DNA from: Ceratodon purpureus
Lineage: Eukaryota > Streptophyta > Bryopsida > Pseudoditrichales > Ditrichaceae
Reading direction: 5' to 3'
Assembly (NCBI GenBank): GCA_014871385.1
Contig: CM026426.1
Location: forward strand, 85,394,947-85,458,946
Length of the DNA stretch: 64,000 nucleotides
Shown here in pieces: positions 1 to 64,000 of the stretch (positions within the stretch are counted from its first letter, which is position 1; each line of letters starts with the position of its first letter). A program made the position numbers and the translations under genes. Below the pieces are notes generated by a model. That model did no database searches. It was not told where the DNA came from and saw only the letters and a program-made list of their open reading frames with translations.

Positions 1-1
1 T

Positions 2-1036
2 TTGAGAAAGATGAAGACTAGAGCATTGACAAATGCTGAGAAAGGACAAGTGGTTGGAATGCACAAAGCTGGAAGCAAAGGTGTGGAGATAGCAAGAGAA
101 TTAGGTATGCCCTCATCCGTTGTTTATGGTGTTATAAAGAGTTTCAAAAAACGAGGAACTGTGAAGTCACCAAAGCCAACAAGTAGGCCTTGAAAGTTTA
201 CGGAGCGGAATATGAGACAGTTAGAACGTTTTCTTAATCAAGGTCGTCGTAAACCACTCATAGAAATTACAAATGAGATGGCATGTGTTGCAAAGGTTAG
301 TACTCGTACTGTAAAGAAGGCTTTGCATACCCTTGGTTATAGAAGCTGTGTTGCACTAAAAAACCTTTTCTCAGTAAAAAGCACATGGTAGACATGTTTG
401 CATTCGCTAAAGAGTATAAAAACTGGACCAAGAAGGATTGGAAGAAGGTTATTTGGACTGATGAATTATCTTTTGAAATAGGAAGGACTTATAGACAAAT
501 TAGAGTGTGGCGAAAGGCTTATGAAAGATATTTAGATAAATGTCTAGGACCATTTTTCAAGTCCAAGCGTACGTTGGTGATGGTTTGGGGTGCTTTTGGT
601 GGCTTTGAAAAGGCTCCTTTAGTAATTATACCTCCGTATAAGCAAAGTGCAGGTGATTTTGTGGATCTTATTTACGATGGCGCTTTAACTCCATTTTATT
701 TTATCCATCAACCTCACAAAGAAATGTTACTTATGGAGGATGGCGCTTTAGTCCATTGCAGCAATTTGCCAAACAAGTAGAGAGAAAAAATGGGTATAAA
801 GAAGTTGAAGTGGCCTGGCAACTCTCCAGATCTCAATCCAATTGAGAACCTATGGAAGATTATTAAAGATGAAGTTCAGAGTACATCCCGGCCACGCAAA
901 TGCACAAGAATTCGTGGAACCACTTCATAGAGTATGGGAAGAGATACCTCTTGACCTCTAAGAAACCCTTATTGATACCATGCCTACACGTATGAAGAAA
1001 GTAATTAGTGCAATAGGTGGTAGTACTAGATTTTGA
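2..1036 (+). pseudogene. Tc1-like (DD34E) transposase, broken
   Basis: This is the remnant of a cut-and-paste DNA transposase of the Tc1/mariner superfamily; its 5' end lies outside the window. Residues from 2 to 193 form the N-terminal helix-turn-helix region (GVEIARELGMPSSVVYGVIK). The catalytic core follows: VIWTDE (first Asp, near 455), MEDGALVH (second Asp, near 735) and [11 protein letters not shown] (Glu, near 840). I count 34 residues between the second Asp and the Glu, so the motif is DD34E. The copy is dead. It has a TGA at 191-193, a frameshift near 355 in an A-run, a TAG at 778-780 that sits in frame between two intact halves, another frameshift near 900, and a TAA near 960. The stretch WGAFGGFEKAPLVIIP looks more like fungal and animal Tc1 elements than the DD39D elements usual in plants, but this is judged from memory only. 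Confidence 0.85.
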
Positions 1037-1279
1037 GTACTATATAAGAGAAAGAAAATTTTGTATTGATTTTGTTTTTTTTTGCAATGTAAACAAGTAC
1101 TATTATTGAAATAGAATCTAAAGGCTTTCAAATGCAATTTTTTGCATTGAATTCCATGAATTTTAAACCTCGCATGAGCTCACCAAACTAGCTGTATAGT
1201 ACATTTTTCTAGCACAAAACAGAGAATCACATATCTTTTCTTCCGGGTATTGTTCAAGTGCCTCAAAATGAGCCGGAAA

Positions 1280-1640
1280 AATGGGGATCTTGCTACAGAT
1301 TGTTTCCTGGATGAAGGCGGATGCACGGGTGACCATAGTCTTCTGCTTCTTGAACCGACTCGACAAAGGGAAGCCCGACTTCTCGAACATGGATTAGGTA
1401 TTGCATACTCTTCCGGCGATGGAGTTCCACGATCATGCGCAGTTCTGGAGGGCAGTGTATTTGGGGGTCTTCATCACAGATCGGGCAGGAATGGTTGAGG
1501 TTGCCAATGCTATAGAGGAGAGAGGCTCCCGGGTCGAACAAGTCTGGCCGTGGCTCCATACCCCCACTCTGTATATTACACAAGGAAAGGAAGGATTCGT
1601 CACTCCGACGACCCATGAACCTCCACTGCCCTTGTACTTT
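1280..1640. other. GC-richer open stretch, coding status unclear
   Basis: The sequence is open on both strands here and clearly richer in GC than its surroundings. On the plus strand one frame reads ILLQIVSWMKADARV, continues past a TAG near 1393 and ends in PWLHTPTLYITQ. On the minus strand an open frame from 1616 to 1293 contains CPICDEDPQIHCP. I recognise neither. It could be an exon of the phosphatase-like locus downstream or the end of an older gene. Confidence 0.25.
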
Positions 1641-1675
1641 TATTTATTATAGATACATCATTGCCTATCTAGTTG

Positions 1676-1885
1676 GGATCGTAGGATCCCACGACGATAA
1701 CTACTTTCAGTGATCAAAGCAAATTACAAATTGAAGTTAGCGTTTGAATTATTGTAGGATCCTACGATCTCTAAATGTGTTCCGGCCTTCAATCTTCATG
1801 CTTTGGGAGATCGTAGGATCCTACGATCTCCAAGTTCAGTGGCGCTTCACATTGAGCAGTATGAGGATCGTAGGATCCTACGATC
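1676..1885. repeat. Palindrome cluster 1 (four copies)
   Basis: Four copies of the 20-bp palindrome GATCGTAGGATCCTACGATC occur at 1676-1695 (right arm diverged), 1751-1770 (left arm diverged), 1809-1828 (perfect) and 1866-1885 (perfect). The unit is its own reverse complement and contains a BamHI-type GGATCC core. The copies lie just upstream of the first exon I can support for the phosphatase-like gene. Confidence 0.95.
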
Positions 1886-1994
1886 TCGTTCCCTAAATCC
1901 TTTCTGCTTTCAATGTTTTATTCCATTTATTGTCGTAATATTATCACCTACTCGTTTATCGTGTTCACTCTTCTACCTTTCTTTCTGTTGTTAG

Positions 1995-4335
1995 AGACAA
2001 GAGGCGAGCCAAGTCCTCGTAATCGTGTTCAACCAGAATGAAGTGGAGAGAGCGACGAAAATGGCGAGTGATATTCTCGAAAGTGCAAAAATGCTCGCCA
2101 TAACTGTACCTACTATGGCTACTCTAACAATGAGGGAGAAATTGAAGAGGGTGCCAACCCCCAGGAAAAACGTGTGATTGACGTTTCCGACGATGAGGAG
2201 GGCTCTGCGGGTGAGGAGGATGTCGTCCAGGATGACGATTTGGAGGAGGGTGATGCAGCGCGGGTAGAGGAGGAAGAAGATTATCATGGGCGGGAAGAAG
2301 AGGATTAGCATGTTGAACGGCGGGAAGAAGAGGAGGGTGAGCAACTCTGTGGAGGAGGTGCTCGCAAGAAACTGTACGTGGGAGGATCTTCTAGTCGTCC
2401 AGGCGCCCACAGTCTCGGCGGACCTCAGAATGACGATGACGAAGAATAGCTTTATAAAAATATTGAAGTATGATGTAGTTCCTAACTTGTATAGTAGCAA
2501 TCAGATGTGGTGTTTGACACATGGTACAGAACTAACTATATCAATGTCACTATTGTTGAACGAACCATACAATGTGTCATTTTTCAACATTTTGTGTATT
2601 TATTTCCGTTACGGATCACTTTGCAGGTTAGCCCCCCCAACAACCCGCCATCTTCAGGTGTATGCTTTACAAAATCTGCTTTCACGCCGGAGTCCCCCCC
2701 TCCGAAGGCACTTTCCCGAAATGAACGGGGAATTTACTCTTCACTAGTCCAGATACCAGGGGGTACTAGTTCAAGTGCACAGAAAAGTTTCCATGGCGAT
2801 TCTGGCGCTCCTAGACAAGATGTTATATTGCCGTTAGCAGTAGACGCTGTCGTGTCTACACCTCCCTTCGGCATTACATCTTCTTTGCGAGGTCATCTTC
2901 CATCAACTGATCCGTCTCCAATGCAGATTGATACTGACTTATATACGTCTTCAAGTCATGCCCAAGGGTACGAAGGTGATTTGCAGCAGCAAAATGTCGC
3001 GGATACGCTGGCGGGGATGCAAGACGATCCATACGCTCTTCCTTCTCTCCCTAAGAACTTGGCAAAGGACAAAGAGGTAATTGCTAGTGTCTTCGAAGAA
3101 GCCCACGAAGCGGGGTTGCGGCCTTTCAGCCCTCCTGGAACGGAGACCTTGACAATTTCCCAGGATGTCCGGTCGGAGTCTGCCTCCCGGGATGTGTAGC
3201 CTGCAAATAAGAAAACTCTCCCTGAAGGTATTTCCCACCACTTTTCTTAGCGGAATCAGAGTAATCCTTTTCAGGCATATTCTCTAGACTCTAGGATCGT
3301 AGGATCCTACGATCCACAAGGGAAAATTGGATCCTTATTTCATCACGTTGCATATCATAGGATCCTATAATCTCTTAAAAGGATTGCAGGATCCTACGAT
3401 CATTTTTTGGTTTGTCGAAATGTGACATCCTCTTTCAGGATCGTAGGATCCTACGATCCATACGCTCGTCTCAGTGTTCTAACAGAAATGTTTTATTTTG
3501 ATCTCAAGGGTTAAAGTCTTTGACGTCTACGCAAAGCAAGAGGAATGTACCAGCTGTTCCAATGAAAAAGGGATCTGCATTGTGTAGAGAAGGTAATTCT
3601 CGCCAAACTATTTGATTTTACATGACTTGTGTTCTCCAAGGATGATTCTTATTATTGATTTGGCTGTCTTTTACAGGCAAACAAACTGCCCCCGCGAAGT
3701 CAACCGGGACTAGTGGCAAGAAGGTAAGGCAACCTCGGTACACTATTGTGGTGGACTTGAATGGTTTCTTTGTAAATCAAGGCGGCAGTATGGGTCAAGA
3801 AACCACAGTTAGGCCTGATGCGAGAAAGTTCTTGGAGCTGTTAGCAGAGAAGGCTAACGTCGTGGTATGGAGTTGTGCAATGAAAAAGAATGTGGATAGG
3901 ATTCTAGTGAAGGTTTTAGAAGGGTCAAAACTTAAGCCTGCGGTCCTAAAAGTGCTAACGCAGACCGAAGCTACCAAGTCTAGTTACCAAAACGAGGAAA
4001 ACCTAGACAAACAAATCATGCTTAAGGACCTTAAGATGGTCCAGGATAAGCTTGAGCATGTTGACCTAAGCCGAACATTGCTCATTGACGACAGCTGGTA
4101 CAAGAATCTTCTCAACAATTACCATGATGCAATCTATCCCATTACGTGGACGGGGCTGCCTTGGGACAAGTTCCTCATGTCCACTTTGCTACCTTGGCTC
4201 GAATCTATGTTCGATGCTGGCCAGATTGTCCAGAGATATGTCCGTAACAATTACCCTGAGCTCGGATTCAAGGACTATAGGAAGGACTTCAATGGTAAAC
4301 AGGCTAAGGAGATTCTGGTTGGATGTCAATTGTGA
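1995..4335 (+). CDS. FCP1/NIF-type HAD phosphatase-like gene 1 (multi-exon)
   Basis: The gene encodes a protein with a C-terminal FCP1 homology (NIF, HAD superfamily) domain, a fold that dephosphorylates Ser/Thr in the RNA polymerase II tail and other targets. My exon model is 1995-2467, 2627-3227, 3509-3592 and 3677-4335, with GT-AG introns at 2468-2626, 3228-3508 and 3593-3676 and phases that match at every junction. Exon 1 is very acidic (EEEED, SDDEE), exon 2 is Pro/Ser-rich, and exon 4 is the domain. In exon 4, VVDLNGFF replaces the DxDx(T/V) catalytic motif: the nucleophile Asp (3754-3756) is kept but the second Asp is Asn (3760-3762). VVWSCAMKKNV and LLIDDSWYKNL are the other conserved blocks. 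Exons 1-2 carry five in-frame stops (TGA at 2039 and 2069; TAG at 2306, 2447 and 3197), whereas the domain exons are open. It ends at TGA 4333-4335. It may be a live domain with decayed leader exons, a mis-modelled 5' end, or a young pseudogene. Confidence 0.6.
3295..3458. repeat. Palindrome cluster 2, inside an intron (four copies)
   Basis: Copies of the same 20-bp palindrome lie at 3295-3314 (perfect), 3354-3372 (diverged, paired arm changes), 3382-3401 (left arm diverged) and 3439-3458 (perfect). All four fall within the predicted 281-bp intron 3228-3508 of the phosphatase-like gene and make up about half of it. Confidence 0.95.
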
Positions 4336-4850
4336 GAGTCATCATCTTGGATAATCACCCCAAAAATTTAATATTATGGGCGTCGTGTATACTTTGTAAA
4401 GTTTTGTTTCATTCCTTTTAAGGACGCACATACTAATGAGGATATAGTTCTCATAGTGAAGGTGTAAATACCGGTGATCAAGGTGGGCTTCAGTTTTTGA
4501 AGCACTGAATTGTGAGCGATTCACTAGCTACTTCAATATTTTTATTGAGTTGCACACTCTGTAAAATTTCTTATCTACATAAACTTGTAGGATATACCTC
4601 AACGTTTAGAATCCAGGTGTAACAACATTCTATCCACAGGTTGTGTGAACACTATTTTGTTCACTTCAAGGAGAGTTCAAATTGTAATATGATTTGAGGA
4701 TCAGACCACAAACATTGAGGAGGGCTGTGTTATAACCCCCAATTTTACAGTAGTTCTGCGGTCAAGGAGAGTGATGCATAGGAGCTATGGTCGAGACGTG
4801 AATTAAGGACCTTCCGGATATGGATGAATCCAATTATCCACATCGTAGGA

Positions 4851-4945
4851 TCCAACGATGCCCATGGATAAATTAGGGCGCCAATTTTGGTTTCCATGCT
4901 TTTGCGATCATTGTTTTTATTTTCGGATTGTAGGATCCTACGATC
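4851..4945. repeat. Palindrome cluster 3 (two copies)
   Basis: Two diverged copies of the 20-bp palindrome lie at 4851-4870 (flanks changed to CATC...GATG, so still nearly self-complementary) and 4926-4945 (one mismatch). They sit just upstream of the second phosphatase-like domain. Confidence 0.9.
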
Positions 4946-4949
4946 CATT

Positions 4950-6025
4950 ATGTTGGTTATAATATCAAGCGGTGCTTTATGTCCACAACGACGAGACATT
5001 TCGAGGAAGGTTATAGTGCTATCTATTAACGGATTGCTTTATTTTGAGCAATATATCAAGTGCACCCCCCGTCGCTTCAACCCCAGAAACATTATGGCTC
5101 GTCCCGGTCTTCTAGAATTCATTACGTGCAAAAAGAGGTCAAGAAAAGGCCGTGTAAGCGGCACGTGAGAGAAAAAAACAGGCGCTGCCCGCGTACTTTT
5201 TGACATGGCATGTGATGTGCCACCGTGGTGCCAGCAACCGCCACGGGGGCTCGAACCAATGACCTCCGAGCGAGGCGTGTGGAGGGCACAATCTACGGTG
5301 CCGGGTTGACACCATCTGCCCACTTGGAACCAAACCCCGAGACAAGTCATTCATGTCTCAAGAATTATTCCTCGGAGGAATGTTCACAGTGCGCCACGCA
5401 GTACTGTGCGGGCAGCAACTCTGGCACCCGCTGCCTGCGACAGTGCGGGGGGCAGCAGGGGGTTCACCTAGAAAAGGCAGGCTTACACGGCCTTTTCATG
5501 ACCCCATTTTGCACGTAATGCTTCAGGATACTTCTCAACAACTTCGAAGTTGGAATATGGTCCTCCATGGCCCCTGCAAGACTAAGTAAGGTTATTCGAT
5601 ATCTCCTACCCGATAAGATCAGATTGAGGTTGCTCTTCTGTTATGGAAAAAACAAGTGTTCCAGGCCGCATTTGTATCCTTTTTGTGACAAGGAGCTATC
5701 CAGAATCGTAACGGACGAGAAATCGAAGCACTTTTGTCGTCCAGACAAAATTTTGATGGTTGATGACCAGCCAATGAGGCATGTTTTCAATGGAGACCTG
5801 GCATGCTACTTTTCAACTCCGTGGAGTGGTGAAATGACGTTATCCAACGCAGCAAACGTAATTCCTGACGTAGCAATAGCGTTGCTTCCGTTCATTTTGC
5901 CGCTAAAGTATTCCGCCTCGATAAAGGAGTACCTGCGTAGAAATCAGAAGGACGGAAAGTTTAAGCGTAGACTGATTGAGAGGTGGCACATTGAAAGAGG
6001 GCTACGTAGTGATGGTGGATCGTAG
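4950..6025 (+). pseudogene. FCP1/NIF-type HAD phosphatase-like gene 2, interrupted
   Basis: This is a second FCP1-type domain directly downstream of the first. The N-terminal part reads KVIVLSINGLLY and RPGLLEF; the catalytic DxD positions are Ser (5022-5024) and Asn (5028-5030), so the nucleophile is missing. A 401-bp inverted-repeat element (5120-5520) follows, after which the same domain continues in frame with LLNNFEVGIWSS, then KILMVDDQPMRHV and ALLPFILPL, the typical closing blocks. Deleting the 401 bp joins the halves with no frame change. The frame ends at a TAG (6023-6025) that belongs to a palindrome copy at 6018-6036. Without the nucleophile it is probably not an active phosphatase. 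It could be a pseudoenzyme if the 401 bp is removed from RNA, otherwise a pseudogene. Confidence 0.6.
5120..5520. mobile_element. 401-bp inverted-repeat element, copy 1
   Basis: This is a non-autonomous DNA element of exactly 401 bp. The first and last ~40 bp are inverted repeats (outer bases CATTACGTGCAAAA; inner GGCCGTGTAAGC), with only a few mismatches. The interior is GC-rich and includes CACGGGGGCTCGAACC, the reverse complement of a tRNA T-arm/B-box-like motif. No target-site duplication is visible. A second copy of identical length is at 37973-38373. It has no coding capacity of its own. Confidence 0.85.
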
Positions 6026-6036
6026 GATCCCACTAC
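6018..6036. repeat. Palindrome copy supplying a stop codon
   Basis: This is a copy of the 20-bp palindrome with a diverged right arm. Its internal TAG is the stop codon that ends the second phosphatase-like reading frame. Confidence 0.85.
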
Positions 6037-6829
6037 ACCGTCTGGAAACAAACATATCCTTCAATAAATATATATCAAGCTCAATTTGTGCAATATTGTC
6101 TGAACTTCGGCTGAAAACCAGTATCAAGTGCATTTTTGTGATACTGCCCACAACATCATGGTGTGATCCCACGGTCTTATAATCATGTGAAAAGTGTACT
6201 CGAGTCCGATTTTACCTTTAGGTCCAGATTTACTTAAATGTGGCATATTTACTTTTTTGGGGCATTTTTCATACAATTGTCGATTTTTCGATGTGGCTTT
6301 GCGGATGCAATCATTAGAGATTATTTTGGGTCTCTGAGAGGCCCTGCAAGGGCTTAAGGGGCAGGGTAATCTCTGTACAATTTTCGAAGTGGGCAACCAG
6401 CCAGCATGGCTCGGGCAGTGAGGATCGATCATGAGAAGGCTATGGTGTACCAACCATGCCTCGAGGTTTCCAAATTATAAAACCGGAGTCAGCCAACGTG
6501 TGGAGTGACTGATACTATATAAAATTCCAAGGTCAACGAACTGTACCCAAAACCAAGGAACTAGAATATTGTTTTGAGCTTTGTGTACCCCGCACTATTT
6601 CCGCAAACTATTGTTTCTGGTTCAGTTGTACCCAGGAAAAATAAGTATTCTAAAGACCAGCAAGGCAGTTTCAGGCGGGAAGGGGGTCTCCGAAAAGGGC
6701 GGTAGAACTGTCTCGTGGCATTCTCTGGCGCCAAAGTGAATGTTTTGGCGGGTGTGCGTGTGTCTGATTCTAGATCTGCTGATTAGGAAAATTAACCGTT
6801 CCGTCGTGAGCAACGTCAAGTGCTGCAGC
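6037..6829. other. Stretch without a supported gene
   Basis: Open frames here are short and unconvincing (for example minus 6453-6124). I see no family motif, repeat or RNA gene. Confidence 0.5.
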
Positions 6830-9800
6830 ATGGCTCTCTCTGATGTCACAAACACATGTAGTTCGTATATTCCGCAGATTAAATTGCCAAGCAAGTGTGC
6901 ACCACTAATCCGGAGAGGAAAGTCACTGGATACCCACGCGTCGAGAAGTAGTTTTCCACTGAGGAGAGCACGGGGTGAGAGTAATATCGATCTGTGGGTG
7001 GATGGACGCATATGGCCTATCGATCCTAGAACTGAGGAACCCCCGTCTTTCAGGATCACAAAAGATTATTTAGAGTTCCTCTGTGAAGGTGAGAATGGGA
7101 TGCTTGGTTATACAAAACGCTTGAAAACAGGGGGTAGTGTACAGGAATTGGAGTCACGAGTCTTGACGTTGCAGGGTCTGGTCGCGGAGTATGAGGGACA
7201 GATTCAACATCTTCGGAATTTATGCATGCGGCTTGAATCCGAGGCCAGCATCACGTTGGATGCAGCAGCCTAAGATGGGATTGATCGAAGAAACCTTTGC
7301 TTGGACGTGGAAAGGCTCAAAAGCAAGATGTGAGAAGCTTAGTGGAAATCTAGCCCGCAGCGAGCACCGCACCCATGCGAATGATGTGGATCATCGTGAG
7401 AAAGTTGAGTCTATGGATACTGAGCTGCAGAGATGCAAACTGGAGTACCATAAGTTAGAGGAGAAGCTCCGTTCCATGGTTCGAACTCCCCGTGGATTCC
7501 GCCAGAGGGTGCACGGGAAATCGATGAAGAGCTTGGCTGATCTTGCAGGCGGTAGCGGCCATGCCAAGCGACAGAGGGCCCTTATGAGAGCCATGCTCCA
7601 GCCGGCAGTCGTGGCGGCGATTCGGAGCACTAACAAGGTCGCCGGTGGTAAGAAGAGACTGGCCGGTGATTCTACGACGCAAGCAAAGACGGCGGCATGC
7701 TTGGCCAGTATCCTCAGGCCAGCTGAAGCGGCGGCAATGGTGGAGCAGCAGAGGATGTCCCCAGCAAAGGCAAGTGTAGTAAAGGATGTTATTAGGCAGA
7801 TCGGGGATAGCATAGGTTCTGATAGCATGTTGGATGCATGCGACAGCGCTGGAGTGACGGTGAGAGGTTACGATGCGATATACAGGACGGTGAAGAATCG
7901 CATTGGAATGGTAGCACCAGGTATAAAATCTGGTATTTTGCCGGCGCCACATCGACTAGGGTCGTTGAGAAAAGAAATGAACTTGAAGCTCCCACAGTTC
8001 ATTGGGGACTATTACCATATTGACGAACGCTGCACAATCCCAGAAGTGCGGGTGGGAGGAAAGGTGGTCACAGCAGCAAAGGAGGTTGTTCTGGATAGCA
8101 AAAACAGTCTGTTCGTTGAGTTGGAAGTTGTGCAACGGTCGATGGTTATGTTCTACGAAATGACGACGGAAGGTAACTTTCCATTTGTGTGCATAATTGG
8201 ACTTAGTCAAACGTAAGCGCTTATGTTATGATTGTAGTGTACTAGATTCAAGGTGAGTTGTGACCAAGGTGTATAATATGTTCATGCTGTGCAGAGTGCA
8301 ATGGCGGTCCACTGATCTTCGTGCTGAAGCTTGATGAAGAAGAGGTTCTACAGGGGAAGAAATTCGAGAGAGTGAGTCTGACCTTGATGAATCGAGCCTT
8401 AGATCCTAGCATCCAGAAAGACCATGAGAGATACTTCTCTGTACAATCCGAACAAGAGATATGGCCCATAGGATGTTTCCAAGTAGGGAAAGAGTCTTAT
8501 GATGTGCTGAAGTGGGCATTTGAGAAGACTAGGTTCTCTGAGTTGATTGCAGCACATATGGCCGGCCAACAACTTGTGGTGGAGGGAGTTGGCAGTTTTA
8601 ATGTGGAGTGGCACCTAGCCGCTGATATGAAAACGATTAAGTGCATGTATGGGCTTCAGCACGGTCCCACATGCAAGATGACGTGCATCTATTGTGAGCA
8701 GATCCATGAGGTATCAAAATCTTGGAGCAGCGCAGTAGCAGTAAGGGAATTCAGGCTACAGGGCAAGGATAACTGGCAAGGGGGGCTTTTTGCTTCGAGG
8801 ATCCCACCGAAGCCCGTCAATATTGAGACGCACCCACGGTGGAAGCCTATTCTGCCCATTCCGCTGTCTCACACTCATATATGTACCCTCCATGCCCAGG
8901 TTCGTATTATTGAGAAAATCTTGCACCTTCATTTCATGTTCATCTGGAACATGGAAGATCCGAGGAGGAGAGCAGAGGCTATGGATTCCATTGAGAAGAC
9001 TTTGTCAGCGATAGGGGTGGAGGGGGGCAACTGCCAGCTGAAGCAGGATAAGAAGAGGTCCGGAAAGAATGCAAATGTTGTCATGAAGCTTGGTTTGAGT
9101 GGAAAGGTGGCTGCGAGGTTGTTCCGTCAAAGCACATGGTCCACGTATGACAAGGTGTGGAAAGAAGTGTGCATGTCAGAATTCAACAACCTCGAAGGGG
9201 GGCAAGGTCGACAAAATCGATGGCGGGTTTGGGAGGCACTGGAGGATTTACAGCCGTATCTCACAGGACTTGTGCTGACGCAGGGACAGCGTGACTCTTG
9301 TAGGGCAAAGATGGATGCTTTTGGGAAGGCCTTCCTTGCAGCATTTGGAGAAACGCACGTTACCCACTATATCGTAAGGGACGGTTCTATATGCTGATCA
9401 ACATGTGCTTTGGTGTCTTCAATATAGGAAGCTGCAATGGAATTACGATGGTACCTGAGGCTCTGTTCACTACTTAGCTAGGCATGGCATGGCGCTAACT
9501 CCTAAATTCTTATATTTCTGTGTGCAGCACGTACTCGTGAAGCATGGGCCATGGTTCGTTGAAATCTACGGCAGTTTGTCAGTCTGGTCCTGTCAAGGTA
9601 TGGAAAAGTCGCATCATGCAGCAAAAGCAGCAACGCAAGGTCACACACAACATGGAGGGACAGCTGCTCGCACTAGCGTGATTGTTCAACAATACCAATG
9701 GTGGTACCGCTGCATTCAGCATCGGTATACCAGGAAGGAAGAGAGGAGATTGGAAGAATCCCAGGCTATTCCAGTGGATCCAAGCGCCATAGCTGCGGCC

Positions 9801-10088
9801 GCAAGAGGTCGGCATGCTTGGTGGGCCTCGGGAGCTGCTGAAGCTTCGGGAGTGTGGCGTCAAAGTCGTCATAGAGATGGGAATCGCTGGGTGGCTCCAA
9901 ATAGTGGTTCTACAGAGTTGGCTCACACTCATCCAGATAGTGCAGGCATCGATGAAATTCCTTGTGGAATAAGCAGTGGGGCAGTGGAGACGCGCGGAAC
10001 CCAGCCTGTCCGTGAAGAGGATTACCAGGCGACAACTGATACAGATCAGTGGGAGAATGAACATGTCACCGACATAACAGAGTTGTAG
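6830..10088 (+). pseudogene. Multi-exon transposon-like protein gene (family not named)
   Basis: The first frame runs from ATG 6830 to a TAA at 7271-7273 and ends in a coiled coil (VQELESRVLTLQGLVAEYEG). The coil continues in another frame (CEKLSGNLARSEH), so a frameshift lies near 7320. From there the model is exon to 8172, intron 8173-8294, exon 8295-9373, intron 9374-9527, exon 9528-10088, with matching phases. The middle contains a Lys-rich basic region, IGDYYHIDERC, a Cys cluster (CKMTCIYCEQIH) and LHAQVRIIEKILHLH. The end has HVLVKHGPWFVEIYGSLSVW, then SCQGMEKSHHAAK. This order (Cys cluster, LH...R block, H-x-P/G-W/F block, QGxEK block) resembles multi-copy proteins of transposons in many eukaryotes; I recall the pattern but cannot name the superfamily. 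It stops at TAG 10086-10088. The 5' part is broken; the last three exons are open. Confidence 0.55.
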
Positions 10089-10873
10089 TTTGACTTGATC
10101 TGGAGGTGCCTGCTTTGCTATGGAGCATGCGTCCTACCATACAAAGTTTGCCATATCGTAAGTCTGTAATGTGAGCCACATTGTCCCAAAATTCTTGTAC
10201 GGTCATTTCGAGTATGGAAACAGGGTTCAAACTTGATGCTTTTTAAATTTGACTATTAATTCAAAGTGCATCAGAGTATTGTGAGAAACAGTGCCCGAGC
10301 ACTGAGCAACATTATCAACTGCATGTTAATGTATTTTTAATTAATCACGGAAATTTAAATTTCGAGTAAGCAATAAGTGAATGATGATGCAATCCCACCT
10401 CAGTAAAAACCTGAACTACTACAAAATCATCCATTTCAAACAACACTCAAGAATATTAAAACAACTTGTCCTGATTGAGCTTCATTGGATGAATGTGCAC
10501 TTCTCACGAGAGTATTGCAAATTTCACGTTAAAGCACATACCTTCTTGTCTTCCTCATTGTTTATAGTATTGTAGTCTGTAATATGGATTTATATAATAT
10601 CCCATTCCAAATTTGTTGGTAGTAGAAGTTTCTCATTACCCTCGTGATGCTGAAGCAAATGATTTCCTTAGATCTATATAAAACAGGACGGTAGAAACTA
10701 GAAAAAATGAACTAATTTGTGGGCCACGCTATTTTTAATTAGTTATACAAATCATCTATTCAAAATCTTAACAATTTTGAATAGACAGAATACATGAATT
10801 TCAATATAAGTAATATGTCGTAAACCCTGCGCACCTGCAAATTCAATGTGGGTAATAATAAATTTTGGCAAGA
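10089..10873. other. AT-rich intergenic stretch
   Basis: Nothing identifiable. One short open frame (10381-10575) has no recognisable feature. Confidence 0.6.
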
Positions 10874-10877
10874 TTAA

Positions 10878-12080
10878 CCCCTAAGTGCCCAAGAAAGCCG
10901 AAATGGCTTTATGCTGTTTTGGGCAACCTAGATGAAGACGTTAAAAGTAATATTTTTTCCTAAATTTTTTACCAGCTACACCCTTTACCGCAATGTGTAC
11001 GTGGAAAAATTTTCGAAGTCAAATTCCAATTTTAAAACCTCTAAGTAGAAATTTTGGGTTTCAAGTCCAAAACAGGCAGTCTAAAATTAGGTCATTTTTA
11101 TAAAAAAAAATTGAAATATGTTCATAACCAAATCACTACTCGAAAACCATAGTGACCCAAGTCAAAAAGTTTACCAATTTTAGAAGGACAGCCTCCAAAA
11201 AGTACATGAAGAAGCTTCAAATTTTTTTGTAAAATTACATTTTCTCCTCTCCAAAAATTGTCAAAATTTGAGATTTAGGATTTTTTTCAGATATACGTGA
11301 CGTCATGCATGTTTTACTATATCAAGGTTTTTAGATGTGCTTCTAGAAAACAATTTTTATGAGAGCCAAAAAAAAGGAATGAGTCTCTCAAATTTTCCAT
11401 AGGGGTGCTCAACTCAATTAGACTTTGGATTATATACTTCTGGAAAGAACCTTGGATACTCAGTTGCTTAATTTAGTTTCAGAATTATACGAGACTATAC
11501 TAATGGTTGAACATAATTCTAAGTATTGAAAAAATGGTGATAGTAAAATCTTCATATACAGTAAAAGAACACCTTAGTGAAAATATCTTCTAAAAGAAGA
11601 AAAAATAAAAAAATAAAAATTTGGCACATTCAACTGCGCATCGGAAAGCGTGGTGGGGTGGGTGTCGGAGGGTGGATTCGAACTCGGCACCAGCACCCTG
11701 GGGCCGCCACGTCAGTTCGAACCCGAAGCCTCGGAACACCAAGCCACCAAGGCTTTGACGAGGTATGTAAAATTTCTAAGCATACTTATATCAAATCTGA
11801 GATCCTCAAAATTAAAAAAATTAAAAAATTAAATTCATTGCACATCGGAAAGCATGGTGGGGTGGGTGTCGGAGGGTGGATTCGAACCCCGCACCAGCAC
11901 CCTGGGGCCGCCACTTCAATTCGACTCTGAGGCCTCGAAACATCAAGCCAGCAAGGCTTTAACGGATGAGTGTATGTTCTGAGCATAGTTATATCGAATC
12001 TGAGATTCTAAAAATTGAAAAAAAAATAAAAATGAAAAATTCTTAATCGCTTTAACTGGACGCCAAATAAGGCAAGGGAG
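10878..12080 (+). mobile_element. Repeat R1 (TTAA-flanked, non-autonomous)
   Basis: This copy is bounded by TTAA on both sides (10874-10877 and 12081-12084). It starts with CCCCTAAGTGCCC and ends with GGCAAGGGAG. TTAA flanks with C-rich termini suggest a piggyBac-like non-autonomous element, which is inference only. It is related to R3 (minus strand) along most of its length and to R2 and R4 from about 11290 on. The GC-rich module containing ATTCGAAC and GTTCGAACCC boxes occurs twice in tandem (about 11640-11780 and 11846-11990), a duplication the other copies lack. Confidence 0.75.
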
Positions 12081-12352
12081 TTAAAATTCAAAAACTCATA
12101 GATGTTGAATGGCTGGGAAAAACTTTAGAGAGGATGGTAAAGCACGAAACGATTTTTGATAGTAAAGATACAGAACACAACCAAGAATGGTGTAAGAAGA
12201 TAAAATCTTAATAAAAGCTAAGGAAAAATCATCAAACGAATTAGTTCAAGTGTAGGACCAGCAAATAAGATTTTTGCTTCTTCAGAAGACTATTATGTTA
12301 CTTTGTTTGAGTGGTGAAGACTGTTTCTAGCGCTCTTTAGTGCAATGAAGTC

Positions 12353-12749
12353 TTACCCGTTCCTCTTCACATTCATCAAAGATGTAGTAACCCGCTGAAT
12401 CCCAAATCCTGGTCTACCGTTACAGAGTGGTAGAATTTGAACTGCCGTGGGAATTTCACGATTCTTTAGTCCTTTCTTTCCATTATCAGAGTGAATAATG
12501 TCACCTCTTGATGTGCTCCCGTTGCAGAACAATGGAGAAACAAACAATGCGACGTGGGAATTTCGGCGGCAGCCAGATGCAGTGGTGGAATTGCAGTTGC
12601 AAGTGCAGATGAACAAGAGCACAACAAGGCTACTATTTAACAACGGTCCACTACTTAACAATTCAACATCACCGACTGTTGCATGTTCCGAAGGTGCTCT
12701 TGGTATCGGAGAATGTATGACAAACACAACAGGTAATTTATTCATATGA
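12353..12749. other. Unassigned open stretch
   Basis: Both strands are open for about 80-130 codons. No motif is recognised on either strand. It may be a 3' exon or flank of RING gene A. Confidence that it is coding is low. Confidence 0.2.
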
Positions 12750-12969
12750 ATCGTCTATTTCAAAACATGGTAGTTTCAGTCAGGAAATTGCAGACATGCG
12801 GCAATATGTCCTCAACTATAATGCAACTGTAACTAATCAATAACCATTGATCCTACCAATAACCTGCTGGATTGTCAACTACGGAAAGGTAAGCATGGGT
12901 AGAGATGGCACATGGAGATTGGTGAAGCTAGCCCTCGGCGGTGTCTGGTAAGTAACTACCATGTCTTGA

Positions 12970-14634
12970 TCAACGTTGTGCAGAAGGAGGATCTCCAGGT
13001 GACCACTCGAACAGTTTGTGTGTATCTGAAGAACATGATACTGGAGTCTGGGCCAAGGCTTCCTCGCTGGGCAATGCATTGCCTTCCTTTGACAGTAAGA
13101 AGTCATGACATTCTGAATTCAGGTTCAGGGCCGTATGCATGGTGACTGCAGCACCATTCCGCGCTCCCACAACATTTCTAAGATTCTGCATTGTGTCTTC
13201 GACCCACGCCTCCTGCTGGTCGTCAAGTTTGTCGTCGAATTGAGCTATCCACGCTGGGTCGAGGTCGCCACACATGGGGCATTGATAGAGGTTAGAGTCA
13301 ATCAGTTGTGCCACACAGACATTGTGGAAGAGGCATCCGCAAGAACCGAGTATTGCTGCATTGGAGACAAAACCTTTGTTGCAGATTGAGCAGATATGAG
13401 TCATACGGTATACTAACGCAGGTACGGAGTATGCGCTCGGGTACACAAAAACGGAGCGTGGGCGCAGGATCAAATACTCCTGTTCACTCTTGAGCAGGCT
13501 CGCCTCCGCGGCAGCGACGTCAGCAAGGGCTTGATTGTGAGCGGCAGTGGCATCTTGAAGGGGACCCGATTTGAGCTCTAAAATTCGAGATCGCGCAATC
13601 ATCTGCTACTCTTGCATCGACGAGAGCCTCGCTGAAAGAAGCCGCGCCATTTCCGCGTGAACCTTGTATTCTGTTGCTGTCCACTCCCGGAACAAACGCG
13701 AGAGCTCCGTGTTTGCCGCATTGCATTCCAACTCCAGCCGACTATACTCTGCATCTGTAAAGGCATTCACAATGCCCAATGCCGAGTCGTGATCCCGCTA
13801 AAGCGTTTCCAACGCTGTCTGTGCTAGAGTTGCGGTTGCTCTGGCAGCCACTACTTCTCTGAGTGCACGATCTGCACTTCGTGTCATTATCTGGCGCTCT
13901 GGTGTGCCAGATGCCACTGAAGCCATCAGCTCGCAGAGACCTTCCACCTGCCGGCGCAACGCCACTGGTCCCAGCTTCTTCGGGTTCTTCAATGCGGTTG
14001 CGAAGCGCTTGCTTCGGCACACCGTGGCCTCCGCCACCCAGTTCACGTCCAAGCCATGCACAAATGTTGCATAAGCAGCCTTGAGAAAACGCATGGCAAA
14101 GTAGGCATTGTCAGGACAGTTGCCATACACACGGTAGCTGTGCTGCGAGAAAAGCTGAGCCTGCTCCTTGTCCAAGCAATTTGCAATCTCAAATCGATTC
14201 AACTGCGAACCCGGGCGCCATACCTTCTTGATGTCGGACTCCAGAATATGTGGGTAAACCTTGGAAACATCATCTACTGTCGGGCCCTTGTCACACAACC
14301 CCACCCTGTCATGGAAAAACATGTTGTCGTATTCTGCATTGTGGCCCAGCAACATCGGTGCAGCTGCCACCATTCGTTCACGCAGCGCCAATGGGATTGC
14401 TTCAAGGTCGAATGCTGCATCAAACTCGGAGTTCCCCACCTCAAACGCAGGAGGGACTTCGACTGACTCGACATCTGGGCCCTCTGGAGTCGTTTCTCTA
14501 TCTCCGCTGGTGGACTGTGGGAGTTCCTTCTGGACAGACTTACATGACTTGCGAGGTTGCGGACTTCTATGACCTTCGGTGGCTTCGGACCTTCGTTTCT
14601 TGTGCTTCTTCTCTGACCCCTTCCCGTTTCCCAT
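12970..14634 (-). pseudogene. RING-like gene A (two in-frame TAG codons)
   Basis: A single frame runs from ATG 14634 to TGA 12970 (555 codons) with no indel, broken only by TAG at 13800-13798 and 13608-13606. The order is: basic Ser/Lys-rich start (KKHKKRRSEA), acidic linker, a conserved block of about 150 residues (APMLLGHNAEYDNMFF ... FVHGLDVNWVAEA), a long Ala/Glu/Arg coiled coil, then a zinc-binding RING-like domain at about 13392-13270 (CSIC ... CGCLFHNVC ... CPMC). Its ligand pattern is C-x2-C / C-x-C-x2-H-x2-C / C-x2-C. Such domains usually confer ubiquitin-ligase activity; here that is only inferred. Both TAG codons fall in the coiled coil, where Gln fits (ETL-x-RDHD, MQE-x-QMIA). Gene C is the closer relative in this window and gene B the more distant one. 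It could be a functional gene decoded by readthrough, or a recently decayed one. Confidence 0.6.
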
Positions 14635-14659
14635 GGCAACGTGATACTGTCTAACCTAT

Positions 14660-15640
14660 GCGGTGGAGATTAAACAACAGAGACGGACCTACACTGTGAT
14701 CATGTTACAACAACTACGAAAGCATGAGCACAAAGCGAGATGACACAAACTACATATAGCAAGGTGGGCTGTGAAACGTCGCCCAGGCAAAAGAGTATTT
14801 AGGCATTGTAGAGCTCCAAGTACACTGTTAGTAGGCAAGGATTTCGAAGTCATGATTCTAATTACGGTTACTTGGACAAGGAAGAGGCGGCTGATAAGAA
14901 AAATAATCACACCTGTACAGTTACGGTCACCTCGCCTCCCATTGACATCGACGCTTTGCTACATCGGACTAGTTTATCATTCAACAATGACTTCAGCAGT
15001 GTGAGTTACGCACGGCCTCCGCCGTCAAATGTAATTTAAAAAGCATGAGGTTGGATGTGACGTGACACAGATACAACATACTTGTTATCATGTGTTACAA
15101 CAGCACTGAAATCTTAGATAATACAATTTATTTAAAATCCTAAGTCACTTACGAAAAAAATCCGCATATTCAAATATGCGCATTCTTGAATCGCTGTGGG
15201 AAGACCAGAAAATGATATGGTACTGCCTATATAAGTAATATGGAGTGCCTGTAGCCATGCCATAACTCATATGAAAACATTGTATAATCATGAATAAAAT
15301 CCTTAATTGACATAATAAACTGGGCCTTGGGAAAAATGAAGCTTGCGCAATGAAATGTCAGTGGAACTCTTAGAAAATCGTATCAGGGAGGCCTCAAAAA
15401 TATTTAATGATTTTTGGATTCGCATCATTATCTGATTTCTCTAATGCAGCACAATTATTGTCATGCATAGCAAATTGTTTCAAATTAAGGAAAATGAAGG
15501 ATAGCACGTCCAAATTACTAGGCCCAATATGTGCACATCCATAATTATTTGTGACGGTTTTCATCCAATTTAAAATTATCATGTACGTAAACATTTCCAT
15601 CCAAGAGGGTTGCTGATTTGAAAGAAATGGCAAGGTGAAG
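14660..15640. other. Intergenic stretch
   Basis: AT-rich with only short open frames. I see no repeat or gene I can support. Confidence 0.5.
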
Positions 15641-15654
15641 CAATCTTTTAAATA

Positions 15655-16100
15655 TGGATGATAAATGGATGGATGAAAAATCAAGTTTCAGGTTCACTCT
15701 CAAACAATACCAACCCTGACTCTGAAATTGTGACAAGAAGAACTAAACCCGATATAATTCTAAGAAGAATGGAGGGATGATAAATGGATGGATGATAAAT
15801 GGAGGGATGAAAAATGGATGGATGATAAACGAAGGGATGAAAAATAGAGTTTCATATTCACATCAGAGGGAACTACTCTTGACCCTCAAATAGTTTGCAC
15901 ATAAATAAACCTAAAAGAAATAAAAAATAAAATTTAAAAAATAAAATAAAATAAAATAAAAAAATAGAGGCAAGGCAAGGTGAAAAGCAATATCTTTAAT
16001 TGTTGAAATTAAAAAGAAACTTCTTAGTGAAGTAATCAAGCAATATCCGGATGATAAATGGATGGATGATAAATGGAGGGATGAAAAGCTGCAGCTTCGG
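15655..16100. repeat. GATGGATGATAAATG-type tandem repeats
   Basis: Runs of GGATGGATGATAAATG and GGAGGGATGAAAAATG units occur at about 15655-15680, 15772-15850 and 16050-16085. A longer surrounding unit (GAACTACTCTTGACC..., AAAAGCAATATCTTTAATTG) is itself repeated two to three times up to about 16320. This is a degenerate minisatellite within an AT-rich block. Confidence 0.8.
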
Positions 16101-16323
16101 ATTCACATCACAGAGAACTACTCTTGACCTTCAAATAGTGTGCACATAAGTAAAACTAAATGAATTTTTATTTTATTTCTAATTAAAATTTGTTTTTGAA
16201 AAAAATCTTGGGAAAAGCAAGGTAAGGTGAAAAACAAATATCTTTAATTGTTGAAATTTAAAAGAAATGGCAAGATGAAGGTATCAATAAGGAGATGGAT
16301 GATCAATGGAGGGATGAAAAATA

Positions 16324-17233
16324 GAGTTTGCACAGTGTGGATCTTCAAGATAAGATCTTGTGATTTTTCGAAAAATCATAGATTTGATTTATGTCAACTT
16401 TCATCCCTGGTTCAAAAAGTGAGATCTTAAATATGATTTTCCAGAACAAGTGGAATTAAATAATGGAAATTATACCATCACATAGTTCATGTTAATCCAA
16501 ATTCATAACAATTATTATCAATAGGAAATTATTCTTTCAAAATTCGTCAAAATTTGAGATTTTGGAATTTTTCAAAAATAATTTGGCTCAAAAATTGAAG
16601 ACTTATAAAGGCACCTAACCACCGTTCAGATTTTTCTAAAACCAAATATACGTAACGTCATGCATGTTTTACTATATCAAGGTTTTTAGATGTGCTTCTA
16701 GAAAACAATTTTTATGAGAGCCAAAAAAAGGAATGAGTCTCTCAAATTTTCCATGGGGGTACTCAACCTAATTAAACTTTGGAATATAAAGATACTTCTA
16801 GAAAGAACCTTGGATACTCAGTTGCTTAATTTAGTTTCAGAATTATACGAGACTATGCTAATGGTTGAACATAATTCTAAGTATTGAAAAAATGGTGATA
16901 GTAAAATCTTCATATACAGTAAAAGAACACCTTAGTGAAAATAACTTATAAAAGAAGAAAAAATAAAAAATAAAAATTTTGCACGTTCAATTGCGCAGCG
17001 GAAAGCGTGGTGGGGTGGGTGTCGGAGGGTGGATTCGAACCCGGCACCAGCACCGTGGGGCCGCCACGTCAGTTCGAACCCGAAGCCTCGGAACACCAAG
17101 CCACCAAGGCTTTGACGAGGTATGTAAAATTTCTTAGCATACTTATATCACATCTGAGATCCTCAAAATTAAAAAAATTATGTTATGCAAAATTCTTAAT
17201 AGCTTTTACTGGACGTTAGATTAGGCAAGGGAG
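16324..17233 (+). mobile_element. Repeat R2
   Basis: This copy matches R4 (minus strand) over about 900 bp, including an internal GATTTTTCGAAAAATC palindrome near 16360. Its second half matches R1. It contains one GC-rich module (about 16994-17125) with ATTCGAACCC and GTTCGAACCC boxes and ends in GGCAAGGGAG. The outer sequence TTTATAACAGATTCCAAG is also present (inverted) beside R4. Confidence 0.8.
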
Positions 17234-18170
17234 TTTATAACAGATTCCAAGCTTGTATTAAGATGTACTACTGTTTTATTAAATCCAATTTAAAGAGGCC
17301 AAGAAATGAAAGAAGACTTTTTGGGGAAATAACAAATGTAGTAAACATAATTTACTGAAAAATACAAATGCATATACAGGTGGTTGTAGAGAAATATGCA
17401 TGCATGTATATATCTTCTCATACACTTGTGTGTGTACACTGTACTAGTTGTCCTTCGTTTTGATTTATACCCCTTCACGTGTGATGCGCAGTCCACTACC
17501 ATGCGTACTCATGCACTCTTCTTATTCATTAGCGCCGTCAGGGTCCCTAGTTTGAGTACACCGTGCTTGTAAGTTATCACCCCCAGTTGACTCTTGTGCA
17601 TCATGGAGTGCCGCAGCTAGTGCATCTCACGTTCCGACAGATGCAACTAATGTCCTTGTAGCTATTGGAGTTCTTCAGATTTGCTACTTTTTCCCAATCT
17701 CCATGACCCTGTCTTATTCGTGGTGCGTATCCAAATAATACAAAATCTATAATATAATCGACACTCCAGGACTTCTGAAATTCATCAAAGACATGACAAC
17801 CAGGGCATAAAATAAGGGAAGACCCAGAGGACAATGTCCAAAGTATCATGACTTGTAGACATCCGAGGCCGTGGATCTATAATATTTAAAAATGGAAACC
17901 AGTATCACTGCATCCAGCAGTGGTGAGCAGGGCACCCGTACAATTAGCTTGATCGAATTCAAGCATCCCTTCGTTCAGTGAAAGTGGCATCTATGAAACT
18001 GAGTTCTACCGCATGAAGCCATAGCGAGTTACGCATGATATTTAGATCTTGCTAAAGCATTGTTTGTCAATCGCAGTCTTTGTTCACGATTGTAAAATTG
18101 TTTTCTGCACATTCTAGCTCGTGGGAGGGGTACGTATTCGTTGCAGTCTTGCAGAACACCCTCTCTACGT
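17234..18170. other. Intergenic stretch upstream of RING gene B
   Basis: Short open frames only. A minus-strand frame at 17849-17601 contains CPGCHVFDEFQKSW, which I do not recognise. Confidence 0.4.
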
Positions 18171-18175
18171 TTGGA

Positions 18176-20125
18176 ATGAGCCGCACGATGAGCCGGAAGG
18201 AGAAGGCCGCTGGCAAGCGACGTGCTATTCCTGAGTCATCGTCTGATACCGACGACGAAGTTTTCCAACGGTTGCAGCGGCCATCGCGGCCAACGAAGGC
18301 CGTGGAGGATATTCACTCCAATCACCTCACCATCTGGCGGGAGCCTTTTGATCTTCGGAAGCTTCCGCAGACTATGACTCTTGAGTTGTTGAAGCGGGCA
18401 CCCTTCCTCTTGGGAGCTGAGAATGCAAAATACAACAAGCACTTTTTTGAGAAAGTCGGTGGTCTCTGTGCTGAAGGGGTTCCATTCGAAAATTTGATGA
18501 AGGACGAGCATGGTGTGCCACTTGATGATTTGCTTGCTACGTATCCTCTTAACAAGCATGGAAACCGTCACTCCTTGCGATTGATGACAGATCGTGACGC
18601 AGCAAGAGACGCTTTGCACATGTACCAGAGAGTGTATGGTGGAACGCATCCTGACAATGGCGAATTTGGCACAGCTTTCATTCAAGGTCTTGTCCTATTC
18701 TATCAACGACAGACGCAAGTGGACTGGGCTGATTATGCAGCAGACTTGGCGAAGAAGCGGGTGCAGAATCCGATTGTCAATCCACAGAAACTCACGCCGC
18801 CATGTTTGAGGGAGCAGATTCAAGCTATGATAAACTTGTTCCAGCATTATCTTCGGACCGCTTATGCAGAACGGGAGGATGCGACATCACAGTTGAGGCG
18901 CGCGAATTTGCCATTCAGGCCATCCGATTTTCCGGCAAGGCAGCAAGGGTCTGCGGATCCCACGGAAAGTAGTCCTCCTGCACGGAAAGAGGTGCGTGCA
19001 GAGGCAACGAGAGCAATCCTCCAAGGTTCGCCCGGTGGTAGCAAGGCGGTGCGGCAGCAGCGATCCAGCGCTCCACGGACATCTCCACTATGTTCCATTG
19101 TGGAAGCGGTTGCAAGTGCGCCTTCGCCGAACGCAAGACCGGACCAGCTCCAGGCACTAAAAGAGAAGAGACGGAAGACAGAGAAAAAGCTATTCACCGT
19201 GATCAAGCACCTGGCGGATGCAGAAAAGGAACTTGAACTTTTGGGCGCCAAGAAGACAGAACTTTCTATTTCGGAGGATTCCAACTGGGAGGTCATGGTG
19301 TCGTTACGAGCCAGTAAGAAGCATTGCGCGCCGCTATCAGAGGAGAGTTCTCAACTGGAGGAAGATATGCGAGCAAAGACAGCAATCGCTAACACCATCT
19401 CAGAGTCCATCGCTAATGTTCAAAAATAGATTGCGGAGCTGCAAGATCGCATTCAGCTTCTACGGCGAACCACAAAGGAGCTGCAAGACGAGGTGGGGGT
19501 CATCACCGCAGACATCGATGTGGTCATCGTCGACAGCAGCAGCATTCGTCCGAAGCAACTCCTGGCACGCCTCCCTATAGCATGCATGAAGTTGGTAAAA
19601 GTAGAACCAGCTGTTCCATGTGTTCTCTGCGGTCGATTTTGGGTGGACAATGCTTTTGTTTCTCTTCCGTGTGGATGCTTGCTGCATCATTTTTGCATGT
19701 TCAAAGTAGTCCTGTTGAAGGATCCGCGTTGTCTATTTTGCAGTCATGCACTTGGTGGGCTATGAAGAGGCCAGTGGGGATTCAGTACCGACGACGACGA
19801 CATGCGTAGCGCAATCTCTGCTTGCAGAACCGGCATGGACGAAGCGGGTTGGTTGAAGCCTCTGGATGCAGTAAGTGCGCGCGTGAAGGTGGAGGACGCG
19901 CTGAATTCTTTGATCCAAGAAGAGACTCAGAAACTTGCTGTGGGGAAACGTCTCCCTGAAGTGGACAGTTTATGCTTTGAGGAGCCTCTCCCCAAACGTG
20001 CACATCCGGACTCAACATGCGAGCCAGAACTGGATCCGGTCTCCACAGCAGAGCGTGAAGAAATACGTGCAATCGGAGCTGAAGCAACACTAGAGGCTGA
20101 GAGCTTGCTACAGCAGGGAATCTAG
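18176..20125 (+). pseudogene. RING-like gene B (in-frame TAG and TGA)
   Basis: One frame runs from ATG 18176 to TAG 20123-20125 without indels, interrupted by TAG 19427-19429 and TGA 19763-19765. The layout matches gene A: basic N-terminus, conserved block (APFLLGAENAKYNKHFF ... PDNGEFGTAF), a Ser/Pro-rich linker, a long coiled coil (ALKEKRRKTEKKLF, LQDRIQLLRRTTKELQ) and a RING-like domain at about 19618-19745 (CVLC ... CGCLLHHFC ... CLFC). The TAG falls inside the coiled coil where Gln fits (NVQK-x-IAELQ). The TGA aligns with a Trp of genes A and C (DPAW), so it may be a decayed TGG, and the tail after it stays open and acidic. If the TGA is a real stop the protein ends just after the RING. 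It is more divergent from A and C than they are from each other. Confidence 0.6.
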
Positions 20126-21590
20126 ATTGGGGACCTTGTAGTGTACCGAACATGTAGAAACACGCATTTTGCGTCTCCAATGCCATGTGGTAGATATGTG
20201 CTCCGGTGATGCAAATATACTTGTATCAGAAATCCACTGACATTCCGATGACCATGCAGAAGTGTGACGACATTTTACACTGTAACGACATGTTTCTTGA
20301 CTAGGCTATATTATAATATATTTTTGTTTTATTAATGTGCGCATGTAAATCCTTCAGGGCTGTCTATTCCCCCTATCATCTATGCATGTGTTTCATTAAA
20401 TAGAATGATGTTTCTTTCACCTTAAAACCCTTCACCCCTAAAATTATGTTATGCATATGTAGTGTGTTCACTGGTTTACCCATGTATATGAGCATTCAAG
20501 ACTAGTCAATGATGTTGTGTTGTTCAATCTTTTTGTGGAAGACCATGTCAGTACTATAAATGGAATATTTTTTCCCAAATTTTTTTGAGTAATTAAGAGC
20601 AACTCTACCACCGCCTATATATGCTGCAAATATGTATAAGTAGGCACAAAAGACCCCGGGGAGGCAACTCCGAGTTATTATAAGAAGATTTATTATATCT
20701 TATTTTACAAAATACTATGACTTTATCAATTATGATTATGATGATATATAGTTCAATAGAAAAATAGATGTTGAAAGCTTTCAGAATATGTATTGTGTGT
20801 CTCAAAATTGTTTATCTATAATTGGATATGATATATAATAAATGTAAAATAAGACGATTTATTATGCATATTTTAAGAAATATTATAAATTTTATTATAA
20901 ACATAATAAAACAAAATTATAATAAGGGTATAATAAATGCATAATAAGGTTCTTCACACACATTTATATATCCCACTTAGAATTTCTATGATGTATTTGT
21001 ATGCTATACTTTGTTTAGTTCTTAAATCTTTTATCGTGCAAGTTACAATAAAGCATTTAATAAGATTGTATTTATTATGAATTTTGATTCCGTCAAAGGA
21101 AGCATACTATTTGTTATAAAAAATGGAATAAGAAGTCTAAATTGACTTATTATCCCACACAGCCGTGCCCATAATAAGTGAGTTGCCTCCCGAGGCAAAA
21201 GACTCCATAGAATATGCATAGTGATTCCAATTTTATTTCTGCCATGTTTCACAGTTCTCCTCATCTTCGGGCCCGTCTTTTGATTTTTGGTTGATTATCA
21301 AAGATTTTCCATTTCGAGGTCCTAATCCATCATTGATTTTAGAAATGTGTTATAAAATGTTTCACGATTCACAAACATCGACTGGATAAAAACCATCACT
21401 AATCTTAAAGCTGCTATCATAACCGAAACCATGGGTATGTACAAATAAAAAACACTGCATGTGATATATATTCATCACAGATTACAAGCCACAAAATCAT
21501 ACGATATATTACATGTGATAATAGTCTAAGACGTGACCCGGGATTGCAGACGTAGGATTAACCTTGAAGCCAGATTTGTTTGGAATCTGT
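20126..21590. other. AT-rich intergenic stretch
   Basis: Very AT-rich between 20560 and 21150 with many TTATTATG-like words. The near-inverted pair CCCCGGGGAGGCAACTCCGAG (about 20655) and GAGTTGCCTCCCGAGGCAAAAGACTCC (about 21180) may be the ends of a roughly 550-bp inverted-repeat element. No gene. Confidence 0.45.
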
Positions 21591-21595
21591 TTTAA

Positions 21596-22674
21596 CGCCC
21601 TTGCCTAATTTGGCGTCCAGTTAAAGCAATTAAGAATTTTTCCTTTTTAATTTTTTTTTAATTTTTAGGATCTCAGATCTGATATAGTATGCTCAGAATA
21701 CACGATAATTCGTCAAAGCCTTGGTGGCCCGGTGTTCCGAGGCTACGGATTCGAATTGACGTGGCAGCCCCAGGGTGCTGGTGTCGGGTTCGAATCTACC
21801 CTCCGACACTCGAACACCACGCTTTCCGATTTCCGATGCGCAGTTGATAGTGCAATTTTGTTTTTTTTTTAATAATTTTCTTCTTTTATAAGCTATTTTC
21901 ACTGAGGTGTTCTTTTACTGGATATAAAGATTTTACTATCACCATTTTTTCAATACTTAGAATTATGTTCGACCATTAGCATAGTCTTCTATAATTCTGA
22001 AACTAACTTTAAGCAACTAAGTATCCAAGGTTCTTTTCAGAAGTATCTTTATGTTCCAAAGTCTAATTCAGTTGAGTAGCCCCATGGAAAATTTGAGAGA
22101 CTCATTCCTTTTTTTGGCTCTCATAAAAATTGTTTTCTAGAAGCACATCTGAAAACCATGATATAGTAAAACATGCATGACGTCACGTATATTTGGTTTT
22201 AGAAAAATCTGAACGGTGGTTAGGTGCCTTTATAAGTCTTCAATTTTTGAGCCAAATTATTTTTGAAAAATTCCAAAATCTCAAATTTTGACGAATTTTG
22301 AAAGAAGTAATTAAAAAATTACTGAAAACATTGAAGCTTGACTTTGTAAATTTTAGAGGCTGCACTTGTGGAATTGGTATATTTTTTGACTTGGATCTCT
22401 TTGGAATTTGAGTGGTGGTTTGGTTATGAACATATTTCAAGATTTTTTTTTATAAAAAAGCCTAATTTTAAGCTGCCTGTTCTGGACTTGAAACCTAAAA
22501 TTTTTAGATGAAGGTCTTAAAATTGGAATTTCACTTTGCAAATTTTACTACATACACTTTGCAGTACATGGAGCATCCAGTAAAAATATTAGGCAAAAAT
22601 ATTAATTTAAACCCCTTTCTCTAAACTGACCGAAACAGCAAAAAGTTGTTTTGGCTCTCCTGGGCACTTAGGGG
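21596..22674 (-). mobile_element. Repeat R3
   Basis: This is the reverse-orientation relative of R1 (both ends recognisable: CGCCCTTGCC... and ...GGGCACTTAGGGG). It is flanked by TTAA on the left and TTGA on the right, consistent with a mutated TTAA duplication. The GC-rich module with GTTCGAAT boxes lies at about 21720-21835. A shared flank (GATTAACCTTGAAGCC..., about 21556-21590) also precedes R4. Confidence 0.75.
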
Positions 22675-22692
22675 TTGAATTGCAATAAGTAT

Positions 22693-23832
22693 GGATTTTG
22701 TTATGACCCACCCTGGCTTCATTTTGTTATTCTTTCTTAGACCATCACTTTGCCTCTCCCTTGTTCTGGAGACGGGATGACATGGAATTTATAACATATT
22801 AAAAATAATTTCATTATAAAGAATCAAAATAATACATTGCAACGCCCCAGAAGCCATTCATCCATGTGGCTCCAAACACCATCACAAAACGGATGCAAAT
22901 CTGCTAAACATTTGCAAGTAAACCTTGCTGCATTTAAATGTATACTTAGAACTGATTTAATATTCAATCTACGTTAGTGTTGAATTATAGGTAGTATATG
23001 AACATATATTTGTAATGCTTTATGGTTTTCAAGTTGAAGCAGTTATATACTTCTGGAAATAGATTACAAATTTACAATATTGACCCCATGACGGTTGCTT
23101 TGAACCAAGTCAGTCGTCCTAGGCCTATGACTGTGACATGCTGTGAGCCCCATGACCAAAGCCTTCGGCCCCATGTCCGCTACTTCTGGAGCTGTGACCG
23201 TCGCTTCAGCTCCATACCCATTATTTTCTAATCCTCTTCCCCAAGTCTTTTGCACACAACTTCAAGAAAGGGTTCATTACTTTAGTTTTTATTAAAATTT
23301 TATTTTCTTACACCATTCTCACATGGTATTTGAGCAGCAGTGAGAAACTCTCCATTTGAAAGCAACCCTTGTATGAAACCTCGTAATAAAGAAAAAGAGA
23401 AAACCAGTAGAGAACCCACTGTAATTAGTTCCCCCTATTTTTGGCTAATAAATCTGTAACCTCTTACGCACATTTCCAATGCACTTAGAGAAGTTGCATC
23501 CATCCACTTCCCATACATCCATATTTCATCCATCCATTTTCTGCCATCTACAGAAGAATTGGGACAAGTTCATGTTTCCTTCAAATTTCAATAGATATGG
23601 ATATTGTTATTCAGCTTCACTTGCTTCACTGAGACTTTATTTTGCATTCATATTGTTTTTCATCCATCCACCAAAGGATTAGTTCACTCTCAAGTTTCTT
23701 TTAAATTGCAATAATTATGGATTTTGTTATGACCCACCCTGGCTTCATTTTGTTATTCTTTCTTAGACCATCCCTTTGCCTCTCCCTTGTTCTGGAGACG
23801 GCATGACATGGAATTACCAACATATTAAAAAT
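22693..23832. repeat. Direct repeat pair of about 120 bp
   Basis: The segments 22693-22812 and 23713-23832 are nearly identical (GTTATGACCCACCCTGGCTT ... ATGACATGGAATT), in direct orientation about 1.02 kb apart. Possible explanations are short terminal repeats of an element or a local duplication. Confidence 0.8.
22808..23210. repeat. Segmental repeat, copy 1 (second copy 27374-27630)
   Basis: Words such as AAAGAATCAAAATAATACAT, ATTCATCCATGTGGC and GTGAGCCCCATGACC recur in the same order at 27374-27630 with indels and point changes. The second copy leads straight into R4, so these stretches probably duplicated together with the R repeats and RING genes. Confidence 0.75.
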
Positions 23833-25440
23833 AATTATAAATTAAAGAAGGGATTTTGGCTTTTCTAGTCTTCCTTTTCTACTTCTGGTTATTTAGTGTC
23901 CTAGTTTTTTCCCTCTTCTTCATGACATGGAATCTGCACCAAGTTAAAAATAAATAAATAAATAAAGAAATAAAATATATAGCCATAGAACATATTTTAT
24001 TTATTTTTATTATTCTTTTTTCTCTATTCCCTTCCTGTACACAGTACCTCCCATTCCCCATTATCTTTCTTTATTTTCTTCATGTTTTTTTTCCCTTCTT
24101 CTTCAAAGATTACTTCCATGGTAATAATGAATCCATGGGTTCTTTGTGAAACACGTGTATTTGTGGAAATTATGTTTTTTTTGTGAAACAAAGGGAGTAA
24201 AATACTGCTACAAATAGTAATATAGGTGGGTACACAGTCATGTTGTTGCTGTAGTCAATGCACGTTAGATAAAATTTATTTTATTTATTTGCATTATCGT
24301 ATACAACTCTGAGCTCATATTCCGCACATATTTTTAATTGAATCGCATTGTCACATACAAGTCAGAACAAGTTTCTGCATTTCAGAATTGAATAAGACTG
24401 TAAGACACATTTATGCCTACAAAGACCTTTCTTTACGAGGTACTAATTCTAAACAAAGACTCCGAGATCATTCGAATTGATTAATACGGTTTCAATTAAA
24501 TATCTGAGAGCTTCATTTTGTAATCTCTTTTTTGAAACAAGGAATAACATTTTAGAAAGGAACAAACGAGGGGGGACACTGTAACACTGGGAAACTAGAA
24601 AAGAATGGGGAAATAAATCTTTCAGCAATTAATGATAGGTGGGAAGCAATTTCAAGAATTGAGCAGCACAATTTTTGAGCTCTTATCATGTCGGATATCT
24701 CCAACAGTGCATATCTTAAATTTGAAAAAAATATGAAATGAACAGCCTAGTGGTTTAATTAAATTGTTATGCCAAGGACTTCTTACCCTCCAAATAAACC
24801 CGGAAATTGACTACAGTATGCCATTTTGCAACAACAGTGTGAACAGTGGATTGCTTCAATGAGCTTCTGGTACAGTAACAATCGCACCACAAATCCAATT
24901 TTCCGATTCTAACAAATTAATCAATAACGGTTAAATTAGAATCACGCGCCCAACCAAATATACCGGCAGAATCAAAATCATAGGTTCATACAAAGTTGAG
25001 ATCAAGAATCAATTCCACTCTTACAATGTAAACTCCGGGTTCATTCACACTCAGAGAATCATTCACACCGACAGAATCTTCGAATGCAACAAACTCTTGG
25101 CATCAAGCGGTTTCTGTGAATGTAACAAAGTATGAGATACATTCACACATATGAGATATATTTTGAGATGAATACAGTCTTGAAGATTTCCGTGGATTCA
25201 GAGAAATCGGCAAAGGAATGCAATCAGAGATTGCAGCAGTTCACTTCTAAATCAGACGTTGAATCCCATTCGTAGGTTTAACCAAATGTGCCGAAAAAAC
25301 AATGTCTCAAAATTGATCCAAGAAGAATCACGGCCCATACTGTTCAGTGGAATCCGACCCAAAAAGTATATCCTCGACTCACATATTCAGACAAGCATAA
25401 ACCTATCTACAATGCCATGGCCACAGCAACGATGCTTCAG
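23833..25440. other. AT-rich intergenic stretch
   Basis: Poly-T-rich tracts and short open frames only. Nothing identifiable. Confidence 0.5.
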
Positions 25441-25446
25441 CACATG

Positions 25447-26940
25447 TCACTCAACATTTCGGCCCCCGTGGTGGTACGCAGCCCCGAGGCGCCTAACCAT
25501 CTCCACCGTAACTCCCACCTGCCGATCCTGGTCAGCATTCAACTTCCCATCCCATTGTTTGACCCACGCTGGATCGAGCTTGCACTCGCAGTAGGGGCAA
25601 CGGTAATGGCTCGACTCGATCATCTCTGCCACGCATACGTGGTGGAAGAAGCAACGACAAGAACCAAGAATTGCTGCACAAGACACAAACCCTTTAGAAC
25701 ACACGGGGCACCACTCGTTCAGTGAGCCCATCCCTCCATCAATCGCCGGTACAGATTGTCGTGGAGGATATTCAAAAACCGCTCGCGACCGCAAGATCAG
25801 GGTCTCCTGTTTGGCCTTCTTGAGAGCTGCCTTGGCTTCAACACGCACAGCTATGGCCTTCTTCTAATCCGGGACGGCCATGGACAGTGGACCGTTTTCC
25901 TCGGCAAGACTTCGCATGGCAAATCTTGCGGTCATCAACTCCTCCTGCAGCTTGGCCACCTTCTCAAAACTTGCCCGCACCACTTCAACCTGGGCCTTGT
26001 ATTCGGAAGGTGTCCGAGTGAGGAAAACTCTTCTCTGCTCCACCAAGGCCGCGTTACTCTCGGATTCAGCCTTCGCCACGTCCTCCTCCGTGCACCTCTC
26101 CAGCACCGCCACCGCCAAGTCCCTCTCCTTCTGAAGTCCTCGCAGTACCTCCGCCGCGGCATCCGCAGCTGCTGTAGCCGCAGTCAACGCCCCCTCTGCT
26201 GCAGTCACCGACTCTGGTGAACCAGGAGTCAACGGTTGTCCACGGGCGAGATCCTTGATGATACCGCATAAGCTTTCAACTTGACACTAGAGAGCAACTG
26301 GACCAAGCTTGTATTGATTCTTCATCGCGGTTGCTATACGTCTGCATCGACGCCCTTGTGCTTCAGCCACCCAATTCACCTCCAAGCCATGCACAAACGT
26401 CGCGGTAGCGGCCTTCAAGAACCGCATTGCAAAATAAGCATTATCCGGGCGATGTCCATAAACTTCATAACAAAGCTTGGAAAACTGCCGAGCCTGGATC
26501 TTGCTGGTGCAGTTGACAAGCTCGTACCGATTCTGCTGCATCCCCGGCCTCCAGATCTCCTTGATGTCACCCTCCAACACTTGCGGGTAGACCTTCCCCA
26601 CATCATCTACCAGAGCACCCCGATCGCACAAGCCCACATGGTTGGTGAAGAACTCATCCTTGTACTCTGCCTCACGGCCCGCAAGAGCAGGAGCTACTAC
26701 AACCATGGAAGACTGCAACCCTAGTGGAATACCACGAAGCTAGAATGGTGCATCCCACTCTGAGTTACCAATCTCATATGCAAGCTCCACTTCGGTCAAA
26801 TCACCTTCACCTTGCAAGGAATGTGACCCGGATCCTTCCCCTTCCTCGCTATAATCGATGGATGATCGACGCCTCCCACCTCGAGCACTGTTTGGAGTGT
26901 TGCCGCCCCTAGACACCTTCCGCTTCCTCTGAAACACCAT
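25447..26940 (-). pseudogene. RING-like gene C (three in-frame TAG codons)
   Basis: One frame runs from ATG 26940 to TGA 25447 (498 codons), with no indel but TAG at 26742-26740, 26289-26287 and 25866-25864. The order is as in gene A: basic start (MVFQRKRKVSRGG), acidic linker, conserved block (APALAGREAEYKDEFF ... FVHGLEVNWVAEA), an Ala/Glu-rich coiled coil, then a RING-like domain at about 25710-25588 (CPVC ... CRCFFHHVC ... CPYC) and a short tail (DPAWVKQWDGKL). Each TAG can be read as CAG to TAG: APF-x-LRGIPL, GPVAL-x-CQVE and VPD-x-KKAIAV. The conserved block is highly similar to A, for example PDNAYFAMRFLKAA in both. Ligase activity is an inference from the RING fold only. Confidence 0.6.
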
Positions 26941-27373
26941 GTTGACGTTCTCTCCAACCTGTATGTACAGCAGAATAGACGAATTAGGAAACTTAGAATC
27001 AAGCAAAGGAAATTTGCAACACAAAAGATCAAGCCTGTAACTCCACAATAGAGACAGTAGGAAATCACCTGACCAGGCTCAACTGCACTGTTTTGCTGGA
27101 GCCGCACCCAAACAGCTCGAGGAGGCACAAAAGATGTGCGTGGAGTGCCATGCATGGTTCTCCACCTTCTCAAAATCTAGATGGGACACTCAGGGTCTGC
27201 TTTGTTCAATCCTTGGAGACAATGCATGCTCAAGTTAATGAGATTGGACGTGTTAGTGGTGCTGGACTGATTGAGTTGGGAGACAATGCATTCGAGGACC
27301 CCCACATTGTAGTCATGTAGCCGCTGAGATTAGACGTCGTCATGGAGTGGGATCATGGCATGCAGTTATGGGG

Positions 27374-27630
27374 TTTGATGACAAAGAATCAAAATAATAC
27401 ATTGCAACTCTCCATAACCCATTCATCCATGTGGCCCCAAGCAACATCACAAACCGGATGCAAATCCGCTGAATATTTGCAAGCCATTTAAATGTACACT
27501 TAGAACTGATTTCAATATTCAATCTATGTTAGTATAAATGTATAGGTAGAATTTGTTTCTAACATGTTGTGAGCCCCATGACCAGAGCCTTGGGCCCATG
27601 TCCGCTACTTCTAGACCTGTGACTGTCGCA
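27374..27630. repeat. Segmental repeat, copy 2
   Basis: This is the diverged second copy of the segment at 22808-23210. It runs into the flank GATTAACCTTGAAGCC shared by R3 and R4. Confidence 0.75.
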
Positions 27631-27678
27631 GACGTAAGATTAACCTTGAAGCCTGATTTGCTTGGAATCTGTTATAAA

Positions 27679-28592
27679 CTCCCTTGCCTAACTTGGCGTC
27701 CAGTTAAAGCAATTAAGAATTTTGCATAACATAATTTTTTTTTTAATTTTGAGGATCTCAGATGTGATATAAGTATGCTCAGAAATTTTACATACCTCGT
27801 CAAAGCCTTGGTGGCTTGGTGTTCCGAGGCTTCGGGTTCGAACTGACGTGGCGGCCCCAGGGTGCTGGTGCCGGGTTCGAATCCACCCTCCGACACCCAC
27901 CCTACCACGCTTTCTGCTGCACAGTTGAACGTGCAAAATTTTTATTTTTTATTTTTTTCGTCTTTTATAAGTTATTTTCACTAAGGTGTTCTTTTACTGT
28001 ATATGAAGATTTTACTATCACCATTTTTTCAATACTTAGAATTATGTTCAACCATTAGCATAACCTCGTATAATTCTGAAACTAAATTAAGCAACTGAGT
28101 ATCCAAGGTTCTTTCTAGAAGTATCTTTATATTCCAAAGTTTAATTAGGTTGAGTACCCCCATGGAAAATTTGAGAGACTCATTCCTTTTTTTGGCTCTC
28201 ATAAAAATTGTTTTCTAGAAGCACATCTAAAAACCTTGATATAGTAAAACATGCATGAGGTCACGTATATTTGGTTTTAGAAAAATCTGAACGGTGGTTA
28301 GGTGCCTTTATAAGTCTTCAATTTTTGAGCCAAATTATTTTTGAAAAATTCCAAAATCTCAAATTTTGACGAATTTTGAAAGAATAATTTCCTATTGATA
28401 ATAATTGTTATATATTTGGATTAACATGAACTATGTGATGGTATAATTTCCATTATTTAATTCCACTTGTTCTGGAAAATCATATTTAAGATCTCACTTT
28501 TTGAACCAGGGATGAAAGTTGACATAAATCAAATCTATGATTTTTCGAAAAATCACAAGATCTTATCTTGAAGATCCACAACGTGCAAATGG
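27679..28592 (-). mobile_element. Repeat R4
   Basis: This is the inverted copy of R2: CTCCCTTGCC at the left, the GC-rich module with GTTCGAAC and GTTCGAATCC boxes at about 27780-27915, then the AT-rich body, with the GATTTTTCGAAAAATC palindrome near 28540. It lies downstream of RING gene C. Confidence 0.8.
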
Positions 28593-29490
28593 TAGTAACA
28601 AACACAAGAATTCAAGAAAAAATCAAAATAGACGAAAAGCATCCAACCCCTCAAAAATAGCTTTGCTGAAAGTTGTCCAACGTCGAGAATTTGGACGCTG
28701 GAGCGTTAAAGGGTCAAAGGGTCAAGTGGAAACCTCCATCATCATTATTAACCTTTTATGACAACAACGATGCTTTGGTAAGATTAAACTTCCAAATTAA
28801 TGAATACGAAAATTATAGATTCTTTTTCATTTATTTCCCATTTGCTTCAGCAAGGAGGCTTTGGATGTTTCCCTTCAGTCTCCACTATGGAGATTCTTTC
28901 ACACTTGACGAATGTAACTACCAAGATGGTATTTAGGGGATGGAGATTTTCCCCACACTCATTTAATTTCCGTAATGGTTCAGTTCAGTCGGATAGATTT
29001 GACCTTCAAACTTTGTGCCTCCACTAATTTCTAAGAGTCGGAAGGTATGGTTTGAATAATTAGAAGTGGATTACTTTGGCTCTATTTGAATCAAATCCTA
29101 TGCTGTGAAGAATTCACAGTGTATTCAAGTTTTAAAGATGGTAGTGGTTAAATAAATTAAAATAATTAAAAAATGGAAAATCTTGAATTGGTTCATTTAC
29201 TCCAGTCTAAGCTAATCACACTTCACTAAATTTTGCAAACTAACCAAATCAGGTTCTAAGCTAATCAGACTTTCATCTTAATCAAAACATGTAATAAGCA
29301 TGGTTCAAAACGCATATCAAATATCACTAAAAAATGGTGAACCACCGTTTTAGCTTCGGCATAAAGCAACTTCAACATTTACAAGCACAACAAAATGGTT
29401 TAAAGCAAGTGCACAGTGTTTAGATACACACAACAACAGGTTCTCACACAGCTTCATTTTCTATAGCATGCTTGAAATTCTCTGTACTAG
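28593..29490. other. Intergenic stretch
   Basis: AT-rich, with short open frames and no recognised motif. Confidence 0.5.
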
Positions 29491-29495
29491 GCTAT

Positions 29496-30837
29496 CTACA
29501 CTACAACCATTTTGAATTGACCATGATCGGCCAGCACCGCACTGATGAGTGTAATCTTCTCGTGTCGACCATTTATCTGCACAACATTGGCGTGCAAAAT
29601 TAAATTCAGCTGAGCTTTTTGCACATACAGTCTTTGATTAATATTGCAATGTCCATTAGCAACCAACTAAACTTGCAATTGTACCTTGATATCAGGCTGG
29701 CCTCGCCGCTGTATGACTAGGTCATACTCTTCTGGAAGTGAGTCTCTGGAGAGGATGATCGAAATCTCGTTCCGAAGATGCGACACAGGCCACGTTCTGC
29801 CCACTTCAATGGCCGGCAACAAAGACTCTCCCAAAATTTTAGAGGTCCTAACCATCTCCATAGCAACTCCTTGATCAATGGCAGTCCAAGCGTCTCCCTC
29901 CACACATCTATAACGCAGGTACTGGTAGTTCACATAAAGCATTTGCCAACCCAGATGATATCTAAACTTAATGCTGTCATGACTCACTACACACTTCAAC
30001 ACATCCCGCCCCTTCTCATACTTGACATCCCAACCCAGTGACATCAAGCTACTCAAAAGTTCATCTGAAGGGTTGTTAAAAATGTACATGGATCTGGTTT
30101 TCCGTACACTATCCGCACAGGCAAACAAATCCACCATCACATGCACCGGCATGAACAAGTGCACATGAACAGCCCTACTGCCTGTGGAGCCTTTTCATTG
30201 CGGCAACAATGTCGACAGCAAGCTTTCTTCTAAAAAACTCACTTGTGCGCATGTCAGGGAGGGGCCACTCTGAGTCCGTTAGCTCTGGAAGGGGAAGTGC
30301 CTCTAGAGTGCCATAGAGCTGATTGCCAGACCGCGGCACATACACAGCCCTCAAGTAAAAAGTTCCATCAGCCCTCAAATCCTTGTAACCTCGGCCATTA
30401 CGAGTCGCCTCACCAACCTCATGATGCAGCACAAGGATGACATCTAAAATCGACGTGGGCGGGACCCAATCCTCCCAGTATGATGCATAGAGATAGTTGC
30501 AGGCTCTAGGCTCGGTGGCTGAAACTACAGGGTCCAAATGGATATGCCTACGCTCATATGCATGCCTCACTAACACGGACTCGAGTTTCATCACAACCTT
30601 GCCTCTAACAGTGCTGTAACTCCACTGGAACTCAACGATCCGTGCCTTGTAAGCACCTGCGTTACTCTCCTCTCCTTGTCTGCGTGAGTCTCGAGCCCAC
30701 GCCCCAGTGGACGCAAGCTTCAGCGTCACCCAGCTGCCAACCTCCAGTTGCAACGGGATCCACTGTCCACCAACGTCCTCGTCGTTGTAGACGACTATTG
30801 ATTGCACCCCTGCCCGTGGACGCCGACTATTTGCCAT
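29496..30837 (-). CDS. Three-exon gene, unknown function (about 387 aa)
   Basis: The model is exon 1 30837-30179 (ATG 30837), intron 30178-30109 (70 bp), exon 2 30108-29685, intron 29684-29577 (108 bp), exon 3 29576-29496 (TAG). Exon lengths of 659, 424 and 81 nt sum to 388 codons including the stop; junction phases agree and the frame has no internal stop. The first half starts MANSRRPRAGVQSIVVYND and holds a beta-rich stretch (WIPLQLEVGSWVTLKL; ARIVEFQWSY) followed by LILDVILVLHHEVGEA-like and TFYLRAVYVPRSG segments. The second half has SLMSLGWDVKYEKG, FRYHLGWQMLYVNYQYLRYR and VGRTWPVSHLRNEI. No signal peptide, membrane segment or catalytic motif is visible. It is one of the few genes here without decay, so it is probably expressed, but I do not recognise the family. 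Confidence 0.7.
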
Positions 30838-31314
30838 CGATTATATACCCGTATCTCAAACCAAGTAATACAGCAGGAAGCGCTACTTTGCTGCCGCAAC
30901 AGACCACCGAGGAAGCCAAATATTCTGGCCCAAAAGACTACTCCAAATCTCCGAAGCTGACTGTGTGCGAACCAATTACCCTCGGCATCCATTTTCCCGG
31001 GCCATTATGTCACTGTTTCAGCTGACATGGCTAACCCTCCACTACCCCGTCCACATAAAATACAGAAATAGAATCTTATAATATGAAAACTCAAGCGGCT
31101 TCAAGGATAGTCACTCGAGTATAATCAGCCCACCATGGTACAGAGATGTCCAAATCTCTCTAGTAAATAAATCCGATTGAGTACAGTCCAAACATCTGTG
31201 AGTTCCACCTAGGTCACAATGGGAAACTCAACCTCTTGCAGCCATTGGCCGAACCCTGCGAACATGCTGCTGGAACCGAAGGCTGGCACCAATGGTGATT
31301 ACCTGCTGAACCGG
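30838..31314. other. Short intergenic stretch
   Basis: It separates the three-exon gene from the LINE. No feature is supported, though the promoter of the minus-strand gene is presumably here. Confidence 0.4.
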
Positions 31315-33740
31315 TTACTTCACTCCGGGCACTGTACCAAGGGCACAACCGAGGCACATGTTGAGGGCCTCTCCCAGACCCAAAATAATCTCTAATGCTT
31401 TAGTGTATTTTGTGGTTATTTTTCTGGCTTCTTTGTTAGCAGTTTTCGCGATATTAGCTATGACATCAATCCATTCGTATGGTATAGAGTCCGTTGCTGG
31501 TGGATGTGGGATTTGTACGTATTGGTGGCTACGTATTTCGTTCAGTATGGGGTGTGTTTGCCATTGTGGGTTATTTTTTGCGATGTATATAGTTTTTCTG
31601 ATAAGATGATATGTGGCAAGATGTTTTTTCCATTCTTTGGCTAGTTTTCGAGGTAAAAAGCCGCCTTGTTGCCTTGTTCTATTTGTGAGTTGTGGTAGTG
31701 GGGTTGCGTTACATGTTTTTTCAATGGTTTCCAAGATTTTTTCTACAATTTTGTCTAAGGATGCGCAAGCTTCTCGCCATAAAGCAGGGGTAAGATGGTC
31801 ATTGTTTTCTAATACTCTGGTTAGTTCATTTATTTGTATAGAATTTTTTTCAAAAATTCAATATTAAACTTTTCTAAGTTTTCTAGAAGTATTGGGTTTA
31901 AGATTCTAATTGTTGGGGTAGTAATGGGAGCCCGGCTATCAATAGGTTTTGTGGAATGTTTAAGGTGACTGGCTAATGATCTGAGTTTAGATTCAAATTT
32001 GTGTTTGTCGTGGAGGTGAATCTAGTATTGTCTAGGGATTTTATGTAGAAACCATCTATAAGGCTAGTTGATGTGTAGTTGTAGCCACCTTGTCTAGAGA
32101 ATGTTGTGTTTGTTGGGATGTATTCTAGATTTAGTGAGTTGATAAAGTTTTTCCATTGAATATCTTCTTCTTGTGGTGGAGTGTTGGTGTTGTGGTTTTG
32201 TCTTCCGTTTAGTGCTATATCTCGATTGAAGCTCCACACAAGATGTATGTATGATCAGGGTGTGCAATTATTTGGTTTGTGATTGTAGTTTGGATGTGGG
32301 GGACGAGGCGGATGTCTTCTTGGTGTGTGGGCATATATAAGTGTATGATTAACCATGGTAGTAACGGATGGTTGTTTATTTTTATTATTTGTAGATATGG
32401 GGAAATGTTTGCTGGTGTAGGGATTTTGGTAATATTTCCAGGGAAAGCATATTTATTGTGTATAAGTGTGAGTAGGCCTCCTCTTCCGGGGGTGTAGGGC
32501 ATTCTTTGTTGCATGCATCTTGTGAGGGCATGTGTGTTATTAAAAATGAGTTTGTATTTAGGAAATAGATTTTGTATCCATTTAGTGGATTTGGTTGCTG
32601 TGAGTTTTGTTTCTTGGATGTTTATAATTGTCGTATTCCTTAAAAAGTTGTTTACAAGATTTTGTAGGTTTGGTAGAGCCGTATTAAGCGAAGATGCATT
32701 CCAAGTTATTATTTTTGTTTCGTCATTAGTGTTGATGTTTATTCTCAGAGGAGGTGTTGGGATGTTTGGAAGAGGTGGTGGATGTGAGTATTCATTTAGA
32801 CTCTCGAAACAGCGTAAAGCTTCTGTGATTAGTTTGTTTGGTAAAAAAGGAAATTTTCTTTGGAGTATGATAGGTGTTGGTGGTGCATCTTGATTATTGA
32901 TAAATTTGTATAGTTCATCATGACTTGAATTTTTTGGGGATATTAGGTCTTGGTTCATCTCAATGATTTTGGTATAAGGCTGTTGAGTGAGGACGTGTCT
33001 TTCTAGAGGGTTATTTAGGTTAGCTAGTCTAATTATTACTCTATTAGTCCAAATATCATTGAAGTGGTAAATGCGGGGCTGAGCTCAAATATCATTACAT
33101 GTATTTATGAGTGGGTGTATGGTAACAATTAATGCATATAGTTTGTGAGGTAATGGAGATTGTATTTGTGTTTGTATATTTCGATGTAGGTGTGGAAATT
33201 CAATAATTGCTTGATGTGTAGATGGTGGTTAGTTATTAAAATTGGAGCAAATGATATTGCAATATGTTGGTATTCCGGGCGCAATTTAGTTGTGCTAGGG
33301 ATAAAGTATCTTTTAGTTCTTTTCTTATGTTTGGCTCGATGAGTTCTAAGTATGTTGGGCATTGGCCTTGGGTTTGATTCAATGTCCCCGCATTGGAGTA
33401 GGGCTAATTTGTTTATAAAGTAGTATCCTTGGTAAATACTAGTTTTAGGGTTTTTATAATTTAATTTATAATAGTTTGTTAGAATGAATTTTGTTGTGTT
33501 GAATAGATTAGGTAATGCATGTATTGTTTGTTCTAGACTCAAAGGTAGGTAATGTGAGGTTGTAGTGGATTTGGGTGCTTGGTTTGTAATTGAGTTAGCA
33601 AACTAATTGTATATGTGTTGATTTGTATTCTTTTCGTATTCTATTCTCTCGTGGTGTTGATAGGTTACGGTTGTAGAGTATTTGTTTAAAAGATTTTGTT
33701 TTTGTATAGTATCTAGTGTTATGTGAGATTTAGGTAGTAA
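31315..33740 (-). mobile_element. LINE 5' half: 2A-like motif and endonuclease domain
   Basis: This is the 5' part of a non-LTR retrotransposon, read on the minus strand. An N-terminal region contains CGDIESNPRP (33392-33363), a 2A-like ribosome-skipping motif in which the usual Gly of NPGP is Arg (AGG). Next comes an apurinic endonuclease domain: ITWNASSLN, INIQETKL, RMPYTPGRGGL and, after a frameshift near 32233, FNRDIALNGRQ, then SLIDGFYI. A further fragment (31734-31315, ending ALGTVPGVK) belongs to the linker before reverse transcriptase. No reverse transcriptase is present, so the copy is truncated. It carries several stops and frameshifts and is dead. Confidence 0.85.
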
Positions 33741-33779
33741 TTGAATTTTCTGTACGAGATGATTTCTGAATTTTAGGTA

Positions 33780-34808
33780 AAATATGTATTTTTGGTGGAT
33801 TTTATGATTGGGATGTATCCTGTGTTTTGAATGAACTTTAGATTGTCAACGTAATATAAATTTTGGATGAAGTCTAAGGTTTGGATGAGTTTTGGATTTT
33901 GGGTAAATTTGGGATTTTGAATGAAAATAGTATTTTGGATAAAACTGAATTGGCAAAGAGTTGAAAGTGTGAACACCCAACCAAAAAGAGGGATGTTGCG
34001 TTTCTGTTGCTTTCTCTTTTTGACATGAGAAAAAAACAACTACTTTGATTGGCATTGGCTTGATTTTTAGGTAACTAGCATTACAATCGTCCTCTAGAAA
34101 GTAACTGAAGGTCAAACGATGCTTCTCATTAAAGTACGGGATCTTCAGACTTAAAACTTGCAAGCTTGTTAGTTTCCCCTTGTTGGGCAACTCTGCAAGA
34201 TTAGAGCAGTCAAAAGCACGAAGCTCTTCCAAAGCAACCAAATAATCCAAACCAGGCAGGGCCTTCATCAACGGAAATTCAGAAATGGCCAACTTCTTGA
34301 GTTTCTGCAGCTTTTGTGAATTGGGAAGTTCTTCAATGTTAGTACATCTGTCAACACAAAGCTGCAGCAAAGACACCAGATCGCCAAACCCGGGTACTGC
34401 TTCGATTGTTGAGCACTCAAAAATGTTCAATCCCTACAGCTTTAGGAGCTTCCGTAAGTTTGGAAATTGTCCTCGTTTGACATAACCCCAAGCATCAAGC
34501 TTTGGCAAAACCCCAAGAGTATGCAATCCAAGCAATGCTCTTATGGAGACACAAAACAATATGTCCAATTTCTGGGGTCTCTGCAGCTTTTGCGAATTGG
34601 GTAACCCTTCAAGATTAAAGCACTTCGCCGCTTCCATCCTCGTCAGATATTTTGAATAGTTTGTAGTAGAGTGCTTTTCTGAGTTTTGAATATGTAGATT
34701 TGTTGAAAATACTGTCATTTTCTGTCCAACGAAGAAAAAACGCTGATCTAGCACTTTAGATGTATAGGTGTTACTTCTTCTCACCCTAACCAACACCTTT
34801 TTCCACAA
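33780..34808 (-). pseudogene. Leucine-rich-repeat fragment of an NBS-LRR-type gene
   Basis: The frame 34808 to about 33846 encodes plant-type LRRs, for example LEELPNSQKLQKLKKLAISE-like units (IEELPNSQKLQKLKK, ALEELRAFDCSNLAELPN). These LRRs form the ligand- or effector-sensing part of intracellular immune receptors. A TAG at 34436-34434 interrupts an otherwise continuous frame between LRKLLKL and GLNIFE, where Gln would suit. No NB-ARC or TIR motif (P-loop, GLPL, MHD) is present nearby, so this is a 3' piece only. The 3' end changes to FIQN/FTQN-like AT-rich repeats (33770-33960). Confidence 0.7.
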
Positions 34809-34809
34809 A

Positions 34810-36430
34810 TTAAGTTGTCGGGCCTCCCAAAGGTTTTATGGAAAGGAAGAAGTGGAGAGTATTTTCCGAGTATTGGAAGTTTACAAGATTAGTTGCAATG
34901 TAGTATAAATGGAGATGAGAACAATTGTGAGAGAAGGTACACTCAACTCTTCTTGTCACAGTGTCAAAGTATTTACTACTACTCTCTAATTGCATATTAG
35001 AGTCCATTGCCATTCTACTGTAAGTCATACATAAGGCCCTATTCATATCATTTGTCACAGACTTGTTGTGGGAAATAACATGACTACCTACTATTTGTAA
35101 TTGTTTATGACAATCACATCTATAGAACCCAAAACATTTACTAAACATCCAGTATTCAATCTGCAGCAGTTCTAACTTATGAGAACTAACTCAGCTGAGT
35201 TGGTGTTGACAGGGGGAGTTTCGGCAAGCCTCTCTTCACTAGTCCTACTGCACACACGGAAGGATTGACGTGAGATTGTGTAACAAGGAGTTTGAGTTTA
35301 GAAAACTTACCTTGGCTATTGAGAGAAGCGGGCCAGTCGTTGCAATGTCTCTGACTTGAAGGCTTCCTGCGGTGCCAGGTCCTATGGCTGCGATTCTCTG
35401 AGGTACATTGCATTGGCAAGTCAGACTCCAGGGGTTGGCTCCAAAGTCGCTGCTTGGTGTGCTGGCCTTCTTGCGTACATTCTTGGTGTGCTCGTCTTGA
35501 TGTGGTACAGACCGTCTTGTGCTCGTATGTTGATTTCGGTGGGGACCTCCGCGTCGTTGTCGGGGTGTGTTGTAGCGACAGGAGGTTTGTCGAAGCAGGT
35601 GATGCTGGTGGTGGTCTTTGGTAGCTTCGTTTCGAACAGTGTCTGCTTGATACTGGCTGAAGCGTCGCATAGGGTATCAGAGAGCTGCTTGCCGGGTCCT
35701 GGTTTGGTGTCGTCCACCTTGATGTGCACTGTGATTCGGTTCACAAATGCTCATGGTGCGTAAAAGCACCGGTGTCGAAGTTGGCTTTGGTGTGGGCTCC
35801 GAGGGTCAGCAGCTAAACAGCTAATTGGTGGTGAGTCCGTTGGTTCTTGACTGATTCGATGTGCCTTGTACAAGTAGGCCGAGGTCACGCAGTTCCCTCC
35901 CTTGGTGTTCTTGTGCAGGCAAGATCCAGAAATTTCGGTTCTCTGTACTTCCGAGTCGTGTGTTGCTTGGGCTTCTTCCGGTCTTGTTGAGTCGGTGGAG
36001 ACTACAAACGGTGATGAAGGAGAGAATGGATCACATGAGTTAAGACGTGGCGTTTCACGATTCAGTTTAATAGGGCTAGTGTGGGTCTGTGGAACAGCTA
36101 GGAAAGTATATGCATGGCATGAAAAGAGCGGAGCTAAGATGATAATGAAAACAAAAGTGAGTAATCTGAGAGGTCGGAAGAACTCCCCTTCGTATGTGTG
36201 CTCAATCTTGAAGTTGATGTGCTCCCAGGCCGAGGTAGCTCATGTATTTGTGCAAGTGAGTATCCTCGAGGAAGAAGTTTGTCCCCACGACAACGCCAGA
36301 TCTAGATCTGAGAATGGATATTACTATTGTGTGATGCTGGTCTAGTCCCAACCACTGCCCCCAGCTCTAATCAGTCAAGCAGTACTAGTTTCCAGCAATC
36401 ACTAGTGAATACACACGCACATGAATCAGA
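34810..36430. other. Stretch without an assignable gene
   Basis: Between 35245 and 35763 both strands are open in several frames and GC is raised. A minus frame includes ITVHIKVDDTKPGPGKQ and a plus frame MKASCGARSYGCDSL. I cannot decide between them and recognise no family. A GT donor-like site follows the minus frame near 35310. Confidence 0.3.
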
Positions 36431-36433
36431 TCT

Positions 36434-36595
36434 GGCGAGTCAAAGCCCCTTCCAACACACGGCCTCTCAGCAAACTTGCACACACACACTGGAAGAGAGA
36501 GCAGAAGGGGCGAGTCAAAGCCCCTTCCAACACACGGCCTCTCAGCAAACTTGCACACACTCACACTGGAAGAGAGAGCACAAGGGGCGCCAGGG
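36434..36595. repeat. 75-77 bp tandem duplication
   Basis: Two near-identical units start with CGAGTCAAAGCCCCTTCC at 36436 and 36511. They differ mainly in the number of CA dinucleotides. Confidence 0.95.
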
Positions 36596-36954
36596 AGCCA
36601 GCCTCTTCCCTGGTTGCACTCCTCTCTCAGCGGCTAACACACAGCTACCTCACCTGAGATTTCGGAGCTCTCACCCTAGCAGCGTCATCGTTTAGAAGGA
36701 ATAGAGATCTACTACAGTTTGGACGTGGCACATATATACGAAGACAATGGCCGGCACCTCATCACCATCCCAAAAACTCGATTACTATGGTTATGGAAAC
36801 AATATCAACATGCAAAAATAACCCTCACGGCCTAGAACCACCTACACAATCATTTGAAACCGAAATTGTATGCTATATCAAACATATAAATATTGTATTC
36901 CAAAAAATGGTCCACTTAAATGTGCCCAATATACAATACCAACTCGAATATAAG

Positions 36955-39140
36955 ACTTCCTTATAACAACATTCAATATTCACCAATCCTACTTTTCATC
37001 CCCAGTCACATGTCACACAGAACTTAGCCAATTTTACTCGCCATTTTCACGAGACATAATATTTGGCTCCCTAGGAAAAGCTTTTGATCATAAATGGAAA
37101 GCAATTGGCTACGCCCACCCCCATAATGAAATTGACCTACAACAAGCCATTCACTGGGCGCAACTTGCCGTAGAAAACGACCCAAATACTATCACTATAC
37201 TTATTTCCCTGGATGCTAATTGGTATAAAAATTTCAATCCATATATTGATCCATTCCCGGATACACACGTTATTACCCACTTTGCGGCAGATACCATCAT
37301 ATATGAAGAACCTACAATACCTCCTGAACTTAACATTGAGAGAAACGAATTATCTACCCTACCAATACTCTGCATCCACCACCAAAACAACAATATCGGA
37401 AGCTATGAGCAAATGAATCAACTCACCCATAGAATAAACAACCTTCAAATATTACAAATCCATACACAAATTGCACCTCCCACCCCTCTAAATACCTCTC
37501 TTAATCGTAGCAAAATGTGGTCTAAATTAGATTATCTAAACAAATCTACAAATAATCCTACACCTATCCCACAACTTCCAAATTACCAAACAAATTTTCC
37601 ACTCAAATTTCACCCACAATTCAGCTACTACACTGATGGCTCCTTTAAACCTACCAAAGAAATTAGACCAGGCGAATGGCGGAGAGAAAGGGCGGGATAT
37701 GGTATCTATAGCCCTAAAGGCCTCAATATCACGAAAAGACTCCATGGACACCAAAATATACTACGTGCAGAAATGATAGCAATACATAAAACACTAAGAA
37801 TTATAAATACGCAATACCCTAACGAACCTGCATATATATTTACTGATTGTCTAAACGTACTATACTTACTCAACGAACAAATAAAACACCCCTCACTGCA
37901 TAATAGCAACGCTAATCAAAACACTCTTGCCTCCATGGTAAAATTGCTCCAACAAACAACACAACCAATTACCATTAGCTGCAAAACAGGGTCTGGAAAA
38001 GGCCGTGTAAGCGGCACGTGAGAGAAAAAAATGTCCGCTGCCTGCGTGCTTTCTGACAAGGCACGTCCTGTGCCACCGTGGTGCCAGCAACCACCACGGG
38101 GGCTCGAACCAATGACCTCCCCGCTAAGCTGGAGGAGGGCACAAGCTATAGTTGCAGGCTAACAACATCTACCCACTTGGGACCAAACTCCGAGTCAACG
38201 CATTCATGTATCACCTATTATTCCGAGGACCTTTGTTCACAGTGCGCCACGCAGTTCTGTGCGGGCAGCAATCCTGGCACCCGCTGCCAGCGGCAGTGTG
38301 GCTTTGGGCACTTCGTTCACCTACTTTGGGCAGGCTTACACGGCTTTTTCCAAACCCCGTTTTGCACCTAATGATTATACAAAGTCAGAGCACACATTAA
38401 CATTGACGGCAATGAAGAAGGAGATTACTTAGCAAAACAAGGACTATATCTAGCACATAGAAAAGCTAAACAGTCATACAAACATGCCCATGCCACCCCA
38501 TTCTATTTTCAAAAAGACGATTGGCCATCCATGATGGTTGTCGCAGACAAAGGACCTGTTAGAAATCTAGAAAAACAAATCAAAAAATATGACAGAGAAA
38601 AGAATTTAGAAATCATAGCCCTACAAACCCTCAACATTTGTAAATGGACAACAAACGCAGATATAGACAATGAACTTTCTAATGAATTCTGGGAAAATCC
38701 CTCCTATCACAGACAAACAAATATCATGCCTTATTAAATTCCGTACGGGAACTTACATGGGGCATACTAGAAAACAAATGTTTTTTGGAAGAGAAAGATT
38801 TCCATCTATCACATGCCACATATGTAATTCACATGAACCGGATACATGGCTACATGTATTACTCACATGCCAACAACAACACATACATTCACTCCGAGTC
38901 AAAAGACACAACAAAGTAGTCTGGGAAATTCAAAAATTACTAGTCTCATCCAAAAAATCACGTAGCTTTATTCTCATGAATGTGGCACATTCAATAATAA
39001 ACCCCCAGGAAACACCGTCCCTAATTAGCTACTTCCATGCATATGCTGCGCACAAAGATGCCATTGTAATTCAAGATTTAGACCGGACATCCTCTGTGTC
39101 AAAGGTTTACCATACCAAAGTGACCCCCTTACAGAAATAA
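36955..39140 (+). mobile_element. LINE 3' half: RNase H and zinc knuckle, split by an insertion
   Basis: This is the 3' part of a non-LTR retrotransposon. An RNase H domain is clear: YYTDGSF (Asp at 37635), RAEMIAIHKTL (Glu), YIFTDCLNV (Asp) and, after the inserted element, KVRAHINIDGNEEGDYLAKQ (final Asp). A C-terminal zinc-binding motif (CHIC ... WLHVLLTC, about 38815-38870) follows, with the ORF end at 39140. The reverse transcriptase is missing or reduced to frame-broken traces around 37000-37400. The 401-bp element at 37973-38373 divides the RNase H domain, and its excision restores the frame. There is a frameshift near 38700. It could be the same family as the LINE 5' half on the opposite strand. 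Confidence 0.85.
37973..38373. mobile_element. 401-bp inverted-repeat element, copy 2
   Basis: It has the same length and interior as the copy at 5120-5520. Terminal inverted repeats of about 40 bp begin CATTAGCTGCAAAA and end TTTTGCACCTAATG. No target duplication is visible: the flanks TTAC and ATTATAC join to restore PITLYKVRAH of the LINE RNase H domain. The internal motif CACGGGGGCTCGAACC is conserved. Confidence 0.85.
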
Positions 39141-40688
39141 ACCCTAATCTCACCATACAATTTATCGAATTTACATATTGCAATGACAGATTCTCCCCAT
39201 AAACACTTGAAGCTAAAACTAACAAATACAATCCATTAATTGCCAGTATCGTTGCTAGAGGATGGAAAGTCGATCCCCTTATTGTCATCACTGCAGGCGC
39301 CAGAACCCCTACACACATTCCATCAATGAAAGTACTTGTAGACAACTTTAAAATACCTATGACTACCATCAAAAACACCTTCAAAAACATAAATACCATT
39401 GCCATATAATATGCCATGTCCATCCTCCTCTATAAAAGAAGAATAGAAAACCACCAACCATTACCAGTAACACTGGACCCCCATATTTAAAAACTTCAAA
39501 ACAAGATACTAAAATTTTTAGTAGCTAGAGCTAATTCATATGATGTTAGCACACGGATGTTAAGTCTCTTGTCACTTCTCGCAAAGGGGGCTGTTGGTTG
39601 GCACAACACGTTTCCTGCGTGCGACTGCTCCCTCAGCAGTACTAAGCCACTTTATACCTCACATCCGCTCAAACGAGTCCATCAGGGTTCGAACCCGGAC
39701 CATTTATATGAGACAAACACTCACCACCAACCAACAATGAGCTTGTGGCTTGGTGTCCAAAATCACATTTTAACAAATCTTATAGAATTTACCATTTTCT
39801 GTTTGTTTGTTACTGGTTACTGGTGACTAAAGTGTCTACTCTCGAAAGGAGGGAATAGATCTTTACTTCCATACCTTTGTCCTGTGGACATTGGATTGGG
39901 GGTGGATTGAACAGACACTTAATACATGTTGGCCACCTTTGGAGACCGAAGTTTCTCTCTCTCTCTGATCTAAAGGTGAGTAAATACATTGTATTTCATT
40001 TCATTGTTTAATTTTTTTTCCCCTCTTTACCTATGGTTAAAAATCTGTTTTTTAGAACTCAACATGTGATTTTCCACATAACAACAAAGTATACGACATT
40101 GTGTCAAATTGTTAAATTATTCAGTTCAGGAGTTTTTTCAAATTAAAACATACAATGAAATGTTTGGAAAAAGGCTGTCATACTAGTCAGAGAGTGCAAA
40201 GTCAAAGTTTGATCTCATTATATACATTATAATGCCTTTGTCATTGTTCTCCTACGGCCATCTTTGTCGTCAAATGTAAAGAGTATGTTGACAAATTTAT
40301 GTGAATATGATAGTGGTAGTTCACTATAGGAAATTTAATACAACTGACATTAGAAACTTTACCTGTGGACTTCTGTTCTCATGTGTTTCATGTGAATATG
40401 TACTGTAGGAGACGTCGCGGAGAAGATCAGCACGAGGTGATGTGCAGGTGTGTTTATATGACCTCGGTGTCTTTGATACATGTCTGAGTGTCACTTACCA
40501 TTCATCCTTGAAAAGTACTGAATGTGTTAATCTCTAGAATACGCACTAGAAGAATAGTATGATTACCAGAAAGCAAGCATGTTCTTATAATAAAAATAGA
40601 CGGTGAATCAACTTGATTTTTTAAAATAAAGTCCACAATTTAATAATCGAAACGCATTAATTTCATATATTCTTCATTGAATTCATGT
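39141..40688. other. Stretch without a supported gene
   Basis: It contains a tRNA-T-arm-like GGTTCGAACCCGGACC near 39687 and a CT-dinucleotide run near 39955. No complete tRNA cloverleaf. An AGGAGACGTCGCGGAGAAG exon-like patch near 40409 may belong to the CACTA relic that follows. Confidence 0.35.
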
Positions 40689-41877
40689 AGAGTATTTCAC
40701 CACCGTCCAATCCCATCTGAGTATGTCAAGATGAATTTGAATTCAGTCTCAGTGAACAAACCACTTATGGTTCATATGGACGAAGCAGAGCAGGAGAATC
40801 CGAGTGACGCTTTGGATTTTAGCGTGTTGTGGTCAAAGAAACTCACGATTCTAGAAGATTGAAACGGCAGTAAGCTCGTGCTTTAACGACCAGATGGAAA
40901 CGAGTCATCTAAGAGGCAAATATTCTACCTTCTCATGCCTTAGTCTGCTATAATATATTTTTTTAAAGTTTTTTTTTTCCTTGGCCTTAGGGTAAATTTG
41001 CAAAGCAAGGTGACCACACTAAGAGTATCCAATAACGTGGAATGAGAAGAAGAGAGACGTTTCTTTAAATTTGGAACCAAAGGTTTAAATCCAAAAGCCT
41101 GCTATCCAGATGAAGGTATAGATTTCCTAGGGCTGCTCTTTTTGTCTGAGGAGAGAGTGAGGATAGGCGTTGCAAAAAGAGTATCTGAACCAAGCTCTAT
41201 TTTAACCTTCATGTCCCGAGAAAAGGGAGTCTAAACAGTATAGGTAGAAGAATGTTGTGGAGTAAGAATTTCAATAGATGCTGCCATTTGAGAGTTAGTA
41301 AGACCTTAAACTTTGTATCTACCATAATACAGCCTCCAAACTACATTATCGTTCTCATTCCAATGTGAAATCTGACCCAAAATGTGGATAACCTTTGAGC
41401 TATCATCGTTATAAATCTTCTCCTCCATACTAATGATCCTTGTAAGCAATAAAAGTGCTCGCTTTTATCTTTTTAATCAAAAATCCATTAGTGTAGTAGG
41501 ATTTTACATTTTTTATGTTAAAAATGACCAAAACTAGATTAGTCAGACTCTTAAAAACTAATTATTCTATTTCTTACTAATTTCTTCCAAAACCCTAAGT
41601 TTTAGTCTTCTAATTTCCTTTCAGTATTTCTTCCCCTTCCTCCTCTAATTCCAATTTCTCATTTTATTTTAATTTTTCATATCTCTAATTCTTTCTTAGA
41701 ATTTGTTTTCCATTTTTCTTTTACTTCTTTCTTCTTCTTCATATTTTTTTCATTATCTCTCTTTTAATTTTTAAATTTTTAGTATGTCAAAAAACTTAAA
41801 GAACTCGAGGCGGCTACATTAATGCAGCCGCCAAAATTTACAGACAGGAATGCAAGTCAAGATGAGCTACGCTAGTG
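40689..41877 (+). mobile_element. CACTA relic (Transposase_24 3' exon and possible terminus)
   Basis: The frame to TGA 40860-40862 (FHHRPIPSEYVKMNLNSVSV ... DALDFSVLWSKKLTILED) matches the C-terminus of the Transposase_24-like gene of CACTA-1 (FHNRPISVQHIRVNVDTVSV, minus strand near 45700). An inverted repeat (GGCGGCTACATTAATGCAGCCGCC, about 41810-41833, a near-palindrome) and TAGTG ending at 41877 look like the subterminal region and end of a CACTA element. The remainder is decayed. Confidence 0.45.
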
Positions 41878-43600
41878 AAGCAAGAAATTAATTTAGAAAG
41901 AATGAAAATTGACACGACGAGGATCCTAGTCTAGTATTAGAGAAGTCGTAGTGGTTAAGATTAGGATTTTTAACATGGAAATTTAGTAGTTAATAGTAAA
42001 TGCCAAAATACCAATTTGATTTTAAAGGTTTAGAAATTCTTTAGCCAAAGAATCTAAATCTTACCTAAATTATTTCACATTAGTATCACTTAAGAGGATA
42101 GTTAGTCACCACATGAGTTTAGGAAAATAGAAGAGGGTAATAGTTGGATGACCTTGAGACCTAGAGAAAAAAAATAGACATAAAAAAGGTTATGATGAAC
42201 TCAAGCTGTGGTGACTGAGGAGATTAGGTTGTGGTGACTAAGGAGATAAGGAGAGGGGCTGATTTTCCAGCCAAGAAGGGAGATATGCGGTGGTTGAATG
42301 GTGTGTGCTGGATAGCATGGATGTGAAAAGTCAATGGGCATGTGCTGCCATGATGGACATGTTGAGCATGGGCATGATGGTAAGGAAGAGAGGCCCGGCT
42401 GAATTCAAGTGGGGTGACAGAAGATGCTGGGGGTGTGAAAGAGGTCCAAGGGTCAGAGGTTAGCGCAAGTGTGTTGGCTAGTTGCATGGGCCGAGGCTTA
42501 GTGTGTGTGTAGGGAGTATTCAGAATGTGAAGAGAGCAGCGGTTAGCGGTTGTAAGAGTTGCAGTGTGAATGGTGTCATTTTAGAGGCTAGTAGTTAGTA
42601 AGTTACAAATTCGGTGTGAGGTTGGAAGGGAAACTATCATTGATCAGTTCAGATTAGTGTAGAGGGTGTGAATAGAAGTTAGTTAGTGAGTAGGAAGAGT
42701 TGAGTACGTGCTGTTTGGCTGCAAGGAAGTTGGTTTGGCTGGACTTGGAGGCGATCAGTTGGAGGTTGCAGGTAGGCGAGTGCAGCTCCGGACTTTCCAG
42801 TGGGAGCTCGAAGAGATTTGGTTGTGTGAGCATTGGAGCTGGTACATGTGACCGTGTTGGATCTAGTCAAAGAGGAGAAGGCTAGTGGTGGTTCTATGGA
42901 AGGCGGTTCAACAGAGCCTGAGGTAGCGGTTCATGCAGTTGTGATTAAGATTTGGTGGTAGAAGGGACTGTAGGAGTAGTTGAAGGCTGATGGTTTCTTA
43001 GTGAGAGCTCCTTCAAAGCTGTGAAGATCCATCATCCATGTGTGCCGTTAGCAGCTGTTTGCTTGAGAAGTCGCTGATTTTTGGGAAGGATTCGTAGGAG
43101 CTGTACGTCTGAGGAGCATTGAGGCTATGGTCGCGGTGGTTGAGCGGTGTGTTCTTTTTGTTGTTTTTTTTATTTTCTTGTTGCTGCTTCGTGGATTCGA
43201 GGGGTTGTGTGGGGCTGCGGCTGTTAAGTGTGGCCTGTGAGTCGGCCGAGGAGTTGGAAGGTTGGCGCTCGTTGAAGGTAGCATCGATGAGGAGACTTGG
43301 TAAAGGTGGCTACTGTTTAAATATGTGGAAGTTTGGTTGAGGTCAAGGTGATTCAGTAGATCATTGTCGGAAAGCAAGCAATTGATTCAACTTTGGCAGT
43401 GGAGCTTCAGTGGAAGCTTGATGGTGAAGTAATTGTAGTCTTAGCATTTTCGCCGGTTGGAGCCGACAAGCGATTCAATACTGTTGCTGTGTAATTGGTT
43501 GTGTTTTCTCTCTCACTACTCTGCAGCCATTTGCTAAGCTGCTTCCTCTCCCTCACCTTTACACCACCTTGACCTCCCTGAACACCCTGCCACTCATTGG
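41878..43600. other. Purine-rich stretch, possibly an LTR
   Basis: No gene is visible. From about 42180 to 43470 the plus strand is G-rich. It ends shortly before a primer-binding-like sequence (43673), so part of it may be a long terminal repeat. No second LTR is present in the window. Confidence 0.3.
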
Positions 43601-43664
43601 ACCGACGTGTTAGCCTAGTTGGCCGGGTCTTTGCGTCTCAGTTATCTCCATGTGTTTATCTAAA

Positions 43665-43960
43665 CTAACATTTTGGCAACCATGCTGGAGATGGGATACT
43701 GAGACGATTTGAAACACACCAAGATCACACTTGGTAAGAAATCACCATGCCTCCAAGAAAAATCCCCTTAGAAAGAAACAATGATGTAGATGAGACTATA
43801 TAGCAAGATGACCCGGACGGAACTAAGGAGTTATTACAATTTCCTAAGGACCAAATAACAGCCTTGGCAGCCAAGAACGAAGCTATGAACACCAAGCTCG
43901 AAATGCTAAGCATTCAATATCAAAATCTCCATGGCACCGCAACTAACGAAGCTGTTCATG
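43665..43960 (+). mobile_element. Possible LTR-retrotransposon leader and gag start
   Basis: TTTTGGCAACCATGCTGGAG (about 43670) resembles the primer-binding region that follows an LTR. A gag-like start (MPPRKIPLERNNDVDE, 43748 on) contains one in-frame TAG and a coiled coil (ALAAKNEAMNTKLEMLS). It is cut off by the CACTA-1 terminus at 43961. Assignment is tentative. Confidence 0.35.
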
Positions 43961-43974
43961 CACTAGTAGAAATC

Positions 43975-45544
43975 CGTGTTTTAAAGACGCCCCAAGTGAC
44001 GCAAATTGGAGTCATTATGAACGCCCAAAAAAATTAATGACACGGGGTTGGCGTGTCTCCCTGGACGTGTCATTCTGGATTCTGAGCCATTTAGGACCAA
44101 TATTACAAACTCAGTAAATGCAATTTCCGGCATCAGTGAGAGTCCCCGAATATACATTGGCAGTACATATACTGATGTTTAATTTCCGACCACCTTTCTT
44201 CAATTCCCTCAGATGAGAATCGTCGCTGTAAATGTTCTCTCAATGTTCATTTTCTGTATGTGCAATATTGGTTTATCGATCTACGGTTCACCATGTACCC
44301 TATTTCCGGGCATCGAGCGGGCATCAACTTAGCGGACGAACTTCTTTGTACACGCGTCTGCGTCCCCTTCAGAGTTTTCGATTATCTTTCCCCAACCGGC
44401 ATTCGGCACGTGTAACACTTGGATTTGTTGGAAAAATATTGAATAGTATAGCTAAATTTTCTGAGCCGTATAAAATGTTTAATCTAAAGCGTATTTGTTT
44501 AGTTACGCAAGCTCAGTTCTAGGTAAATGGGCATCAAATTATGAAATGCGTACATGAAACCATTGTTATTCACTGCAGGAGAAAGAAGTACAAAGAGTGC
44601 TAGGTTCCTGTTTAGAAGTACCGATTGAGAAGCTAATTCTATTCACTTCCTGTAAACGACAAACTCCACTATGCATCATATCTGATGCCCTCTACAACTT
44701 CAAACACTATGATAGTTGTCACTATGGGGTATTCAAGATCCTGGTTTACTTCTACAAACTATGAAGCTGCGTATACAAACGTGATTAGCACTTTCTCATC
44801 GATCATGTCTTCTTGAAAGTAAGTTCCCTTGGCCAGAGCACATATGATCCAATAGCGTCTTCCAATGTGTATTGGTCTGCCTCATCAACTGGAACAAGGG
44901 GGAGAGCACAATAAAGTGTACCACAAAGTGCAACATGTGACCACCAACAAGTGAATATGAAGTGTGCTGTTTTTTAAGGCTCAAAGCTGATTTTGAGCAT
45001 TTTGGTGTAGTTTTTGAGCATTTTAGTCACTTTTTAAGGTGTCACAAGGTATCTTACAGGCATCTCCATAAGAAAAACATCTTCAATTGAAACTTAATTT
45101 GACCGCTAGTTCTAAATCATGAAAATGAAGATGTTCTTTTTTCACTTTTTTTTTTCCCGACCATTTGCAAACATCAGAAAATTATTTTTTGAGCATTTGA
45201 ACACCACAATATTTGAAGGGAAGAGCTCCAAAAGTTTCGCCCAAAACAGTGTCCAGAAAACGTCACGACGGTACTTTTGGTACACTTTATGGGTCCAAAC
45301 TGTTGGAACCCCCGCATTTCTAGAATGGTACCTTAAGAACGGAGTGGACAGCGAAATTAAATGTGACTTTCGAGGAATCCATAAACATTTCTCTTCACTT
45401 TCGCAAATAATCCCATTCACTTGAACCGACTTCGCGGTATCCGTTCCACTTCTAAACCTCGATGTCTTGTCTCGCACATTTGGGAAGTTCAAGAGAATCA
45501 AGTCTATTTTTGAAATCCATAACTAAATTTTGAATCAACATAAC
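43975..45544. other. CACTA-1 left subterminal DNA without a supported gene
   Basis: Only short open frames. A patch near 45140-45500 is open on the minus strand (TDTAKSVQVNGIICESEEK) and may be a diverged exon of the Transposase_24-like gene. Confidence 0.35.
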
Positions 45545-48500
45545 TTAGATCCCACTTTCTTGAGTGTTTATAAGAAGGGCTGAAATTGTCAAATAGTTAA
45601 GCACTTTTTTGGTACACTTTATTGTGCTTGCCCCCACAATGAGTAGGACATTCACTGACACAGTGTCGACGTTAACTCGGATATGTTGAACCGAGATGGG
45701 TCGATTATGAAACATTCCCGTCCCTCCTAGACCAAAGATCTGCCCTATGCCTACGGTGATGTTCGCATATGTCTTGTCGGCAAGACGAACCCAGTCTCCA
45801 ACTAGCAATTTCTGTTTCAAAGAAATTTAGTAAGAATAAGTCAGCAGTCGCAGATTTATATGAACAAAATATCTATACTAGTGATAATATAAACAGTGGA
45901 AAACCTTTTGTAAGTCTCATGTTTAGTCATGATTTCTCTGGGAATCAGAAAAGTTGTTTCTCAAGCAGTACTATCGTAATATCATGCGGATAGGATACCG
46001 TGAAATCTAATATAGTTTGCTTAGTCAACTCCACTACCGAAATAAGATCTCGAAATACATATATTGCAGGAACGGATTTGAGTAATAGCTAGCCGCTGGA
46101 ATTTTTTTTTGCCACCAAATACTATGTGGATCTCCTCCATGTCCTGTTCCATTCACGCAACAGTACTTAGTTAACTTGTTATAGACGTATAATTTTTCAT
46201 CTTACTGAAAGCTACCTCAAGCTTTCAGTAAACCCACATAGACACTACTTTAAGAGGATAAGTACTTATTGAGTTTCCCGAGTGATTCATTCTGCGAGCG
46301 GCATATATGACGAGCTCTAAAAAAATAAATAAAATAACTTCCAGTACATCATGATCATGTCACAAAAAAAGGTATTACTCATCATCAACAAAGTATGAAC
46401 ATATCTGCCAGCACATCAATGCCCACACAGTATGCAAGGGAAGACCAACCGACAGTATTACCATTCAGTTTAAATGAATGACAAATAAGTTTCGATATGA
46501 GTATACAATATGGAGTACTGTTTGGCGACAACATTGATTGAACTCTCCAACCACTGAAGCGTACAAGAATTCGAAGAAATAGTTTCCAAATGAGGAGTAC
46601 AATACGCATCATGCATACGACGACATACCTTATTCATATCCGAGACCTTAAGGTTTCTGTTGGGTCCTTCTCCCATTTCATGCTCTCTCATCTGCAAGAG
46701 TACAATTATCGCATCAGCGAATGAAAATGTGTAGTTATTATCATCGTCTACGTGGAGTTGATTTCAAGGTTTACTGCGAGAGAAATAATGATTTTCAGAA
46801 AGCATCCTTCGTTGCCCAATGTATATAAATCACAGTATGTCCTTAACAAAGATACTAATCATACTTAACCAAAATTGATCGATACATTTTTAAGCAATAT
46901 TCATGCCAAACCTTGAACATCTAGAATCGAAGTGAACGTGGATCCTTGACATCGTTTACCCTGTTTAATAATTAGCTCTTTATAGTACGATGCATTTTGA
47001 ACGTTCAAACATGAGATGTTTCTGTTTCACTCGAATTTATCAAATGCAAAAAAGAACTAAAAGACAAAAGGAAATGTAGGTTGTGATGCATTATACTGAT
47101 AAGATAGTTATTTACGACACACCTTCTGTTCTGCGACGACGTCGTCAGATGACTGGTCCAGTTGGTCCCACCAGACCTCACTACTTCTGGGATGACGACC
47201 CGAAGTATCCCCTGCAGCCTCCGTTTCTTTCTTCGTAGATATAGTTTCCCCTACCAAAGGAGTACCTGCAGTCTGGGAATTCACACACCAAGATCCACAA
47301 GCAGGGCTAACGGTCGTCATGAATTCCTTCGGCATGGACTGCATGTCATCCAGTCTTCGATTAGTCTCTGCTTGTTGACGCTCCATTGCCGACAGTTTGG
47401 ATGAATACTTTCTTTGCATATCCTGAGACTCAATTACATTAGTAAACTACGGAGTGTCCATAGTATGATCAAACAGATGTGCATAAAGCAATGAACATGT
47501 ACATATCACTATTAATAACGAAATGACTTTATATATCATTTACATGTTTAAAAAATTCCAACTACTGCAGTTTTACATGCATAAATGCGACACATCGTCA
47601 ACTGAGCAATACTTTCACAGCCGTGACATTCTCTTAAGACTAATCATGAATGAACCCCATCTTCTATTACAGAATCGAACAGAATTTGCATTGCTAAATT
47701 TTAAATTAAAACTAGCAGAATAAAAGATAACACGAGTGCATTCATGATTCAGGAAAAATACTCACGCTGCTCTCCGGATTATCTTGAGCACTGTTGATTT
47801 CTTTCGCCAAATCTACCCAACCAGGTGGTGTCTCCCGCTCGGTCTTCTGCATTATCAAGAATATAAAGATATTTCATGGACTTTACATTCTAAAACGTGA
47901 AGAAAACTTAGACTCATGTCTGATGTGGGTGCACTAACAGAGTAAAACATAAATTGTAAAACAATCTTATCAATTGTTCATTCTTGCCTGCATACCTGTT
48001 TCTTCCGACCCTTGGATTGTAACTCACTTTTTTTCGTGTCTCGCTCATTTTCTCCGATTTCTTGATCATGGCCTCAAAGTTCTAGTACTTCTTCATGGCC
48101 TCCCACTCCTTATCAGTGAGTTTAGTTGGTGTTTTCGGATCACTGCCATGTACTCTCTTCAATCTCTTCCTATCTTTGCTTAGCCAAGTTTTAATCATCT
48201 TATCAAAAGAAGACTGCGTCACCTTGTTCTCTAAGAACTCGAACTTCTTAGTTACAGCTTCCTAGAGCTTACCCCGTGAATCCTCACTTTGTTCCTCATA
48301 AACCATGACACTGCGATCTAGCAATCTAGGAGTTAGGTCTCTTACATATTCCTGCCATTTAAGATGCCCCGCACATCCGCTGTCAATTAGTCCTGATGGT
48401 CTGACTTGGACAGAATAAGGCTTCAAACCAGATGCTACTCTTCTCATTGATTCCTCTTCTGCAAGCCGCTTGTTATCTCTCCGTAGCTTTCTTTTCTTGG

Positions 48501-50075
48501 AGTCGTCCTTCACAGTTGAAGCTTTGTTGGCTGAGGCAGTCATGTCGACGTTTACATCCGCATTCGGTAACTGAGACACGTTAGAAATAACCTGGTTGGG
48601 AACAAATTGCCACTGACCTGCTAAATTTGACAGTTGCAGTGGAGACGGCGTCGATGGACCAACACTTTGGGAAGCTCCATGAGGCAATTGGACCCACGAC
48701 CAAGAGGGTCCCGACTGAATAGCAGGAGAAATTCCTGGAGGAAGGACGCTAGGGTTAGCAGGTACATGCAATGTAGGTCCTGGATGACATTGACTTCCCT
48801 GTCTACCTGAGAAACGCTGTTGAAGACCATGTTGTTTCCTTCCTTCTTGCCCTCGTTTTGTAGTTTGTCCCTTCTTGTATAATTTCTTCTGTTTTTTGCG
48901 CGGAGTACCACTACTGGTCTCTGAACCTCTGGTTGGGGTTTCCTTTCCATCATTATATGCATATCTTAAATGTATTAGTTCCGGGAAAATAGAGTGTGAA
49001 AACTTATAATACACAAGGATAAGCATGAAATAGAACATGTAATCAGTATCAACGAGCATAACGCATAAGTACGACCTGTACTGAACAGCGCAGAATATTT
49101 CAGTTTCATCTGAATCGATAAGATACATTCACATATACTATTCCAACATCTTCGTACACAGTCTACCAGTAAAAGCAAATTATTACCACTTATTTAATTG
49201 TCTAGCTAACTTTCTGTCAGTGCTTGTATAATTTGAAAACCCAAACAGAAATCACTGTAACAAACATCATGGTAATGGTCAATGGTGTGACGACAAATAC
49301 AAGGAAAACTAGGTCCAGATAAGACGATTCACTGCAACCCATACAAAGTTCTATCTAAAAATAGAATCTATTTGATAAACTTATACGGCATTAAAAGTTA
49401 AACCCTACTGTGAATAACGTCAACATCGGACGATGTAAATTCGAGCTAATTCCTTTTAACATCAACGCACACACTTCAAGAACATACCTGAAATAGAATA
49501 CTCTGACTCCTCTTCTCTTTCGGATTTATCTTCATCATTCGTTTCACTTCCATTACCAGCGACACAACGACGGACATCATGTTGCCGAATTCTTCCACTG
49601 CGGCGAGATGTCTCGCGACCCCCAACACTGGACTCCTTTTGTCGCCGTTTTTTCGTCTTCGCAATGGCTTCATTCCTACAAGTACAACCAACGAACCCCC
49701 AATCTAAATAAAATAGTCGACTTCTGAACGGTTACAAACAACAGGAAGAACAGGCTCCAACAACGAAGAAGACAAAGAACAAGAATTGGAGAAGGGAGTC
49801 GCCCATAACAACACCCTCAAAGCAATCGTGACCGTCAGTACATACACGTAGCATCGATCCTACGATTATAGATGACATTGTTAGGGTTTAATGAAACATG
49901 GACGGCCTTACAACTCATTTGCTGCATCCAACACAGGTTGCATACGAGCCTGGAGAAGGGCAATGTTCACATTTCTCTGGCGTTCGTACTCGTTTTCTGA
50001 TGGTGAGTCTTCCTCTGCTCCTAAACTCGCCATCACTTCATCCTCTACATCTTTCCGACTTCTCTTTCGCGACAT
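45545..50075 (-). pseudogene. Transposase_24-like gene of CACTA-1 (in-frame TAG codons)
   Basis: This is a multi-exon protein of the plant Ptta/En/Spm family, thought to bind element ends or assist TNP2. Exon 1 is 50075-49912 (MSRKRSRKDVEDEV), intron 49911-49676, exon 2 49675-49498 (NEAIAKTKKRRQKE, basic/acidic). A large exon from about 48965 carries a basic Gly/Gln/Pro-rich region, LKWQEYVRDLTPRLLDRSV and then, after TAG 48264-48262, EAVTKKFEFLENKV, SSFDKMIKTWLSK and EWEAMKKY. After a second TAG at 48084-48082 it continues KSEKMSETRKKVSYN. Later fragments are ERETPPGWVDLAKEI (about 47850), MERQQAETNRRLDDM (about 47380) and the C-terminal LLVGDWVRLADKTYAN ... FHNRPISVQHIRVN (45820-45545). Both TAG codons are in frame with intact flanks and fit CAG-to-TAG. 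It is probably non-functional, unlike the copy in CACTA-2. Confidence 0.65.
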
Positions 50076-50079
50076 AATT

Positions 50080-51990
50080 GAACACTGTGACTTGAAGATT
50101 ACACTACTCACAACCTGGACGAACTGTGTTCTTCTGATTGAATTATCCAAACAACAATCGCGACAACTTAATGGGAGAAAAAAAACGAGGATGGGAAACA
50201 ACTTTTGTTTCCGTCGAAGTCGATAATCAGACGACGGAGGCAATCGAAAGAGACTGTCTCCTCGGAAGAACCAACTTTACTTTGGAACTACCAATGATCT
50301 CTCAGTTAAGTCACACTGCAGTTTAGAAAGTTTTGATGAATTACCGTTCCAACATGGACAACATCAACTGTGATTACCCACTTTTGATCTTCAACTGTAC
50401 TAGAGGGATGTGCTAGAAGTTCGTTCGAGAAATTCAGCTTCATTCAGTATCCTAGCACGGACACAGTTCTACGCTGATACAGGAGATGGTTTTCTCGTGT
50501 TTTCCTCTCTCCTTCCTCTATTAGGTCTGTTCTCTTGCTCTGCATCTGTTCATGTGAATTCTTGTTTGACAGTGTTCTGACTTCCTCCCATCTCGATATC
50601 CCATAGTTCGTTTGACAGAGTTCGTGGAAGAACAATTCCGGTGTAGACATTGGTGATTGAGGATGCGATGACTTCATTTAGGATTGCGTCGTGTTAATCC
50701 AGCGTTAACTATGGCGAACGAGGATTGCATTGAAGATTCAAAATGAGGATACAGAATTCAGTTTCCCTATTTCAAAGGTGTACTCCTTCATTCCTTTCTC
50801 TGAATTTTTAGCTGTTTCTGGATTACGATCTTCTTATGTTAATACACATAAACGTCTTAGGGTTTAATGCCTCAAACAAAACGACTCGTCTGTATACATC
50901 GATAAATTGAAGTACTTGCGTTAGATTCATGATGTTTCATTAATGAAGAATGGTCTGCACCCTGGTTGCAAATATATTGTCAATCGCTTCAGAGGATTTG
51001 TATTCATTAAAACCCTACATATAAGTCATACCAAGGTAGGATTATGAACATAGATCCATCACAGATTGTTCAATAAAACCCACACTACAGTTTATATACT
51101 CATGAAATAATTGTTTTCAATTGCAGAGTTTACAGGCCGGTCATTTCCAGTTTTTTTGATGGACGAGAGTTTCCTGTACTTCAAAGTCCGAGACACTTCT
51201 TCCATAATTTTCTAATAGACTCCATTGCCTGGATAGGACGAATAAGTGTTCGAATACAAGTCATTTTCAGCCTATGAAGCAGTTTTATCAAAGTTGCAGG
51301 TAAGTACATTTCATATGCAAAGAGCCTTATCAGTGTTTTGTTTACGATAATTATGTGGGGGAAACAAGAATAATGTTTATGCAACTTAATTTTGCTGCAC
51401 AGACGATGTAGTTCACAGTTCATCTTTAACAGCAATTATGTTGCAAAATACAAACTGTATTCAAGAGTGTAGTTTTTTTCTATAGATGTTTGAGTTGTAG
51501 ATCCTAGTATATATGAAATGATGGAAAATTCATTTTGCTTATTAAAGAATAGGAACACTGACTGCCAACAACTTGTTTGAGTAATCCATCCAACTGCTCT
51601 CATGTGCAGTACAATCCACAGATACAAATATTTCAACAAAGACGACATCGTGAACAACTTCAGCGTTGACGATACGACTTCCAATTTCAGATCAGTTACT
51701 GACAATAGCGTCAACCAACTCCCTTTGTGCCACATATTATCAATGTAAAATAGTAGAGAGTGATTGATATTTATTTGAACACAATCTTGGGGAAAAGAAT
51801 ATTGAAATAACATAACCAGTTTAAAAAAAAATACAAAAACTTGAAATATTTTACAATTGATTCGTCAAGAACGTATCCATTCTTTTATAAACGTGAATAC
51901 AGTTTGATTAATCCAAATTGACTTCATCATCCCTCTCTCTCTCCATGTAGAGGATATGTAGAGTATAGAAATGTTGGAAGAATGGATTGA
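50080..51990. promoter_or_regulatory. Shared intergenic region between divergent CACTA-1 genes
   Basis: This AT-rich DNA separates the minus-strand Transposase_24-like gene from the plus-strand TNP2 gene. Promoters of both are presumably here by position, but no specific site can be named. Confidence 0.3.
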
Positions 51991-51999
51991 CAACATTAT

Positions 52000-53726
52000 C
52001 CACTTCGTATGAAAGTCTGTTCAATTGCTAACACCGGCTCAAATTACAGAAAATGGACTCGAAATTGTCTACATGAGATGTTACAAGAATTACAGCACGG
52101 GACAATAAGTTGTGGCTGCGTGACCAATGTCGTGCAACACTCTACAACTTCCGTTGAATTCCCTGTCCATGCTCGATTCATAAGGGGACGAAGTCGGACG
52201 ACACCTGATACGATATGGAAGGAGTCCGGAGTGTAGGACTTGGAGGGGGCCTGATGATCCTGACGCATCTGATGAAGAGTGGAAAGAAGAATATTTCAGC
52301 AGTTTAAAACATCATGAAAACACCACACAGGAGAGAGAGAGAGTGGGATCGAAACGAGGGGCATGATACGTGACATGTACCAACAGGTGGCTCCCAATAC
52401 AGAGACGGAGGAGAGGATTGATAATATAACTCGGGATGCTTTGGAAACATCGGACAACATTACAAGTATGAACGACATGGGTGAGGGAGGGTCCAACAAT
52501 GACAACACCTGCAACTCGAGTGTGCGTGAAGAGCACAACCCAAATCCGAATGCAGTAACCACTGAAGGTGAGCAACGGCAAGAAAGGGAAACAGATATTC
52601 CAGAAGGTGATTCAAACCAGAACAATGCACCGCATGCAAGGTTCCCTGATGTAGACCAGCGCGCAATAGAAGAGGAGAGGATGAAGGACGCAAAAGCTCT
52701 TGAGGACGCTATGGGCCTATTCTATTCGGGTTCAAAACATTCAAAACTAGGTGCTACCATCATGATGGTCAACCTCGTCGCAACACATCCAGGTATGACC
52801 GAAAAAGCTGTTGACGATGTTTTAGCAACCATGAAATGTTTAGTGCCATCGGATAATTGTCTGCCCTCTTCCTTGTATCATACAAAGACCCTGACAAAGA
52901 GGTTGGGATTAGACTTTAAGAATATAGATGGGTGTCCCACCGGTTGCGTATTATTTGATCAAGATACTACGAAGGAGTTGGATCGTTGCCCAGTTTGCGG
53001 TGCAAACAGATTCAAGGACATGTTCAACAAAACCCGACCTCTTAAAGTTCTTCGGCAGTTGAGGATTACCCCTCGGCTTCAGAGATTCTATCGTATTCCT
53101 GTGCTTGTCAAGTTACTCCGATGGTACAGTGAGAATTAGAGCCAGGATGGGAAGGTCCGTTATCCTGGCGATTCTAAAGCTTGGAAGAAGCTTGATAACA
53201 TGGATCCCAATGTTTTTGAAACAAAAGGATTCGGTTCATCAGTGCAAGATGTGAGACTACAAGTATCCTATGACGGGATTTGCCCATTTAAGTTGCATAA
53301 GTCAACTTGGTCAGCGTGGCCAGTTTTAGTGAGTTTCTTAAACCTACCTCCCTGGCTTATCACAAAGAAATTTTTCACAATTCTGACATTGCTGATACCT
53401 GGGAGATCTCAAGTGCCCTTTGAGTATTTCGATGTTTGAATCAGGCCCTTAGTAGACGAATTGAAAGAACTATGGGAAGGAGTTCCATCGTTTGATGTAT
53501 TGGCACCGGAACAGAATCATCTCTTCAACCTCAGAGCGGCGGTGTTGTGGACAACACACGACTTCCCAGGATATGGAACTGTGTCAGGAGCCTCTCACCA
53601 AGGGTATGCGGCCTGTCCTCCATGCGGGGATCAGTTAAGGGGCAAATACGCTTATGAGAGTAAGAAATTGACATATCGTGATGCAAGACGTTGACTGAGG
53701 CCAGACCACATCCTCCGATCAACCGA
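52000..53726 (+). pseudogene. TNP2 transposase of CACTA-1, truncated
   Basis: TNP2 is the DDE-type enzyme that moves CACTA elements. The N-terminal stretch (52000-52360) is frame-broken. From 52363 to 53726 a single frame is kept: the typical FYSGSKHSKLGATIMMVNL block, LPSSLYHTKTLTKRLGL, the zinc-like CPVCGANRF, and the start of the catalytic region (LNLPPWLITKKFF; PLVDELKELWEG; FDVLAPEQNHLFNLRAAVLW; DFPGYGTVSGASHQGYAACP). Stops within this frame are TAG 53137-53139, TGA 53437-53439 and TGA 53692-53694. No indel is seen. CACTA-2 begins right after HILRSTD, so the rest of the enzyme is displaced beyond the window. Confidence 0.85.
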
Positions 53727-54222
53727 CACTACAGGAAAAACTGGGCCCTAATCAACTGCTGGGGAAGAGAAAAGTGTTGTTCGGTGATGTTGAATTGGAC
53801 GTCTTGATTCGGACGCGAGGAAGATGTATTAGTTGATGCAGTTCTCTGCTCTTGGTGGTTTTCCACGACGGAGTGGTGACCTGGTTGGGACGTTGACGAC
53901 GCGGCCACCTCGGATGCTGACTCGGGCAGGGTCTCCGTGGCCGGGTATCACTCGCTTCATGGACTTCGGAGGGGTCGGGTATCTGGGGAGGCGGTCATCC
54001 GGTACGGGTCGGTGGGTATACACGTCGACTTTGTCTGAGGCGGACTTCAATCTCTCTCTGGGTATCGACGGACATACTGCCGGGTATTTGCAACTGGGTA
54101 TCCGGGTGTTGAAAACCTTCCCGACGGGTATCGCGTCGGTGCACATCCGATACAGTTCACGGCGGGTATTAAGTTCTATGGATGGGTATTAAAAATAATT
54201 GCATGACATCAAAAACATCGTT

Positions 54223-54256
54223 GCATCATGCATCATGCATCATGCATCATGCATCG
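54223..54256. repeat. 7-bp tandem repeat (GCATCAT)
   Basis: About five consecutive GCATCAT units lie in the subterminal region of CACTA-2. Confidence 0.95.
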
Positions 54257-54927
54257 CAGGTCCTCCCGTGACACAATAGAAGAGTTTTAAATTTTACTAG
54301 ATCCTGTCACTTCTTTTGAGGTTCTCTCTGAGATCAATGTGTGCAATTACGCAAAGATTTGGAATGTGCAAGGGTCGTGCAATGTCGCCTGACGGATTCA
54401 ACGTGCATTACATACTGGTTAACAAAGACATCACGCCTCATGCAAAGCACAAAGCACTGCGAGAGCAGCAGCCGATTTCAACCTACAAAAATGCATACTG
54501 CGTGTCCCCCACTCAGGAAGGTCCTGTTCTTACAACGTGTCTTCGGAAGTTGAGTCCATTGTTGCTCTTCCTATCTACCTAAGTCCTGGAGAAACTGCTG
54601 ATATAATTGGAGACGTTGGAGGTGAGCCCCTACTTCCCAGCCAGCTCTCTTTCAGAATCAGAGGAACTTCGATGTTGGAAGTGCACGACGTATAGTAAAG
54701 TGCACCGCAATCGAGGGGATGTCCATGCCATACTCCCGGACACCTGAAAATACATAGCATAAGCGACACACACAGTAGTCACGTTTAGCAAGAATGACAA
54801 CTAAGAGAAATGCAGTCCTTTCAACCGAGGAATAGTACATGCCTGCTTACAATGACTGACCATATTTTAGCACAAACAAGTCAAGGAAGAGTACCTGAAA
54901 ACTGTTGATGGAGGTGTAATCGACCGA

Positions 54928-57497
54928 TTAACTGAAATCATTCCGGGTATTCCGTTTTAATTTCCTCCCGCTCTTTCGAGTACTCGCGGGAGGCGGTGGA
55001 GGAGCAGACGGTGCCGGGTCCTCTCGTGCAGCAGTAGGGGGAGGACCAGAGTGAACCTAGACAGAAGTTACGACGTCAGACCGGAGAGTGGGAAACAGTG
55101 AATTCAGTTCAGGAGATGTAGAGCAGGTGGAGACGGGAGGGTACCTCTGCGGGCATGGTCTCCTTAAGATGTTCGTTGGCATGTACATTCCCCTCTTGGT
55201 TTTCTGTCGGTACAGCAACGGGTGGCACTGGGGCCGCAACGACTTCGGGGTCCTTCTGGACAAGCGTGGACAGTCGTGCCTCTAATGCCGCTAGTAGAGC
55301 TCTTCCGTCCGCCGTTGATCCCACTGAACTGCTGCGTAACTCCTTTATCTGGTTGCTAATGACCAGGTACACAGGATTAGAAGAAACCGATGGAGGAACA
55401 GACGGGTTGCATGCTCCACCTGCAGGTGGAGAGTTAGGAATTGCTCTAACAAGGGGAGGAGGGTCAGCAGAGGCTGCGGGCGCTATTCCATGTGTAGTGC
55501 CCGAGTTGTCTACAGCATGCCTGTGGAGGTGAGAGGAGACCACATCGATTTCTTGGGCGTCTGTTTCATCTGCTTCAGATGCCGACTGTGAAGTAGGTCG
55601 GAGGGGGGCGCGCTTACTCTTACTGGAGTAACCTTTGTCCCTTGCCATCTCCTCGTAAACCTCCTCAGGTTCCGGAGATCTACCTAGCTGTGCCCGAAGT
55701 CTCTCTCGGATTCCAACTTCACCGATGGGGCCTGTTCGACCTTTACTGCGCCTACACGAATTGGCGTATTTCATCTGTTCGCTCTTCGCGCGAAACTTGT
55801 CGCTGCTCTCCATCTTCACTAACTTCTGCCAGACAGACTCCGAGACCCATATCGGACGCGGCTCAAACGCCTGTATCATCTTCATCAGCTCATGCCTGTA
55901 TGAGCATAGAGCATTGCCTATCCGACGTCTTAGCCACGACTGATTCACGTCGGCGGTGTACTCGAAGTCGTCACTCAGTCTTTTGAAGAGAATCAACATG
56001 AGATGGAATGGCTGATGACGAATGTCTATATATGAAGGATCGAGACCGCGAACCAGCTTCGCTAGGGCTTCGTTCCAGAATTGTATGCCCAGGCCGTACG
56101 GTCTCCCCTCTGAATTGACATGGACCAGATGAGGCTTTTTTCCCTCGGCTTCCCTCCTGTCCGCATCTTCCTCGCGTTCTGTCTCACGTGCACGTCGTTC
56201 TCTCCTTGCAGCCGACTCCCGGTTCAGTGACAGACTTTGGAGCAGTCGGTTTGACCGTTTATCAGGTAAACCAAGGTTGACGGGCTCCGGGGGAACGCCC
56301 CCTTCCCTCCTCATACGCGACGAGTCTAAAGAGGACGAGGGATTGAAGGTCGACGCCGTTTTAGTGCGAGAAGGGGTCGGGGTTCTGGGTGGCGGGGAAC
56401 CATGTGATCCAGCGGATGCGCCCACACTGAGACGTTCGTCTTGTCGGATGCGCTGCCAGCAGTGTCGTAGATCAAGATCTTCGTCACTGAAATCAAAGTC
56501 ACGACCCCGATGCTCATCACTGCGACGTCGGTGGCGGTAGGAGCTCTGGCTGGAGCTTAGTCCATGTCGCTGACGTCTGCGCTCTGCCGAGGAATCCGAG
56601 GGACTGTAGCTCCGCTCTTTGCGACGGTTTCGGCTTCGGCTTCGGTTGCGTCCTCTCTGAGAGGAAACGGAGAGACTCGGTGAGAAGTACATGGAGAGAT
56701 TCTAACAACGTATTTGTCCTAAACATGAAACATTTCAGTGATGGAAATGAAGCAGGTCCTCAGGTACTTTCATTGATTAAGTAGTACCAAGGCATATGAA
56801 TGGGTGTGGATATCGCTTACGTCATCATCGTAATCTCTGTGGGCGGGTGAGTGCAGATCCGGCATGTGTCCAGGGGGAACATTCCCTCCACGTGCGGTTT
56901 TCTCCGGTCCGCCTGCAGGCGATTGAAGTGACACGCCCTTCAATACAGGCCACGGTTCTTCGGCGCTCCCAAGGTCATAAGGAGCACCGTCGTCCTCTGC
57001 AAAATCTGCATTGGGTGCAACAAACAAAGGGATCGAGCCATGCGAGACGAGAACTTCCATTAGTAATTTTTTTTCTAGGTTATTTTTTTCCCTTGGAGTC
57101 CCGAAAAAACATTGACCTAATTTCAATGAGACGTGGATGCAATGAGCCACAAAATCTACGTACCTGGACGACTGCAGTTACCAGAGCTCTTTGATACAGG
57201 ACCTGAAGACGGTACTAACGAACACGTAGGCATAGAAGTCCTAGAAGACCTGGCCTGGAACTCCGCGAGGACCTCCTCATAGACATCTTGGGGGGGAGGG
57301 AGTCTCTTGGTCACTCTGCCCTGGTTAGACGCCGAGGATGCACCTGACTTGGGAGCCGCTGAGGTCTTCAATGGTTGGGGACTCTCCCCTTCACGTGTGC
57401 TTGTCTCCTGACGGTCAGGCCCTACGTTGCTCTTCTTGCTCGGAGGCTTAAACGCCCACGTCTCAGGGGCACGTTTCGGCTTACCGCGGGAGGCCAT
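54928..57497 (-). CDS. Transposase_24-like protein of CACTA-2 (intact, about 719 aa)
   Basis: This is the plant Ptta/En/Spm (Transposase_24) protein that accompanies TNP2 in CACTA elements; it is thought to bind element DNA. Exons are 57497-57164, 57005-56821, 56656-55145 and 55056-54928, with GT-AG introns and matching phases, giving 720 codons with no internal stop and ending in TAA. The order is a basic/Pro-rich N-terminus (MASRGKPKRAPETWAF), an acidic exon 2, an Arg/Ser-rich stretch (RGRNRSRSRNRRKERSYSP) resembling splicing-factor RS domains, a helical region (GIQFWNEALAKLVRGLD), the family core (VWQKLVKMESSDKFRAKSEQ ... RERLRAQLGRSPEPEEVYEE, about residues 430-520), a variable Pro/Ser linker with a final coiled coil (LAALEARLSTLVQKD), and a basic tail (SGRKLKRNTRNDF). 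The absence of any stop contrasts with the older copy in CACTA-1. Confidence 0.85.
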
Positions 57498-57569
57498 CAC
57501 GGAACTACGGCGGCACTTCCTCTACGAACTTTGTTGACTTCGGTGCTAGGTACTACACGCTGACTTAAA

Positions 57570-58480
57570 ATGCTCCTGAAATGTGAAAAGACCGCGGGTC
57601 ATTGTTTTCTTGGAATGTGCCATCTTCTAGGCAGCTCCATATGCAATACAAAGTGGATTGAATATACCTAATCAGGAACTAGAACAAGATGCTAGAAGGG
57701 TACAAGAGAAACCCGTACCTGCAGGTCCTAATCCGAGTACTTGCTCATGCAATCACCGGCCGCTCAAAACGTGGGCCTAGACTCCCTTTGCGCAGCATCG
57801 CTCCGAAAAGACAACGACAACGCTAGATAAGCACAATGCTAGATAAGAACAATCATACAGAAGAACACATACTCGCATGGGAGAAGAGAGAAGAGAGAAG
57901 GGCATGCACCCTAAACCTAGGTGACCTAAGGGAAGAACGGGTGCAGCCATGAACCCATGGAGGCTTCAGCATGGGAAAATGAGGAAATGGCCTCAGAGAA
58001 TTCGGTGGGCATGCAATCAGTGGCCAACGTCTACTGAATGAATTGGTGCATCCAAGATGTGTGGGAAATTTGGGAAATTTGGGAAATATCGAGGCACAAA
58101 CACAAAACTATGAAAAGCGCAGCATAATCTGAATCACAATGCCATATGTGGCATGGTATCACCATGTGAATAGTGCCATGCAAAACAGTTATTGAAAGGT
58201 TCCATCTTAAATGACTCCGCCGCTTCTTTTAGGACTCAGCCATAGAGAGTACGCCATCAATGAAGTTCTGTCCATTTGTCGATCATTTTTGGTGGGCAAA
58301 GTTAATGCACAGGCAACACTATATTGGCATCGTCATCCGCCATTAAAAGCGCATTCAAGTAAAGGTGAGATATTTTTTAAGAAAAAAGAATTGTGAAATT
58401 AGCACATAGGTAAAATGTTCGATTGAAAATACTACACTATCAAAATTTAAAGAGAGTGCACCAAATTCCATCTATTTTTC
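57570..58480. promoter_or_regulatory. Upstream region of the Transposase_24-like gene (position only)
   Basis: It presumably holds the promoter of the minus-strand gene. No specific motif is identified, and open frames are short. Confidence 0.25.
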
Positions 58481-58481
58481 T

Positions 58482-58775
58482 AGAATTCCCAGTATATTTC
58501 TAGAATTCCATCTATTTTTCTAGAAATTCCAGTATATTTCTAGAATTCCCTCTATATTTCTATATTTTCCCTCTATATTTTCCCTCTATATTTCTATATT
58601 TTCCCTCTATATTTCTATATTTTCCCTCTATATTTCTAGATTTCCCTCTATATTTATAGATTTCCCTCCATATTTCTATATTTTCCCTCTATATTTCTAG
58701 ATTTCCCTCCATATTTCTATATTTTCCCTCTATATTTCTAGATTTCCCTCCATATTTCTATATTTTCCCTCTTTA
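58482..58775. repeat. TATATTTCTAGATTTCCCTC-type minisatellite
   Basis: Tandem units built from TTTCCCTCTATATTTCTA are repeated with 18- and about 37-bp periodicity over roughly 290 bp. The plus strand is strongly pyrimidine-rich. Confidence 0.95.
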
Positions 58776-61700
58776 TCAATATGGTGATAATCATATTATA
58801 ATGATGTAACAACTACATCTTACTAAATTTGCAAAGAATAGCACCAAAGAACATTTGAAATTGCTATTACTTTGTAGTACCTTACAAAATTTTGTAAATA
58901 ATATTATAATCTCCAGAAGTAAAAACAACCATACATTAAATATGAATTTTCTTGTAATTGTTATTTTACTTATAGGTTTGTTAATGCACATGAAAAATCT
59001 AATTCCAAAAATTAAAAACAGAAGCCTTTTGATGAATTAAAAACCATCGTAATGTTATATTTCATCAAAATATATCAATGGATATCATTAGCATCCCTCT
59101 ACAAACAAAACCGCATAGTATTTGAATGATTTCTTAAGAATTTGAATATCCACATATAAATTATTTATTCTTAAAAATAAAATTATTACAAATACAAGCA
59201 ATTCATATGTATTTTAACCTTGTTTATAATATGGAAATTTATACGTACAATCTATTATAATTCAAAAAAAGAACTATTAAAAATAAAATTTATTAAATTG
59301 GAAGGAAATAAACCATTTTCCTGAGTAATAACTTTCTTGGAATTCATACATTTATCTTAAAGTTTTTGTTTTGAATTTGTTACCAATGATGATACAGCTT
59401 CTCCTGTTGAGTACCATGTGTTGCCACACTTTAGACACTCCAACTACACAAATTTCAAAGTTCTTTTTGGTTAATTGTTTATTTTACTTTTTATTATTTT
59501 GTATAAATTATTAAATTTATTCACAAAACTAAACCACAAAATAAAATTTAAAAAATCTATTATAGACATTAAATAGAGAAATCTTGAGAAGACTAATAGA
59601 ATTTTGATCTTAACCAATTGATATGAATGATGTCAATAACTCCTACATTATGTTCAGTGCATATTGAACACCTTACATTTGCCATCTGTTGAAAAAAGTG
59701 TATACGAAAACATTTAAATAGATAAAAAAAAAAAATAGATGAATAGATGTTGAGTAAATGACTATAAATTATGATAACAATGAAAAGAATTTCTGATCAT
59801 TCAATTTTTGTAAGCTCGTACTTCTAATAGATACAAAAGAAATTATTATATTACTTATGTTTGTGTACCTTTTTTAAAATATTAGATATTAATATATAAT
59901 TAATATAAATATTAATTTGTGATATTTGAAAGTTCTTTTTAAAAAAAAATATTAAAGATTAAAAATAACTAATTTGAAATTAGTGACGGTTTTGGAGAAC
60001 AAATTCGTTGCAGAAAGAGAGCCGACAAGCGGGAGAGAGACGACTAGGGATGGATGATGACAGTCTTTTTGCGTCAGATTGGAGTGTATTCATTGAGCTT
60101 TAGATGTGAATCCTCTTCTCAAGAATGGCGACGGAGTTGGATGATAGGATTCATTTGGCGACTCAGGAAATGATGGTATTCGTTGGTTGTCAGAATTCTG
60201 CAGGGAAATAGAGTTTGTTGCTGTGTTTGAAATCGGTGAGGTGGAATAGGAGTTGAGAGTGAACAGGGTTCGTTCGTAGCTGAGAATGAGCGGAGTTGGA
60301 TCTAAATTCACGAGTCTCCGAACAAACTTCCAAAATGTTCAACCAGGTATGAAGTCATGGCAAGTACCAGAAGGGACCTTTGACTTTAGCCCTAAAAACC
60401 CTGTCACTTTTAGAGCCATTGTGGTACTATTTTGTTGTTTTTAGAGCTTTCTCCCTTGGGTTGTCCTTAAACCATTGCACGTTGTTCCACCAGTACAAGA
60501 TTTTACAACAATTAAAATTCAAAATGAAACTTATATGTTTACAAATGAAAGTTGTTTTGCATGACGATAATTAGTGGTTTTATATGTGGGTATCCAAAAT
60601 TTGTAGTGATATATAATCTGAAATTGTTATTCAAATCCAATTCGTTGTCTACCATATTTAAGTACACCTAACACATATAATTTTTTTTACATTAGTATGA
60701 CTCCTAATAGCCTTATTCAATACAACTTTAAGTATTACAATAACCCATGTTTAGTTTTAGTGTATTTATTAATGTATTGCTTATTCCTGATTTTACATCT
60801 TTCACATGTATTGGATTTTCCAAACTTCGCTTTTGAAATTCAAAACAAGACTCCAGGAACCCATGTGAAAGCAAGAGTTGTAGTGGTTTAAAAAACATAA
60901 TTATGGATACAAACTTGTTCCAACTTTTTTGAAAATTATGAATTAACTCTTAGAATTAAAAGATGACATTGCAGATTAGAAACATCTCCAACTCAAATCT
61001 TTTTCCAGAATTTTTTTTGCCACTGTTGTAACTATTGATCTTGCGCCATCTAGATATTTTTTTACCTCATGTATATTTGGAAAAATTGTAAACATTGTGT
61101 ATCTTTTCATACCATTACTAATTTGAGGAACATAAAATCATATTTAAGAACGACAAAAGTAAATTCCATTATGAATTACTCCTTCAATAACAAAACAACA
61201 TCTAATCCACCAAATTCATTAAGCTGTGTTGTTTTCTTTTTATTTCTTTGAAAAAATAAAACATTTTCCAACTAAATCATCAAAGTTTTGTTGTAAATGT
61301 TCATGATCAATTATAATTTCTAATTCTCATTTGAATAGCTAATTAAATATGAATTGTAAGTTAGAAATAACTATACAGTTAGATACTTAATATATTCAAA
61401 CTTATACTACCTTGGACTATATTCATTATATAATCATTTAAAAAAAAAAAAACATGACCCATATCATTCTTCTTTCAAAGTAGATTCGCAAGAACTTGTT
61501 AAGTCATTCAAATTTATTCTTATACAGTCTTCTTAAAATTTCATTGAAATGCAATCTACATCACATTTACCACAATATATTCCATTTTAAATTAAAATCA
61601 TTAATAACATAGTGCAAGGAATATAAAACTATTTGAATTATTATTTAGCAAAATTATACAAATTCAGTTTTTTAAAGTGATTACTTACATCTGTAACTTA

Positions 61701-62290
61701 AATGTACCTTTTCCACCTAACAATTCAATAGTCAGAATTGTATACTTTTAGAGCCATTGACCTCATAATTCAAATCGAATTCTATGCAACTTCCATTGAA
61801 TAAACGTCTTATGTTTTTCTTAATATAAAATCTTACCCATGTATTTTTAATATATTTTGATAAATTCTTACCAAATTCTACAAAACGTTTTGAAGAGTCA
61901 TTAATTTTGAAAAAGTACAATGAAAAGGTTTTTCTATGTCCAATTAATTTTTTTAATTAATTTTTTTTGAAGGGTCATATTTAAAAATAATAATTTTTTT
62001 TTTTATTTTAATTTTTTTCAATTAATTAACTTTTTTCATTACTTATTCTGAAAGGTCACATTTTACTACACTACACATTTTACTTGAAGGTTTAGGATTT
62101 ATAATTAAAAATGTGGAATGGATTACTTGGGAATCTTCCACGTAGATCACCAGATATACGTGTTCTCCACCGGGAATGCAGTGAACTGGCAATCAAGTGT
62201 TCTCCACCGGGAAAGATTTCAGTTTCTCTTGATTAAAAACAAAATGAGCCCACCTGTTGGATACAAGACCTTTTATGGGTCCTCCGAGAG
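58776..62290. other. AT-rich spacer inside CACTA-2
   Basis: Extremely AT-rich with no convincing gene. A small GC-richer island (60000-60320) has an open minus frame (60311-60090) without recognised motifs. Just before the BRCT gene, GTGTTCTCCACCGGGAA is present twice (about 62160 and 62199). Confidence 0.5.
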
Positions 62291-62293
62291 AAT

Positions 62294-63076
62294 ATGGGTC
62301 CTTCGAGAGAGCCTAGAGGACCGGTTGCGAAGCCAGCAATGGGCAAGCACGCAACGCTGTGGGAGATGCTAGAAGACGACGACTACCCTCCGGAGCGCCC
62401 TCGCAAGAGATCCCGTGGAACCAAGGGGAAAAGAGCTCCCATACCTAGCCCATCTGCAGAAGAAGTGTGCAAGGAGTTAGACGACCTCTTGGGCGAGGTC
62501 ATCCGGTATCACGAGCGTCTTAACTGGTTCAGTCCAGTGGTCCTGTTTCTAGCTCCACCAGTCCATTCCTCGTAAGTCCTCCCTGCCTCGTTTCCCTAAT
62601 CTTATGTTCTTGCGCATGTGCAATCAGAAAGGGGACATCTCACCGTCACTGCAATTGTGGCAATGTAGGAACTCTGACTCTAGAGAGATCGGGAGGCTCA
62701 CGTTGAGGAGGCTTGCACTGGAGGCGGGGATGCATGGCGCCCGGACGTCGGAGGTGTTGGACAAGAGCGTGACTCACGTAGTCGCTTACCATAGGGAAGG
62801 GCAGGAGATACCCGGAAATCACATCTTGTGGAGGTACGTGACCGAAATTGAGTATGTCACGACGGAAATTGCATGTTTAGGGCAACTTTGCAGGAAAACT
62901 GATGACCTTCTCTTCTATGTCACAGTGTCGGAGGAAGAGCTGAGCAGGACCTAGTTACCTTCGGGATTTATGCCCAACCGAAACGGAAATTTATAAGAGT
63001 TGTATTCCAAGACTGGGTAGCGGATTGCGTGGCTGCGGGAAGAGTTTTACCCGACGACATCTACAGAGCGTGTTAG
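62294..63076 (+). CDS. BRCT-domain protein carried by CACTA-2 (about 197 aa)
   Basis: BRCT domains bind phosphoproteins and DNA ends in DNA-damage and repair proteins. The model is exon 1 62294-62571, intron 62572-62668, exon 2 62669-62833, intron 62834-62925, exon 3 62926-63076 (TAG). The total is 594 nt (198 codons with stop), with donors CG|GTAAGT and AG|GTACGT and frames that only agree with these acceptors. Exon 1 is basic (RPRKRSRGTKGKRAP) then acidic/helical (EEVCKELDDLLGEV). Exons 2-3 form the BRCT fold: RLTLRRLALEAGMHGA, DKSVTHVVAYHREG, DLVTFGIYAQPKRKFIRVV and the hallmark FQDWVADCVAAGRVLPDDIY, with the invariant Trp. It lies between the Transposase_24-like and TNP2 genes of the element, same strand as TNP2 and about 240 bp upstream. 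A start at 62339 is also possible. The protein may be a captured host repair domain; its role in transposition is unknown. Confidence 0.7.
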
Positions 63077-63319
63077 CTCGATCTGTGGCGATAGGGAACT
63101 AGACTAGGGCACTGCGGCACTGTGGTTGAAGTTTAGAATTTTTAGGGTTCGGATGTAATCCACTCCAATTCCGCTGTACTAGATCACATTGTGGGGTGCG
63201 ATGTCTTCTTTAATCAGGCTGAAGAACATAATGATTTAGTTAGGGATCCGGCTGTGGCCAACATGTTTGCCTACGAGGTGATGACCATCTTAATCGTCTG
63301 ATAATCACTGAGGTGCAGA

Positions 63320-64000
63320 ATGCGTCGACCAAGGTTAGGAGCCTCCTTCCACATTGAACGAGGCGTGGCTAGGAGAATGCAGGTCACGGAGTACCCCTGC
63401 GCATGCAGGAGATGCCATGGTGCTCGGATCATGGGGGGGTATATGATCACACGCCACCATCGGCGTTACGGTAGAGATCCGTTTCTACCGCACCCTGTCC
63501 TTGTGAGCCATCTCCAGACTCCAAATCCATTTTTGTCCTTGATGATTTTAGTGGTTGGAACCGACAGGGGACATATAGTGCACTTTTCGGTCTGTCGTAG
63601 TTATGACAAAGTTCATTTATGGCTCAATTTGGAGGCCGTGTTCTTACTCAACCCATTTGCCACGCAGAGTGTCGACGGACGGACGCTGCGAGGACCAGTC
63701 ATGAACCCGCAAGTGGAGGCCTCGGATGCCGAAGGCTCTGATTCCGACGACTACAACGGCTCTACTGAAGACGAAAGCAGTGGCTCAGTCGAGGATGCAG
63801 ACGGAGTGCGTGCGCGCCGCATGGTGTACGACGCCTACGGAAGGGCTGACTCCCTACATCGCGAGGCTGCCTGGGACGCAGGAGGGGAAGCGCTCCCGGA
63901 AGAGGCAGACGAACTCAACTGCGACGACATGGTAGACTTCGACAATTTATTACGGGAATGCGTGGAACCCCTGTATGCTGATTCCCGCGAGAGCAGAATG
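63320..64000 (+). CDS. TNP2 transposase of CACTA-2 (N-terminal part)
   Basis: The frame is open from ATG 63320 to the window edge (227 codons) with no stop. It starts with MRRPRLGASFHIERGVARR, then the zinc-like N-terminal motif of TNP2 proteins (YPCACRRCHGARI ... ITRHHRRYGRDPFL), a middle stretch that may include an unspliced intron (about 63480-63690), an acidic region (SDAEGSDSDDYNGSTEDE) and the beginning of the conserved FDNLLRECVEPLYADSRESR block, which corresponds to FYSGSKHSKLG in the CACTA-1 copy. The catalytic residues lie outside the window. It is the probable active transposase of this element. Confidence 0.8.
   Translation, partial: MRRPRLGASFHIERGVARRMQVTEYPCACRRCHGARIMGGYMITRHHRRYGRDPFLPHPVLVSHLQTPNPFLSLMILVVGTDRGHIVHFSVCRSYDKVHLWLNLEAVFLLNPFATQSVDGRTLRGPVMNPQVEASDAEGSDSDDYNGSTEDESSGSVEDADGVRARRMVYDAYGRADSLHREAAWDAGGEALPEEADELNCDDMVDFDNLLRECVEPLYADSRESRM

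Follow-up and report, generated by a model that had tools for sequence, protein, structure and literature searches.

TAG-interrupted reading frames in a repeat-rich window of Ceratodon purpureus: decay as the probable origin

Stop codons in the window

Long reading frames in the 64,000-nt stretch of DNA analysed here (the window) are interrupted by TAG, and this raises the question of whether they belong to decaying genes and mobile elements or to a genome in which UAG is translated. Codons read from the sequence confirmed TAG at all 14 positions cited in an earlier note (778, 2306, 2447, 3197, 13606, 13798, 19427, 25864, 26287, 26740, 34434, 48082, 48262 and 53137), and TAA at 7271. The same note had described in-frame stops as almost all TAG. 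TAG predominated only in the longest frames, with 250 or more open codons in total on the two sides of the stop (10 TAG, 3 TGA and 1 TAA; p = 0.0004), where the stops are non-independent, 6 of the 10 TAGs falling in genes A–C. It did not predominate in an unselected count, as isolated stops, defined by at least 50 open codons on each side and selected blind to stop type, comprised 25 TAG, 24 TGA and 16 TAA in the six frames (n = 65). Relative to all stops in six frames (1622 TAG, 2475 TGA and 2290 TAA), TAG was in excess among these 65 (binomial p = 0.014). The apparent near-monopoly of TAG is therefore due in part to the choice of frames. Many of the isolated stops lie antisense to genes.

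Elements, too, are broken by TGA and TAA. A Tc1-like transposase copy (DDE_3; positions 1–1030, ends approximate, + strand) runs in more than one frame and contains TGA 191, TAG 778 and TAA 959. A TNP2 transposase (Transposase_21, TNP2-1; 52318–53740, end approximate, + strand) carries TAG 53137 and TGA 53437 in one frame. From the translations and from known family patterns, we take TGA 191, TAA 959 and TGA 53437 to lie inside genes. A codon-usage model discriminated poorly and was not relied on; it gave 53 TAG, 87 TGA and 25 TAA when both flanks scored above 0.1 with at most nine other flank stops, and 6 TAG, 5 TGA and 1 TAA when only the best frame was kept, with no preference for TAG alone.

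Some of the listed TAGs very probably lie outside any coding frame, in introns, at frame ends or in purine-rich sequence that is open by chance, which is compatible with decay of the remainder. TAG 3197 stands ahead of an apparent intron and the next exon is in a different frame, while 2306 and 2447 sit in acidic, purine-rich sequence without homology support. The NIF (FCP1-like phosphatase) exon at 3646–4335 (+ strand) contains no TAG and ends in TGA. Such a reading, however, leaves untouched the six TAGs that fall within the homology of genes A, B and C.

Genes A, B and C

Gene A (12970–14634, − strand) spans 554 codons from ATG to TGA and contains in-frame TAG at 13798 and 13606, with three further TAGs in frame upstream of the ATG used. 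Gene B (18188–19765, + strand; 525 codons, 25% identity to A) contains TAG 19427, and gene C (25447–26940, − strand; 497 codons, 44% identity to A) contains TAG 26740, 26287 and 25864; both end in TGA. The three are diverged paralogues that combine a coiled-coil-like stretch with a RING-like C-terminus, in which eight conserved Cys/His positions are intact in all three. Each occupies one frame from its ATG to its end, with two, one and three internal TAGs, respectively, and no internal TGA or TAA. Homologous sequence continues on both sides of the stops, as in pseudogenes. No relatives of A–C were found in the viral contigs or the prokaryote genome contigs searched, nor any of Tc1, TNP2 or the multi-exon gene or element x in the viral contigs searched.

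Paralogue alignment revealed no frameshift within A–C, that is, six stops and no indel. The probability of this outcome is 0.008–0.025 at one indel per 20 substitutions and 5e-6 to 1e-4 at one indel per 8 substitutions. Frameshifts usually accumulate alongside stops in old pseudogenes but are not strictly required of young ones. Differences between A and C 3' of the last TAG numbered 52, 40 and 84 at codon positions 1, 2 and 3 (134 codons), much as in the conserved block that precedes this TAG (45, 34 and 85; 150 codons). This likeness suggests that selection acted on the C-terminus over a large part of its history, as would be expected if the stops are recent. Translation through the stops would explain the pattern between A and C just as well, and three other segments had a weak codon-position pattern (32, 38 and 37; 30, 26 and 36; 39, 38 and 51).

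The earlier note had found Gln to fit at nearly every TAG and had proposed asking which codon paralogues carry there. The residues at the seven paralogue columns are D, R, Q, E, H, F and E, and so, in these few, diverged sequences, the columns do not agree on a single amino acid. A paralogue has CAG in one of the seven (one of five in A–C alone), the codons at the other six are not CAG, and the supposed Gln fit is not borne out. The exception is codon 392 of gene A, where C has CAG; a CAG of B at this column was lost in two three-sequence alignment runs, while that of C was kept. At codons 113 and 264 of gene C the paralogue codons (GAC/GAT and CGC/AGG, respectively) are two changes away from TAG, and TAG 778 of the Tc1 copy aligns with Trp in Sleeping Beauty, the one relative compared. 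A TAG common to A (13606) and B (19427) was considered and dropped, since the two share a column if TAG is read as Gln, but in only 1 of 14 alignment runs with X at the stops.

Substitutions between repeat copies and the probable decay of genes

Repeat copies provided a substitution spectrum for the window. Summed over the pairs r16–r28 (16320–17260, + strand, and 27652–28600, − strand) and r11–r22 (11240–11835, + strand, and 21540–22320, − strand), C/T transitions per site were 11/76 at CG, 11/67 at CHG and 33/390 at CHH, so that the CG and CHG rates are about twofold that of CHH. The other four repeat pairs gave 0.14–0.24 at CHG, 0.06–0.24 at CG and 0.10–0.12 at CHH. We modelled nonsense changes in A–C with the transversion and C/T rates of the repeats, assuming an A/G transition weight of 0.06 as well as, for comparison, spectra with a strong CG/CHG bias. 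TAG was the commonest product, making up 54% of expected nonsense changes under the window-repeat spectrum and 61–69% under the assumed strong bias, and CAG to TAG was the biggest single route (29–49%). The lead of TAG stems mainly from CAG, a common codon whose C is part of a CHG site; TGG, GAG and AAG provide additional routes. All six A–C stops being TAG has a probability of 0.026 under the repeat spectrum (0.026–0.11 across spectra), and 10 TAGs among the 14 long-frame stops a probability of 0.16–0.56 under the expected shares.

We consider it probable that the TAGs arose as duplicated genes and mobile elements decayed in the ordinary way, rather than through a changed genetic code. A–C and the transposons would be decaying copies in a repeat-rich eukaryotic region, in which TAG would be the most frequent stop to result from single-base changes under the standard code. 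A CG/CHG bias, as the repeat copies suggest, may add a modest push, and TAG would be most visible in frames lost too recently for frameshifts to build up. The stop positions, the paralogy of A–C, the substitutions between repeats and the expected share of each stop are direct results; that A–C and the element copies are untranslated, and by which mutational route each single TAG arose, we infer. In favour of decay, the Tc1 copy, with all three stop types and a change of frame, and TNP2-1, with TAG and TGA, look dead. The CAG of C at codon 392 of gene A also speaks for decay, as do five open frames that have 76 Gln codons and no TAG. From general knowledge, ordinary pseudogenes and decayed transposons resemble what is seen here in having stops in homologous frames, surrounding repeats and, in some elements, mixed stop types and frame changes; A–C are unlike them in having TAG only and no frameshift. 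That absence despite six stops, and the fact that all six are TAG, count against decay, as do the intact Cys/His positions and the A–C columns, where CAG is found once in five and two TAGs are two changes away from the paralogue codons. Among the titles found in a literature search none dealt with a bias towards TAG in plant genes undergoing decay, although such a paper may exist.

A variant of decay, in which the TAGs would stem mainly from strong methylation-driven deamination at CHG and CG, is possible but rather doubtful, its likelihood overlapping with that of decay as a whole. The higher transition rates at CHG and CG speak for it, as do a window CpG observed/expected ratio of 0.74 (TG 1.15, CA 1.17) and codon 392 of gene A, which is compatible with CAG to TAG. 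Against it, the bias is just twofold or so, the youngest repeat pair has CHG transitions at 1/35 versus 12/240 at CHH and as many transversions as C/T transitions (16 and 16), and six of the seven TAG columns have paralogue codons other than CAG. The methylation-driven decay proposed earlier thus survives as decay, which is the better supported part, but not in its strong form, as the CG/CHG bias is small and TAG is the modal nonsense product in any case.

UAG as a possible sense codon

Alternatively, UAG could be read as Gln or Glu and account for several per cent of the Gln codons, termination being left to UGA and UAA. We regard this as unlikely. It would account for the frameshift-free, TAG-only frames of A–C and their TGA ends, and TAG shares point the same way: TAG is 6 of 77 Gln-type codons in A–C (7.8%) and 4 of 56 (7.1%) in three further frames, themselves found by reading TAG as sense, similar values that are expected of a low-usage sense codon and run against decay. 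These frames are an LRR fragment (R13L1/DRL21 type; 33846–34835, − strand; TAG 34434), TNP2-1, and a Transposase_24-like frame (47914–49128, − strand; TAG 48262 and 48082) that has no Pfam match of its own and is weakly similar (E = 1e-8, composition correction off) to a second such frame at 55109–56701 (− strand). The latter, whose Pfam match (E = 2e-4) falls short of the family cut-off, is open for 530 codons, includes 18 Gln codons and no TAG, and ends in TGA; these 530 codons are the longest stop-free frame of this element, and the 720 codons previously ascribed to it were not found in one frame. BLOSUM62 sums over the five A–C columns place Glu first (9) and Gln next (8).

Five frames, which had been picked as open, contain no TAG beside 76 Gln codons (P = 0.002; Fisher 0.03), or 1 of 77 if TAG 10086 is counted as sense (P = 0.015; Fisher 0.12), which argues against UAG as a sense codon. 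Several frames stood outside this test: a LINE RNase H frame with 21 Gln codons and no TAG; three frames, at 32215, 31315 and 30175, which together have 30 Gln codons and no internal TAG, two of them being bounded by TAG; and the LRR, first Transposase_24-like and TNP2-1 frames, with 4 TAGs and 52 Gln codons. TAG 10086–10088 is the apparent terminator of x (7167–10088, + strand), in which an upstream frame is interrupted by TAA 7271 and the frame changes. This apparent TAG end, the Trp in the Tc1 column, Gln at only one of seven paralogue columns and the breaking of frames by TGA and TAA likewise stand against a sense UAG. ARAGORN with bacterial settings detected no tRNA genes in the 64,000 nt.

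Known reassignments offer partial parallels. Iotanema spirale is reported to have 126 genes that together contain 204 in-frame UAGs; UAG is never the terminator there, and gene ends are mostly UAA (104), with 15 UGA (PMC5304391). As in that species, where UAG is Gln, TAG is the sole in-frame stop in some genes here, and the share in A–C is close to its share of about 8% (PMC5304391); unlike that species, the window has ten TAGs in six frames, A–C end in TGA and TAG is once an apparent terminator. In the ulvophycean green algal code both TAA and TAG are Gln (PMC2984419); TAG would be Gln here too, but A–C are without in-frame TAA.

A UAG sense codon is thus disfavoured, and the decoding of UAG as Gln put forward in the earlier note is weakened because the columns do not bear out the Gln fit on which it was based, while the TAG shares leave it some room. 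That UAG is translated in the genome at large, or at any rate in the coiled-coil RING-like family of A–C, with Gln or Glu inserted, seems to us quite unlikely. It is very improbable that A–C are live genes in which readthrough of a TAG ahead of the RING-like domain acts as a regulated switch: each has a TAG between its N-terminal block and its conserved RING-like end, but the position differs (A and B sharing a column under the Gln reading noted above but in only 1 of 14 runs with X at the stops), the CARYYA motif does not follow any of the six TAGs, and C also has a stop inside the N-terminal block.

If UAG were translated here, this would be a stop-codon reassignment of the kind reported from protists, and the frameshift-free, TAG-only family of A–C is the observation that keeps such translation in play. 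If decay is the right explanation, as we think probable, the TAG-rich open frames would follow from the codon table and a mild CG/CHG bias, and a new code would be unnecessary.

A gene family with in-frame TAG codons

By sequence comparison, genes A (12970..14634, minus strand), B (18188..19765, plus strand) and C (25447..26940, minus strand) form a family of three paralogues; A shares 44% identity with C and 25% with B. Each has a basic N-terminus followed by a conserved N-terminal block, and each contains what we read as a coiled-coil-like stretch; eight Cys/His positions are conserved near the end. There a profile of the family weakly matched RING fingers of solved proteins (best E = 0.004), the same search returning 37 sequences up to E = 1, for the most part RING proteins. 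Pfam likewise gave weak RING matches, zf-rbx1 in C (E = 0.0099) and zf-ANAPC11 in one member. Against the six-frame translation of the window, with stops as X, only A, B and C scored below E = 0.4, and therefore no further recognisable copy with other stops was missed there.

Differences between A and C, tallied by codon position (1, 2, 3), number 52, 40, 84 beyond the last TAG (134 codons) and 45, 34, 85 in the conserved block before it (150 codons); the pattern is weak in the remaining three segments (32, 38, 37; 30, 26, 36; 39, 38, 51). The C-terminus has thus probably been translated over a large part of its past, as expected if the stops are recent and just as much if they are translated through.

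Other features of the window

A repeat in four copies of up to ~930 bp (11240-11835, 16320-17260, 21540-22320 and 27652-28600) lies around genes A-C; part of it appears tRNA-like (TTCGAACCC), and it is perhaps a SINE. A LINE-like frame holds DIESNPRP (33363-33386, minus strand), which we take to be close to the 2A peptide signature and which stands upstream of what resembles an APE endonuclease in shifted frames; Pfam gave no match on these frames. A 404-bp repeat (80% identity) occurs at 5120-5523 and 37973-38376, the latter copy overlapping the end of an RNase H frame (36954-38021). A second, fragmentary NIF-like frame (5519-6025; Pfam E = 8e-4, below its cut-off) comes after the NIF exon at 3646-4335, which it resembles weakly. 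Partly overlapping tandem repeat copies (76-83% identity) lie at 58466-58776. For the multi-exon gene or element at 7167-10088, Pfam gave nothing above cut-off, and its last exon had no relative among the viral contigs scanned.

Stop counts and mutation spectrum

The earlier note described in-frame stops as almost all TAG. TAG was confirmed at all 14 positions it cited, each read on the strand of its gene, as was TAA at 7271. Reading TAG alone as sense lengthens A, B and C to 667, 569 and 543 codons; as such a search necessarily ends each frame at TGA or TAA, the lack of either inside a frame is no proof by itself, and we therefore counted all stops in six frames. Isolated stops, flanked on both sides by 50 or more sense codons, numbered 65 across the window (25 TAG, 24 TGA, 16 TAA), an enrichment of TAG over the overall counts (1622, 2475 and 2290, respectively; p = 0.014) that was strongest where the open sides summed to at least 250 codons (10, 3 and 1; p = 0.0004). 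These ten TAGs are not independent, since six lie within A-C and nine were already on the earlier list. The dominance of TAG is confined to the longest frames (10/14, against 25/65 of the isolated stops overall), and "almost all" owes something to the choice of frames. Stop shares expected from decay make 10/14 unremarkable (P = 0.16-0.56).

Copies of one repeat in the window (r11, r16, r22, r28) share 79-97% identity in local alignments. C/T transitions in pairs r16-r28 and r11-r22 affected 11/76 CG, 11/67 CHG and 33/390 CHH sites, a roughly twofold CG/CHG bias, and the youngest pair showed no CHG increase (1/35 versus 12/240 for CHH). With this spectrum, the nonsense changes expected in A-C are 54% TAG, 27% TGA and 19% TAA; the TAG share becomes 61% with an assumed tenfold CG/CHG bias and 69% with CHG tenfold and CG fivefold. 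Six TAGs out of six then have P = 0.026, 0.054 and 0.11, respectively.

Under the modelled spectra these six stops imply ~110-150 neutral substitutions, for which the chance of zero frameshift in A-C is 0.008-0.025 at one indel per 20 substitutions and 5e-6 to 1e-4 at one per 8, a rate inflated by A runs. In the youngest repeat pair both of the two internal indels fall in A runs; r11-r22 has nine, several outside them. Because these values were computed after A-C had been picked, stops without a frameshift are mildly surprising.

UAG decoding and decay

That UAG is a sense codon in this organism we consider unlikely. The in-frame stops of A-C are TAG only, with TGA at the ends, and TAG makes up 6/77 of their Gln-type codons; in the LRR (33846..34835, minus), Transposase_24-1 (47914..49128, minus) and TNP2-1 (52318..53740, plus) frames, themselves found by reading TAG as sense, it makes up 4/56. 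Both shares are near the ~8% reported for Iotanema spirale (PMC5304391). However, five frames picked as open hold 76 Gln codons and no TAG (P = 0.002; Fisher 0.03), a test weakened (P = 0.015; Fisher 0.12) if the TAG at 10086, which resembles a gene end, is counted as sense. ARAGORN, run with bacterial settings, found no tRNA genes within the window.

Nor do the TAG columns agree on a single residue. In paralogue alignments repeated with X at stops, A392 faces CAG and A456 GAG in C; C113 faces GAC (A) and GAT (B), C264 CGC (A) and AGG (B), and C405 CAC (A). For the TAG of B the alignments give no dependable counterpart. Two TAGs of Transposase_24-1 face TTC and GAG in a second copy of weak similarity, and that of the Tc1 copy (1..1030, plus) faces Trp in Sleeping Beauty, the sole match in a PDB search. 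With CAG at one of seven paralogue columns, the column codons weaken the earlier statement that Gln fits at nearly every TAG; they do not disprove a CAG origin, because the relatives compared are distant.

From the methylation-driven decay proposed earlier as one of two readings, decay is retained; with a bias of about twofold, methylation may contribute to the TAGs but is less likely to be the main driver. The stops are real, and the strong TAG pattern sits mainly in the three-gene family A-C. It is probably best explained by decay of copies, which would yield TAG as the commonest nonsense product.
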